This document shows, piece after piece, positions 1 to 64,000 of a stretch of 64,000 bases of DNA. Below the pieces are notes generated by a model that was not told the DNA's origin, did no database searches, and was given only the letters and a program-made list of their open reading frames with translations. The stretch's first letter is position 1, and the number at the start of each line of letters is the position of its first letter. Origin of the DNA: Lagopus muta (taxonomy: Eukaryota; Chordata; Aves; Galliformes; Phasianidae); assembly GCF_023343835.1 (NCBI RefSeq), contig NC_064472.1:9911469-9975468 (forward strand), written 5' to 3'. Both the position numbers and the translations under genes were made by a program.

Positions 1-598
1 CAGACTGCTCTGAAAGCTCTTGCTGTTTGGTCCTCAAGGACAGCTGGGGAAAGAGAAATGAATATGTTCCCTGCTCTCCTGTCTCATGATGATGAACATC
101 TTCCTCTAGCCTTATGACAGACTGTTATTTACTGAACATGAGGTGTTGTCCTCTTAGTGTCCTGGTTGTGTGAATCCTAGGTCTGCACATTGTAACAGCA
201 GTCCTGTTGTGAAATACATTAAATATCTGAATGAGGAGGTAAGCGTTAGGTTTTCCTGTGCATGTGCAGTGGGCACCATCAGCATTGAGGGTTTCCTTTG
301 ACCCAAAGCCTGTGCAGTTCTTTGGCCACTTGAGTGAAATAAGTTACCTCACAGAAGTTTGAGAAGTGTCAGCTGAAAGCACAAGGGTAGTCCCAGCAGA
401 CTGGATGGAAAGGGGCACTTTTGTCTTGTCTTGTAATGCTTCTCCTGAGGAAAGGTTGCTCGGAGCCTTACGCTGGGACGCTTGTGCTGACAAAGAACAC
501 CACTGAGATTATCAAGTCTTTGATCAAACAAGGGAGGCTTCAAATACTCACCGCCTTAATTGAAAAGTGACTTTCTTTGCATTTCTGTCTCTCTCTAG
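1..598. other. RUSC2 upstream intron or flank
   Basis: No coding exon recognised. The pyrimidine-rich stretch before 598 is the acceptor of the first coding exon, so most of this is probably an intron of RUSC2 after an upstream non-coding exon that lies outside the window. Confidence 0.5.
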
Positions 599-2677
599 GT
601 ATCTGAATTCCCTCATGAGAAGTGTCCTACCTGTCTCTCATGTGCAGCCGCACTGGTCCATGGGTAGCAACAGTTTAACTGATATCCTGAAGAGCATTCC
701 TCACCATGGATAGTCCACCAAAGCTGACTGGCGAGACGCTGATTGTCCATCACATTCCTCTTGTGCATTGCCAGGTCCCTGATAGACAGTGCTGCTCCGT
801 GAACAAAAGGACCAACCCCTTCTGTCAGCCAGATCTTGGCATTACACGCACCTCTACCCTTCCAGAAAGAGACCTTTCACAGACCGACTCCTTGGTGTAC
901 AGCAGCTTTCTCCAGGCCTCCGAAGCCTCAGCAGAGGCCTCAGACAACAAAGAAGGCAAAGTAAGGGACTTGGTTGTCCCTAGTGCCAGTAAGCGACACA
1001 ACCCTTTCTTACTGACCGAGGGTGAAGATCTCGGCATCTTTGGGGATGACTTGGGTCAAAAGTCTTTCCACCTTCACAACTCCCTTGTGGGTGGCAAACC
1101 TCCCTTTCATCTGCATGAGCTGGCGTTGCCCCCGTTCCACCTCCACGACTCCAACCACATTGTGAAATCCTGGAACATGGCAAGCCGATCCGGTGTGGTA
1201 GATGGACAAGAGGACAAAATCAGCAGTGATGACATTCAGAAGAGGAACAATGCGAACCGGTGCCACCAGGCCACAGAACGCATGGAGCTGGATGAATGCA
1301 GCTGCAATCGTGGCAGCTCCTCCAGCTTCTCCTTTGATGGTGGTGACCAGGAGTGGAATCAAAATGCAGGTGAATCATTGAGGAATCACGATGCTCTGCA
1401 TAGCCGGACGTGCAGCTGTTCCAGCTCAGAGCTCCAACACTGTCGCTGCTACAGTTCATCAAGTCAGTCTGAAGTGATTGATCAGCAGATGGGCTACATC
1501 AGTGACTCTTCTTGCAACAGCTCTGATGGAGTGCTGGTGAACTTCAGTGCTCTCTACAATAAAATGAATGGCCATTCTCGATCTAACCTGAATTCAGCCA
1601 ACCTGTCCTGTGACTCTTCCTTCTGCAGCCACTCAGACACAGGAGCTTTTTACTTGGATTTGCATTCATCACCCACAGAATCCAAGATGTCTTGTGAGTC
1701 GCATCACCCGGAGAGTTCAGGGAAGACATGTGAGTGTCACCGTTCTTCCTCACCTGTTCTTGATGCTAACTGCAACTCCTACCACCTCCACTGTGAGCCT
1801 TGCACTTCAGAGAGCTCAGACCTCACTGCCTGCTTCCAGAGCCAAGCACGGCTTGTTGTGGCTACTCAGAATTATTATAAGCTAGTCACGTGTGACTTGT
1901 CTTCCCAGTCATCTCCCAGCCCTGCAGGATCTTCCATAACTAGTTGCTCAGAAGACCAGACCAAAGGTAGCCCAGCTCAGCCCACTGAATACTATCTTTT
2001 TAGAAGGCCTGACCTAAGAGAAGAAGAAGGCAGTGTGGAGTGCAGTGAAGAGGAGGCAAAGGGAGAAACCACAGAGAACATGATTGAGGGTCAGGTCTAT
2101 GTGAACGTGTCGCCACCTAACCTCAACACAAGCCGGCAGCGCTCCAGAAGCTATGATCAGAACCTGGACCGGAGTCCTGGCAACAGGCTGGGGTCTTTGG
2201 AGCGTATGGTGAGCTGTCCAGTTAAGCTGAGTGAAAGCCCAGCAATACCCATTCAGAGCTCCCCACCAAAGCGAGTGACATCTTTTGCTGAACTTGCTAA
2301 AGGCAGGAAAAAGAACAGCACCTCGCCACCACTCCGGTGCAGTGGAGATTCCTCCTTGGAGTTCTCCCCTATCCCTGAGGCACAGCGGGACTGCCCAACC
2401 TTCCTTGAAGAAAGAGCTCACCGCAGCCAGAGTCTCCCACCCATGCCCTTCATCCATGGCCTGAACCGAAGCTGCGAGGGCTTCTGTTTGAATCACCCTT
2501 TTGGGGACAGACAGGCTGTGTGTTCCACCAAAGACTCGGGACCCAATGAGACCGTCCCCAGTGGGCATGGGGCAGGTGAGCAAGCCTCTCTCACCCTGCT
2601 GACGGAGGCAGATGCCAACTTCTCAGGTAGTTCTACCAGTGGCCATGGACAGAGAGATGTTAGAGCTCGAGCAGACG
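599..2677 (+). CDS. RUSC2: RUSC2 first coding exon (N-terminal Ser-rich region)
   Basis: The acceptor at 597-598 follows a CT-rich tract. 5'UTR runs from 599 to 705 and the ATG is at 706 in the context caccATGg. The exon encodes residues 1-657 and ends in phase 1 at a GTAAGG donor. It is the large low-complexity exon of the family, rich in Ser and Cys-Ser clusters. It contains a conserved stretch around 1800-1950 ([19 protein letters not shown]) and the [10 protein letters not shown] motif near 2285. No known catalytic domain is present. Confidence 0.93.
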
Positions 2678-5600
2678 GTAAGGAGCCAAACTAGGCAGAA
2701 CGGAGAAGTAAAATAAAAAAAAAAGACTGCTGTCTGGGACTAGAGGGAAGCAGTAGAGGAACCTGCTTGGTAGTGGGAGACCAGAGCCTGTGCAGTTTGT
2801 TTCCAAGCCTTCTAGTCTCTGGGACAAAGTTCTGATGTGCTTATTTCAGACCTAGATCAGTGCATGTAGCTTGTCCTTCTATTTCTTTAGAAAATTAAGG
2901 TTTTATGCAAACCTGTAATAGCATGTAAGGGAGGAAATTACATTAGCACTTAGAGAATGTGCAGTTTGGAGGTTTATCTCATTCTGACCTCTTTCTAGGG
3001 CCTGGTACTTCCTCAGTCCATGATCTCCCCTTAGCTCCCAAGACAGAGGTTCACTGATACTTGGCAGAGCCAAGTTCCAAGCAGACAAAGCGAAGAGAAA
3101 CCATTGAGTACTTTTTCAGTCTTTCTTTTTTGAATTTATTTGACATAGAGCTGGGGAGGGAAGTGGCACAGTCGATCATCTCTTCTTGATGCGTGGCTCA
3201 GTCCCTGCCAGCACTTACCGTATGAGCCCTAAAGGGATTAGAGAGTCTGTGTGTCTTTGCCTGGAATGTTCTGGCTGTATCTCACAGTATGTAGAACTGC
3301 AGCAGAGGTTCTTCTGGAAGGGCACATGACCTCTGTTGCCAGGGTAGTTTTCCCTGCACCTTCTGTGGAAAGCCTGTAGTACCTGATTGCTTTTCACGTT
3401 GATCTTGACGTTACGTGTCCTGGTGAGAAGGCTGTGTAACAGTTCCATAAGTGGTTAAGGTACGGCCATTTCTCCAGCATGGCAGGAGTCCTCTCTCTCT
3501 GCTCTAGACAGTTATTGTATTTGTTTCACAAGTAAAAGCCAGTCCAAAATGGCTCTCTGACCAGGCTGCTGCAGTAAATAGCCTCTGATATGCCAAGGAT
3601 GTGCCATTTGATGCACTGCAAATTTCTAGCAGGGGACTGAAAGAGCACTTGAGTGCAGGTATGGAAGAGATTTTGACCAATGGAGCAAGATTTTTTTTTT
3701 TTGTCATTATCCTGGATTGGTTTTTTTGAGCGTTTAGCTTGCACTTAGTGCAGGATGGCAGGGAAGGCAAATCTCTGCTGAGAGAAGGCAGCCCTGGGAG
3801 CAGCTGAGTTGCAGAGAGAATGCTTGGACGGAGCAGGAGCTACTTAGGGAGTGGGAGGAACAGGCAAGCAGAAGCTCTCAGAGCAGTATATCCTATATCC
3901 CTGTCTGCACTACTTTCCTGTGCACCAAAACAGCGTGGCTGTAATTAGAGCTGTGCTGAGAACTCCTGCCAGCAGTTGGAGAAGAGCTGCCTCACCTCCA
4001 GCTCAAAGCAGCATGCAAACCTGGATGGTCTGATAAGGAACCAGAGAGAAAGCAAGCCTTGCTAAATGCTAGCTATAGGGAAGGAGGGCAAGCACACCCC
4101 ATGGAGAGTGGGGAATGCTTGGATTAACACCTGTGGTGCTCATAATACTTGTGGCAGGTTGGGTGAGTTCCCAGCACTTGTGAGAGGAAGCAGTCCTTTA
4201 ATATATAAAATTCTGTTGTACTGCAGTGCATTAGGGCTCTGTCTTTGGGCATTGTCTGAGCAGAGGCAGGTGCCTGAGGCCATGGCTTTTGCTGTCTGGG
4301 ATGAAGGAATGTGGAAAGGGTGGGAAGCTGGACCAGGAGAGAGAAACCCTCAGTACAGTGCTTCACTCTTCAAGACAGCTGTCAACAGCTGGAAACTTCA
4401 TTTGAAGGCACGTGTCCTCACCCTGCCAGTTCATGATGTGTGTAACTGGTTCAGACTTGAACCACTCATTTTTTGGCACTGGTCTTTAGCTCATCCTCTT
4501 CCTCCAGTAGCTGAGAGCACATTCTCTTTTTCCAGTGATCCACCATATTCAAGATGACTGTCACTTTGCCTGCCCTCACATACTGTCCCCTTTTTTCTCC
4601 CTAAAGGTGGAGGCACAGACAGCAAGCCTGTGGTACGCTACAGCAAGGACCAGCGTCCCACAACACTGCCCATCCAGCCTTTCGTTTTCCAGCACCATTT
4701 CAGCAAGCCACCCAAGGCCCGTGCTCTGCACAGCCATTTTGCCTCCAGTCTTTCCCAACTTTACAGCTTATCCAGCAACCGACCTGCAAGCCAGCAGATC
4801 TCCAGTTCCCAGAACTCTGCCGCCCTGGCAGAGCAGTCGGCAGTGGCTGGGGGCCAAGCCCATGGCATGCTCCTGACCCAGCGTTCAGCAGATGGAGCTG
4901 CCTCTCTTAATGATGGCTGCATCAAGAAGACCGCCCCAGAGACAACGCGGCCATCCCCTCTGGGCAGTTACTCTCCTGTGCGATGCAACGTGCCTTTCTT
5001 TCAGAGCGTGGACTCCTCTTCCTCACCCACCACTGAGCGAGCTGGAGAAAGCCAGCCTCCCAGGAGCAGGTCCTGCCCCATCTCTGCCAGCCTGCTTCCC
5101 ACCAGGTCTTCCCCTGCTGTCAGTGCCATGCAGCCCACTCAAGTCACCAAAGTTGATGCCCCGAGGCAAAATGAGAACCCCAGGCCTGTTCCCAAGAAAG
5201 AGGCACCTCTGGAGCCAAGCCCACCGTTCTCTGAGTACCGACTCCACGGCAGGTCCCTGCTGCCCCTTTCTCTGAGTAGCGTGCCGATGAGCCGAGTGGG
5301 AGCCCAGGCGGATCCTCGCTGGAGGCATGGCAGTGAGACCAGCAGCTCTGGTCCGCTGAGCAGCATGGGAGGACGGCCCCTCAATGGTAGGTACCCATTG
5401 AGCACTGTGTGCTGGTGGAGAACATCTCCAGTTCCTTGATGATGGATGCTCACCGTAACACTGTCCTTCCTACAGCCACAAACTGGGCCAAAATTGAGTC
5501 TGAGTGCTCTGGCACCCAATAGCTCCCCTCATCACTCTGCCTGTGTGCTGATAGTGTGTTCCTTCAGTCCTGCTTCCTACACAGTGTTTCCAGAGGGGGA

Positions 5601-8600
5601 CACTGATCCTCACATTCCCCATGCCAGGTGCTGGCACCCTGAATCTGCCCTCCCTGTGCCTACAGCCACCGGGTTACTCAGGCTCCTGCCCTACTGTGCC
5701 TGGCTATGGCCACCACCTTCCGCTGTATATATGTGCTAATGTCCTGAAATGCCACTGGACTTCAACTAACTTGCTGTCTCTCTGTTTTTCTTCCTTGTCA
5801 TCCTTCTCCCTCTGTTTGCCCTCCACGTCCTCCTGTCTGCTCATGTCCTTCCACCTGGTGCACGCTGCCTGCGGCATTGTAGCGAACCACCTCTCCCCTC
5901 AAGCACTGAAGTGGCGAGAGTACAGGCGGAGGAATCCCCTGGGCTTGGACCGTGTTTCAGGGCTGCCCAGCTTAGCCAGCAGCCTAGACAGGAGGCAGCA
6001 AGAGCCCCGGCTGAACCGAGGGAATCCCATCTTTGAGTTTCCTGGCACTCTCAACACCAGCCATTTCCACTGCAAGCTGAATGGTGCGCATCGCGCTTCT
6101 GCTGTTGGGTCTGGGGGTGACTTCAGGGCTCAGGTTCTGTGTCCCAGCTGTGCCAGACCTCATCACCAGTCTGCATGCTGTGAGAAGTAGTGTCGATGCT
6201 TCTACTGGCAGTAGGGCAGTAGTTTACAAGAAGAAGGTAAAAATTGCTTACTGGTGGGTACAAATCCTGGAGCCTCTCTTCTTCTCCATGAGCTGAGAGC
6301 AGTTAGATCTGGCTCTGGGCTGGACTGAAGGGACAGCTCAAACCTCAGCAAGTGTTCCAGGGCTGTTTCCAGCTTATAGTTCATGTCTCACAATCCATGT
6401 GGTGGCCTTTGAAGATCTTGTGTCTGTGCGCTGCAGTGTCTGCTCATCTGCACCAGCCACATCAGCATGCTAGATACTGGGCTGTAGCTCTCATGGGGCA
6501 GCTTGTCCATGCTTTGCCATTAAGGTCTTCCCTGTTCTCCAAAAACAGTGCAAGAAGGACAGAGGGGAGTGAGCTGCTTTTGGTTGAAGCTTTGAGAGTC
6601 CTCAGGAGAAGCAGTAGGGTATGTGAGAGAGAGAGTATTCTCATGGTCAGCTCCAAAGCTCTTCACCTCCCTCTGCCAACCCAAGCAGCTTCTCCACCCC
6701 TCTTTTGTAGGAGAATGCCTGATATGGACCTGAGGAAGCAGTCTGTACGAAAATAAAGCATTATGAAAGAGCACTCATAGAAATCTCCCCTTGAAAACAG
6801 AGTCCCTCCCAGGGGTTAAGCAGAAGGCATGATGTTTATTGCCTGTGAATGCCTGTGTCCCATGAAGGGATTCTCTGTGTGCTCCTTCTGATCAGCTTAC
6901 ATTTCTGCTGCAGCTACCTGCACTGCAGCCCTGAGCATGGTACACTGAGATTTTCTTCAGCATGTCCCTCAGCATCTTCCAGTGCCTGCAGATTCCCAGC
7001 CAAGCTGGAGCTACATGCTGGGTCAGTTATGGAGTTCAGCTGTGGGGCTGAACATGCATACTGTTTCTGAGGGGAGTAGCAAACCAGTAGCCTTGCTGGT
7101 CCAGTCTTGGTCAGACAGGTGGGAAGACTCCTGGTGCAGCTTGCTTCTAGGAAAAGCAAACTATATGGGAGAGGCTTTGGTATAAGGGCTTGAATTTAAC
7201 TCTTTTTCCCCCCTGTTTTGACCATGCAGGACAGTCTATGAGGCAACTCCAACTTACCTACACCGACTTCTTCCCTGACTACTTCTCACTAGCTGAGAAA
7301 CCCCCTGCTGAGTTCTGTCTCTCCCCAGATGGCAACACAGAGTCCATCTCTATTGACTTGCTGCAGAAGAAGGGTGAGTCCATGTGTCTCTTGGGGCATT
7401 GGAGAATGGAATGTAGCACAGCATAAGGTGAACAGTGCTTCTCTCTGTAGGCATAATGATTTCTTTCCTGCCCTCTTCTGCTGTAGAATCATAACTAGAT
7501 GTTCCTCTGAACAGCCAGCACATGTTCATTTTCCTTGCACCACACTATATGCTAAAAATGCATACCATCTACTTGTACCAGGAAGTATGACGAGAAGAAA
7601 CCACAAGAAAGTAAAGAGAGCAGGCTGGCAGAGGGGCATGAACCTATGGCACAGCATGCTACCGTCCCATTTCAGTATACAAGCGTGAACTGTGGATCTG
7701 TGTGGTGTTGCAGAGGGGCTAGCCAGAGTTTTAGTCATTTAGGTCTTTTGGGGCTGTATGGTGAATATAGTGTATATAACAGAGTGGGCAAAAGGATGTC
7801 AAAGCAGGCCAAGATGTCACTGTGATGACTGCTGACAGCTGCTTCTGTGTCCTGTCAGAGACGAGGGATGTGCAGAAAGGCTCCTATGCCTTTATCAGTT
7901 ATGTGTTGGTGACTGCTACATGGCAGCTTCTCCCCTGTCCCACTACTATTCTTGCATCATGCTGATGCAGATGTCAGATTATCCACTACTGCCTTGTTAG
8001 TGATCATTACATAGCTGCTAAATATGTTGATTCTGCCCTGTCTTTGCCTCAGAGCCTGTCCCTGGTCCCTCAAGAGGTGGTGTGTGGAGGTGATGTTTCC
8101 ACGTACTGTGGGAATATCGACAGGGTGTCTTGTCCTTCAGCCTCTTCTAAAGATTGTTGAACTGTCAGGCTGATACATGAGTGTTGGAACCAGCACAGAT
8201 ATATCTGCTGAGGATTCAGGAGGGGTTCTGCATGTTTTTGGCAGAGGAGGAACCTGTGCTGACATGGCCTGGAAATGCTGTATCTAATGCCCGATTTCTT
8301 TGTCAAGTGTTTGGTCTGGGTCTGTCCTAGAAGCAGCTCTGACTCTGCATTTCCCTCTAGGTCTGGTGAAGGCAATCAACACTGCTGTTGACCTGATTGT
8401 GGCTCACTTTGGAACCAGCAGGGATCCAGGTGTGAAGGTAAGTCTTGTTTTTCTTATGCTTTTTTACCATCATAAGTGACAGGGAGAGGATGGAAAAAGG
8501 CTGTTTCTTCATTCTCTTGCAGTTCAAACATTAAGGCGTATCAGATAAAGCTAGTAGGAACAACAAAACAAAAGCAGTTGGTAGGGCATCATGCAGCAGA

Positions 8601-11600
8601 CAGTAAATGTGCAACAGTTCTTGCTCCATGATGTCAAGGATGCTAATGCTACACATGTTTAAGGAAAGACTGGAAAAATGAAGGGAAGGGAAATTTGCTG
8701 ATGTCTACTAAACACATAGGAATCATGTCTGCCTTAGGTAGTTCCTGAGTTGTAATTAGCTGTAGGCAAGGAGAGCATTAGCATTACTCTTCTGAGAGTG
8801 TCTCTTGTTGTGGTTCAACCCAGCAGGCAGCTAAGTACCACATGGTTGTTCACTCACTCCCCTCTCCCATTGGGATGAGAGAGAACTGGGGGGAAAAAAA
8901 TGAAAAAAACCCACAAAGTAGAACTTATGGGTTGAGATAAAATATAACCACTGCTGTTTACCAAGGCAGAAAAGGAAGAGAAATGGAAAATAATAGCATT
9001 AATTGAAATTATGTGTACATTTACAAAACAGGTGATGCACAATGCAACTGCTTGTCACCTCCTGACCAGTGCCTACCTGGTTTCTGAACAACAGCTGTCA
9101 ATCCCCTTCAGTTTTGAAATTTATTTGCATGATGTCATGTAGTATGAAATATCCCTTTAGTCAGTTTGGGTCAGCTGTCCTGGTTCTGTTCCCTCACAGC
9201 TCCCTCCTCAGCCCCTCTGCTGGCGGGACTGTACAAGAAGCTGAAACATCCTTAGCTCTGTGCAGCACTGCTCAGCAACAACCAGAACATCAGTGTGTTA
9301 TCAACACTGATTTTCTCCCAAAGCCAAAATACAGCATCATACCAGATGCATAGAAGAAAAAAAACCCAAAACTCTGTCACAGCTGAAATCGGGACACTTA
9401 TGTACTTACTTACGGTCCTTAAGGAGAGAGAATACCAAGCTATCTGGACTTATGGTATGATGAAGTACCCCAGCTCTTTCTTCTCATACAGTGGAGAGTT
9501 ATGTCTCCCTACTCCATCCATCCTCTGATTCTGTTCTGACATCTGTAGCAGAGCATAACGCAGTGTCTCCAGTCCCTTGATGTATGACAGGGCTTCATAA
9601 TAATAAAAAAATGCATCAGTCATTTGCTCACCTAGGGCAGATGATCTTTACCTAAGGCCATTACCACAAACCCACTAACATCAGAGTGTACCTAGGTTGC
9701 CCATGGGACTGTCTTTGTTTGTGTCTCTCTCACCTCCCATTTCTGGAATAACACTGGCAGAATGAAGTTGCTTGTTTGTCCCAAAAATGTTTTCTGTCCT
9801 GTGATACTCGTCACTGTTTGTGCTGCCTCCTCTCAAAGCTGAATAGTCTCCTTCAGTTGCAGGGACTCTGGGGCAGCAGTGTGACTGTTTGGAGATGACA
9901 GCTGCCCAGGAGTGCCATCCCCAAGGAGAAACCTCACTAGAACAGGTTCCAAGCTCATTCAGTCTAATGACAGAGCCCAGGGTAGTTTGCCCCTCATTAC
10001 AACGTTGCTGATGCAGAGATTGCTGTGAAGTGTAACTGGAGCTGGTTATATTTCCAGTTTTTGAAAACTTCACGGTGTTTTTCCTGTACTTGCTGTGTTG
10101 TTTTGGGGAATAGTGGCAATATTCACCCATTACTTTACCTGCTGTGGTTTTGATCTGAGTTTTCCATCAATGTGCCAAAGGCTGAGCATTCACCTGTCAA
10201 AAGGCAGCACACATCCCTGATGCTCTGATGCTCAGTGGATCTGGCAGGATTATTCCTGACGAAGAAGTTCAGTTTGAGTTCAGGACCTTTGTGGACCCAT
10301 GCCAACTGGGCAGTGTAATTCCAGCTCAGCTGGTAAAATCTGTGCCCCGAACAAACTGCCTGGGGCTACCAGTATGTGCAAGGTCCAGGGCTGACGTCTT
10401 TGGCTTGACCTTTGGCAGCTAAAGGATTGCATGCAGCAGAATATATCCCCATTCTGCTGAGGCTTGGCTTTTAGATGCTTCTTCACCTCATCCTGGGCTC
10501 TGTCAAGCTCTTTTGCCCTCGCTCTGTTTATTTATAGTAATCCTCGGGAATTATAGCTCAGCTTGTCACTGTTAAGTGTTCCTTAACCCCTCAGTGCTGG
10601 AAGTTTGCTACTTCCTACTTCTAAAATAGCAACATGAAAATCTTCTGTGGCAGCAGAAAAATCCCCATGTCTTTCCTTCCTCCAGCTGTAGCCTTGTTAG
10701 ACCCGTGGGGAGAACTAGGCATGCCATCTAACAGGAACATCCTCTTTCCAAGTGAGATATTCTTTTCCCAAGCTGTTGCCTCATCTCAGCCTGGGGTAGA
10801 CCTTGCAGAGAGTAAACCAGAACTGGTGCCTGAGGCAGCAGGGGTGAAGGGAAAGCTCCCGTTCAAGGAGCTGCTGAACTTCTTCGTGGCCTGGATATTG
10901 CCTCCTGGGTGTCTGTAATAGGCAGGTGGGTGTGTGGACTGTTTGCATATGTTTTACCATGCAGAGCAATTACCAACCCTCTCCATATTGTCTCTTCTTC
11001 CTTAGGCTAAACTTGGGAACAGTTCTGTGAGCCCCAACGTGGGGCATCTCATACTGAAATACCTGTGCCCAGCTGTCCGGGACATCCTGAGTGATGGGCT
11101 CAAGGCCTACGTCCTGGACATGATCATTGGCCAGAGGAGGAACATACCCTGGAGCGTGGTGGAAGCATCCACCCAACTAGGTAAAAAAAACCCAACAGAC
11201 AAAACAAAAAAGAATTTCCTTTCTGAGGAAAGGAGGTTGAGTTTCTAGGTTGTTTCTGTACCTTCATCTTTAGCCCTGCACAGCTACAGGTATAAGGCAG
11301 AGCTAACCAATGTGTAAGAAAATGTGCACACACTCCTTGTTGCTCTCAGGTGTGCTCTCAGGTGTCAGTCTGCACCTTGGATTTTCTCCTGTGCAGAGCT
11401 GGGATGTTGGAATGGAGTGAACTTATCCTGATGACTGGTGGAGGGCTGTCAGTCTTGGCCTGAGTGCTGCACCTCATGATGCTATTTTGGCTTTGTTGAG
11501 CACAACAAATCCTAATGTTTCACTTTTTTACCATAGGCCCCTCTACCAAGTTGCTGCACAGCCTCTATAGCAAGATCAGCCAGTACACGGAGCTCACCAA

Positions 11601-14600
11601 CCACACCATGCGGTTCAATGCGTTCATCTTCGGCCTCCTCAAGTAAGCTTACTTCTGGGCTGACTGCACGGCACTGACCAGGGCTGGCAGCAGGTGCTGC
11701 TCTGTGTCTGCAAGCAGGCAGAGTTGCCAATTAAAAGATTTAGGAAACCTGGGAAGCAGCTCTCCAAGGTAGATTAGAGAAGTTAGAAGCTGTGAGCCTC
11801 AGGGAGCTCCAAAGAGATTAAAACTTATCCTAAGTAGGCCAAGGCTGAGATGGGCTGGCTGCAGCCCACTGAATAACGTTGTCAGTTTGTTCTGGCCCTA
11901 GAAGGTTAGGTGCAAAGAGTCTGTCAGGCTTCACATAAGGATAAACATAACGTATGCATAAATTGATCCTGAAAATCCCTGTTGTGTCGCTGCTTCCTGG
12001 GGTTGCAGTGAATCCCAGTGCATGACTCTCTGAAAGCCCTGGTACAGGACTCAAGTCTGATCCTTCTAGGCTGGATGAGAAGTGTAATGTAACAGTCAGT
12101 TTTAAACACAAAAAGTCAGTGGAGTTCTGTCTCTGTGCCTATGACATGGGAAGCCCTGTCAGGATAGTATTTCCTCACTTGTCTGCAGTGATAAGAAAGA
12201 CCTTTGACACTGGCAGCAGAGTCCCTAACATCTCCAAACGTTGGCAGGACCCTAAGAGCAAGCTTTGCCCTGCTCACCCCACCCAGGCTTGCCCAGCTCT
12301 CTTGGTGCAGGTCACCAGCATATTTTGGTTCAGGCTTGATGCAATGATCTTGTATTTGTATTGGTTTGTCCCTTCCATATGAACATTTCTCGTAAAACTT
12401 AACTCTGCCAAAGGCACAGGAGCAAAGTGTTGTGGAAATTTGCTGGAAGCCTGGCTGATAGGTATTACAGTTGCACAGAGTCTCATTGCAGAGCAGATAG
12501 GATGTTGACAGGCTGGGTGGTCAGTGTGCGCTGATGGAAGTGAGTCATTTCTGTAGATCTTAATGTTCCCAGGCTATGCTGTGTAAATGCCATTTTCCAG
12601 CCACGCTTCTAGAACAGCAAGGATGAAGGGGATGAGTTGAGTTATGCTTTTTTTTCTTCTTCCCTGACTGTGTGTTATTCCTACAGTATCCGGTCACTGG
12701 AGTTCTGGTTCAACCACCTCTATAACCATGAAGGTAAGAGGCTGTGCGCTGCAGGAAGGACTAAATTCTGCACATCATGCAGCAGAGATCTAAGCTCTGT
12801 GTCGTGTTTGTCTCCTGCTGGTTTCTCAGCCCGTGCTGCTTCCTCTTGATCTGAACTGAAGGATTATACTGTATGCAGTCTTGGTATTGCTGGAGGGCTG
12901 CATAGCTAAAGGGAGGAAGGTGGATGCCAAAGCTCCATGCAGCTTCCTCCACCTGAGCTGTGGAGAATCTGGTAACTGTGTCCTTCCCTGATGCAGCTGG
13001 TACACAGGGCTATCACCTACATATCACATAATACAGATCGCTCACTCTACTCTCAAGATCAGTCTAGACCTACCAAGTGCCTGTCCCCTGCCCAGTGCCT
13101 GGGAGCACTGAGGAGGGATGGAGCTGCAAGCGCTTACCTGAAACCCTTCAAGCATGGGAAATAGAAAGGAAAACCTTCTGTCAAACAAAAAGCAGTTTTT
13201 CCTTGATGTATCCGTTGTCTGGGAGATGTTTTCATTTGGGGTTTTGTTGGTTTTTTTTCCAACCAGAAGTGTTTCTGAAGTGTGTAGATAACCCACCTGC
13301 CTGAAGCCTAGAAGCAGCATAAGTGCTAAATGCACAGGGAGGCAGAAACCCTTGACATGCTGAATTACTTGAGAGTGCTTCTGGCTCAGTGCATGCTCAG
13401 CCCAGGCATTAACTGCAGTCCAGTATTTTCTGTCAGGTCTGGGGGCTGACAGCAGACGTTGTTCAGATCTGTGTGTAGTTAGTGCTTCTCTTTGGATCAG
13501 TACTTTTTGTACTGAGCAGTGTAACAAGAGAAAGTGCTCTGATTTTCTGGAGTGGAATACTGCCCTTGCAAATCTGGGTTAGTCTGGTGCAAGCCACATT
13601 AAAAGCTGAAGTGTGAGGTAGGGCTACTAGGTTGCTGAAGGCTAGGTGTGCAGATAAGCTACAAATCTTGACTTCAGTGCACACTTGTCGTCTTTCTGCA
13701 AACAAATGTTTTTTGCTGCACACAAATCCTGTGCCAAACTGTCTCTGGGAATGATGGTTGACAATAAAGCTAGTGGCACAGCAGTGTGGAAGCAGCTAAA
13801 AGAAATGTAGGGTGATAGCTGCAAATATAAATACCAGTCCATTTTCTGTTAGGATCCACAGCTGAGCACTGCTGGATCCTTGGAAGGGCTGCATTCTGCT
13901 GTCCCGAGCACCTCTGTCATATACCAGTGTCATACAGGACACTGGTACTGGCCCACATCTTCAGTTTCTCTTTCATATCCAGGAGGTGGGAGAAGGCAAT
14001 CTTAGTGTGCCAACTCTCTTTGGTGCTTTTTGTTTGCACCCTATCTTAGCATGATTGTTGCAGTGTGTCACCTGGCAGGCAGACAATGGCTGCAGGAAGC
14101 AGGATCTTAACCGGTTTGCTCCCTGACCCAGTACCGAGTCTCACACTGCAGGCATGGATGAGATCAGAAACCAGCACTCAGCTCTTTTGCTCGGTAGCTT
14201 CTTGGTGGCTTGGCAAAGTCTCAAGGGCCGCTCATCTAATCAGTGTCTCTTGCCCCACAGATATCATCCTGGCGCACTATCAACCAGTGGGCTTCTTATG
14301 CCTGTCTCATAATGTGTGCCAGCCTCTTTTTGAGGAGCTCCTGCTCCTGCTGCAGCCTCTCTCACTGCTGCCCTTCAACCTGGACCTCCTTTTTGAGCAC
14401 CACCTGATGCAGATGGGCAAAGAGCAGCAGCAGCAAAAGGAGCTGCTGCGCGTGAAGCAGGACCTGCTGCTTTCCGCACACTCCACCCTGCAGCTGATGA
14501 GGACACGGGGCAGCAGCGAGGATCCTGATGGCTGCAGCACTGCCCCTGAAGCATGCAAAGTGGGTGGCAGAGACGGCGGCGTGTCACCAGGCCACAGCCC

Positions 14601-16053
14601 TGAGCGAGCTGCAAGTGAGAGGGTCAAGGGAGTGGGGGCCTCCTGCGGAGATGGGGACAGAGAGGAAGAACGAAGGAAGGTGCGAGAGAGCATGTGGGAA
14701 GGGAAGAAGGACAAGCAGGCGGGCTGGTGGTACCAGCTCATGCAGAGCTCTCAGATTTACATTGAAAGCTCAACTGAAGGCTCGAAGTTCATCCGTTACG
14801 AGAAGAAGAAGGCTTTGAGTGGCGTGCCCGGTTCAGCTGAGTCCCACGAGACACCACCCCCGCGTGAAGGGGTAGTGGAGGGAGCAGAAGCCTGCCACAT
14901 TGCTGAGGGCAGCTTGGAGGAGAAGCCCAAGGCTGCCAGAAGGCCGAGCCCTGAAACTGTGGAAGAGCCAGTGGAGAAGCCCCAGCACGTGCCAGGTGGT
15001 GAAGAGGTTAAGGAGCGGAGCTGGGCCTTCTGGATGGGCAGCCCCCCAGACTCAGTGGTTACAGAGCTGAAGCGCAGCAAGGAGAAGGAGATGGGGACTC
15101 AGCTAAAAGTGGGAGCAGCGGCAGCCCCCCAAGAAGAGAGCAGTGCCAGTGCATCAGAGGGCAGCCAGCCCATCAAGTGGGGACACTTGTTTGGGTCCAG
15201 GAAGGTGCAGAAAGAGCCCAGGCAACCTAACAGGTAGGAATACACGTGGCTTGGGACTGGAGGGGCTGGTTAAGCTGGAGCTGCAGCAGTGTGGTTGGGA
15301 GTCAGGCAAATAGCCTACTGCTGGGCTACACCGTGGTGACACATCAAAGGTAGTGTGTTAATAGAGAGATATGTAACACCTGGTGTGTCCAGAGGTTGCT
15401 GGATCTCCTGGAATGGAAAAAGCCTGGGGACTGCAGTGTATGCTGTGTGTCCAGATCCCTAAGGCATGACGTTACCATGAGACACTGGCTTCTTCACCAC
15501 AGCCTGCTTCTGTCTCATCCTTGCAGGTTGCCCTCTGGTTGGCTGAGCCTGGACAAGTCTGTGTTCCAGCTGGTGGCCCAGGTCGGAGCAAGCATGTGGC
15601 GAGAAACAGCCCCTGAGCCAGAACCCACCCAGCCAGAGCCTCCTGAAGTGTCGCCTGCACCACAGCCAGCCCGGGGACTGTGTGCCAATCCTCCCTGGTG
15701 AGTGGTGGCATGTGACTGGGGCTGTAAGGGGAGGAAGTTGTCATAGGTCTGCCTGCTGCTGCAGAGGGGAGGGAGGCGGAGGTTTATTTCTGACCCCACT
15801 GTGGTCCCTGGACTCCAGTGGGGTGAGCATGCTGTGAAGATCTCACCCTTTCTCCCTTCCTCTTGCACACAGTGAGGTGAAAGCTCTTTGCCATCACATT
15901 GCCACCGAGGAAGGACAGCTGAGCTTCAACAAAGGGGATATCCTGCAGGTCATCTCCAAGGTGGATGGTGACTGGCTGCAGTGCAGTCTCGGCTCCGAGA
16001 AGGGACTCGTGCCCATCATGTACGTGACCCACCCGGAGGACGAGGACTATTGA
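706..16053 (+). CDS. RUSC2: RUSC2 (iporin), RUN and SH3 domain-containing protein 2
   Basis: Coding exons: 706-2677, 4607-5386, 5883-6083, 7230-7373, 8361-8437, 11006-11180, 11537-11642, 12687-12733, 14261-15233, 15527-15697 and 15873-16053. The phases join without a stop to give about 1608 residues (human is about 1516). The start [19 protein letters not shown], the Ser-rich N-terminal half, the RUN domain (about residues 1033-1185) and the C-terminal SH3 domain (about 1550-1602) match human RUSC2 across the whole length. RUSC2 is a cytosolic adaptor that binds Rab1/Rab35-type GTPases and AP-1-linked trafficking factors; that role is established for the family, not visible here. The first coding exon begins with 5'UTR at 599, after a clear pyrimidine-AG acceptor. 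The donor after 6083 (GTGCGC) is weak but the phase fits. No frame lesion was seen. Confidence 0.96.
8361..14420 (+). CDS. RUSC2: RUSC2 RUN-domain exons
   Basis: Exons 8361-8437, 11006-11180, 11537-11642, 12687-12733 and the start of 14261-15233 encode the RUN domain, a helical module that contacts small GTPases. Diagnostic stretches are [54 protein letters not shown] and [12 protein letters not shown]. Splice phases are continuous. The intron at 8438-11005 carries an LTR-like insertion. The 47-nt exon at 12687 is too short to be found by ORF length alone. Confidence 0.92.
8807..9398 (+). mobile_element. Solo LTR-like element of an avian endogenous retrovirus in a RUSC2 intron
   Basis: The segment begins TGTTGTGGTTCAACCCAGCA and ends near CGGGACA. 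Its internal text (agctaagtaccac, gatgtcatg, ttgggtcagctgtcctgg, ttatcaacactgatttt) matches an LTR type I know from bird introns. No internal gag, pol or env sequence is attached, so it looks like a solo LTR left by recombination. It lies in sense with RUSC2, inside the intron 8438-11005. The family name and exact ends need a Repbase comparison. Confidence 0.6.
15873..16053 (+). CDS. RUSC2: RUSC2 terminal exon with SH3 domain
   Basis: The exon encodes the last 60 residues, including an SH3 fold: [19 protein letters not shown], then [19 protein letters not shown]. The ALYDY-like start is ALCHH, as in mammalian RUSC2. The stop TGA is at 16051-16053. The 3'UTR follows. Confidence 0.93.
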
Positions 16054-17240
16054 CATGGCTAAGAGGCCAAGCACAGTATCATGGGCTGCTGAGGCTCCTC
16101 TGGGGATGCCCAGAGAAGCAAACACAGCTTCTTGCTAGTTTCTTACCTTTCTTGCCATTACAGAATACAGTAACCGTAGGTGGTTCCTTCTTGCTCCTCC
16201 TTGTGCAGCTGCCAAAGGCCAAACTGGCCCGTGGAGCCTTCTGCAAGCTGTACCTCGTATTGCCAGGCATTGCCGTGCATGCAGCCACACCAGGGACCAT
16301 TAGAGTCCCCTCCACCCCATGCCATCTCCAGCACCAATAGGTGGTGGGTTTGTATGTAGCAGGAATCGAAACAATCCCTGCCAGAGAAGTACTGGCTCAG
16401 TTTCACACTGCAGGGTGCAGGAGAATGGCCCCTCCCAGGGGTGGCCGTGCAGCCTCCAGCACCCCAGTGTTATCGGGGTTGGAGCACCGTGCACTGCCAA
16501 TGCTGCCCGGCCTCGGCCTGGGAGGGAAGGGGTGTGTGTGTGTGTGCAGAGCGAGGGTGCGTGGGGTTGTGAGGAAGGCACGTGGATGTTCGGTGTGATG
16601 TAGGTCCAGGTGAGGTAGTGCCACCCTGTGCAGAGATAGGTGATGTGGGGATGTGCCTTCCGTGCTGAGCAGGTCGCCTCAGATGCCCTGGGGTGCTCAG
16701 CGGAGAGAAGGTGGGAGGGGAGGGAAGGGGGGTGAGGGCAGGGTCCCTGACAGGGCTAGGGATGGGATGCTTTTGGGGTTTGGGGGCCACGCTCCCACCA
16801 GGAACGGCGGGGGAGATGGGGATAGGAAATGCTCCCCGTGGTGTGAGTTTGGGGGACAAGTGTTGCGTGTGAACACAAAGGGCTGCTGAGAGTCCAGGGC
16901 TCCTCAGCAGAGGCAATGTCAGTCAGTCCCTGCCTTGCCATGCTCTTGGGGTGGTGTGGGGATCCTCACCTGCCACTGGGTGGGTGACAGTGTTAGTGAA
17001 AGTCCGTGCCAGTATTTGGTGCCTTGGCCAGGCGGATGCTGCTCATGGTGTCTTGCCTGGGCTGGCTTCCCCATGGCGAGGGGCCCTGGTCTTGCAAGGT
17101 TACCTCCTGCTTGTACATCGCTTAGCGGACGTTGCACCATATTTAATTTGTATTTCCCTATTAGAACGAGGTGTCTCGCCTTTATTTATTTCTTTATTTA
17201 TGATGCATATTAATTAAAAGGTGCTGATTGAGCTCCCTTG
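16054..17240 (+). other. RUSC2: RUSC2 3' untranslated region and polyadenylation signal
   Basis: This is about 1.2 kb of non-coding DNA after the RUSC2 stop. It contains a short (TG)n tract near 16531-16546. AU-rich TTATTTATTT-type elements around 17181-17205 could affect mRNA stability. An ATTAAA polyadenylation hexamer is at 17213-17218, followed by a T/G-rich stretch. The exact cleavage site is inferred. Confidence 0.65.
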
Positions 17241-17406
17241 TTTTGCAGCGTTGTCATTTCACCCTGTTTTCAAGAAGGGAATGAGGGGTACCTGTGCTTT
17301 GTCCTGTCTCCAGCCACAGCCAGCACTGACCTTCGGAGTGAGATAGATTCTCCCCTAGGAGATAGGTCACTGCCTGAGGCTGGCATGCCTTCCTTCTCCT
17401 ACCTAC

Positions 17407-17612
17407 AGAATCATAGAATCACCAAGGTTGGAAAAGACCTAAAAGATCATCCAGTCCAGCCGTTCACCCATTCCCAATAGCTCCCACTAAACCATGTCCC
17501 TCAACACAACATCCAGCCTTTCCTTGAACACCTCCAGGGTCGGTGACTCCACCACCTCCCTGGGCAGTCCATTCCAGTGCCTGACCACCCTTTCTGAAAA
17601 GTAATACTTTAT
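17407..17612 (-). repeat. CR1 LINE 3' end
   Basis: On the plus strand the segment starts with agaatcatagaatcacc, the reverse complement of the CR1 3' terminus with its short direct repeats. It continues with the conserved '...tccctgggcagtccattccagtgcctgaccacc' text in broken form. It is a typical 5'-truncated CR1, about 200 nt downstream of the RUSC2 polyadenylation site. Confidence 0.85.
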
Positions 17613-20372
17613 ACCCAAGGATGGTGATGCAGCTGGATGCCCCCCTACCCAGCACGCAGCCCAGGGGAGTCCTTATCCCGGCAGCGCAAGTGATTCAGCT
17701 GTGGCTGGTGGGAGCTTCAGCCGTAGGGCTGTGGAAGAGCTGGGACTTCTGCTCCTCATGTGGCTTCCTTGGGCTCAACGTGCATCGTGGGCAGAGAGCA
17801 TCGTAGCTATAAGAGCAAAGAGAGGATAGATGATAGCTTCCCTCATGCAGGTTGGGGCCAGCAGTGCTGGGAACTGGGATGTCCCCATGGCTGTGATGCC
17901 CTGTGCTGGGCTGCTCCCTTGTATGGCCATGGCTGGGCAGAGTTATAATGGATTCCCCATGCACAGCATCCTGAGAGCTGAAGCTCATTCCCAGCCCAAC
18001 ACCCTGGGGTCTGGAGTTTGTGCAGGAAGGAAAGCAGCAGCAGAGTCCTGTGAGGGGTGGATGGGCTGAGAAGGCCTCCCGCTGGTGGGTCAGCCTGGAC
18101 AGGGAGACATCACAAAGGCACTGACCCAAGAGCGACTGTGTCATGGTCTGCGGTCATCAGGATGCAGCTTATCTGTGGGGCAGAGGCTGCGGCCACAGCT
18201 GGGTCCCTGCTGCTGGGAACAATGCAGCAGCTCCCTGGGGTGGCTGCAGGATCCTGGGAAGAGAGGAGGCACCCGATCCCAGCACCCTGTGGGCTGGAAT
18301 GCTCACAGGGCAGGGTGGGCAGTCCCAGTGCTGAGCACACGGCTGCCACGTGGCTGACTTTCATCTGGCCCTTCACAGACTGCCTCAATGTCCCCATCAG
18401 TACAATGAGCCCCAGGAGGTTTCTTCTGTGGTAGCATGGCCCATGGGAGGTTGCCACAGCTCAGCACTGCTTCCCCTATCAACCACGTTTGAGGGGACGT
18501 GTTCACTGCAGGGCAGAGCTGTGAGCATTCTGAAGTCCCCACACAGGGCGCATGTCCACGAGGGCTGGGACTCCTTGAGAGCACCCTGCAGGGAAGCCTG
18601 GGAGGAATATGGGGAGCTGAGCTCTGGTCTCCACTGAGAGCTGCCCAGCAGTGAGCTCTGTACCCCTGACCCTGCATCATCTCAGTGTTTGAACAGTCCA
18701 GTGGCTTCTTGCTCAGCTTCAGAAAGGGGAAATGCATGCAGTGAGGAAACTCGGGCAAGATCTCCCTAAAGGAAGCAGTGTGATCACAAGATGCCCAGCA
18801 GCCTACAGAGATGTAGGGCAGCCTTTCTGAGTTCCTGGTAGCAAAACGCAGAGGGGAGCCAGCAAGACAGCCATGGCCAGAAGCTGTTCAAAACAGAGGG
18901 TGATCTTCTAAGAGCAAAAGTCACTGCCAGGTGGCACAAAATAGCATCGAGCAGATAGGATGTCAAAGCTCAGTAAGATAATAGAGCAAGGACCCTGCAG
19001 GAGCAGCCAGCAATCCTTTAGCAGACACTCTGAGAGCTGTAAATCTGCCCCCCCAAAAAAGTCTGTAGTGTTACTGGGAACTCAGAGCATGAAGAACGGG
19101 GAGGAGACATCATCCTCAATGAAAAGCGAAGGGGCTCTATGGGTTGACTTCACAGTGGAGGGCTCTGGTGCCAAGCTGCAGGTGCTGAGATACATTCAGT
19201 CCCCATGTCACCTCCAGTGCATGGGGTGGCACCTGGGGCTGATATCATGGCAGGATGTGGTCCTTGGCGTGGGGAGGGGATTTGCCAGCCCAACAAAGCA
19301 GGGTCACTTGTGTCCCAGGTGCTGAAATCAGTCCACACACTGCCTTGGCATCACGTGCTTTGCCTTGTGTGTCCATAACATGCAGCTGCAGCCCATGGCT
19401 GTGGGAGGAAGGGAAGCAGAGCACGGTTGTGCTCAAGTTCAGCATTTTCCCAATGTGTAGCAAGGAGAAGTGTTGTGACGAGAGGGTGAACGAGCAAGTA
19501 GAGGACTTCCTGATAGCGTGAGCCATGTTTCCAGGTTTCAGATGGGGCAATGAAGGGCTTTTGGAGAAGCTGAGCTGTTAGCACGACGATGGGCTGATGA
19601 ATCCTGCTGGGAGCAACATGAGGATGTGGTTTTTGGGGGACCTCTCTGATATGTGGAATTTCCCTCGTTATTTTCCAATGATTCCCCAAATGAGGAACTT
19701 ATGCCAACTGATTCCCATCTGCTTTTACATCTCTAAGCTGAAAATGCCCAGAGCACCAGCAGGCGGGTAGGGGTAAAGGCTGAGCTGCTGCCAGAGGTGG
19801 AATGGCTGCTCTTCAGGATTGTTTAGAGGACTGCACACTGCTGGGAAACAGCAGACATGATCTCGGAGCCTGGATCAGTCTGCTTTGTGCCCCTGGGGCT
19901 GTCACCTGTTGTCAGCCCACACTCCAGCACCCGGACAGTGGCTCAGCTCTCCAGCCCGCGGGATCAGAGCCAGCTCACTGCTCAACCCGGGTCCTTTTTC
20001 CTCAATTTCTCCCAGGCTGAGATACACTGATGAGGGGAGGTCTGTCCTGAGGCAGTTTCCACATGGCTTCAATGCTAGAATGGAATCCAGGAACCAGCAC
20101 TGTTCACAATGTCCTCCTGCATGCCCAGGTTCTGTGAGAGCAGCTGCTCCCACCACAGCACCTAAAATCTGTTCTCAGGGAGCGATGAGGTTGCAAAAGG
20201 GGCATGCAGCCTGCCCAGAAAGCAGTTCTGGCACTGGCAGAGCTTCCTTCTATGATGAGGAAGCTTCTTGCACCGCAAGCAACTGCTCTGCCCAGCTGTT
20301 TCCTTCCAGTGCATGCACATCGTGCAGTCAGACGGGCGCACTGAGAGGTGCTGCCTGTGGGGAGGAGGGAGC
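17613..20372. other. Intergenic region between RUSC2 and gene A
   Basis: This is about 2.8 kb with several ORFs over 60 codons on both strands. None has a recognisable domain or convincing splice context. It should hold the promoter and any 5'UTR of gene A, but I saw no clear TATA box or CpG island. Confidence 0.4.
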
Positions 20373-20475
20373 ATGGCCCCGCAGTGGGCCCTTCTCCTGG
20401 TCCTAGAGACTCTGCTGGCAGCGCTGGAGACGGAACAACATGCCCCCAACAACAGAGGATATTCCTGGTATCCAG
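20373..20475 (+). CDS. Gene A signal-peptide exon
   Basis: The ATG at 20373 opens [18 protein letters not shown], a short hydrophobic leader with a likely cleavage site near LAALE-TE. The exon ends in phase 1 at a GTAAGG donor and joins the first sushi exon to make a Glu codon. An upstream in-frame Met exists at 20268, but the leader directly after 20373 makes that Met unlikely to be used. Confidence 0.78.
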
Positions 20476-23400
20476 GTAAGGGATGGCTGCTCTCCCCTGG
20501 CAAAGGGAGGTCTGTCTCACTGCTCGCTTGCTGTGCGTTTGCTGCATATTTTGACCATGAGCAGCACACGGAAGGGCCAGAGGTGTTACTCACAGCAGGA
20601 GCCGCGATACATGGGCATCAGTTGGGGTCGAGCTGCCGTGAGCTGTGTGGTGCTGTCTTTAGGAGACCACATAAATGCTTTCCCCTGTGCCATGCCCCTG
20701 TGTGCAGTGACATCTCCTAAAGGCTGCTCTTAGTACAGGCTATGGGGTGCCCAAGCCGTGAGCTGGGGGCCCTTCAGGGAAACCCAGGAGAGGGGGCTCT
20801 CCAGGTCCACGAGACAGAGTCACGGTGCCCATCCCCAGCTCTGCAGCCTGGCATGAGGGGGAACTGCAGAGCACCACACACAGCTCATTTTCTAGGAGCG
20901 GATCAGGGTTGTTTCGTTATTTCCAACATCTGCCAGCAAAGCTGAGACACGGGGCTGATATTTAATCTCAGCAGAGCCCTTCAAGTCGTCTCTGTAGTTC
21001 AGGAGCAATCTGAGTTCCCAGGAGGTGGAGGACCCATCCAGAGGCTAGGCCCGGGGCCATTACCCTGCTTTCTGCCTGCTTTCTGTCTGACCTGGAGTCT
21101 CTCTCTGTACTGACCTTGCCACAGCTGGATGACAAAAAAATGTTAAATGAGCACTGTGTTGTCCCACCATGCTGTGTGGCACAGAGGAACTGCAATGGAG
21201 GAGTGCCCTGTGCTTGCAGGGAGTGGAGCACAGCACACTGTCACTGTAACACTGGGGGTAAAGTCAGTGGCAGTGGACATCCCCTGCCTGCAGTGCCCAA
21301 ACCCCCTGCTCAAACTGTCCTGGTGGGCTGGAGAGTGTAACTATGCCCATGTGTAGTTTTCCAGCTCATTTGCCCAGTTCATAAGGGCAGGTGGAGTCCA
21401 GGACACAGTGGGGACATGGTGGCTGGTGACCACATGGCATGCTCTGCACAACTACGTCACCTGCCTGTCCCAGGAGCTGCCTGTGGTGAGGATAATGTTT
21501 GCTGAGTTTGCACCTCTGTGTTTGTGAAGAAGAGGAACTGAGACACGAGTGCTCAGCAGCCACACACTGCAGCTCTGCCTGCATCCTCAGTTTGTGTACA
21601 TCCACACCCAGAGCAGTGCCATGGTCCCCCTGGGGTCAGGATCCTTGCATCACGGAGGACCAGGAGAGGGGGATGGTCAGGATGGAGCCCTGCTGGAGCC
21701 ATCTTACATGTGATGGCCAGAGGTAGTGGGGCAGGGCAGACCCCCTGGGAAGAGATAGGGAACAAAGGGAGCAGAGGTCCCTGCACATCCCCCCTAACCG
21801 TGGAGGGTACAATGAAAGAGTGGGGAACAACCCCAGGCCACAGTGTTTTTGGGTAGCGTGGAGGAAACGACATGACATAAGGAGTATCCCAATGCTGGGT
21901 GAGGCAGCCCCACAGTCAGCACTGCCAGCACCGTGAGCAGCTGCCAGCAGAGGATGTGGTTGGGGCGTATGGTGCATTGTGTGCACCAAGCTGCACTGTT
22001 CCTTTGTCCTGTTGTCTCCTGACTGCCCCCCTGCACTGCTTCTGTGGGGTTTTAACACCTGAACGAAAGCCTCAGCTCCTCACAGCATGCTCAGAAGGGA
22101 GGTGGGCAAGCCTGTAGGGGGTGTTTTCCTGTAGTGCTTGACGATACGCAGTGACTTACAGGCAGACAGGCAAGAGCTGTAGCAGCAGTGCCTGGTGCCA
22201 CTGTAAGTGTGAGTAAGAGAGACCTGGATTTCAAACAGGGCCTTGAGTAAACCCTGGGGGGAGCACAGACTCCAGGGGACACCATAGAAACTGTGAACTC
22301 TGTGCTACTCTCTGATGAGCCCTCCTGCCATCCGCACCCAGGGCCCACCAGGCTTCGCTTTGCTACACTCCTGGAACGTCCTGCAGCAGGAACAGGTGCT
22401 CCATATGACTGCTGTAAAACACATGCTGCATTTGTGTCTGCAGAGCAGAGGCAACAAGGGGTTAATCACTGCATGAAAAACAGCACAGTACTGCGTGTCT
22501 GCAAAGCACACAGACCAACCTTTCTGCAGTCAGCGCACATCACATGCTGAGTGCAGCCTCTTTGTCACGCCTGAACCATATTTTCCATGCTGAACCATCA
22601 CCAGGCTTTTTCCTGCACTCTGTGCGAGGCCTGTAGGCGGCTGTCTGTGCAGTGAGGGTGTGAAAAACAGCCTTCAAAGGTGGTTTCTCTGCTCGCAAGA
22701 TGCTGTCAGTTCCTACCAGGCTGGGAGCTGTGTGTTTCTCTCTATCTTCTCTTTGAGCTCCATCCTAGTGATACAGGGCCAACCAGACATGCTGAGACTC
22801 ACCTGAGCCCCTCATGTTCCTGCGGGCACCCCAAGCAGGCACCAGGTTGGAGATTTTTGCCCCAGATGCCTTAATTGGGATTTTATAAGAACAATGAAGA
22901 GGTGACAGCTCTCTGAGCACCTTCCATCCACACCGTGCTCCACTCCTGTCCCAAGATCCCACATCTCCTCATGCCATCCATTGCTGACACCACAGTCAGC
23001 CATGGCCGAGCCTCAGCCCTCCTCCTTGTGCCCCTGTCCCCAAGACAGACTGTCACACTTTGTCCCAACAGAGCAGTGCACCAAGCCGCAGAGGGACTAC
23101 AGACTTCAGTGGGACTACAGACTTCAGTTTACACCAGACAGAGACAGTTATGGGGTGAATGAGGAACTGCAGCTGAGCTGCCCTGGACATCTCAAGCCCT
23201 CCTTCAGCAGCATCAAATGTGCAAAGCAATTCCAAGAATCAAGTCCTATCACACAATACGTCTGGATGGGGAGGAACAGCGCAGCTGCCTGGATCCTCAT
23301 AGAAGGGGCCGTTCAGTGTGTTGGTGAGTGAGAGCAGCACACAGTGTGGGGGCAACACGCAGCAGGAGGGCCGGGTCCTGTGCCCCGTGCCTTGGGGGTC

Positions 23401-26400
23401 GGACCAAGGAGTGGATGGACAGGACAGTCCTGGGTAAATCCCAACTACGGGCCGTGAAGAGGGGCAAGGGGTGGCAGGGATGAGGGTGCAGTGGGACAGT
23501 TTGTGACTCTGAGGGTCACTGGGACATACAAGGTGTGAATGAGAGGTCAGCGGGACGTACAAGGTGAGCCCCTTCCCAAGAGCTGTTCCAGCGGTCGTAT
23601 CATGGCAGATGGACATGCCACTTTCTGCCCCTCCAGTGACCGGAGGGCTGCAGGTGTTTGCTGGTACCCACCGTGCTCTGTCCCGCCTCACCAGCTCCCA
23701 CCCTGACCGAACCCGTTTTCACCTCTGCCAGAAACGTGCCAAAGGCCCCGCTGGGATACAGAACTCCATCTGGCACCAAACCTGGAGGAGTACAGCAAGA
23801 ACGAAGAAGTGATGCTGAGCTGCCCCGAGGGTTTACAGCCATCCTACACCCGTGTCAGATGTGGGGGGGGAAATGGGGCTTTGGATTATGCTGGATCTGT
23901 ATATAGAGACACGTGGCTGGGGTGGAGCAGCTTTGGAACCTGGGTCCGCATTGAGGAGACTGTGCAGTGCCTTGGTAAGTGGAGTGGCAGGAGGTGCCTT
24001 CTCTGCAGCTCTGTGCTCAGTCTTCTCACCCTCTCCCCTCTCTGAGTTTCCCACCTCCAAACTGACCGCAGGAACATCATCCTGGTGCCTAATCGGGCTC
24101 GCAACTGAGCCCAGCTCTCTGTGCTATCGAAAGTCACTTTCCCTGACTGGCTCTTGGTCCGTGCCAGGCACTCAGCCATGTCGACTGCAGCACACAGCTG
24201 GATGTGATCTGCAAACTGCTGAGGGCACACTCCATCCCACTGTCCGTGTCACTGATGGTGATATCAAAGAGTTGGCAGACCCAGTACTGACCCCTCTGGG
24301 ACAGCACTCATCACTGGTCTCATCTGGACATTCAGCCATTGACCTCCACTTTCTGGGTGCACTCTCGCAATCAATTCATGGTCCATCAAAAAATTCATCC
24401 ATGACATCTGTATCTTTCCAATTTGGAGAGAAGGATGTGATGAGAGACCATCAGTCAAAGGCCTTACTGAAGTCCAGATTACATCCACACCGTGCTCCTC
24501 TGCTGCTCCTGGGCCTCACATCTCCTCATGCTGTCCAGTGCTGACACCACAGTCAGCATGGCCGAGACTCAGCCCTCCTCCTTGTGCCCCTGTCCCCAAG
24601 ACAGACTGTCACATTTTGTCCCAACAGAACAGTGCAGCAAGCCGCAGTGGGACAACAGACTTCAGTTTACACCAGACAGAGACAGTTATAGAGTGAATGA
24701 GGAACTGCAGCTGAGCTGCCCTGGACATCTCAAGCCCTCCTTCAGCAGCGTCAAATGTGTAAAGCAATTCCAAGAATCAAGTCCTATCACACAATACGTC
24801 TGGATGGGGAGGAAGGTCTCTGGTGCCTGGATGCTCATTGATAAGAATGTATCATGTAAAGGTAAGTGAGGCAGCAGCATTTCTACTCATCCCCTCTGTG
24901 CCTTCACACCAAAATGCCACCCACAGCATTGCCCAGCAGACACACGTCATGGGGCAGGGTGTGGGGCCAGCTCTGAGAGGCTCCCAAGACTGTCCTGCTC
25001 TTTGCTGTGGCTTCCGATGCCACCCTGGTGTGCACTGCTCTGCAAACCCTTGTTTCCTGTGCAGAGGAGGGTCCCCGGGACTCCTCCAGCAGCTGCAGGA
25101 GCTGCAGTGTGGGAAACAGAAGGGATAAATGAGTGGGGGGTGCAGGGAGCACTGGGTACCTGGATGGGAGCCAGTGGGGATATGCCAGAGGGAAGGGCAG
25201 TGCCCTCCCACAGGACAGGGCTGTGCTACCTGTGGGGATGATTGCAGGGAGGCGGGCAGGGAAAAAGGTGCCATTCTTGCTGCCAGAGTTCACGCTCCCA
25301 TGGCTAGAAAGGTGCATATGAGCCTTCTGCAAGTCAGGGCAGGCAGTGTGAGGAGGGTGAAAGAAGCAGGCTGTGACCAACCCCTGAGCAAGGAGAGTGC
25401 AGAAGAGATTTGCTGGAGCCTAGAGAGATCTGGAGCATCATAGGCACTCAGTGATTTCAGGGATGGAGGCAGGTTTGAAGGAAAGAAAAGAGATGTCTGA
25501 TTAGGAAGTGTCCAGGTTATGTCTTGTTGTGGGGGGCAATGGATGCCCCTGGCTGAGAGCAGATCAGGTGTGTGGGGATCAGTTGTGGCTCCAGAGCAAG
25601 AGGAAGGCTTCCATCTTTGGTCCTGGCAGAGGTGTCTGTGTCTTCCCATCTGTGTTTGGGATCTAGAAGGCGTTTCTGGGGATCCCTGCCAACCCCATCC
25701 TCAGGCACTGCCACACCTCACCATTTCCTACCCTAATTGAACCTGCTTCCATCTAAAATAGAAATGTGCCAAAGGCCCTGCTGGCACCCTGCTCTCCATC
25801 TGGCACCAGATCTGGAGGAGTATAGGAAGAACAAATGGGTGATGCTGAACTGCCCTGAGGGTTTACAGCCATCCTACTCCCACTTCATACGTATAGGAAA
25901 ACTGAAGTCCCTCAGCAATGGGACATCCAAAGAAGTCTACAAGGGAAGGCACATCAGTAATGCCTGCAGCTGCATCTGGTCCAGTGCAGACTGCCTGAAT
26001 AAAGGGGCACCAGGAGCCGTCCTGGGAGCCCCACTTTGCCCTTCCTACCCAGACAAAGGCAGGCTGTGTGAGCATGACAGAATTCAGGCTCTGCATGTGC
26101 CGGGGAAGTGGGAGGTGCTGCTGAAGGGCTGTGGTGTAGGAAGGCTGATCCACATCATGACCAGAAACTCCATCCCTCACCACTGTGTACCAGGGCAGCA
26201 GCTCTTCTGTTAACATCTTCCCATGTTTTTGGTGCAGGGAAATGTCAGAAGCCGCAGTGGGATTCCAGGATTCATTTTGTCCCAGACCAGGAATTCTACA
26301 ACTTCAATAAAGCGGTGACACTGACATGCCCTAATGGGTACTGGCCTTCTGCCATGGAGATCACTTGTGTGAAGCCAAGACCACACCAAGGCCTCCCAGC

Positions 26401-29400
26401 TCCTCAGAGCATCTGGTTTATGAAGAACAGCACAGGCTTATGGCCATTGGCAGTGGGATACATGAGATGTGTGGGTGAGTGAGGACCTTTGTGAGTGAGG
26501 GAAGCTGAGCATGATGGAGGTCTCCTGCATTTCTGCTGGCCCCCTTATGTAGGCACACATGGATACTGTCTCTCCCTCTGGAACAGCTGAGCAGGGTTAC
26601 AGTGCCAGGAGCCTGAGCAGCAGCACGGCTCTGCCCTTGTGTCTTGCTGGTGGACACGGCTGATACCTAAGTGCATTCCCCAGTGAATGGCGGCACGGCC
26701 TCATCCATCCCACCTTTGCAGCCCCGTGCCCAGCTGGCACTCAGCCCCCACCATGCCAAATGCCCTGCTGAGAGTCGGGTTGCTGGTGGAGCTGTCATTG
26801 GGCAACCAGGAGAGATGACGGGGAGGTGTGCCTGTTGGTTGTGTCAGCAGCTGCAGTGCCTGTGGGAACAGCCAGATGAGCGGTGGGGGCCTGAAGTGTT
26901 CCTGAAGGGGTACAGTTACCTCCAGCAGTGACTACCGACCCAAAGTTAATGTCCAGCTGCTATAAATGCTCTGGTAACTCCTCCAGCTTCTTCATCCAGA
27001 GACCTGAATGAGCTGTTTCATCCTCCTGTTTCCCTTCTTGTGGCAGGGTTGTGTGTCAGCAGCACCATTAAAACGGTGGAGCGGAAGGCAAGGAATTGAC
27101 CCTATTGCAATACTTCCTTTGCAGAGGTGCTAGAAGTTGTCCCTGCGACCCTGGAGGTTTCCAGCACCAGCATCAAACTGAACTGGACCTGCAGATTCCC
27201 TGATGCCTGCCAGCACGTGCAGGCCACATGCCGGCTGGCAGGGCCTTCCTCACCTCCTTGTGAGGCTGAGGAGGTCACTGGAGTGGAGCTCCTACACGGA
27301 CAGAGGGGAACATTCACCTGTCCTCCCCTGCAGCCCTTCACTGACTACACTGTCACCATCTCAGTGCCCCCCAGCACAGTCCTGTTTTCATGGATGATCA
27401 GGACAAAAGAAACAGGTAGGTGTCCATGGCATCGTACAGGAGGGAAGGGGCATTCCTGGGCTGGTTCACCAGCAGAGAGGCAGAGAGAGGTGACCTTTGC
27501 CCAGCACTTCATTCTGAGCATCCCTCCCTGCTGTGATGGTGCTGGCACTGGGGCTGCATGCAGAAGAGGCTGTGCGGAGTCCTGGAGCAGAGCTCTTTCC
27601 TTCCTACCCCGCCCTCCTCACCACACCATCGCTGCTCCTGCTGTTGTGAAATCCACGCTCCTGTTGTGGCACAAAGCGTGCTTGGGTTTGCTGCACAGCC
27701 TGCCCCTGGGCAGTAGCTGAGGGCATCCTGCTGTGGGCTCAGACCTTCTCTGCCAGCCCCACTTGTGACTCCGTTTTCCTGCGCTTCCAGTGCCGCAGAA
27801 GCCGGAGCAGCTGCAGCTGGATGCCAGCACGGGGACCCTCAGGTGGAAGGCGCTGCCCTCCTGCCAAGGGGAGATCGTTGGGTACCAGGTACCAGGGGCC
27901 CCCACCCAGCCCCTCCCTCCCTGCTGACAGCTCTGTGCACGCAGGTGTGCAGACCATGGAAAGCCCTGAGGACCAGCAGTCACCCATCCACGTGCTGAAT
28001 TTCTGGCTGTCATGAATTTGAGCATTTCCGACTTCCTCTCAGTGGTCCTCAGCCCCCAGTGATGTATTTGGCGGGGTGGCCTTACAGGCTTTCCTGTGCC
28101 TCTTGCATTCTTATCTTTTCCCTGGCCATGACAAAGGCTGTGGTTTGCAGTGCTAGAAGCAGGGCTGAGGGAGGAGAGCGCTGCACCCAGCTTGTAGCCA
28201 CCTCAATTTGTGACGTGATTCACAAATCACGAGGATGCCTTGCAAATCTGTCCAGCTCAGAGGGCTTGCAGAGCAAAGGCACAGTCTAAGCAACTCCATT
28301 TTCTGCAGCTGCTCTGGTGCTACCTAGAGGGTTAGCTCCAGAGTCTTTCCTGCCCTGCTCTGCTCAGCACTGACGCTTTGCTCACACACACACAGGGCCG
28401 AGGCTCCCGCTGAGCTCTCTGGGCACCTGCAAGAGCTGGGATAGGAACAGGGGCAGGAGGAGCAGAGCAACGTCTTGCTGCCTGGCTGTGGTGTGGGCAG
28501 GTTCCTGCAGGATCGTGGCCGCTGCCCTCCAGCTCCGTGTCCTGTCCCCAGCTGAACGTCACGGCCAGGGCCTTGCAGGACGGCGGCTTCCTGCAGATCG
28601 AGCGGCTGAGGCTGAGCAGCCAGACCACGGAGCACCCACTGCCCGCCTACGGCCCCGGCACCACATATGCGGTGGCCGTGCGGGGCCTCACAGCCGTGGG
28701 TCCCGGAGCTGCATCACAGTTTCACACCAGCGGCTCAGGTGAGGGTCTCCGCACGCAGCTCCTCCTCCTGCCCCCCCGTGCCAGTCTGCTGAGGCTCATC
28801 ATGGGGATCTTCCTCTGCAGAGACGCCCGATGGCTGCTCCCGCCTCCTGCTCCATACCTCTCCATCTCAGGGCACAGCCGTGCTTCCCCTGCACCCCGTC
28901 TCCCAGCGCCCTGAGGCAGCGAGGTGAGCGCAGCCCCGGCTGCTCTGCTCTTGCAGCCCTGAGCAGGGCTGCATCCCTTAAGCTGCCTCTGTCCACCTCT
29001 CTCCATTCCCGCTTCTATTACCACCCCCACAGCCTCACTTTCTCCATCCTCATCCCCATCTCACTGCCCCACCTCCATCTCCAACCTCATTCCCGTCCCC
29101 CTCCTCACCACCCATCCACATTCCTATCTCTACATCCCCACCCCCATTCCACACCCCCGTCCCTTCCTCCACCCCAATCTCCATCCCTATTCTTGTTCCC
29201 ATCCCCTTCCCCATCCCCATCCTCATCCCCTTCCCCGTCTGCTCTCATTGCTGTCCTCATTCCTATCCCTGTCCCTGCTCCCCAGCTCATCCCCATGTCG
29301 CTCTCATCCCCTTCCCCGTGTCCCCTCATCCCCATCCCCCTCTCACAGCCCTGCCTTGCAGTGAGCACCAGCTGCTCGTGGCGGTGACACACAACAGCAC

Positions 29401-32400
29401 GGGGCTGGAAGACGCCTGCTCGGGGGAGCTGCAGCCCTCCAACCACAGCCACCCTGCTGACCCCTACGTGGCCGCCGTGCTCAACCTCAGCGCGCCCACG
29501 GACTTCGTGCTGGGTGACGGGGCCCGCGGGCACGGCTTCCACAACGCTCCCCTGCACCCAGGATGGGATTACACCGCCCTGCTGCGCCTCGCCCGGCGCT
29601 CACCGCAGGTACCCGTGCCGGGGGCTCTTGTGCACGGGGCGCGGCAGCGACCGCCGTGTCCTCAGCCACGGCTGGGGCCTTTGGTGGCCCTGGGTGGCAG
29701 CTCCTTGCTGTGTGGTGGCTGACGTGGGATTGCTCTGAGCTCCGTCCTGTGCCCTTCAACAGGCGGAGACGTTCACCTGCGTGTGCTACAGCTTCTCCAT
29801 GGGTAAGTGGTTCCTCTGCCCCACACCTGTGCCTGAGGGTCTTTCTGTATCCCCCCTTTTCCCAGCCCATATCCTTGCAAGGACAGGAGCTGGGCAGTCC
29901 AGCAGCTCTTGTGGGAGCAGAGGAAACTTCTGTTTCCCAGATACTGGGAGTATTTACCTGCTATAACCGGTTCCTACCTCCATCTTCTTGGATGCTCTCT
30001 GGATCCTGAGGCTCTCTGTGGGTGCACAGGCTTTGGTACCCCTGGCCTTTTGGGCAGGTGTGCATGGCTGCAGCTGGACCCCCTGCAGCTTCCATGCCAT
30101 CATCTCTCCTCCCATCTCGGTCCTAGTGCTGCCCCAGTCCACATGCAACCCCAGAAACACAAACACCTTGCCCAGCTTTGTGCTGGGGGAAAGGCATGGA
30201 GGCATGCCCATGCTGAAGGACATTGCACCCAGCATCACCCCTCCTTCTGCATCAGCAAGGCTGCTTCCCTTCTCAGAACCTCTGCTAGGAAATGATGGGA
30301 GCTCCTTTCCTCCCCACACCACTGTAGGATCTCCTTCCAGTGGGTTTGGGTTATGTGGAGCGTGATCCTGGGCTGTGCTTTTTGCAGGGCAGGAATCAAT
30401 TCCTCTGCTGCACAGACTGCCTGTGCTGATGGCATTTGTGCTGGCCGCTGTAGTCTTGGCACTGGGGATTTTCCTGCTCCCCCTGTTCGTCAGGTCAGTA
30501 CACATCTCTTCTCTCCCGCTCTTTGTTCTGTCCAGGGGCTGCCTGGTATGGACCCTGAAATTAAGCAGGACATGTTGCCATGTGGGCACCCCCCTCTGCT
30601 CTCCACCTCCTGCTGGTCTTTTGGCTAACTTGCTGTCTTGCAGGCAAAAGTGCAACAGATCAGACACCTCTGAGATCAACAGCAGTATCCCCCTCCAGAA
30701 GCGTCGCAGAGGTGCGGTATGAGCAGTCTGAACAGGCTGCTTGGTAGAAAATGAGCAGGGTGCTCCCAGGCACTGTGAGACTCCTTGCAGAGCAAAGTGG
30801 GGCAGAGCTGGCTGGTATGGGGAATGAGACACCTCACAGAGAGGGAGACATGCATGGGCAAGGATGAAGCTGGGTTTGGTAGGGTTCTGCCCAGTGAAAT
30901 GCCAGCTCACTCCCATCAGCTCATGCTGACCTCCTGTCCTGATGTTCCCATAGGTGCCAGTAATCTGAGCACACTGATCCTTGTGGAGGAATTGCTGGAT
31001 GCTCTGAAGAGGCTTCAAAGGGCAGAGATAGAGGCAGAGCAGATGGAGGATGAATCAGCTGACAGGCACGATGCAGGGCGTCTGGGCGAGTACCAGGTCT
31101 GTATTAGGTGTTCTTTCCCATCTGGTTGCACCATCCATCCAGCACCAGCCCCTCCTTGGGTGTGTGAGGCACTCAGCCTCACACCCGCCAGAACCTGGAC
31201 TAATTCAGAGCTCCTCTTCCTCCTGTGCAGAAACTGGCTTCCTCCCTCTGCCACTCCTGCAATGCTGGGAAGGAACTGTGTAACGAGGGCAAGAACCGCT
31301 ACAAGAGCATCATTCCGTGTAAGCAAAGCTCTCCTGGAGCTCAAAACTCCTCTGTGGCTGATGCAGTGTGGACATTTGCCATTTCGCTAATGGTCTCCTC
31401 TCAAAACACACCGCATCTTCTTCCTGTGCCATGTTCCCCGTTATTTTGTTAGCTCTTCTTTCTTTCTGAACTTGTCCCAAGGCTTGGAAAGCTCCTGAGG
31501 AAAGATCAAACAGAGCTTTCCTAAAAGATACTTCCTTCCTTACACAGTCATTTCAGTGCTGCCCCGAAGGGACAGCCCACTGACTCCCACCTCCCTCTCT
31601 CCCAGACGATCACTGCCGTGTGGTGCTGCAGCCCTCTGACACAGGGAATGACTACATCAATGCCAGCTACGTGGATGTAGGTAGCGAGGAGGATGGCTCC
31701 TCTACTTCTTGCCATATTAAATGTTTAACATGGGTGACTGGAGCTGTTTGAAACTCTCCCCCACAGAGCTACCGGAGCCCGCGCTTCTTCATTGCTGCTC
31801 AAGGTGGGTGCTCCCAGCCCTGGGAGCTGCCCAGAGCTGGCACAGGTCCTCAGGAGCTGCCAAACTCTCTGAGTCCCTTTGAAGTCCCTTTGGGATGGGT
31901 TGGTTTGCTCTGTGCAGAGAGCAGAGGGGGTTCTCAGGGTCCTTACAAAGCTGCTGAATTATTTTGGGTAAATAGGACTCCAAATGTGGAAACTCAGGTT
32001 GGATATTAGGGAAAAATTCTTCTCAGAAACAGTAGATAGGCACTGTAACAGGCTGCCCAGGGAGGTGGGCAGAGTCTGAAGGTGTCCAAGAAACATGTGG
32101 ATGTGGCTCTGAGGGACATGGTTAGTGGGGTGGGGGAGTGGGCTGGGTTGGACTAGGTGATTTTAGAGGCCTTTTCCAACCTTGTGATTCTATAATTCTA
32201 TGATCATCGTGGGGACATAGGTGGGACAGGCACTCATTTTCAGATGAGTGGGCAGCAGCTCACTTTCAGGCTTGGTGCAGTGACCACTGCCCTGTGCCAG
32301 TACCCATCAGTACTGGTGCACTCTAGGCTCATCCACCCTCTCTTTTGCTGGACCCCTTTTCTAAAATGGGTGCCAAGGTAGGGGTGCCCCGTACCCGTGG

Positions 32401-35400
32401 CCATGTGCTGCCATGCCCAGGCTGTGTCACATCAGCCCTGCGAAGAGGGAAATGTGGGGCTGCACCAAGGAGCCTGGGGGCACCTCCATGGTTTGGGCTC
32501 TGACACAGGGCTCTCCTCTTCCTTCCCAAGGCCCTTTGCCTGGGACAGTGGTGGATTTCTGGCAGATGGTCTGGCAGGAGAAGACTTCAGTCATTGTGAT
32601 GCTGACAGGCTTGGTGGAGCACAACAAGGTAAGCATCCCAGCCTGTGCTCAGCTCTGGTCTCCCAGTGCCCAGTTCCCTTGCTTTGCTTTGCTCAGCACA
32701 ACCCTCAGTAAGGTCACGAAGCATCTCCACACCTCCACTTGCAACGCTCCCCTAATGAAATTGTTGGTGCTGCCATTGACAGATCAAGTGCGAGCAGTAC
32801 TGGCCAGAGCAGCAGCAAGTATATGGGGACTTCACTGTAACACTCAACAACACCAGGACCACCATGGGCATTGTTAGACGTCTCTTCTGCCTGCAGAAGG
32901 TAAGGCTGTCATGCAGCTGTGATGGGGTTGCAGGGCTCTTCTGGAGTTATCAGCTGAAATTCAGTCTTGCTTGGGGTCAGCCTTGTTGTCACCAAGCACT
33001 ATTCCAGAGCATCAGCCCTGGGTTTCTATGCAAGGCAAAAAGACAAGCAGTCAGCTCCAGTGATCACCCTGACTGAGTCTGGACTATGTACCTGGGCAGA
33101 TCCTGCACTCCCAAGGGCCTGGGAGAGGTGATCACAAAGGGTGGAAAAGTAGCTAAAGGATATGAAAGGGCATCTCTCCACATCCAGGCTTTTCAGAGTG
33201 ATGAGACAGGTACTTGCCATCTGGGTCAACCTGCAGAAGATCCACATGAAAGCACTGTGGTGCCTTGAGGCTCCTGAACTTGAACAGAGAGATTATGGTT
33301 TAAGGTATATTAATATCCTGAAGATATTTCTCAGGATGGGTACTTCCACTGAAGGTTGGAGAAACCAAAAGAGTTGCAAGGAGAAGAAAATGAGTACAGC
33401 TGCTAATGTTACACATGTTCTTGTCTTGCCAAGAACAAAGTCCACCTAAAAAGTAAGGCTCCAAGAGCACCTGGTGGTGGGACACGGCAGTTCATTAGTT
33501 CAATCCAAGTGAATACAGGATGGCCTGGTACCAAAGTGGCTACACGCATATCAGTTAGTATCAGCCTTAGGAAATGCCTTATTTGGGAAAGCTATGGTTT
33601 TATGAAGACTATGGAGAGTCTCAACACCGTGATATTTATTTCTTTCCTCTGAGACACAGGCTGCATTCACTGCTTTGAATTCACAGTTCTTATTGTGTGG
33701 AGGCAGAGAATAAAGCAAATTATGTGGTACGGTGAATTTGCTCAGAGTCCTCGTGGTGCCCTTTGCTGTCTGATCAGCTACAGTGGAGCAGCCATTGTAT
33801 TGGTGGTGCTGTGGGAGGGCTGGGTGCTGGTGCATACCTGCCATGCTTTTCCTCTACTTGTTGGCAAGTGCTTCACTTCTTCTCAGGCTGGTTCCTGCTC
33901 CAGACACATCTCCCTCCTTGCAGGCAGGATACCCTCTCCCAAGAACAGTGGAGCAGTTTCACTACATGCAGTGGCCAGACCATGAGGTGCCCAGGAACCC
34001 TGCCCAGCTGCTGTGCCTAGTGGAAATGGCGAACAAAAGTGAATCAGAATTTCCTGCAGGTCCTGTGCTGGTGCACTGCAGGTACTGGGATGGGAATGCT
34101 CATGTGCTGGACCAAGGCTGGTTAGAGCAGTACCAACCCCTCTTCTGTGTCCTTAGTGCAGGGATTGGGCGAACAGGCACCTTCATTGCCCTGGACTTCC
34201 TCCTGAAGATGGCAAAGGCTGAGGGAAAGGTGGATGTGTTCCACTGCGTGCAGAAGCTGCGGGAGCAGAGGATATGTATGGTGCAGACCAAGGTGAGGGG
34301 AATCACCTGCTGCCCACATGCTGTGGGACTACAGGTTTGCCCCCTCCCCCTTCCCCCCTATGATGTGATCTGTGCTGTGATCTGTCACATGGTCCCATTA
34401 CCAGGACTGGAGCTGCCAGGTGATAGAGACTGGAGGGTTTTGTTATCATTGTGCTGTCCAAACCTAGGGACCCTCTGAGACTCTCTGAAGCAGCATCAGC
34501 ATGTACATGCACCAACAGTCCTGGCACGGAAGGGCAGGTCCTTGCTCTTATAGGCATGTGTCCTTCAGGCTTTCAGGATGTTTGCCCACACGGCATCATC
34601 TGGCCAAGAGACTATGTTCCCACAGTCTGCTCACAGCTGTGTCCCTATGGAGGAAGACGTAGGTTGGACAGGCCTGTCCAACTGCTCGCAGGATGAGTGG
34701 TTCACTGGTTTTCTGGACTTCCTTCCTGAGAGTGGGGGTCTGGTTTGAGAGGTAGCAGAGAAAGATGGTCTTGTCTGGGTGGTTGCAGTTGCTGGCTGCT
34801 TCTCAGAATAGGGCTGCCTGCCCCAGGGGTGTCTGGCAAGGAGGTGAAGGGTGGAGCTGGCACCATCCTGATGCAGGTTAGTGTGTTGCAGTCTGTGGGA
34901 AGTAGTCTGGAGTCCTAGTGCTGCCCATGGAGCTGCTCCAGATGGTACACTAACTCACATCTCCATGCAGGAGCAGTATGCCTTTTTGTATGAGGTACTG
35001 CTAGAAGGCTTGCTCTGTGGCTGTACTGGGGTGCCAGTGGAGACAGTTGCCAGTCACATCAGCTGCCTCCAAGGAGCTGAGATCCAGATCCAGAACAACA
35101 TCCTGGAGAAAGAGTTCAAGGTACCCTCAGGACCTGGTGCAGCGGGTCTGCTGCCTCCTGCTGTGGGTGAGAGGTGGGGGGAGTGTTTCTTTGTGGTTTA
35201 TCTGGAGATGGAAAGGGAGCTGACAGGAAGGGCTTGCTCAGGTGAATCATCCCTTACAGGCAGTGCAGAAATTTTCTGAGTTGTTCCAGCTCCTGCCGTG
35301 CAGAGAAGCGGAGAAACCCAGCAATCAGCCCAAGAACCGCAAGCCAGGGATCCTGCCAGGTACTGCAGGACTGGGCAGCTCATTGCTCCACGATCCAGCT

Positions 35401-38400
35401 CCTGAGAGCAGCGAGGGGGAGGATGCTGTTGCCAGCACTGCTGATTCCCTCCCCATCACCATGACAGAAAAATGGGACTAACCATTCTGCCCCTGAGACC
35501 AAATGCCAGTTTCTGGTTGGTGTTGCATAGTATCATAGAATCATACAGAATGGAAAAAGTCTTCAAAACCACCAAGCCCAACCATAAACCTGACCTATCA
35601 AGGCCGATCACTAAACCATGTCCCTCAGTGCCACATCTTAGCATCTCTTAAACACCTCCAAGGATAGGGACTCTACCACTTTCCTGGGCAGCCTGTTCTA
35701 ATTCTTTACCACCCTCTCTGTGAGGAAATTCTTCCTAATGTCCCATTTAAATATCTCCTTGTACAAACTGAGACTGTTACTTAACATAGGCAAAGCATTC
35801 CCTCCATGTGAACCACACCTCATCCCCACCTCCTTCTGTGCTTCCACAGCTGAACTTAACCTTCTCCATCCTAAGTCTAATCACAGCCTGAATTCTAACC
35901 CTAACCCTAACCCTAACCCCAACCTTGACTCTAACCACAACTGTCACCCTAACCCTCACTGTCACTGGGAGGAGCCCAGATCGGGCACCAGATAGTGATC
36001 AGGAATGGGGTTCACAGCTGCTTCAGAGCCTTCTCCTTCACTCCCCTCTGTGCAGGCAGAGGATGGCTCAGCCCTTCTCTGCCCTTGCCTCCACAGCGGA
36101 CTCCTTCCGGCCCATCCTGATGTCCTCGCTGAATGCAGACGGTTCGCCGGGCTACATCAACGCCGTGTTTGCCAATGTAAGGCCGCAGTCTAGCGGGCTT
36201 GGGGCTGCAGGGAGCAGCAGAGGCTCCGCGAGCACCCAGAGCAGAGCTGGGCTGTGCCGCCCAGCTTCAGGCACCCCAGGCCGAGTGCTCCATCCTGGTG
36301 ACTGTACCCAGTGCCTGGGGCCCTGCTGCCAGGAGATGGCCCCCGAGTTCAGCCGCAGCCCTGACAGCGCGCAGCTCAGCGGGCTGCCGCGCGGCTGCTG
36401 CCTTTTGCCTGCGCTGAGTTGCTCCGCCACCCGGCGTGCTCTGCCCAGCCCTTGGCAGCATGGAGGTTGCTGGAGTAGCTGTGGTTCTCACAGGCACGGC
36501 CGTGTCTGTGCGTTGTGTCACCATTTCCTCCTCCCGACTGCTCTGTTTTGCAGACATACAGCAAGGAGGACAGGCTGATCATCACCCAGCTGCCCTTCTC
36601 CAGCACACTGGTGGATTTCTGGGCTCTGGTCTGGGATTACACCTGCACCTCGGTGGTTGTGCTGAACCAGCTCCAGGAGCTGGACAAGGTCAGCTGCCTG
36701 CTCTTCTCCTGACAGCCTACCTTCTGCCTTTGCCGTATGAATCTCTTCACTGGGGCCCTGCTTGCTATGGGGTCCAGCTGCAAGCTTGTAGTTCCACTTT
36801 GCATTGCAGAGTCCTATGGCATTGCAGTGGTGGGGGGAACCCACAGGAACAAGGGTGGCCCTTGGATTTACTTCCCCTGACCCAGTAGGGGGGCTGTTTT
36901 TCTGTTTACTGTCCTGCAGGTCAGCCCCAAGCACAGAGCGGGCAGAGTACCCATATGCATGCTGTAGTTGAGGGGTTGGGCCAAGTGTACCCGTGTGAGG
37001 CATTGAATTGCTGTGTGCCACCATGCATTTATCTCCCTTCAGACATATGTGGAGATCTGGCCCACCCAGGGCAAAGCCATCCATGGCCATTTTCACATCC
37101 AGTGGATCTCTGAGGAGGCTGGAGCTGGTTTCACAGTCTGGACACTTGCACTCACCAATAGGCAGCAGGTGGGTTTTTGGCATAGCAATGACAAAGTCCT
37201 TTGAGAACAGCCTTTGACAGAGCTGAGAGCCACTGCAGGCTTTGGTTTAGGGCCAAAGTCACAGGTGGAAGTGTCAGAGGGAAGGCCTGCAAAAGGAGCA
37301 GACTGGTTCCTTGAATGACACTGGTCAGAGCAGGGCCTTCCCCATGGGAGCTTTGTCCCAAGAGGGTGAATCTGTATACAGCGGTACAAGGCAAAGCACA
37401 GATACGTGTGCACACCTTTCCAACCTGGAGAACATCAGCCATGAATAGTCTGTGCATCTCAACGGTTGCTTATGGATGGGGATAGCTATTCTAAGCTTCT
37501 GGACCATATCCATATTCTCTGGCCTTCCTCTCCATGAAGCCAGTGGGTTACTTGTCTGCCCAACCCAACTTCTTTCTTCTTCGCTAGCCCAAGAAATCTG
37601 CAATGAAAGTCCATTTCTGGCAGCTGGAGGACTGGCCCATGCAGTACCGTCTTCCCCCACATCCCACCACCATCATCAGCCTGCTAGGGAAGGTGGAGAC
37701 ACACCAGCGGCAGAGCCAGGATGGACACATCCTCATCACTTGCTGGTAAGCAATATGTCTTTCAGAGGAGCAGCTGTGGCACAGAGATGACTCACTCTGA
37801 GTTACATCAGTGAACTCAGGTACCAGCTCCAGTCTCAGCTCATGGTGGACATGTTGAACTTAGATTGGCCACTGCAGTGAAGGAGAATAAGAAATCCTTT
37901 TACAAATATATCAATGGCAAGAGAAAAACCAAGGATAATCTCTATCCTTTAATTGATGCGGCGGGGAATGTGACCACAGATGACAAGGAGAATGCTGAGG
38001 TCCTCAACGCCTTCTTTACATCTGCCTTTAATAGTTAGACCAGCTATCTTCAGGGCACTTTGTGCCCTGATCTGGATATCTGGGCTGACACACAGAATGT
38101 CTCCCCGGAGATTGAGGTGGAGGCCGTTAGGGAGCTCCTCCTCCATCTGGACAGTCACAAGTCCATGGGACCAGATGGGCTTCATCCTAGGGTGCTGAGG
38201 GAGTTGGCGGGGGTGATCACTAAGCCGCTCTCGGCCATCTATCAGCGCTCCTGGTTGACTGGAGAGGTTCCAGAGGATTGGAGGCTTGCTGATGTGACTC
38301 CCATCTACAAGAAGGGCTGTAAGGAGGATCCGGGGAACTACAGGCCTGTCAGCCTGACATCAGTGCCAGCTGGTTGATGCTCGGCTGAACATGAGCAGAC

Positions 38401-39724
38401 AGTGTGCCCAGGTGGCCAAGAGGGCCAACGGCATCCTGGCCTGCATTAGAAATGGTGTGGCCAGCAGGAGCAGGGAGGTGATCATCCCCCTCTACTCAGC
38501 TCTGGTGAGGCCGCACCTCGAGTGCTGTGTTCAGTTTTGGGCCCTTCACTACAAGAAAGACATTGAGGCCCTGGAATGTGTCCAGAGAAGGGCAACAAAA
38601 CTGGTGAGGGGTCTGGAGCACAAACCTTATGAGGAGTGGCTGAGGGAGCTGGGATTGTTCAGTCTGGAGAAGAGGAGGCTCAGGGGAGACCTCATTGCAC
38701 TCTACAACTTCCTGAAGGGAGGCTGTGGTGCAAAAGGGTCTGGCCTCTTCTCCCAGGCAAATAGTAGGACCCGAGGAAATGGCCAGAAGTTATACCAGAG
38801 GAGGTTTAGGTTGGATATTAGGAGAAACTTTTTCTCTCAAAGGGTGGTCAGGCACTGGAATGGCTGCCCAGGGAGGTGGTGGAGTCGCCATCCCTGCCAG
38901 TGTTCAAGAGGCACCTGGATGAGGAGCTACGAGAGATGGTTTAGTGCTTGTGGCACTGATAGGAATGGGAGGGTGGTTGGACTGGATGATCTTGCAGGTC
39001 ATTTCCAACCTTATGATTCTGTGATTCTGTGATTCTATGTTCAGCTGTGTTCAGAGGAAAAGGCTTCCCTGTGGAGGCTGGCTTGGTGCAGGACCATCCC
39101 AAGAGCCCCAGGTCTGTGTGGCTGGTGGGACACCTCCGGGGATCAGCACCACTAAATCACGCTGCCCTCCACAGGGATGGTGCCAGCCGGAGTGGGATCT
39201 TCTGTGCTGCCAGCTTCCTGTGTGAGCAGATCCAAAGTGAGGGGCTGGTTGATGTATCTCAGGCTGTGAGGATGCTGAAGAGGCGGCGGAGGCAGCTGAT
39301 TAAAGATGTGGTAGGTGTTGATTTCACACTCATCTGGGAACTGGAGCAATAGTGGAGCACTGGTGAAGAACTGATGGGTGCCCAGGTGCCTGCCCTGCAC
39401 CCACCTCACCACCAGCTCCAGGTCCTTGAGGCCATCATGCGACTCCTGTCTGGGAGTGAATATCAGATACTGTGCCATGGGCGCTGGCACTCCTCCCAGG
39501 CCCAGATGGCCACAGCATTGGGATAGCCTAACTCTCAGCCAGATGGGGATGTACCTACCCCTGGCTTTCTCTTGGAGATTGTGGCAACCATGCTGGCCTT
39601 CCTAAGGTATTCTGGTAGCAGGTACTTATCTGAATCCTTCTGTCTACAGGAGCAGTATGGGCTGTGCTATAAACTAGCCCTCAGTTACTTGAATTCATTT
39701 GAAACCTATGGCAATTTCAAGTAA
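20373..39724 (+). CDS. Gene A: sushi/FN3 receptor-type tyrosine phosphatase, R2B-like
   Basis: Predicted single-pass receptor of about 1338 residues. Exons: 20373-20475, 23072-23323, 23732-23974, 24628-24861, 26238-26474, 27125-27415, 27791-27888, 28552-28738, 28821-28923, 29362-29608, 29763-29802, 30388-30493, 30644-30711, 30954-31096, 31231-31318, 31606-31676, 31767-31803, 32531-32628, 32783-32899, 33924-34081, 34157-34292, 34971-35120, 35260-35359, 36097-36176, 36554-36688, 37043-37168, 37588-37745, 39175-39310 and 39650-39724. All phases fit and no frame lesion was seen. Domains: signal peptide, four sushi, two FN3, R2B-like juxtamembrane, transmembrane helix (about 686-710), PTP D1 (about 785-1069) and D2 (about 1102-1320). 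Known R2B phosphatases (PTPRK/M/T/U) carry MAM and Ig domains where this has sushi repeats. The role is inferred: a surface receptor that dephosphorylates phosphotyrosine proteins. Donor GTGCGG after 30711 is weak. Confidence 0.85.
20476..23071. other. Gene A intron 1
   Basis: About 2.6 kb with no recognised exon. Many 60-100-codon ORFs on both strands lack sushi cysteine patterns. From about 22926 the sequence belongs to the duplicated sushi unit described at 23072 and 24628. Confidence 0.45.
23072..23323 (+). CDS. Gene A sushi (CCP) domain 1
   Basis: Phase 1-1 exon of 84 codons with the four sushi cysteines (EQC, LSC, IKC, VQC) and the late Trp (YVWMG). An 18-nt direct repeat at 23093-23110 and 23111-23128 adds six residues (DYRLQW twice) just after the first cysteine. 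The near-twin exon at 24628 lacks this. The insertion is in frame. Confidence 0.85.
23732..23974 (+). CDS. Gene A sushi (CCP) domain 2
   Basis: Phase 1-1 exon of 81 codons with cysteines in [20 protein letters not shown] and VQCLG. The exon is of the 'EMC/ETCQRP' subtype that recurs at 45370-45612 (gene C), 54767-55009 (gene B) and, decayed, at 25762. Acceptor and donor (GTAAGT) are good. Confidence 0.85.
24063..24482 (-). repeat. CR1 LINE reverse-transcriptase fragment
   Basis: The minus strand carries a decayed CR1 RT segment, with [11 protein letters not shown] and other recognisable pieces. It sits in the intron between sushi exons 2 and 3 of gene A and ends where the duplicated sushi unit begins. 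Confidence 0.75.
24628..24861 (+). CDS. Gene A sushi (CCP) domain 3
   Basis: Phase 1-1 exon of 78 codons with cysteines in [20 protein letters not shown] and VSCKG. Apart from the missing six-residue insertion and a changed C-terminal end, it is nearly identical to the exon at 23072-23323. The similarity extends into the upstream intron, so it is a recent tandem duplicate. Confidence 0.85.
25762..25998 (+). pseudogene. Decayed sushi exon of gene A
   Basis: The acceptor (aaatag then aaatgtgcc) and the first half ([21 protein letters not shown]) match the intact gene B exon 54767-55009. The second half is degraded. The third sushi cysteine is lost (IRI in place of VRC) and the conserved Trp is lost (VYKG for LWLG). 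The donor GT is mutated: the paralogue reads tgtgtgggtaagg and this copy reads tgcctgaataaagg. The reading frame stays open for another 200 nt, which can mislead gene callers. I treat the exon as skipped. Confidence 0.7.
26100..26670 (+). repeat. Second inverted-repeat arm (sushi 4 of gene A)
   Basis: The segment, including sushi exon 26238-26474 and both flanks, matches the reverse complement of about 55130-55735 in gene B. Shared text runs from ggggaagtgggaggtgctgc through the exon into the downstream intron (cttatgtaggcacacatgg). Gene A lacks a short stretch present in gene B in the preceding intron. Confidence 0.8.
26238..26474 (+). CDS. Gene A sushi (CCP) domain 4
   Basis: Phase 1-1 exon of 79 codons with cysteines in [20 protein letters not shown] and MRCVG, and Trp in SIWFMKN. 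It and its flanking introns are nearly identical to gene B exon 55324-55560 in inverted orientation. Confidence 0.85.
27125..27415 (+). CDS. Gene A fibronectin III domain 1
   Basis: Phase 1-1 exon of 97 codons. FN3 hallmarks are SIKLNWTC, an internal Cys pair and [14 protein letters not shown]. It lies inside the large inverted repeat and is essentially identical to gene C exon 44527-44817. A diverged copy is gene B exon 53498-53788. Confidence 0.85.
27791..28738 (+). CDS. Gene A fibronectin III domain 2 (two exons)
   Basis: Exons 27791-27888 and 28552-28738 join in phase 0 to form one FN3 domain ([22 protein letters not shown] | [23 protein letters not shown]). An FN3 domain split after GYQ by a phase 0 intron is expected for receptor phosphatases. 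Confidence 0.83.
28821..29802 (+). CDS. Gene A juxtamembrane ectodomain (three exons)
   Basis: Exons 28821-28923, 29362-29608 and 29763-29802 encode a segment with [45 protein letters not shown] and [13 protein letters not shown]. The pattern resembles the membrane-proximal region of R2B phosphatases (AA..., VLGD..., NAPL.P...Y). It starts phase 1 and ends phase 1, so skipping all three keeps the frame, as gene B appears to do. Confidence 0.75.
29020..29345 (+). repeat. C/T-rich low-complexity tract in gene A intron
   Basis: About 325 nt of degenerate CCCCAT/CCTCATC pyrimidine repeats lie between juxtamembrane exons. The reverse-complement copy is at 42605-42935 in gene C. Long ORFs that cross it are composition artefacts. 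Confidence 0.8.
30388..30711 (+). CDS. Gene A transmembrane and stop-transfer exons
   Basis: Exon 30388-30493 encodes a hydrophobic helix ([19 protein letters not shown]), followed across the splice by basic RQKCNR. Exon 30644-30711 encodes the short cytoplasmic stop-transfer segment ending KRRRG. Both lie just outside the inverted repeat and do not resemble the gene C transmembrane sequence. Confidence 0.82.
30954..35120 (+). CDS. Gene A PTP domain D1 (catalytic)
   Basis: Exons 30954-31096, 31231-31318, 31606-31676, 31767-31803, 32531-32628, 32783-32899, 33924-34081, 34157-34292 and 34971-35120. All classical PTP landmarks are present in order: [49 protein letters not shown], the WPD loop (QWPDHEVP), the P-loop [10 protein letters not shown] (cysteine at the end of exon 33924-34081, near residue 973) and [11 protein letters not shown]. 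General acid Asp, nucleophile Cys and P-loop Arg are all kept, so D1 should be active. Confidence 0.88.
31975..32206 (+). repeat. CR1 LINE 3' end in a gene A intron
   Basis: The segment reads ggttggatattagggaaaaa early on and ends with ggactaggtgatttt and ccaaccttgtgattctat. These are CR1 3' sequences, in sense with the gene. Confidence 0.85.
35260..39724 (+). CDS. Gene A PTP domain D2 (degenerate) and C-terminus
   Basis: Exons 35260-35359, 36097-36176, 36554-36688, 37043-37168, 37588-37745, 39175-39310 and 39650-39724. D2 keeps the fold ([28 protein letters not shown]) but the WPD loop reads DWPMQY and the P-loop reads TCWDGASRSG. His is replaced by Thr and Ser-Ala by Trp-Asp, so it should be a pseudophosphatase, as D2 domains usually are. 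The last exon gives [13 protein letters not shown] and ends TYGNFK before TAA at 39722-39724. Confidence 0.85.
35531..35780 (-). repeat. CR1 LINE 3' end in a gene A intron
   Basis: Starts tatcatagaatcatacagaa on the plus strand, then a CR1 tail in antisense to gene A, 5'-truncated. It lies in the D1-D2 linker intron. Confidence 0.82.
35895..35960. repeat. Interstitial telomere-like repeat
   Basis: About four perfect or near-perfect CCCTAA units (35895-35920) are followed by degenerate CCAACC/CACCCTAACC units. They lie in the gene A intron 35360-36096, next to a CR1 tail. Confidence 0.7.
37868..39038 (+). repeat. Internally deleted CR1 LINE in a gene A intron
   Basis: The segment carries CR1 ORF2 pieces: the start of the RT region ([20 protein letters not shown], then [12 protein letters not shown] near 38370). 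The RT core is missing and is replaced by the ORF2 3' region ([17 protein letters not shown]). The 3'UTR ends in gattctgtgattctatg. The long ORF at 38391-39032 belongs to this element, not to gene A. Confidence 0.9.
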
Positions 39725-40526
39725 GAGACATGGTCACAGCCCACCTCTGGCCAGGACTTCAACCTTCTTGTGGAAGCAATGGAAACCAGAGGAGATGTGC
39801 ACAGCCCCAGGATCACAAAATCATTAAAGCTGGAAAGACCACTGAAATCACCTAGTCCAACCATGCTTTACTCCTCCCATAAGCCACCCTAAGGGCCATC
39901 TGCAGCTAGACAACAACAGGCTGGACCGTCTCCAAATTGTAGACAGAATTTCAAACATGAACATGGCTCTTTGCCCAGAGTTTTGGCAGGACTTTACTTG
40001 GCACCACAACGTGAGTATGCTAAGCAGAGGATAGGCACCAGGCCTTGATGTGTACAGGCCAAGGATGCAAAGAACTAACTTTCCCATCTAGTCTCCCCTT
40101 CAGACATCCTCAGTGAAAGTGGGGTAGCTGCACTAATGCCCCACTTGTGCTCCATCAGGAGCACCAAACCACCGTGAGATCTCCTGCAGGGCTGGAGCAC
40201 AGGCCATCTGTCCTGCTTTGGGGGAAGCAGCAAGCTTGTGCCCAAGAAGAGCCAGGGAAGGGATAATCCACAGCCCCACAGGGATGACCTATTCCTTCCC
40301 ACACCACTCAGTCCATTCCTGCTGCTGCATCTTCCCGATGCTGGTCCTCCAGGTGCCACAGCCCTGACAGTGCCAGAGAGGCTCCCTTACAAACCTGCCT
40401 GTCCCACCGTGGAAATCCAAATTGAATGTCCATACTTTGAACGTTGTCCAGGAGAGGCTGCTGCACCACACTGTAGAATGTCTGTCAGGACTCACCCCAT
40501 AGCTCTATCTGTGTATCACCAATAAA
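39725..40526 (+). other. Gene A 3'UTR and polyadenylation signal
   Basis: About 800 nt follow the stop. A short antisense CR1 remnant lies at about 39811-39915. An AATAAA hexamer is at 40521-40526, followed by the GT-rich stretch ggtggtggtgagc, so cleavage is expected near 40545. Confidence 0.65.
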
Positions 40527-40793
40527 GGCTCTGTGATGGCTTCAGTGGTGGTGGTGAGCTCTGATCTCCACTTTTCTTCCAGGTTTGATCTGACATGGGG
40601 GCTACAAAGAAACACGGGCCCTCAGCTCTACCCACAGTGTTTGCACAGAACACAGTTCCACCCAAGATGTGTGCTGGCATCATCTCAGCAAGACACAGTT
40701 CTGTCAACACCCCACAGGGAGCACAGCTCCCTATGGGCAATGAGGGGACGAGGCAGGAGCTGTAGCATGGCAGGCAGCCTCCTCCAAACTTCA

Positions 40794-40799
40794 TTTATT
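40794..40799 (-). terminator. Polyadenylation signal of gene C
   Basis: AATAAA on the minus strand, about 555 nt after the gene C stop. The gene A signal on the other strand is at 40521-40526, so the two genes end tail to tail roughly 230 nt apart. Confidence 0.6.
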
Positions 40800-41353
40800 G
40801 GTTTTCAGGACAGGGCAGACAGGTTGGCAAGGGCAATGCAGTCACATCAAGCTCAAGCAGAGCACTGGGTTTGAGTGGATTTCAGCATAGGGGGGAGATT
40901 GAGTGAGGAACCCAGGACATGGCAGAAGCACAAAGCATCCTTCAGCCCGAACCCCTCTGGGAATTTCTGTGTACAATGCTCACAGTCAAGAAAACAAAGG
41001 CAAAGTCTAAAAAATGAAACTGCAGAAAATCCCATTGAAAAATTACAGAACTTACAAGGGTAAATAAAAGCTGAGAATAAAAAGTTTACGACCCTCCTTC
41101 CTGCTTTCCACCTGCTCTGCTGAAATGGATAGGAGACTTAGTCTGGTGATGGTCACAGGAGAGCCAGTGTTGATTCAAGTGCAACCACATCTTCTCTGTA
41201 TCACTGCTGTTACTCTGACAAGAACTACAGGCGGGAGCTGGGAGAGCAGCTTTCCAGCCTGGCTGGGGCACAAGGGGACATGTCCAAGAAGAGGATGAGC
41301 ATATGATTCTCCCAAAGGTCAGGATCTCCTGGCTCCAATTTTTCTCTATCTTT

Positions 41354-41575
41354 TTAATTACTCTCCTTAGCTTTGATGGACACAGCCTTCCTTCTCCTGC
41401 AAAGGCAAAGGGCAGTCCTGAGCAAAGGGCTGCTTGTGAGAGAAGGTTGTTCTGCTGAACCACTTTCCCCATCCTACTCACCTGGACTGCACAAACCACA
41501 TGATGCCTGCAAACAGGAGGATCAGCACCAAAAGCACAACCACTCCAATCACAATCCCTGGCCATGGTGGCTGAC
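41354..41575 (-). CDS. Gene C transmembrane and short-tail exons
   Basis: The helix exon 41575-41482 ends in phase 2 (WFVQSR) with donor GTGAGT. The tail exon 41396-41354 is homologous to gene B exon 51448-51402 (shared RRRKAV-IKA) but diverges at the ITAM. Gene B continues EEDHYV, gene C reads KESN then stop. An antisense-strand AATAAA for this gene is at 40799-40794. Confidence 0.78.
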
Positions 41576-44500
41576 CTGAAACTAACAAACAGCCAGGGGT
41601 GAGTGCCACAGCCTGCGCCACGTCTGCACAGACACTGACCATGGAAGTAGATGTCTGCAAGTGTGCAGAGGTGACTGCAGGATCGGGATATCTGTGGGAT
41701 CAAGGATCATATATGAGATATGAGATGCTGGGTGCGATGCCCTTCAGCATGGGCATGCCTCCATGCATTTCCCTCAGCACAAAGCTGGGCAAGGCGTTTG
41801 TGTTTCTGGGGTTGCATGTGGACTGGGGCAGCATTAGGACCGAGATGGGAGGAGAGATGATGGCATGGAAGCTGCAGGGGGTCCAGCTGCAGCCATGCAC
41901 ACCTGCCCAAAAGGCCAGGGGTACCAAAGCCTGTGCACCCACAGAGAGCCTCAGGATCCAGAGAGCATCCAAGAAGATGGAGGTAGGAACCGGTTATAGC
42001 AGGTAAATACTCCCAGTATCTGGGAAACAGAAGTTTCCTCTGCTCCCACAAGAGCTGCTGGACTGCCCAGCTCCTGTCCTTGCAAGGATATGGGCTGGGA
42101 AAAGGGGGGATACAGAAAGACCCTCAGGCACAGGTGTGGGGCAGAGGAACCACTTACCCATGGAGAAGCTGTAGCACACGCAGGTGAACGTCTCCGCCTG
42201 TTGAAGGGCACAGGACGGAGCTCAGAGCAATCCCACGTCAGCCACCACACACCAAGGAGCTGCCACCCAGGGCCACCAAAGGCCCCAGCCGTGGCTGAGG
42301 ACACGGCGGTCGCTGCCGCGCCCCGTGCACAAGAGCCCCCGGCACGGGTACCTGCGGTGAGCGCCGGGCGAGGCGCAGCAGGGCGGTGTAATCCCATCCT
42401 GGGTGCAGGGGAGCGTTGTGGAAGCCGTGCCCGCGGGCCCCGTCACCCAGCACGAAGTCCGTGGGCGCGCTGAGGTTGAGCACGGCGGCCACGTAGGGGT
42501 CAGCAGGGTGGCTGTGGTTGGAGGGCTGCAGCTCCCCCGAGCAGGCGTCTTCCAGCCCCGTGCTGTTGTGTGTCACCGCCACGAGCAGCTGGTGCTCACT
42601 GCAAGGCAGGGCTGTGAGAGGGGGATGGGGATGAGGGGACACGGGGAAGGGGATGAGAGCGACATGGGGATGAGCTGGGGAGCAGGGACAGGGATAGGAA
42701 TGAGGACAGCAATGAGAGCAGACGGGGAAGGGGATGAGGATGGGGATGGGGAAGGGGATAGGAACAAGAATAGGGATGGAGATTGGGGTGGAGGAAGGGA
42801 CGGGGGTGTGGAATGGGGGTGGGGAAGAGATAGGAATGTGGATGGGTGGTGAGGAGGGGGATGGGAATGAGGTTGGAGATGGAGGTAGGGCAGTGAGATG
42901 GGGATGAGGATGGAGAAAGTGAGGCTGTGGGGGTGGTAATAGAGACGGGAATGGAGAGAGGTGGACAGAGGCAGCTTAAGGGATGCAGCACTGCTCAGGG
43001 CTGCAAGAGCAGAGCAGCCGGGGCTGCGCTCACCTCGCTGCCTCAGGGTGCTGGGAGATGGGGTGCAGGGGAAGCACGGCTGTGCCCTGAGATGGAGAGG
43101 TATGGAGCAGGAGGCGGGAGCAGCCATCGGGCGTCTCTGCAGAGGAAGATCCCCATGATGAGCCTCAGCAGACTGGCACGGGGGGGCAGGAGGAGGAGCT
43201 GCGTGCGGAGACCCTCACCTGAGCCGCTGGTGTGAAACTGTGATGCAGCTCCGGGACCCACGGCTGTGAGGCCCCGCACGGCCACCGCATATGTGGTGCC
43301 GGGGCCGTAGGCGGGCAGTGGGTGCTCCGTGGTCTGGCTGCTCAGCCTCAGCCGCTCGATCTGCAGGAAGCCGCCGTCCTGCAAGGCCCTGGCCGTGACG
43401 TTCAGCTGGGGACAGGACACGGAGCTGGAGGGCAGCGGCCACGATCCTGCAGGAACCTGCCCACACCACAGCCAGGCAGCAAGACGTTGCTCTGCTCCTC
43501 CTGCCCCTGTTCCTATCCCAGCTCTTGCAAGTGCCCAGAGAGCTCAGCGGGAGCCTCGGCCCTGTGTGTGTGTGAGCAAAGCGTCAGTGCTGAGCAGAGC
43601 AGGGCAGGAAAGACTCTGGAGCTAACCCTCTAGGTAGCACCAGAGCAGCTGCAGAAAACGGAGTTGCTTAGACTGTGCCTTTGCTCTGCAAGCCCTCTGC
43701 AAGGCATCCTCAAGATTTGTGAATCACGTCACAAATTGAGGTGGCTACAAGCTGGGTGCAGCGCTCTCCTCCCTCAGCCCTGCTTCTAGCACTGCAAACC
43801 ACAGCCTTTGTCATGGCCAGAGAAAAGATAAGAATGCAAGAGGCACAGGAAAGCCTGTAAGGCCACCCCGCCAAATACATCACTGGGGACTGAGGACCAC
43901 TGAGAGGAAGTCGGAAATGCTCAAATTCATGACAGCCAGAAATTCAGCACGTGGATGGGTGACTGCTGGTCCTCAGGGCTTTCCATGGTCTGCACACCTG
44001 CGTGCACAGAGCTGTCAGCAGGGAGGGAGGGGCTGGGTGGGGGCCCCTGGTACCTGGTACCCAACGATCTCCCCTTGGCAGGAGGGCAGCGCCTTCCACC
44101 TGAGGGTTCCCGTTCTGGCATCCAGCTGCAGCTGCTCCGGCTTCTGCGGCACTGGAAGCGCAGGAAAACGGAGTCACAAGTGGGGCTGGCAGAGAAGGTC
44201 TGAGCCCACATCAGGATGCCCTCAGCTACTGCCCAGGGGCAGGCTGTGCAGCAAACCCAAGCACGCTTTGTGCCACAACAGGAGCGTGGATTTCACAACA
44301 GCAGGAGCAGCGATGGTGTGGTGAGGAGGGCGGGGTAGGAAGGAAAGAGCTCTGCTCCAGGACTCTGCACAGCCTCTTCTGCATGCAGCCCCAATGCCAG
44401 CACCATCACAGCAGGGAGGGATGCTCAGAATGAAGTGCTGGGCAAAGGTCACCTCTCTCTGCCTTTCTGCTGGTGAACCAGCCCAGGAATGCCCCTTCCC

Positions 44501-46375
44501 TCCTGTACGATGCCATGGACACCTACCTGTTTCTTTTGTCCTGATCATCCATGAAAACAGGACTGTGCTGGGGGGCACCGAGATGGTGACAGTGTAGTCA
44601 GTGAAGGGCTGCAGGGGAGGACAGGTGAATGTTCCCCTCTGTCCGTGTAGGAGCTCCACTCCAGTGACCTCCTCAGCCTCACAAGGAGGTGAGGAAGGCC
44701 CTGCCAGCCGGCATGTGGCCTGCACGTGCTGGCAGGCATCAGGGAATCTGCAGGTCCAGTTCAGTTTGATGCTGGTGCTGGAAACCTCCAGGGTCGCAGG
44801 GACAACTTCTAGCACCTCTGCAAAGGAAGTATTGCAACAGGGTCAATTCCTTGCCTTCCGCTCCACCCTTGCAAGTGTGCTTGAGTTACATAGCTCTACT
44901 GCCAGCCCAGCTGAAGGGATGGGAAGCCAGAGGATGAGTCAGTACATGTCAGATCTCTGGATGGAGAAGTAGGTGAAGTTCGGATGGAAGTGAATGCAGC
45001 TCTGTGTGTGCACTTTCACTGTTCAAGGCAGTTTTCCCTACTCGCTCATAACCCAAAGTTGTCAGAGTCAGCCAGCATCTCACCTTTCAATCAGTATCTG
45101 CTTTATGACCTGTCCTGCTCTTCACAGACCTCTGTAGAGAGTTTCTTTTTCCTCAGTTTTTCACAGTGGTGAGGTAACAAGCTCTGGGTCACAATACAAA
45201 AGTGCCTTTCTGCACCACAGCCTCAGGAAGGTCTTGTGGGGAATAACGCACTATGCTGCTTTTTTCAGAATGCCCAGGAGATCTCAAGAGGAGCAGTAGC
45301 TCCAGAGACTCCAGGATCCTGCAGCTGCACCTCCTGCCTCCCCACCACATAGCCTGAAGCCTTCCTTACCCACACACTCCACTCTGGACCGAATGCGGAT
45401 CCAGGAACCACTGCTGGCTCTTCCCAGCCAAACTTCCCTGTAAACAGGTTTCCCATTAATGATGATCTGCACTTCTCTTGAACATCTGACTTGGGTGTAG
45501 GATGGCTGTAAACCCTCAGGGCAGCTCAACATCACTTCTTCATTTTTCTTATACTCCTGCAGATCTGGTTCCAGATGGAGTCCTGGGTCCCACCGGGGCC
45601 TTTTGCATGTTTCTGGCAGAGGTGGAAATGGGCTTAGTTGGGGCATGAAACAACAAGATGTCACAGAGAGCAATAGCACAGTGTCAGCACTCAAAAATGG
45701 TCCCTCCAGAGACCCAAGGGAGCGAGAAGGTGACAGATCTGTCTGCCATGAGTTGGCCAGGACAGTTATGCCTGCTCAGTCCTCCTCTGCCTGCTGGCTT
45801 GGACCTGATTCCAGCTAGCAATGCCCATTACCTTACTGAGCATGGCACTACCAGTCCTATAGGGGTGAGGAGTCTTTATACTGCTCAGAATAGGGAGCCC
45901 CTTGTCCCAAAGGGGCAGAGAAGTTGTCCCAGAAGTTCTGTACCATCTGCTCAACAGCCACAAAGAAGGGACATGTGACATGAACAACCACATTAATGCA
46001 AAGTTATGAGAACTGCTCACCTCCTGCTCCCAGGGACACTGCCCCGTACATGGAAGTGTGTTACATCCCAGCACTCACTGAGGCTTTCCCAGTACATGGA
46101 GCCTCACACCCTCCATCCCCAAATTCCCCCCAGAACATCCCTGGCATGGACATCACCTCTGCCCTCTGTGATGCCGTGCTGCACCTGGTAAAGACGCACA
46201 GCAAATGCAAGAGGAAGAGCAGAAATATGTTCACTTGTGAATAGAGTAGTGTCAAATTCTAACCTGTTCCTTGGGGTGCTCCTTGGACCAGGGAATCAGG
46301 TTCTTCCTGGCCCTGTGCTGCCAGCAGAGGAAAAAGGACCAGGAGAAAGTTCAGAGCCAGAAACTGCAGGGCCAT
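41354..46375 (-). CDS. Gene C: sushi/FN3 receptor with a short tail
   Basis: Predicted single-pass protein of about 485 residues. Exons in transcript order: 46375-46264 (signal), 45612-45370 (sushi), 44817-44527 (FN3-1), 44151-44054 and 43405-43219 (FN3-2), 43136-43034, 42598-42352 and 42197-42158 (juxtamembrane), 41575-41482 (transmembrane) and 41396-41354 (tail). All phases fit and no lesion was seen. From FN3-1 to the last juxtamembrane exon it is almost identical to gene A, introns included. The tail is RRRKAVSIKAKESN followed by TAA; it has no tyrosine motif and no phosphatase. The helix (IVIGVVVLLVLILLFAGI) has no charged residue that would pair with an ITAM adaptor. Possible roles are a decoy, an adhesion molecule or an unassisted ligand-binding receptor; these are inferences. 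Confidence 0.8.
41723..44869 (-). repeat. Right arm of 3.15-kb inverted repeat
   Basis: Reverse-complement partner of 27075-30236. It starts in the intron upstream of gene C FN3-1 and ends in the intron before its transmembrane exon, at the same places as in gene A. Confidence 0.9.
42158..44817 (-). CDS. Gene C FN3 and juxtamembrane exons
   Basis: Exons 44817-44527, 44151-44054, 43405-43219, 43136-43034, 42598-42352 and 42197-42158 mirror gene A exons 27125-29802 in sequence, length and phase. A visible difference is a Ser-to-Arg change in the DASTGTL motif. Intron sequences are also nearly identical. Confidence 0.84.
45370..45612 (-). CDS. Gene C sushi (CCP) domain
   Basis: Phase 1-1 exon of 81 codons with cysteines in [20 protein letters not shown] and VECVG, and Trp in VWLGR. 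It is the ETC/EMC subtype also seen in genes A and B. No other intact sushi exon was found between the leader and FN3-1. Confidence 0.84.
46264..46375 (-). CDS. Gene C signal-peptide exon
   Basis: The ATG at 46375-46373 opens MALQFLALNFLLVLF, a classical leader with probable cleavage after PLLAA-QG. The exon of 37 codons plus one base ends in phase 1 at a GTTAGA donor, matching the phase 1 sushi exon that follows. The GCATGG start context is reasonable. Confidence 0.72.
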
Positions 46376-47179
46376 GCCAGCATCCAGTCCTGGGCACAGA
46401 ATCAGATCTCAGTCCCACTTGCTGCCTCTGAGCACTGGCATCTGTGGTTGCAAGAATTGCAACCACAGGAAGGAAACAGCCTTGCTTGTGATGAATAAGC
46501 CTTCCTCTTTTGAGAGGGAACCTCCCACTAGTATCACTGCTGCTGCCTTTTGCTGCTTTGTTTCCCTGGTGCATCCAGGCAGTGGCACACAACATAACAG
46601 CCCATCACCAGCACGAGATTTGCATTCCAAAATGCTCCTTTCTAACAGAGGGAGGGCACTTAAGAAATGCCGCTCCCATCTCTAAGACTTCAGCCACAGG
46701 TTTCCCAAAGCCACTGCCTGCAAGCATGGCTCCTGGAGAGACATTCAGGACTTCTGGTTCCTCAAGTGCGTGATAAAACTAGGGAGAGTCTGCAGAAAGG
46801 CCCCACAGAACAGTAGCTGGTTCCTTCAACAAGTAAACACCAATCAAGCAACTAGGGGGGAAATACCACTTAATCACGAGGTCATTTCTCAGACTTGACA
46901 ACTCAGGTGTCCTCAGACTGAAGCCCAGAACTACTCACAATACCTAAGAGGAGGCTGCACCAACTCTAAACGTAACGATAGTGTTGCTTCTTTGGACCTG
47001 CTGACTGTGCTGTGCTCAATGCACTCAATAACGCAGCTTGTCCCCCTGGCTGCTTGGGCACACTGCTGCCTCGTGCTGAGCTGCTCCCCAGGAATTCTGC
47101 TGGTCTAAACATAAATGTTAACCTAACAGTAAAAGGAAACTGAAACCAATGTTTGGCCCCCTATTTGTAGATGAGGTTA

Positions 47180-48025
47180 AGCTGCGGTGCAGTTGATGTA
47201 ACAGAAGGAAGAAATGCCATCCAAAGAGATCTGGACAAGCTTGAAAAGTGGGCTCACATGGACCCACAGCAAGGTCAAGTGCAAGGTGCTACACTTCGGG
47301 CAGGGCAATCCCAGATACATGTACAAACTGGGAGAAGAACTCACTGAGTTCTCACTGAGCCCTGTGGAAAAAGACCTCGTGGTTCAGGCAGGAGCCAGCA
47401 GTGTGCTCTTATGGCCCAAAATGCTGGCTACATCCTGGGCTGCATCAAAAAGGAGGTGGCAGCAGGGAGAGAAGGAGATTGTCCCCCTCTGCTCTGACCT
47501 CCTGAGGTAGCACCTGCATCCAGGTATGGGGCCACTGTTACAAAAGAGACTTGGAGTTGTTGAAGCAAGTCCAGAGCAGAGTAACAAGGATGATCAGCGG
47601 GCTGGAGCGCTGCTATTGTGAGACAAGGCAGAGGGAGAAGGGCTTGTTCAGTGTAGGCTCAGGTGAGAGATCCTTTCAATATATAAATGGAGCTTACAAA
47701 CAAGATCAAGATCAAAATTTTAAGTTAGTTTTTTTCAAGATCAAAATGATCGTGATAGGACAAGGGGGAATACTTTTAAAAGAAAAGAGGGGAGATAGAA
47801 GTTAGATGTTATGAAGAAATTCTTTATCATGAGAGTAGTGAGGCACTGGAATAGGCTGTCCATAGAAGTTGTGGATGTCTCACTCCTGGAGGTATTCAGG
47901 GCCATACTGGATGGACTTCTAGGCAACATAATCTAGTAGGTGACAACCCAGAGGAACTAGATAGTCCTTGTGGGCCCTTACAACCCAAGCCATTGTATAA
48001 GCCTATGATTCTAAAATTCTATATT
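47180..48025 (+). repeat. CR1 LINE 3' portion
   Basis: Decayed ORF2 3' region (IWTSLKSGLTW in place of the usual LDKLEKW frame, several frameshifts) and 3'UTR ending with gcctatgattctaaaattct. 5'-truncated. Confidence 0.82.
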
Positions 48026-48370
48026 CAGCTCCCAGACCATGAGGGCCATGACTAGACCCACAGGAAAAATGTGTTGTCCAGCACCACCATGCAGGCAGGC
48101 AGGCAGCCTGGGAACCTCCCGCTGGGCAGACGCTGCTCACCCTCTTCCAGCCCACCAGCCCAGTGCATGGCTGATACTGGGACCTTCCAGCTGCTACCTG
48201 CATGATCCGTCCTACTTCCATGCTGCCTGGCTCCCTGCATGCATTCCTTTGCATGCATCAAGAGCAGGACATTTAGGGAAGGCTGTAAGGTGCAAGGAGG
48301 CCTTGCTGGCCTGCCAGATTGACCATGCCTGAGGGCAATCACAAAAAAGGGCATCTTTGTGCAGAGGCAG

Positions 48371-48601
48371 CAGCACAGGGAAGACCATTGGCTACTGAGA
48401 CATGGGAGCAGTGGAGGAACAAAGAGCGCGCTTGGCCCTCCACCTTGTCCAGTTAGCTCAGCTCCCAAAAGGAGAGTGACTCTATAAGAGAAAAGAGGGG
48501 ACCAGAAGCTGGACTCAGTGATCCTTATGGGTCCCTTCCAGATCAGGATATAATAAGTCTTTATTAGTTGTCCAGACAGAGCAGGCAGAGTGGCAAGGGA
48601 A
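48371..48601 (+). repeat. Left arm of 240-bp inverted repeat
   Basis: Matches the reverse complement of about 49621-49862. Shared words include gaccattggctactgagaca, ggggaccagaagctggact and aagtctttattagttgtc. The arms flank about 1 kb that includes a CR1 fragment. Confidence 0.75.
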
Positions 48602-49124
48602 CAGAAAGAGGATGGGACCACAGGAGGTGGCTGGAGCACAAACCGATGCTCAGTTTTATCAATCTCACTCATTCTCACTCAATTATCAGCTGTCACACTG
48701 GTGTTAGCAACCTCTTCCCCTCACTGCCCAATATGTATCAGGAGGAGCTCAACCACCAGCAAGACAGGGGAAGGTCATTTCTTAGACAGGCGTTCTCAAA
48801 GGTCCCTCAAGGCCCGTGGCCCATTTCTGCACACTTACATAGTCAAACAATGCAATACAAATCAACTCATCAGCTGGCTTTAGTTCCCCTGCTTCCTGAA
48901 CTGTATGTGTTCACTGTACCCCCCTTTCCAAATGGGAAAATCTGGAGATGTTCAATCAACACTAATTTGACAGACTCCAGAGAAGGCTTCCAGACCGGGA
49001 GCAACCAGTAGAACCACAACAGCTTTTGCAGTAAAATGGAGGCAGGATGTGGCAGTTGTACAACTAGAGGTACTTCGAGAGAGGGGAGAAGGGGAATGGC
49101 TGCCATTTGATTTTTATTATTCGT

Positions 49125-49620
49125 TGATGTGCAGCTGAACGTGAGCCAGCAGTGAACCCAGGTGGCCAGGAAGGCCAACGGCATCCTGACTTGTGTAAGA
49201 AATAGTGTTGCCAGTAGGAGAAGGAAAGTAATTTTCCCTCTGAACTCAGCCCTGGTGAGGCCGCACCTCAAGTACTGTGTCCAGTTTTGGGCCCCTCAGT
49301 ACAAGAAAGACATCGAGGCCCTGGAGTGTGTCCAGAGAAGGGCAATGATGCTAGCGAGGGGTCTGCAGCACGGGGCTTATGAGGAGCAGCTGAGGGAACC
49401 TGGATTGTTCAGGGTGGAGGAGAGGAGGCTCAGGGACCCTCACTGCTCTCTGTAACTCCATAAAGGGAGGCTGTAGCGAGCAGAGGGTGCGCCTCTTCTC
49501 CCGTGTAACTGGTGGTACGACTGGAGGGAATGGCCTCCAGCTGTACCAAGGGAGATGCAAGTTGGACATTAGGAAATACTGCTTTTCCGAAAGAGTGGTC
49601 AGGAACTGGAATGGGCTGCT
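49125..49620 (+). repeat. CR1 LINE ORF2 3' region, truncated
   Basis: Encodes [20 protein letters not shown] and [18 protein letters not shown], both CR1 ORF2 text. It stops abruptly at ggaactggaatgggctg, where the right arm of the 240-bp inverted repeat begins. Confidence 0.82.
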
Positions 49621-49862
49621 TCCTTGCCCTTGCCACTCCGCTTGCTCTGTCCAGACAACTAATAAAGACTTATTATATCCTTATTATATTATATAGAAGG
49701 GACCCATAAAGATCACTGAGTCCAGCTTCTGGTCCCCTCTTTTCTCTTATGGAGTCACTCTCCTTTTGGGAGCTGAGCTAACTGGGCAAGGTGGAGGGCT
49801 AAACACGCTCTTTGCTCCTACACAGCCCACATGTCTCAGTAGCCAATGGTCTTCCCTGTGCT
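49621..49862 (-). repeat. Right arm of 240-bp inverted repeat
   Basis: Reverse-complement partner of 48371-48601 with a small AT-rich insertion (ttatattatata). It starts exactly at the end of the truncated CR1. Confidence 0.75.
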
Positions 49863-50279
49863 ACAGAGGTGATGTGGATCTGTGCACCAAGCTTTGTCCT
49901 GTGAGGTTCCGTTAAGAAGCAGGCTTGGGCAGTGTGAGATGTGAGTATGGAGTTGCCCACACTGAGGAAGAGGTGGAGAAATTCTCACCACAGCCTGACA
50001 TACAAGATGGGTGCTGGGGGTTTCGGGAGGAAGAGGAACGCTGCAGCTGCTGAGGAGCACAGCGGTAGCTGTGAGTTTCCTACAGCGCTCAGCTGGCACT
50101 AGAGGGCAGGGTAGTTTGTTCACATGAGGACAAATGATGTTCCTTGCTGAGCGGAGGAGGCAACTGGAAATAGGAATGAGGAGGAATGCAGCATATGCTG
50201 TGTGTTGTGTCCATGTAAGGGCCACGGACTGTGAGACCTTGAGTGACTCCTTGCAGCTCTCCTCTCCTTCCTCCTGAGT

Positions 50280-50410
50280 CCTGCCAGCAGTCCTGACCAA
50301 CTACACCCTGGGTCGCATGAAGAGAAGCATGACCAGCAGGACAAGAGAGGTGATGCTGCCCCTTTACTCTGCTCCTGTGAGACCACACTTGTGGCATTTG
50401 ATGGCATTCT
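50280..50410 (+). repeat. Short CR1 LINE fragment
   Basis: Contains catgaagagaagcatgacca and cctttactctgctcctgtga, which also occur in the CR1 at 52225. It lies just beyond the 3' end of gene B. Confidence 0.7.
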
Positions 50411-50599
50411 CATGAAGGAAGGAGGGACAGCACCCCTTCACTGTGCTGGGGGCACAGGGTTTCTCAAGGTACTTGCTCAGAACTGCCAGGGCTGCACAAG
50501 CCTCAACCCCTCATGAAGAGAAGGACAGACAGAACTTTCACACACAGCCAACCACATGGCTGCAGTAAGGAGCAGGCAGCCCTCTGAAAACCAAAACAT

Positions 50600-50605
50600 T
50601 TTATT
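50600..50605 (-). terminator. Polyadenylation signal of gene B
   Basis: TTTATT on the plus strand gives AATAAA on the minus strand, about 325 nt after the tentative stop. A related context (ccaataaa) is used by gene C at 40799-40794. Confidence 0.6.
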
Positions 50606-50929
50606 GGCTCTTCAGACATAGCAGCACAGCTGCGAGGGCGGCGCACTTGGGCAGAACTGCAGCAGAGTTCTGGAGCTTGATGGGTGCTGGTGCACAAGGT
50701 AGAGAGGGGCTGGGAAGCCCTGTGTCAGGACTGGGCAGTGCCAGGTGCTGGAGGACAATTGGCCAGCATGAACAGCTCATCCCAGGCCTTGGGCTGCTCC
50801 TGCTCTGTGATGCAGGATGCAGGAGCTTACTGAAAACATGAGTGGGAGCAATAATACAGGAAAGATACATGCAGTTCCACTTCCAGCTGTGCGGGACCAA
50901 GACTCAAGAAGCAGCAGCAGGATGTGCCG

Positions 50930-51051
50930 TCACCACTGACCCAGGGATGTTCTCCCCATCTTCTCCACTCTCATATTGCTTGGTGAGTCTCCTAAGGACT
51001 CCAAGTTGGGCAGATGTAGGGATGTTGGCTCTCTGTCCTGACTACCTGTAC
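50930..51051 (-). CDS. Tentative last coding exon of gene B
   Basis: An acceptor (gtgtttgcag) 148 nt after the previous donor opens a phase 1 frame of 40 codons (GSQDREPTSLHLPNLESL, ending GQW, stop). No motif was recognised. Alternatively the donor at 51199 is not used and the frame reads on to a stop at about 51042. Confidence 0.4.
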
Positions 51052-54000
51052 CTGCAAACACCAACAGCACCTGGCTTGAGGCTGCTGCAAGCCCTGGGCA
51101 GCACAGGGAGCTCGGGCAGCTCTAGTACAGGATGGGGCACCAGGCAATACCTGCCCCTTGGTGTCTCAGGGAATACAAGCACAGCATCCCACCTCCTACC
51201 TGTCTCTTCTTGTGACAGAGATCTCCCCTTGATCACAGAGTAAATGTCTGAGTTTTCATAGGGCTGCAGCTCTGCAGGGACAGAAAGAGCACAAGGGTGT
51301 GTGGAAGGAGCGGGGCAGATTCGGACAGCAGCTCGGGCATTGATCTGTTCTCCCCCACCCACCACTCCAGCCCCGCAGCCGTCCCTGTGCTGGACCCCTA
51401 CCTACATAATGGTCCTCCTCAGCTTTGATGGGCACAGCCTTCCTTCTCCTAGGAAGACAAAGGGATGGTCTGAATTTGGGAACAGGCTGACATGGCCCAG
51501 AGCCCTGCTGAACCCAGTAGCAGTGGAAGAAGCACTTTGCACGCTCTGTGCCCAAGCCTCTCCCCCACTGACAGGCATTGCCTGTCAGCACCTCATGGCA
51601 CAGCAGCGCTGGCAGCAATGGCCACAGGGGATGGGGTCTCCCAGCACACACACTCCCTGCCCCAACCCCGAGGATGACGCTCAGATGACCCCATTAGCAT
51701 CCCTCCAGCTGAATCATGGTGGCACCAACCAGCCAGCAGCATCCCTATTGCTTGATAGCAGTGGGAGCAGAGCAGGAAGCCCGCTCTGTCACTAGCCACC
51801 CCAGTACCACAGCGAGGCTGAGAGGCAGAACAGCAGCTTCAAGTCGCAAGACTACTCGCCTGGACAGCACGAACCACACAATGACCGCAGAGAGAGTGAC
51901 CATCACTGAGAGCACAACCACCACTGTCACTGCTGTCCATGGCCAGGAGCCCAGAAACTGCCCTGAAACTAAAACACAGCCAGCAGTGGGTGTCACAGCC
52001 TGGAGTTAGTGCCCAGGCCTTGGCATCAAGGTGTGCACACGTGCAGGTGTGTTTGTCCAGTATCCACAGCTCTGTGGGGACAGGCAGCAAGTCACAATGT
52101 GTGCTGCCTTCAGCTCTAATGGGCAGAGAAGAAACAGGGAGGCTTTGGATTATGAGGAAGGGTTCCATTTCCATAAACTGCACAGTGCAATCTGGTTAGT
52201 GAGAGGATTCACAGCTCCAGGGGCTGCAGCCATGCTTCTGCTCAACAAGAGCCGGCAGCATGTGCTGGCCACCCAGAAAGCCCATTCTATCCTGGGTTGC
52301 ATCAAGAGAAGCATGACCAGCAGGGAAAGGGAGATAATTCTGCCCTTTTACTCTGCTCCCATGAGACCACAGCTGGAACACAGTGTCCATTTCTGTAGCC
52401 CCCAACACAAGAAGGACATGGAGTTGTTGGAGCAGGTTCCAGTGGAAGGCCACAAAGAATGATCAGAGGGCTGGAGCACTTCCACTGTGGGACAGGCTGA
52501 GAGAACCGGGGCTGTACGGCCTGGAGAAGAGAAGGCTCCAGGGAGACCTCACAGCAGCCTTCCAGTACCTCAAAGAGCCTACAGGAAAACTGGGGATGGA
52601 CTTTTTATCAGGGCATGTAGTGACAGGATGAGAGGAAATAGCTTTAAACTGGAAGAGAGTAGACTAGATATTTAGACTCAATATTAGGAAAAAAAAATTT
52701 ACTGTAAGGGAGGTGAGACACTGGATATGTCCATCCAGTGAGCTTGTATGACTTCCCCCAGAGGCACTGAAGGCCAGGCTGGATGGGGCCATGAGCAACC
52801 TGGTCTGGAGAGAGGTGACCCTCCCTGCTGCAGGTGATTGGAACTAGATGATCTTAAAGGTCCCTTCCAACCCAAACTTTATTATGATTCTACGATTCCT
52901 TGCCCTGTCATGGACAGGATGGGTGCACAGCAGCTCAGGACCTGCTCGCACCTCAGGCTTGCCCCATGACCACACCAGGCAGATGCATGGCACAGAAGCC
53001 ATTACCTGAGATGTAGGCTTGGAACTCCAGGCTGGACGCATCTCCAGCACCAGCTGCCGTCAGGCCCTGGACCGTCACTGTGTATTTGCTGCCTGGGCTC
53101 TGGGGAGGCGGTGTGTACTGGGTGACAGAGTGGTTCACTGTTACCTGCTGGAAGTTCAGGAAGGTGCCATCGTGTGCTCTCCTGGCAGTGAAGTTCAGCT
53201 AGAGGGAGGAGAGGTGCTGAGGGGAGCAGCACCCATCTCCTGCTCAAGCCCAGGGCAGCTCTGCATAGAGCAGATGCTGCTCTGCTGCCTGGGTACAGAA
53301 AGCTCTGCTCCAGTACCTGGTACCCAATGATCTCCCCTCGACAGGGGGGCAGCGCCTTCCACCTGAGAGTCCCTGTGCTGGCATCCAGCTGCAGCTGCTC
53401 TGGCTTCTGTGGCACTGGAAGCACAGGAAGATGGAGTCACAAGTGGGGTTTTTGGGGTGAAGAGCAAACTTTACATTACATATAGGAGGGCAGTTACCCA
53501 TTGTTTTTGTCCTAAGGTGCTGTGTGAACAGTATTGTGCTGGGTGGCACTGAGATTGTGATGCTGTAAACAGTGAAGGGCTGCAAAGGAGGACAGGTGAA
53601 TGTTCCCCTCTGTCCGTGTAGGAGCTCCACTCCGGTGACCTCCTCAGCCTTACAAGGAGGTGAGGAAGGCCCTGCCAGCCGGCATGTGGCCTGCACGTGC
53701 TGGCAGGCATCAGGGATGCTGCAGGTCCAGTTCAGTTTGATGCTGGTGCTGGAAACCTCCAGGGTCCCAGGGACAACCTGGAAGACCTCTATGAAGGAAG
53801 CATGCAGGAGAGTCACTTTCTCCCTATCCCCTCCCTACCTGCACTAGATCTCTTTTTGTCCCACTTTTGTTGTCATTTCCCCAGGGCTGTGTGGCCAGTG
53901 CCATCCTGCCTTCTACCACACAGTACTTGGGCAACGACTGCACATTTCTTGTGCCCTGGACCGCTCTAAGAGCACAGTGCTGCAGTGATTCAGGCCTGGG

Positions 54001-57000
54001 GATGGGAATGGCAAAAACGGATTGGCAAGTTTGTGATCGCTCTGCTCTCAACACTAGGGGGCTAGCAGCTGATCTGGTAACTGCTAGGAGGACAGACACA
54101 ACCCTGGGCTGCATTAGCAGCTCCTTTCTCTGCAGCGCACACCCACGGCATTCCCTGACCACCCAGAACCCACTGCATTGAGGCTGCACACTGCATCTGG
54201 CACCATTTCCCTTGCTGGGGTGAGCAGACTGAGAATGGCAGCTTCACTCACCCACACAGATCATGTTCCTTTCTACAGGCTGCCAGCGTCCTCTGCCGTT
54301 CTTCTCATGCCAGATGCTCTGAGAAGCTGTAGAGCCTTGTCTAGGGTTTTGTTTCATGCAGGAAACCTCTGTGTGGGACAACCAGTACCCTACAGGGCAT
54401 GTCAAAATCACTGTCTCGTTGAGATCGTAGGACTCCTTGTCTGGGACAAAGAGAATCCTGGGGTCCCACTGGGGCTTCTGACATTTCCCTGCAGCCAGAT
54501 GGAAAAGCATTAGCAGAACAGAGGCTGTCTGTGCAGGACAGGGCAGGGGAGAGGAAGGATGTTCCCTGCTCTGGTACACAGTGGTGAACGATGGAGCTCC
54601 CAGGCATGACATGGATCAGCCTTCCTACTCCACAGCCCTTCAGCAGCACCTCCCACTTCCCCAACACACAGAGAGCCTCAAACCTCTCGTGCTAACACAG
54701 CCTGCCTTCCCCTGGGCAGGAAGGACAGTACGGGGCTCCCAGGACAGCTTCTGTTGCCTCCCTTACCCACACATTTCACACTGGACTGAATATGGGTCCA
54801 GGCATCGCTGCTGTCCCTTCCCAGCCATAATTCCCTGTTTAAAGGTTTCCCATGGTTGATGGACTGCTTTCCTCTTGAACATCTGACGTGGGTGTAGGAT
54901 GGCTGTAAACCTTCAGGGCAGCGCAGCTTCACTTCTTCATTCTTTCTGTACTTCTCCTGGTCTGGTGCCAGATGGAGTCTTGTGTCCCACTGGGGCCTTT
55001 GACACATTTCTGGCAAAGGTGAAAGGGGTTTCAGTTAGGGTGGGTGGTGGTGAGGTGGGGCAGCGAGCTGTCCATGGGCACGATAGCCCAGAAATTGGAG
55101 GAAGCAGGGACAAGTCCCTTCAGTGCTTCCAGTGACAGCCGTATCCACCAGCAAGAGACAAGGGCAGAGCCGTGCTGCTGCTCAGGCTCCTGGCACTGTA
55201 ACCCTGCTCAGCTGTTCCAGAGGGAGAGACAGTATCCATGTGTGCCTACATAAGGGGGCCAGCAGAAATGCAGGAGACCTCCATCATGCTCAGCTTCCCT
55301 CACTCACAAAGGTCCTCACTCACCCACACATCTCATGTATCCCACTGCCAATGGCCATAAGCCTGTGCTGTTCTTCATAAACCAGATGCTCTGAGGAGCT
55401 GGGAGGCTTTGGTGTGGTCTTGGCTTGACACAAGTGATCTCCATGGCAGAAGGCCAGTACCCATTAGGGCATGTCAGCATCAAACTTGTATTGACATCGT
55501 AGAATTCCTGGTCTGGGACAAAGTGAATCCTGGGACCCAACTTTGGCTTCATGCATTTCTCTGCACCAAAAACATGGGAAGATATTAACAGAAGAGAGGC
55601 TGCTCAAGCAGGGGACAGGGACAGTGTTCCCTGCCCTGGTACACAGTGGTGAGGGATGGAGTTTCTGGTCATGATGTGGATCAGCCTTCCTACACCACAG
55701 CCCTTCAGCAGCACCTCCCACTTCCCCAGAACATCCAGAATCTGGATCCTCACGCTCATGCAGCCTGCCTTCTCCTGGGCAGGAAGGGCAGCACAGAGCT
55801 GGTGTAAACTGGAGTCTTTATCCCACTGGGATTTGGGGCATTCTCCTTTTGGGGACAAAGTGTGACAGTCCTACTCCAGGCAAGGGGCTTGTCTGGTAAC
55901 GGAGGACAAGGTGGAGAGCTTTGTCCACCTCTTCTCTGAACCCATGAAAGCACTGTGCTGTGACACTGGCAGAGTGGAGGTAGATGTTAGCACACTAGGA
56001 ACCGACTTATGACATGTCTGCAGCTCCAAGGACATCACCCCGGCAGGGCCACAGGGTGTTTGGAGACCATTTGTTTGATCAGAGATGCCCTAGAAATCAG
56101 GCAAGAGACAAGGGTCTGGTTGGAGCCTGTGAATCAGGAGCAGGAGACAAGTCAAAAAGGGTGACACTGGTGATCGCTGTCCCCTCCCAGACATTTCCAG
56201 GTTGTCTGAGTCCCAAAAGATGAGCAGAACTGGTGTGCTGCACAGGAAAGTTGAGGTCGAGATAACTGGGCTTATTTAGCTTGCAGGAGAGGAAACTTAG
56301 AGCAGGATAAGCAGCAAACAAGAGGAAGCAGCACCCTTATACAGATTCCCATTCACCTCTGCAGACTTGCAGGCATTCTCTATTGAGTCTCACTTTCATA
56401 GAATCAAAGGTTATCCTAAGTCTGAAGGGACCAATAGGATCATCCAGTTCCAGTCAGTGACAGTGTTGTCCAAACACTCCTTGCAGCTTAGGCCTTGTCC
56501 ACTACCCTGGGGAGCCTGCTTCATGCCCACAGTCCTCTAGTGCAGCACCTCTTCCTAACCTCCCTTCTCTTGTAGTGGGTTTCATACCATCATTGCACTC
56601 CTGTGTCCTGCAAAGCACTGCAAAGGACAGTGGTCACCACCCTCTTCTTTGGAGCCACATATGCTGCCCAGACAGGAAGCTTTGTCTCTCTGCCCATCGC
56701 TAAAGTTGGCACTTCCTTCCAAACACCAGAGATGGGCAACATGACTCACGACCCACAGGACAACTTGGCAAGCCACTTCTGCTCCCATTTCTCTGCAGAG
56801 ATAATGGCTCACACCTCAGGGTCCCCAAGCCCTGCTGCAACAAGCAGCTACTCCAGGGCATCACAAAAGTCAGAGCACACCATCTCCACACAAAGAGCCA
56901 AACAGAGACCTCGGAGCTGTCCCCACCCTTCCTGCTGTGCCAAGGCATTCCCAGCACGCTGAGGCTTGCTGTCCTCCATCTCCTAAAGCAGATTCAATCT

Positions 57001-57288
57001 GACACAACCCAATGATGCCTGAGTGCCTTGGGACTGGTGGACACCATCTTCAGCCCTCTCCAACATGTTGCCATCAGTCAAAAGAGGGAAAGATGCAGAG
57101 CCAGCTTGCAGGGAGAGGAGCAGCAAAAGATTCTTTTGAAGAGAGAGGAGAAACCAGTGCTTACCTTCTTCCCTTTCTCCTTCCTCAATTTTCCCTGAAA
57201 CTGCTCCTGCTCCTGAAGACTCTCTCTGTTTCCCCAGCTGAGGGAGGAGGACCAGCAAGAAGGCCAGCACCTGCCCTCGTATGGCCAT
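50930..57288 (-). CDS. Gene B: sushi/FN3 receptor with an ITAM tail
   Basis: Predicted receptor of about 588 residues. Exons in transcript order: 57288-57165 (signal), 55560-55324, 55009-54767 and 54488-54252 (three sushi), 53788-53498 (FN3-1), 53414-53317 and 53198-53006 (FN3-2), 51962-51860 (transmembrane), 51448-51402 and 51271-51200 (ITAM tail), 51051-50930 (tentative last exon). All phases fit. The tail contains YVELQPYENSDIYSVI, which matches YxxL-x8-YxxI with Glu at Y-3: a canonical ITAM, the motif that recruits Syk/ZAP-70-type kinases. A YEN motif between the two could bind Grb2-type SH2 domains. No phosphatase domain follows. The juxtamembrane exons of A and C are absent, and the transmembrane exon uses a GC donor. 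Activating function is inferred from the motif. Confidence 0.76.
51200..51448 (-). CDS. Gene B ITAM exons
   Basis: Exon 51448-51402 encodes RRRKAVPIKAEEDHYV and exon 51271-51200 encodes ELQPYENSDIYSVIKGR and SLSQEET. Phases 2-1 and 1-1 join exactly within the ITAM, splitting it between Val and Glu as happens in many ITAM genes. The tyrosines are near residues 523, 529 and 535. Confidence 0.74.
51860..51962 (-). CDS. Gene B transmembrane exon with a GC donor
   Basis: Encodes GQFLGSWPWTAVTVVVV and continues hydrophobic to WFVLSR. It enters in phase 1 and leaves in phase 2, as in genes A and C. The 5' splice site reads CCAG then GCGAGT, where gene C has CCAG then GTGAGT: either a functional GC-AG intron or a disabling change. 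Confidence 0.72.
52225..52900 (+). repeat. CR1 LINE 3' portion in a gene B intron
   Basis: ORF2 3' region (HVLATQKAHSILGCIKRSM) and 3'UTR ending ttattatgattctacgattc. It fills the intron between FN3-2 and the transmembrane exon, where genes A and C have their juxtamembrane exons. Confidence 0.85.
53006..53788 (-). CDS. Gene B FN3 domains 1 and 2
   Basis: Exon 53788-53498 is FN3-1 ([27 protein letters not shown]). Exons 53414-53317 and 53198-53006 form FN3-2 (GEIIGYQ | LNFTARRA, PGSKYTVTVQGLTAAGAG). They are homologous to the A/C exons, but intron sequences differ, so they are outside the recent conversion. Confidence 0.83.
54252..54488 (-). CDS. Gene B sushi (CCP) domain 3
   Basis: Phase 1-1 exon of 79 codons with cysteines in GKCQKP, LTCPVGYW, VSCMKQ and MICVG. 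It is an older tandem copy of the exon at 55324; the upstream introns also share the [25 protein letters not shown] text. Confidence 0.84.
54767..55009 (-). CDS. Gene B sushi (CCP) domain 2
   Basis: Phase 1-1 exon of 81 codons with cysteines in EMCQRP, LRCPEGL, VRCSRG and VKCVG, and Trp in LWLGR. It is the intact counterpart of the decayed gene A exon at 25762. Confidence 0.84.
55130..55735 (-). repeat. Second inverted-repeat arm (gene B side)
   Basis: Reverse-complement partner of about 26100-26670. It spans gene B sushi exon 55324-55560 and flanking intron sequence. Exon differences include QDSRIH/KLGPRIH and FNKAVT/VNTSLM. Confidence 0.8.
55324..55560 (-). CDS. Gene B sushi (CCP) domain 1
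   Basis: Phase 1-1 exon of 79 codons with cysteines in [20 protein letters not shown] and MRCVG. Paralogue of gene A sushi 4. Confidence 0.84.
55815..55858 (-). pseudogene. Truncated sushi exon remnant in gene B
   Basis: The first 45 nt or so of an EQC-type sushi exon (GECPKSQWDKDSSLH, with the acceptor-side text ctgtcacactttgtcccc) are preserved. They then run directly into what is, elsewhere in the cluster, the intron that follows an EMC-type sushi exon (ctgcccttcctgcccagg). A deletion appears to have joined the two. The acceptor keeps an AG but there is no domain left to splice, so I treat it as non-functional. Confidence 0.65.
56396..56600 (-). repeat. CR1 LINE 3' end in gene B intron 1
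   Basis: Begins tcatagaatcaaaggttatc on the plus strand and continues with antisense CR1 3' text. It lies between the leader and the first sushi exon of gene B. Confidence 0.8.
57165..57288 (-). CDS. Gene B signal-peptide exon
   Basis: The ATG at 57288-57286 opens MAIRGQVLAFLLVLLPQLG, followed by a polar Ser/Glu-rich segment (KIEEGEREE). It ends in phase 1 at a GTAAGC donor. Upstream codons in the same frame are open, but the leader supports this start. Confidence 0.74.
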
Positions 57289-57939
57289 GCTGTTGCCACA
57301 GCATACGCCCCACTCAGCACTGCTGGGGAAAGGTGTCTGCACTGGAGGGAGAGGTGCAAACACAGAAATGAAACAACAACCAGGGAAAATCACACGTGGA
57401 GTGAGGAGCTTCCTCTTTGGGCAGTCAGCACCCACAGAGCTGCTCCATGCCCACGCACACTGAGACACCTCCAAAGACTCCTTAGAGCCACTCCACTGTC
57501 TCAGGGAGAGCATGAGGGGGAAAACACTGCCTGGGGTGGGGATGGAGGAAAAAAGGGAGAAACTGCAGGCAGGAGGTGCTGCAGCATCCAGACAGGTTCT
57601 TGGCTGCAGCTGGTGGGGGGGAGGAGGAAGGAGCTGCAGAGGCCAGCAGGATGGACCCACACCACCTCTCACCTAATCCACATCTCTATCCGCAACCTCA
57701 TCCCCTGTCTTCATCCTCAATCCCATTCCCACTCCCCTGCACTCCTTGTGGGGATGTGAAGGGGTTGAGAAGCAGAAGGGAAGTTGACACTGGGAAAAGA
57801 AGGGGTGGGGAAAAGCAATTTAAACTTTTCCTTGATAACATTTTTTTCTCACTCTCCATATCTATTTGTGCAGACAACAGGTTAATTTTCCCAGAATTTT
57901 CCTTGTTTTGCCTGGAGCACTGTTCAGTCAGTGTCTTTA

Positions 57940-58225
57940 TAGAATCATAGAAACATTACGGTTAGATAAGACCTGTAAGATCATGAAGTCCAACAGCCGC
58001 CTAACACTACCAAATCCTCCACCATGCCATGTCCCTAAGTACCACATCCACCCACCTCTTAAATACCCCCAGAGATGGCAACTTCCCTGGGCAGCATTTT
58101 CTATAACCTAACCACGAAAAAGCTCTTCCTGACCCCTAACATAAACCTCCATCTCCTCCTCCTGAGATGCATGAGAGAGTACCTGGGAAGCGCCTGGCTG
58201 CAGTCTGAGGTCAGCCCACCACTCT
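57940..58225 (-). repeat. CR1 LINE 3' end upstream of gene B
   Basis: Begins tatagaatcatagaaacatt on the plus strand; antisense CR1 3' text follows. It is about 650 nt upstream of the gene B start. Confidence 0.8.
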
Positions 58226-60717
58226 CATCTTAAACCAGGCCTTCACTACTGTTTGTTAGAGCTAACAAGATACTAAGGGTGAAAATATGTTCACTTTTCC
58301 CCCCTGTCTAAGTCAGTAGGATGAACTGTGTACCACTTTTCACTGCCTTCACTAAGTCCTGCTGCCACAACCCTGTTGTTGAGCCCCAACTGTGGACCTT
58401 CCAGATCTGCTGAGCTCTTGAACCCACTATATGCAGCCTTCTCCATCAAACATTCCCTGCTACCCTGCTCTGTCCACATTTCCTCCATGGTTTATAGGAT
58501 GTGAGGCACCTCAAAACGGAGTGCATACAATAGTGGGGTAAGAGAATCTTTCTGAAGCTGGGTGGAGAAGATTGTTCTTGGCTACTTCAAGCAGAGCCTT
58601 TGTGTATGTTAGAAAATTTATCTTTTTTTGCTTGTTTGTTTGTTTTTTTGTTTGTTTTAATTTGTTTTCTCGATGTATAACAGACAATAGAGAAAAATGC
58701 TGAAATGCTGCACCAAAGGCCACAGCACTCAATCGCATGCCTGGCTCCTACACAGCATAGCATTGCAGCTGCTGGTTCAACAGATGATGCCTTATTTCAC
58801 CAGGATCCCCAGCGCAGAATCCAAATCAGGAAGGTTTCCAAGAGACAGTCAAGTCAGCAGATCACGAATCCTTGCTCAGTATGGCACGACTTAACGGAGT
58901 TTCGTCTCCATCAGAACACCCACTGGGGCTCCACAAGCATGTGACATCTGGGCTGTTTGTGCTCTACATACAGTGTTTTAGTCCTTAGAGCAGGACTGCC
59001 TCATAAAGACATCTCAACACATTGTAGATGCTTTCTAATATTGATTTCCTGTGTAGCATTCAGGAAAGCTACCCAGCCACACAATCGCCCCTCAAGAGGA
59101 CTGAGGCCTCAAGGCTGCAGGTTTGGCCATCACAAGTATGATTGATGAGCTGCTTCCTGACGGTTCCATCAGCAATCAATCATCAGTGAATTCAGATCAC
59201 AGTCAGATCTTTGGGCTGCAAAGAGGGAAACCCAAACCACCTGCAATTTACAAGCAGTCTTACTTCTGATAGGGAAGAACACTGAGGGCATGATGTGATA
59301 CCGTGTGACCTGGACTCCTGGCTTGGAGTCCAGATGTTCTGCTGATGGTCAGAGACTGAAAGTGCCAGCAGAATCCAAAGAGGTCTCCATTATCCAACCC
59401 ACCAACCACCCTGCAGTGTCACCAGCAGAACAAAAGCACTATGTTAGCCTGTGCTGCAGCGGAGCTAACAACAGGGGCAGACATTACTTCTTTCAAGTGT
59501 ACGGAGCTGTGAGCATAGGAGCTCACCAAGCTGATGACAGACCCCAGATATCCCAGCCTGCTGCAGGGCGATGGCAGAAGGAAGATGCCCCAATAGCACA
59601 GGAGCACAGCAGGATCCCTGGAGCACAGACTGCATTAGGGTGTTTTGCAGCCTGGGCAGGGACTCCCTCTTGTGGCATTGGCCACCCAAGTCTGTCACCA
59701 CTGCCCTCGAATGCTGCCCCACTCCCTTTGCTGCAGACTGCCGTCCACTCCCACATAGCCATGCACTTGCTGAATACCCAGAAAGGTATTTTCAGCACAC
59801 CAAAATGGACATAAGCAGCATGCAGCTGGGAGCAGGGTGGAGTGAGGCCAAAGGGACATAGGCTGCTGCGTTTTGGTTTGGAGAAGATATGTTCACAAGT
59901 GGGATTTGCAGCTCAGACCTCCAGGCAGCTTCACATCTGGTCCAGCCCTTCCTGCCGCCTTCCCCAGGGCTGCCTCAGCACGTACCACCCTGCTTCTTGG
60001 ACAGGGAACCTGGCTAAGCCCAGGAAGTGGGAACTGTGGGATTTCAAGTGATGTTTCAGCTTCCTCCCAAAGCCTGCTTTCTGACGGCACCATTTTCAGG
60101 GCACCTCTGCTCCAAGACCAGTACTTCTCACTTCTTTCTGTCCCTCATTTTTGCACCTATCTGCCCTCTGGCAGTGGTAGCATATTGTGCCTGGAGTCTT
60201 GCTGCTGTATCAGAGCAGCTCTCTACCTCCTACACATATCCTTCACACCTCCTTCTTTGCACAAGACTCTACAATGTTCCTCCTGTAACGCTCCACCCAG
60301 ACCCACATGCTGGCCCCACGCATCACAGCTCTCCTCCACATGCAGCTGACTGTATGTGTGAGTATGGTGGAGTGGTGAATCTCTCCTTCCATATGCAGCA
60401 GGTCTGAAATAAAGGGGTTGGCATTTCCCCCTTTCAGCTCTCAGCCTGCACAGAGTCCAGAGGAAAACAAATCCTGAGAAACTGCCTATGCCACCCAGGG
60501 TAGCTGGGAACAGAGAAGTGCCCAAAATATCCTGAGCCCGGAAGGAAACAGATGAATAGGGAAGAAAAAGCCAAGCAGCTGTTTTTCCAGTGAGCTGGAG
60601 CCAGTGGCCTGGCAGAGGGGGAAGGTGGCACAGCTCACAGTGTGAGCAGGGCTTCTTCAGGATGCACAGTGCTTTGTCTTGCATGGCCCTGCTCCAGCTA
60701 TGTTTTGGAGGGAATGG
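58226..60717. other. Intergenic region upstream of gene B
   Basis: About 2.5 kb with a T/(GTTT)n tract at 58622-58672. Several ORFs over 60 codons have no recognisable domain. I see no gene. Confidence 0.4.
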
Positions 60718-61454
60718 TGTAGGAATGGAATGTTGTTTCTACACTAAATATTGAAAAGAGGGTATTGATCTGAAGAAGTAGAATACCATTTATTTGTATT
60801 TTGTAACTTGTCTTTAGAAATAGCTGATGTGAAAAAGTAGAAGTACCATACATTTTAATACCATATTTTAGAAATACAGTTGCTGAATTACGTGATTAAT
60901 TCTTGCTTGCAAAACTGCAATGGTTTCTAAATGTTCCAAATAGTATGGGTATAGTCCCTCATTTTGTGAACTAGAAAACATGTTGTAACGCTGTTCTGTC
61001 TGGATAAGAAGCCAGGGCCTCTACACAACACCAGATTGTCTCACTCTCTGGGTTGTTTGGGATGCAACTGGAAGGCATCAAGATACTCCTCTCTATCCTC
61101 CTTCCAAGCTTATCTCTATGCAAGGACAAACAGATGTCCAGAAATGACGGCCAAGTGTTGAGTGGGCAAATGTTACAAGTTAAATAATTAGCGATATATG
61201 CTTAGCTAGCAAAAATTTATGTTTATCCAGTATCCATATGTTTAGTTGAGCATTGGGAAGACTGTGAATCAGAAGCACTCAGCCAATGAAGAACCAGGGG
61301 AGAAAGAGATAAACATCAAGTAATAGGGCATAATAAGATGTAACACTGTCTTCTGTGTGCTCTTCTGCTTGTGGGACTCTCGCCATTGCAATTGCGAATA
61401 AAATCTGCTTTATCAAAGATACCAACCTGATAAATTATTTGGATATTTCCAACA
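60718..61454 (+). mobile_element. Putative ERV LTR
   Basis: AT-rich segment with LTR-like 3' structure. A promoter/polyadenylation block (gtgggactctcgccattgca, then gaataaaatctgctttatca) is followed by a terminal ttccaaca. A TG start near 60718 is a guess. What follows (gtggtgacctcacc) could be a degenerate primer binding site. No same-strand retroviral genes were seen after it. Confidence 0.4.
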
Positions 61455-62318
61455 GTGGTGACCTCACCTTGCTGCCAGCAGGACTGTCCAGGATTCTATA
61501 CAGGGGCTGCATCCTCAGCTTTCCCCTTCTTCCATGTCAACAACTGGGGCTGATGGCTTCCCACAGCTTTCAGGATGTATCAGACCTTTGGCAATAGTGC
61601 TGTGACCTTCTTTCCCACAGAGGCTGGGAGGGTGGGAAAGGAGAGAGGACACTGTGTCCTGGCAGGTTGGTGATAGCAGTGGGTATGGCACGGTGCCCAG
61701 GGAGCAGCTGCACTTTGTTGTATAAATACGTGCACGAAGCCACATATGCTTCCAGCTTGCAGTCAATCCAGCGGGAAGAACCTGAGAAGATCTCAGACAT
61801 TTGCAAGGGGAAAGAATGGGGGTGCTGCCTTGCCTCTGGCCATGAGGGTGATCATGTCTCTGGAAGGAATTAGGAGGTATCAGTCACCCCCTGGGGAGCT
61901 CGAAGAGGTACTACCAGCAGAGGTCTTTCATGAGGGCTCAGGGTACCCACACAGGTGCTCCAGAATGTCCCACAGACCAGGACATGCTGTGAACCATCAG
62001 GTGTGACCTGCACCCCCGATGCTGGATGGTGGTGACACGCTTGGCTCACCACCACGTCCTCCTGCCTGTTACTCCAGGAGACCAGTTCATCCAGTGGTGG
62101 AGCAATCAGGACCAAGGCTCAGTAGGAAACAGTGACTATCCAGCTGCGGCACAGGTGGATGGAAAGTAGGCCACTGTCATCTAGTTTATTACTGTGTTGT
62201 GGTGGAAGGGATGTGCTGCCTGGAAATGGGGCTTGAGTGTGCAGGTGCAGCAGGATTCAAGCCCAGCTCTGCGCTGGAGCCACCAGTTCCAGGTGGTGCT
62301 GCTCCCATTGCCCTTCTC

Positions 62319-63450
62319 TTAGTGCTGTGTTTTGCTGCTGCTGCTGGCCTGGGCACTGTCCTCGTACACAGGGACTTCCCCCTGTTTCCATGTAGTCTGA
62401 ATCAGCCCATGGCAAATGGTGGGTTCATGCTCCCTTCCTGCCCCTGGAGCAGTCAATTCCAGGCGTACTGGACACCCCTCCAAGGACAAGCAAACTGTGT
62501 CCTGCACTCTGCTGCCAGAAGGATTGATAAAAACGTATTAGCAGTTCAGTTGCAGCGTACCACTTGGCTGCTTTGGACTCCACTTGATATTGGAGTTCTC
62601 TCATGTCTGGCACAGCAGCACTTCGCAGTGCTGTGACTTCATTCAGGCCATAACCGTCCACTCTTAGCTTTCACTCTCCTTTGGACTTTCTCACCAACTG
62701 CATGGGACTATGAAGGGTGCAAGTCTTGCTGGTTACTCTTTGGTTCTCCAGTTGGCAAATCCGTGAATGAATAGGAATTAGGGAGTCCTGGTTGGTGTGA
62801 TATTGCCACCAGGGTATCGCTGGAGCAGCGAATGGCACCTGCTGTTCTTCTACTCTTAGCAGCTCCACAACAGAAGGGTCCTCTGTGAGACCAGGCAAGG
62901 TAAACAGCTGTCCTCCATCTCCAAAGCAGCCATACCAAAAGCCCCCCAATATCCTTTGGTGTCCATGAAGTACACTCTGCTGAGGTGGTCTATAGCAGAG
63001 ATGCACGGACCCTCATGGCCAGTCGCAAAAGGATGCTTTCACCACTCCTTCCCAGTTAGGCTCACTTTGGCTTCTGGCACTTGGGATCCCCCTGTCCCTC
63101 CAGAAAGACAGACGGGTTCTGCCCCTTAGTAATCTGATAATATTAGAGAACATTGCACACTAGTGTCTACCACAGCTTTATCCTGCTGTGGTTGCGATGT
63201 GCCAGGCCATTGAATCCACACAGTCTGATGAACCCGATCATCCCTTCCCTCCACCTGCCTGGAGGCAGGGCCCCTCTACGTCTATTATTTCTTTGTCACT
63301 CAATTCCTGTGAATGCAAAATGAAAGGCTGGTTCTTTAACTCAGAAATAGGATCAGACCATCTTCTCTGTCTGGGAGACTGTGCTGAAAGCTGAAGCAAC
63401 CATGTTTCTGAAAGAACCTCCTTTCTCGACTGTTTTCCCTTGCAACTCAT
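62319..63450 (-). mobile_element. Decayed ERV-L-type pol fragment
   Basis: The minus strand carries short, frame-broken pieces of a retroviral reverse transcriptase N-terminal region in the right order. Pieces include IPIHSRICQLENQRV (about 62770), AAVPDMRELQYQVESKAAK (about 62590) and EPTICHGLIQT (about 62405). Stops and frameshifts separate them, so it is inactive. Pieces at 61870-62115 and 63238-63450 may belong to the same old copy. Confidence 0.6.
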
Positions 63451-63674
63451 GTACCTGTGACTGTAGGGTTGTGGTGGGTTTTCATCTCACTTCCTCATAT
63501 CCTCTCCATCACCACCAAAGTAAAGCCACAGGGTGGCACACAGTGTGTACCACCATATCCTCTCTCTTGAGCTCAAAAATGCTTATTTCTGGTAGCTGAG
63601 AGGCTGGTCTGTGCAGGTGAGGAGGAAGTTTTATTCCCTTTGAGTTGCTGGACCTCTCAGTACTGTTCTTAAAC

Positions 63675-63873
63675 ATCTGAAATGCACTCTGAAAGAGTGG
63701 TGATGTACAGGCTGCCTAGGGAGGTGGAGTCACTGCTCCTGGCAGTGTTCAGGAACTGTGGAGATGTGGCACTGAGGGACGTGGGTGAGTGGGCATGGTG
63801 GGGTTGGGTTGAGGGTGGACTAGATGACCTTAATGTTCTTTTCCAACCTTAGCAATTCTAGGAGTCTGTGATT
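63675..63873 (+). repeat. CR1 LINE 3' end
   Basis: Contains aggctgcctagggaggtgga and ggactagatgaccttaatg, ending in ccaaccttagcaattctagg. Typical truncated CR1. Confidence 0.85.
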
Positions 63874-64000
63874 GAGTACAAGCACCAAATTAAATGACTG
63901 ATACAACAAGAGCACACACAGTATACAAACTGTCCAAACTGTAAAAAAAACCCAGACCAGCCCTCAGAGATTATAAACAATGTGGATAGAGTTAAGAAAA

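Follow-up and report, generated by a model that had tools for sequence, protein, structure and literature searches.

A three-gene receptor cluster of Lagopus muta, very probably the grouse copy of the avian Trojan family

Gene models, domains and tails

The window under study is a stretch of 64,000 nucleotides of the Lagopus muta genome, in which manual splicing recovered three complete genes, one on the plus strand (A) and two on the minus strand (C and B), with stop-free predicted reading frames of 1338, 485 and 590 amino acids, respectively (Table 1). The ATG of gene A at 20373 and that of gene B at 57288 (minus strand) are the exact limits of the cluster. The exon joins are predictions from the genomic sequence, and all predicted introns are GT-AG, with a single exception in B, where the intron after 51860 is GC-AG. 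In all three genes, the sushi exons are in phase 1-1 throughout, the exon for the first FN3 domain measures 291 bp and is in phase 1, and the transmembrane (TM) exon is entered in phase 1. The shared build, the matching exon phases and a distinct tail for each gene, as the earlier note had described them for this region (20373..57288), are indeed borne out by the spliced models. Chance can be excluded for these models, since A is 97% identical over its whole length to a Tympanuchus protein, C is 86% identical to the 494-residue chicken Trojan over 100% of its length, and six of the 11 exon peptides of B were found letter for letter in one Lagopus muta protein, the automated model of which skips or replaces the other five.

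The number of sushi (CCP) domains is unequal, namely four in A, three in B and one in C. They were assigned by exon and cysteine pattern; the Pfam sushi score was above the cutoff of 20.7 bits only in B (22.4), fell below it in A (18.5), and no Pfam sushi match was found in C. Pfam made a single fn3 call per protein. An extra membrane-proximal module, encoded by exons of 103, 247 and 40 bp, is found in A and C and is missing from B. Chicken Trojan, modelled together with 35 relatives, gave a weak structure prediction (mean pLDDT 59, pTM 0.38), the top Foldseek matches of which were FN3 arrays; this model supports the FN3 assignment and says little on the sushi or membrane-proximal parts.

Table 1. 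Positions of the genes and features in the window.
Feature	Positions	Strand	Basis
Left-hand neighbour, presumably RUSC2; exons spread over several ORFs, those for the RUN domain within 8288-12846	691..15698	+	Pfam RUN match
Gene A, very probable Mystran orthologue; 29 coding exons for 1338 aa; leader, then four sushi and two FN3 domains, a membrane-proximal module like that of PTPRU/PTPRM, TM, and PTP D1 and D2	20373..39724	+	Splicing, Pfam, homologues
A, sushi exons 23072-23323, 23732-23974, 24628-24861, 26238-26474, phase 1-1	23072..26474	+	Exon phases; Pfam Sushi just under cutoff
A, FN3 exons 27125-27415, 27791-27888, 28552-28738	27125..28738	+	PF00041 on second FN3 only
A, membrane-proximal module, exons 28821-28923, 29362-29608, 29763-29802	28821..29802	+	Trojan-alignment profile match to PTPRM ectodomain 2v5y
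A, TM exon	30388..30493	+	Spliced model
A, PTP domain 1: KNRY, WPD, third 10-residue motif split by intron after 34081	31231..35120	+	Splicing, Pfam, PDB-chain comparison
A, PTP domain 2: TCWDGASRSG, WPM replacing WPD; predicted inactive	36097..39724	+	Spliced model
Near-identical block, A copy; aligns inverted with C 44867-41724 (3162 bp, 98.5% identity) and stops short of the TM exon	27075..30236	+	Sequence comparison
Near-identical block, C copy	41724..44867	-	Sequence comparison
Gene C, very probable Trojan orthologue; 10 exons for 485 aa; leader, then one sushi and two FN3 domains, the membrane-proximal module, TM and the tail RRRKAVSIKAKESN	41354..46375	-	Splicing, homologues
Gene B, very probable Thracian orthologue; 11 exons for 590 aa; leader, then three sushi and two FN3 domains, TM and the ITAM tail	50930..57288	-	Splicing, homologues
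B, ITAM YVELQPYENSDIYSVI, across exons 51402-51448 and 51200-51271	51200..51448	-	Spliced model
B, first sushi exon with flanking sequence; matches A 26195-26662 (sushi 4) at 94.7% over 470 bp	55136..55603	-	Sequence comparison

The tail of A consists of two PTP domains (Pfam PF00102 in two stretches, 7.9e-137), of which D1 looks catalytic and D2 appears degenerate by their motifs; the D2 of CD45 is inactive. The D1 signature is present in 71 of 77 relatives and a CWDGAS-type D2 loop in 65. The intron at 37746-39174 of this gene contains a repeat that we take to be CR1-like. The B tail carries a single ITAM, defined as YxxL/I-x6-8-YxxL/I in a cytoplasmic tail, with a spacing of 8, and the turkey and guineafowl tails are closely similar to it. 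The tail of C is 14 residues long and showed no ITIM, ITAM or [RK][RK]x[ST] pattern in the scan, which found no ITIM pattern in the tails of A and B either. The PTP active site and the ITAM are each split by introns, and a motif scan of the unspliced DNA missed both.

Absence of the B and C tails from related species had been named in the earlier note as evidence against the cluster; both tails in fact recur, the ITAM core in 70 of the 120 listed B relatives and a C-like short ending, by a simple pattern, in 47 of 290 fetched proteins. The recurrence of the short tail in many birds led to the rejection of a recent origin of C by truncation of B. Among the 70 listed tails with the ITAM core, the full definition fits 37; 46 have a spacing of 8 and 24, every one of them passerine, a spacing of 9-10. 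Acidic residues precede the first YxxL in every one of these 70 tails, which were chosen for the core motif; two of them lie at -3 and -2 in 70/70, and three are present in 65/70.

To the left of the cluster, four joined ORF pieces matched the RUN domain (PF02759, 5.8e-14), and the gene is presumably RUSC2. TESK1, the gene that bounds the Trojan family on the side away from RUSC2, was not found in the 6.7 kb to the right of the cluster, nor was any HRD/DFG-type kinase motif; ten flanking ORFs had no Pfam match, and an Rfam search of the window returned none.

Identity of the cluster and its likeness to known receptors

The cluster is very probably the grouse copy of the avian Trojan family, with A as Mystran, C as Trojan and B as Thracian. 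This family has already been described from chicken; the statement in the earlier note that no described family has this pairing was wrong (Petrov et al. 2015, PMC4372362). That paper places the trio on chicken chromosome Z beside RUSC2, reports it from ten other birds and more distant family members from reptiles and the coelacanth, describes macrophage expression of all three chicken genes, leaves the function of the family open and reports it to be missing from mammals. The agreement with the window extends to gene order, orientation (+,-,-), the presumed RUSC2 neighbour, the CCP/FN3 ectodomain, the tandem PTP, short and ITAM tails, and Mystran-Trojan conversion in the same interval (PMC4372362). 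The published chicken models are shorter in sushi domains (Mystran having 1186 residues and one CCP), whereas more sushi exons are found in the window (four in A, three in B); nonetheless, a longer chicken phosphatase of 1342 residues is among the matches to A, with 82% identity over 100% of length. B matches chicken Thracian at 13 of 19 published sites, at the same positions, although the match at site 465 may be due to chance, since the lengths differ. Agreement was poorer for A (13 of 52 by simple numbering, at best 16 with exons skipped) and for C (1 of 9, rising to 4 when the numbering is shifted by 5), as is to be expected because the exon models differ and the sites evolve fast.

All homologues used were protein sequences. 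The best single-domain PDB chains for the A tail were D1 of PTPRK, PTPRT and PTPRM, with that of PTPRK at the top, and the Trojan profile matched best the PTPRM ectodomain. Gene A thus resembles the R2B receptor phosphatases (PTPRK, PTPRM, PTPRT, PTPRU) in D1, in the FN3 and membrane-proximal region and in the tandem PTP. However, the R2B enzymes have N-terminal MAM and Ig domains, and a Pfam scan of A (E up to 1) found neither, listing sushi and fn3; moreover, two of the three cluster members, B and C, lack a phosphatase. The Pfam family PF23144 (Fn3_PTPRU) was found in two turtle relatives and one caecilian relative, but not in the protein of gene A or in the chicken relative. A phosphatase relative thus extends the matches to a caecilian. 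CD45 (PTPRC), with which Mystran has been compared as a leukocyte tandem-PTP receptor with a fast-evolving ectodomain (PMC4372362), scored 377 bits against the whole A tail, weaker than LAR-type enzymes (436-449 bits). Thracian tails share the acidic residues before YxxL with the hemITAM receptors CLEC-2 and Dectin-1 (PMC3819593); in contrast, Thracian is of type I and carries another YxxI/V further downstream, and B of the window has the full ITAM.

Near-identity of A and C

The block common to A and C is 3.16 kb long, includes introns and is sharply bounded, identity dropping to 49-56% on both sides; 29 base differences and two gaps separate the two copies. At the protein level, A and C are 99.07% identical over 322 residues and the chicken Mystran-Trojan pair 99.08% over 327, while grouse and chicken are only 86-87% identical across the same region, and length differences are common to both genes within each species. 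Judged from the sequences, the near-identity does not extend beyond the FN3 and membrane-proximal parts, a pattern that gene conversion would produce. Since A or C is 98.1-98.4% identical to other grouse, barely under the 99.1% between A and C, no conversion need postdate the grouse radiation. The chicken conversion tract spans Trojan CDS 352-1383, with a corrected P of only 0.059 (PMC4372362, Table 2), and by exon lengths the exons within the grouse block span C CDS 356-1321. A second exchange, between A and B, is possible at B sushi 1, the likeness of which to A sushi 4 includes the flanking intron; the protein identity of 84.6% exceeds that of A sushi 4 to its chicken counterpart (74.7%), although fast evolution could give the same likeness.

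Possible mechanism and alternatives

The three genes probably encode receptors of the leukocyte surface that arose from a receptor phosphatase of the PTPRK/M/T/U type, the N-terminal domains of which are now sushi repeats. When bound or clustered, A would remove phosphate from nearby signaling proteins and thus be inhibitory or threshold-setting, like CD45, and B would recruit Syk/ZAP-70 via its own ITAM. C, having no phosphatase, would bind the same partner as A and thereby compete with or titrate A, and gene conversion would keep the binding surfaces of the two matched while the sushi part diversifies. As a whole, this mechanism is put forward tentatively, at somewhat less than even confidence. 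A bolder version, which we regard as rather unlikely, is a three-way rheostat, in which C, a competitor without a tail, checks phosphatase A while gene conversion repeatedly copies the binding region between the two in either direction, and B signals mainly via the first, hemITAM-like half of its motif (acidic-YxxL); the other half would be free to drift, as the 9-10-residue spacing of passerines suggests.

In its clustered genes, homologous ectodomains and opposed tails, the locus does resemble paired activating/inhibitory receptors, and to this extent the logic proposed in the earlier note is plausible; however, the strongest homogenization is between A and C, not A and B. In the classical form of pairing, phosphatase A and ITAM-bearing B would oppose each other over one common ligand and C would be a spare copy. 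This reading is possible, if somewhat doubtful: the common architecture and exon phases, the canonical ITAM of B and the A-B sushi likeness agree with it, but A and B are 73% identical in the FN3 region (over 185 residues spanning both domains) as against 99% for A and C, Table 2 of PMC4372362 lists no Mystran-Thracian conversion, the recurrence of the short tail argues that C is not a decaying spare, and a classical inhibitory member would carry the ITIM that was not found here. Because of these two identities, 99% over 322 residues and 73% over 185, a phosphatase/decoy pair (A/C) appears better supported than a phosphatase/ITAM pair (A/B).

It is unlikely that Trojan (C) signals by itself through a basic, serine-bearing tail, for which MAPK, 14-3-3 or PKA sites have been predicted in chicken (PMC4372362); the short basic tail recurs as described, but the RRKS of chicken, which fits [RK][RK]x[ST], is RRKA in the window, and the pattern occurs in just 22 of 60 short-tail candidates (a loose count, with at least three mis-picked Thracians). 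Finally, an assembly artefact or a pseudogene as the explanation of the A/C identity, or of any one gene, is highly improbable despite the 98.5% identity of the inverted block, given the differences between the copies, the open frames of all three genes and the equally near-identical chicken pair, and an assembly artefact as the source of the block was rejected on the fall in flank identity.

Should A and C have a ligand in common, with B acting against them, birds would possess a paired-receptor system with a built-in phosphatase, rather than a phosphatase-recruiting ITIM, as its inhibitory arm, and the conversion pattern points to the protein surfaces to be examined first.

Gene models of the cluster

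Both strands were read and exons were joined by hand at consensus splice sites, which yielded models for three receptor genes, A, C and B, the orthologues of Mystran, Trojan and Thracian, respectively. All introns of these models are GT-AG, save one GC-AG intron in B. With three stop-free coding sequences and concordant exon lengths and phases in the shared ectodomain, the three-gene locus is indeed real; the earlier note had read it correctly and carefully, and its limits are exactly the start codons of the two outer genes. The common build that it proposed holds for exon lengths and phases but not as a uniform ectodomain, since A and C carry a membrane-proximal module (extra exons between FN3 and the transmembrane (TM) exon) that B does not have and that had been overlooked. 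Pfam assigned two Y_phosphatase domains (7.9e-137) and fn3 to A, fn3 and sushi to B, and fn3 without a sushi match to C; the sushi scores lie near the cutoff, under it in A and over it in B.

Features of the receptor cluster, with positions in the window
Feature	Position	Strand	Details
A (Mystran orthologue)	20373-39724	plus	hand-spliced model, 29 exons, 1338 aa, stop-free
C (Trojan orthologue)	46375-41354	minus	hand-spliced model, 10 exons, 485 aa, stop-free
B (Thracian orthologue)	57288-50930	minus	hand-spliced model, 11 exons, 590 aa, stop-free
Sushi exons, A/B/C			234-252 bp, phase 1-1
FN3 exons, A/B/C			FN3-1 291 bp, next 98 bp, last 187 or 193 bp
TM exons, A/B/C			entry phase 1
Possible dead exon between A sushi 3 and 4	25708-26198		omitted from A model
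B counterpart of possible dead exon	55063-54566		contains second sushi exon of B
A sushi 4	26195-26662		exon with flanking intron
B sushi 1	55136-55603		exon with flanking intron
A/C block, A side	27075-30236		3162 bp, introns included
A/C block, C side	44867-41724
Inverted pair between C and B	48372-49862		about 236 bp, 89% identical
Repeat shared with inverted-pair region	38373-38867
ITAM of B	51200-51448
GC donor after B TM exon	51854-51859		GCGAGT

It is to be noted that C has GT at the position of the GC donor of B, and that read-through past this donor would lead to a tail without the ITAM; a Coturnix model (P0032) ends in such a read-through. The possible dead exon resembles its B counterpart at 75% over 503 bp, and its cysteine pattern is spoiled. 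The repeat shared with the region of the inverted pair is CR1-like.

Membership and origin of the family

A gene with a RUN domain (PF02759, 5.8e-14), which we take to be RUSC2, lies to the left of the cluster; the 6.7 kb to its right showed no TESK1. A is 97% identical to its relative in Tympanuchus pallidicinctus, and C is 98% identical to its counterpart in Centrocercus urophasianus across 91% of the protein and to that in Lagopus leucura across 67%. Six of the 11 exon peptides of B occur unchanged in a Lagopus muta protein model, which skips or replaces the other five. These matches point to a grouse, most likely a ptarmigan, as the source of the window. The earlier note knew of no described family of this kind; the cluster is, however, a member of the one described by Petrov et al. 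2015 (PMC4372362), whose account comprises Mystran, a receptor phosphatase encoded on the plus strand, together with two minus-strand genes, Trojan with a short tail and Thracian with an ITAM. That account places the chicken trio on chromosome Z, flanked by RUSC2 and TESK1, lists the family in ten more birds, and names anole, two turtles and coelacanth as holders of relatives. Its main text uses none of the terms "paired", "inhibitory" and "decoy". Literature searches by names or by feature combination, one of which listed 10 of 13 papers, gave no second paper on the family among those listed. Annotation is varied: chicken Trojan (P0104, Gallus gallus) is entered as 'sushi domain containing 1 precursor', and the names given to avian Mystrans include PTPR kappa, U, T, mu and alpha.

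A caecilian protein, P0196 of Geotrypetes seraphini (1239 aa), is annotated under a non-receptor phosphatase name and contains tandem PTP domains, FN3 and Fn3_PTPRU; its N-terminal repeats bear cysteines and are sushi-like by eye, although Pfam finds no sushi in it. Its alignment with A spans 1246 columns and shows 42.7% identity. There is thus an amphibian lineage with a predicted Mystran-like phosphatase member, in contrast to Xenopus tropicalis, where, as in zebrafish and mammals, PMC4372362 reports the family as not found.

As to the origin of the family, the best PDB match of a 36-protein Trojan profile was the PTPRM ectodomain (6.2e-11), and the A tail matched PTPRK D1, the first PTP domain, better than any other single-domain PDB chain. 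In four relatives scanned, Fn3_PTPRU matched two turtle proteins and the caecilian one, with no match in a chicken relative nor in the A protein of the window. Together, these matches suggest that the family branched off from the R2B phosphatases, with sushi domains in the places of MAM and Ig domains and with two members that have no phosphatase.

Probable sequence exchange within the cluster

The A/C block is 98.5% identical; in 250-bp steps, identity is 96-100% within and 49-56% beyond it, with 88.8% in the step across the left edge. The block stops short of the TM exon, and therefore the tails are unaffected. Over the FN3 and membrane-proximal region, protein identity reaches 99.07% for the A-C pair and 99.08% for the chicken pair of Mystran and Trojan, whereas either gene is only 86-87% identical between the two species; length differences within each species are common to both genes of the pair. 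Thus, each lineage keeps its own A/C pair alike, in agreement with the tract in Table 2 of PMC4372362, which reports Mystran-Trojan conversion (corrected P 0.059 in chicken). Since A and C are 98.1-98.4% identical to those of other grouse in the same region, there is no need to assume a very recent homogenisation. A and B are 73% identical over the FN3 pair; A sushi 4 and B sushi 1 reach 94.7% over 470 bp, flanking intron included, which hints at a separate Mystran-Thracian exchange, a conversion for which Table 2 of PMC4372362 has no entry.

Cytoplasmic tails and proposed function

With KNRY, WPD and [10 protein letters not shown] all retained, D1 of A looks catalytic, whereas D2, the second PTP domain, carries TCWDGASRSG as well as WPM and probably has no activity. 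Among 97 A relatives listed, 77 (P0121-P0197) were examined; the 20 excluded were P0198-P0208, mostly other receptor phosphatases or relatives without a phosphatase, and nine already covered among the B relatives. The D1 signature was found in 71 of the 77, being missing in P0185, P0192-P0195 and P0197, and a CWDGAS-type D2 loop in 65. The 22-residue TM cores of A, B and C contain zero charged residues and a pattern scan found no ITIM in any of their tails, features that suggest that none of them resembles the partners of DAP12 or FcR-gamma.

The search for B relatives returned 245 proteins at E 1e-3, and the counts rest on the 120 listed. The core motif YxxLxx[Y/C][E/G]N occurs in 70 of these; the other 50, excluded from the tail counts, comprise phosphatases, Trojans, models that are partial or spliced in another way, and a small number of tails that resemble Thracian but lack the core (P0055, P0067, P0075 and P0082 included). 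Among these 70 listed tails, 37 have a canonical x8 ITAM, nine have x8 spacing but a terminal V for I/L, 23 have a spacing of 10 and one of 9. By species name and bird order, all 24 listed tails with spacing 10 or 9 are passerine, as against 0 of the remaining 46. The listed passerine Thracians, with ITAM halves 9 or 10 apart and not 8, retain the acidic lead of the first YxxL. Mid-motif YEN, a Grb2-type pYxN, is present in 69/70 of the listed core-motif tails. The tails were selected for YxxL, and hence its presence is not itself a result; nonetheless, two acidic residues stand at -3 and -2 of it in all 70 listed, and three acidic residues precede it in 65. The hemITAM receptor CLEC-2 likewise has acidic residues ahead of YxxL, and its Syk signalling requires this triacidic stretch (PMC3819593); the conserved part of the Thracian motif therefore looks like the first half plus its acidic lead. 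A simple pattern recovered short C-like tails in 47 of 290 proteins fetched. No fetched protein combined a PTP signature with YxxLQPYEN.

As judged from the sequences, A would be a ligand-regulated phosphatase, its catalytic D1 being predicted from motifs; B would be an ITAM activator acting via Syk/ZAP-70; and C may compete for the ligand of A, because its near-identity to A is confined to the ectodomain and no signalling motif was recognised among the patterns tested. In PMC4372362, Trojan and Mystran are proposed as possible competitors for a partner, the ectodomains of the family are reported to be under positive selection, and its expression to peak in macrophages. The interest of the locus lies in the function of the family, its conversion pattern and its ITAM pattern.
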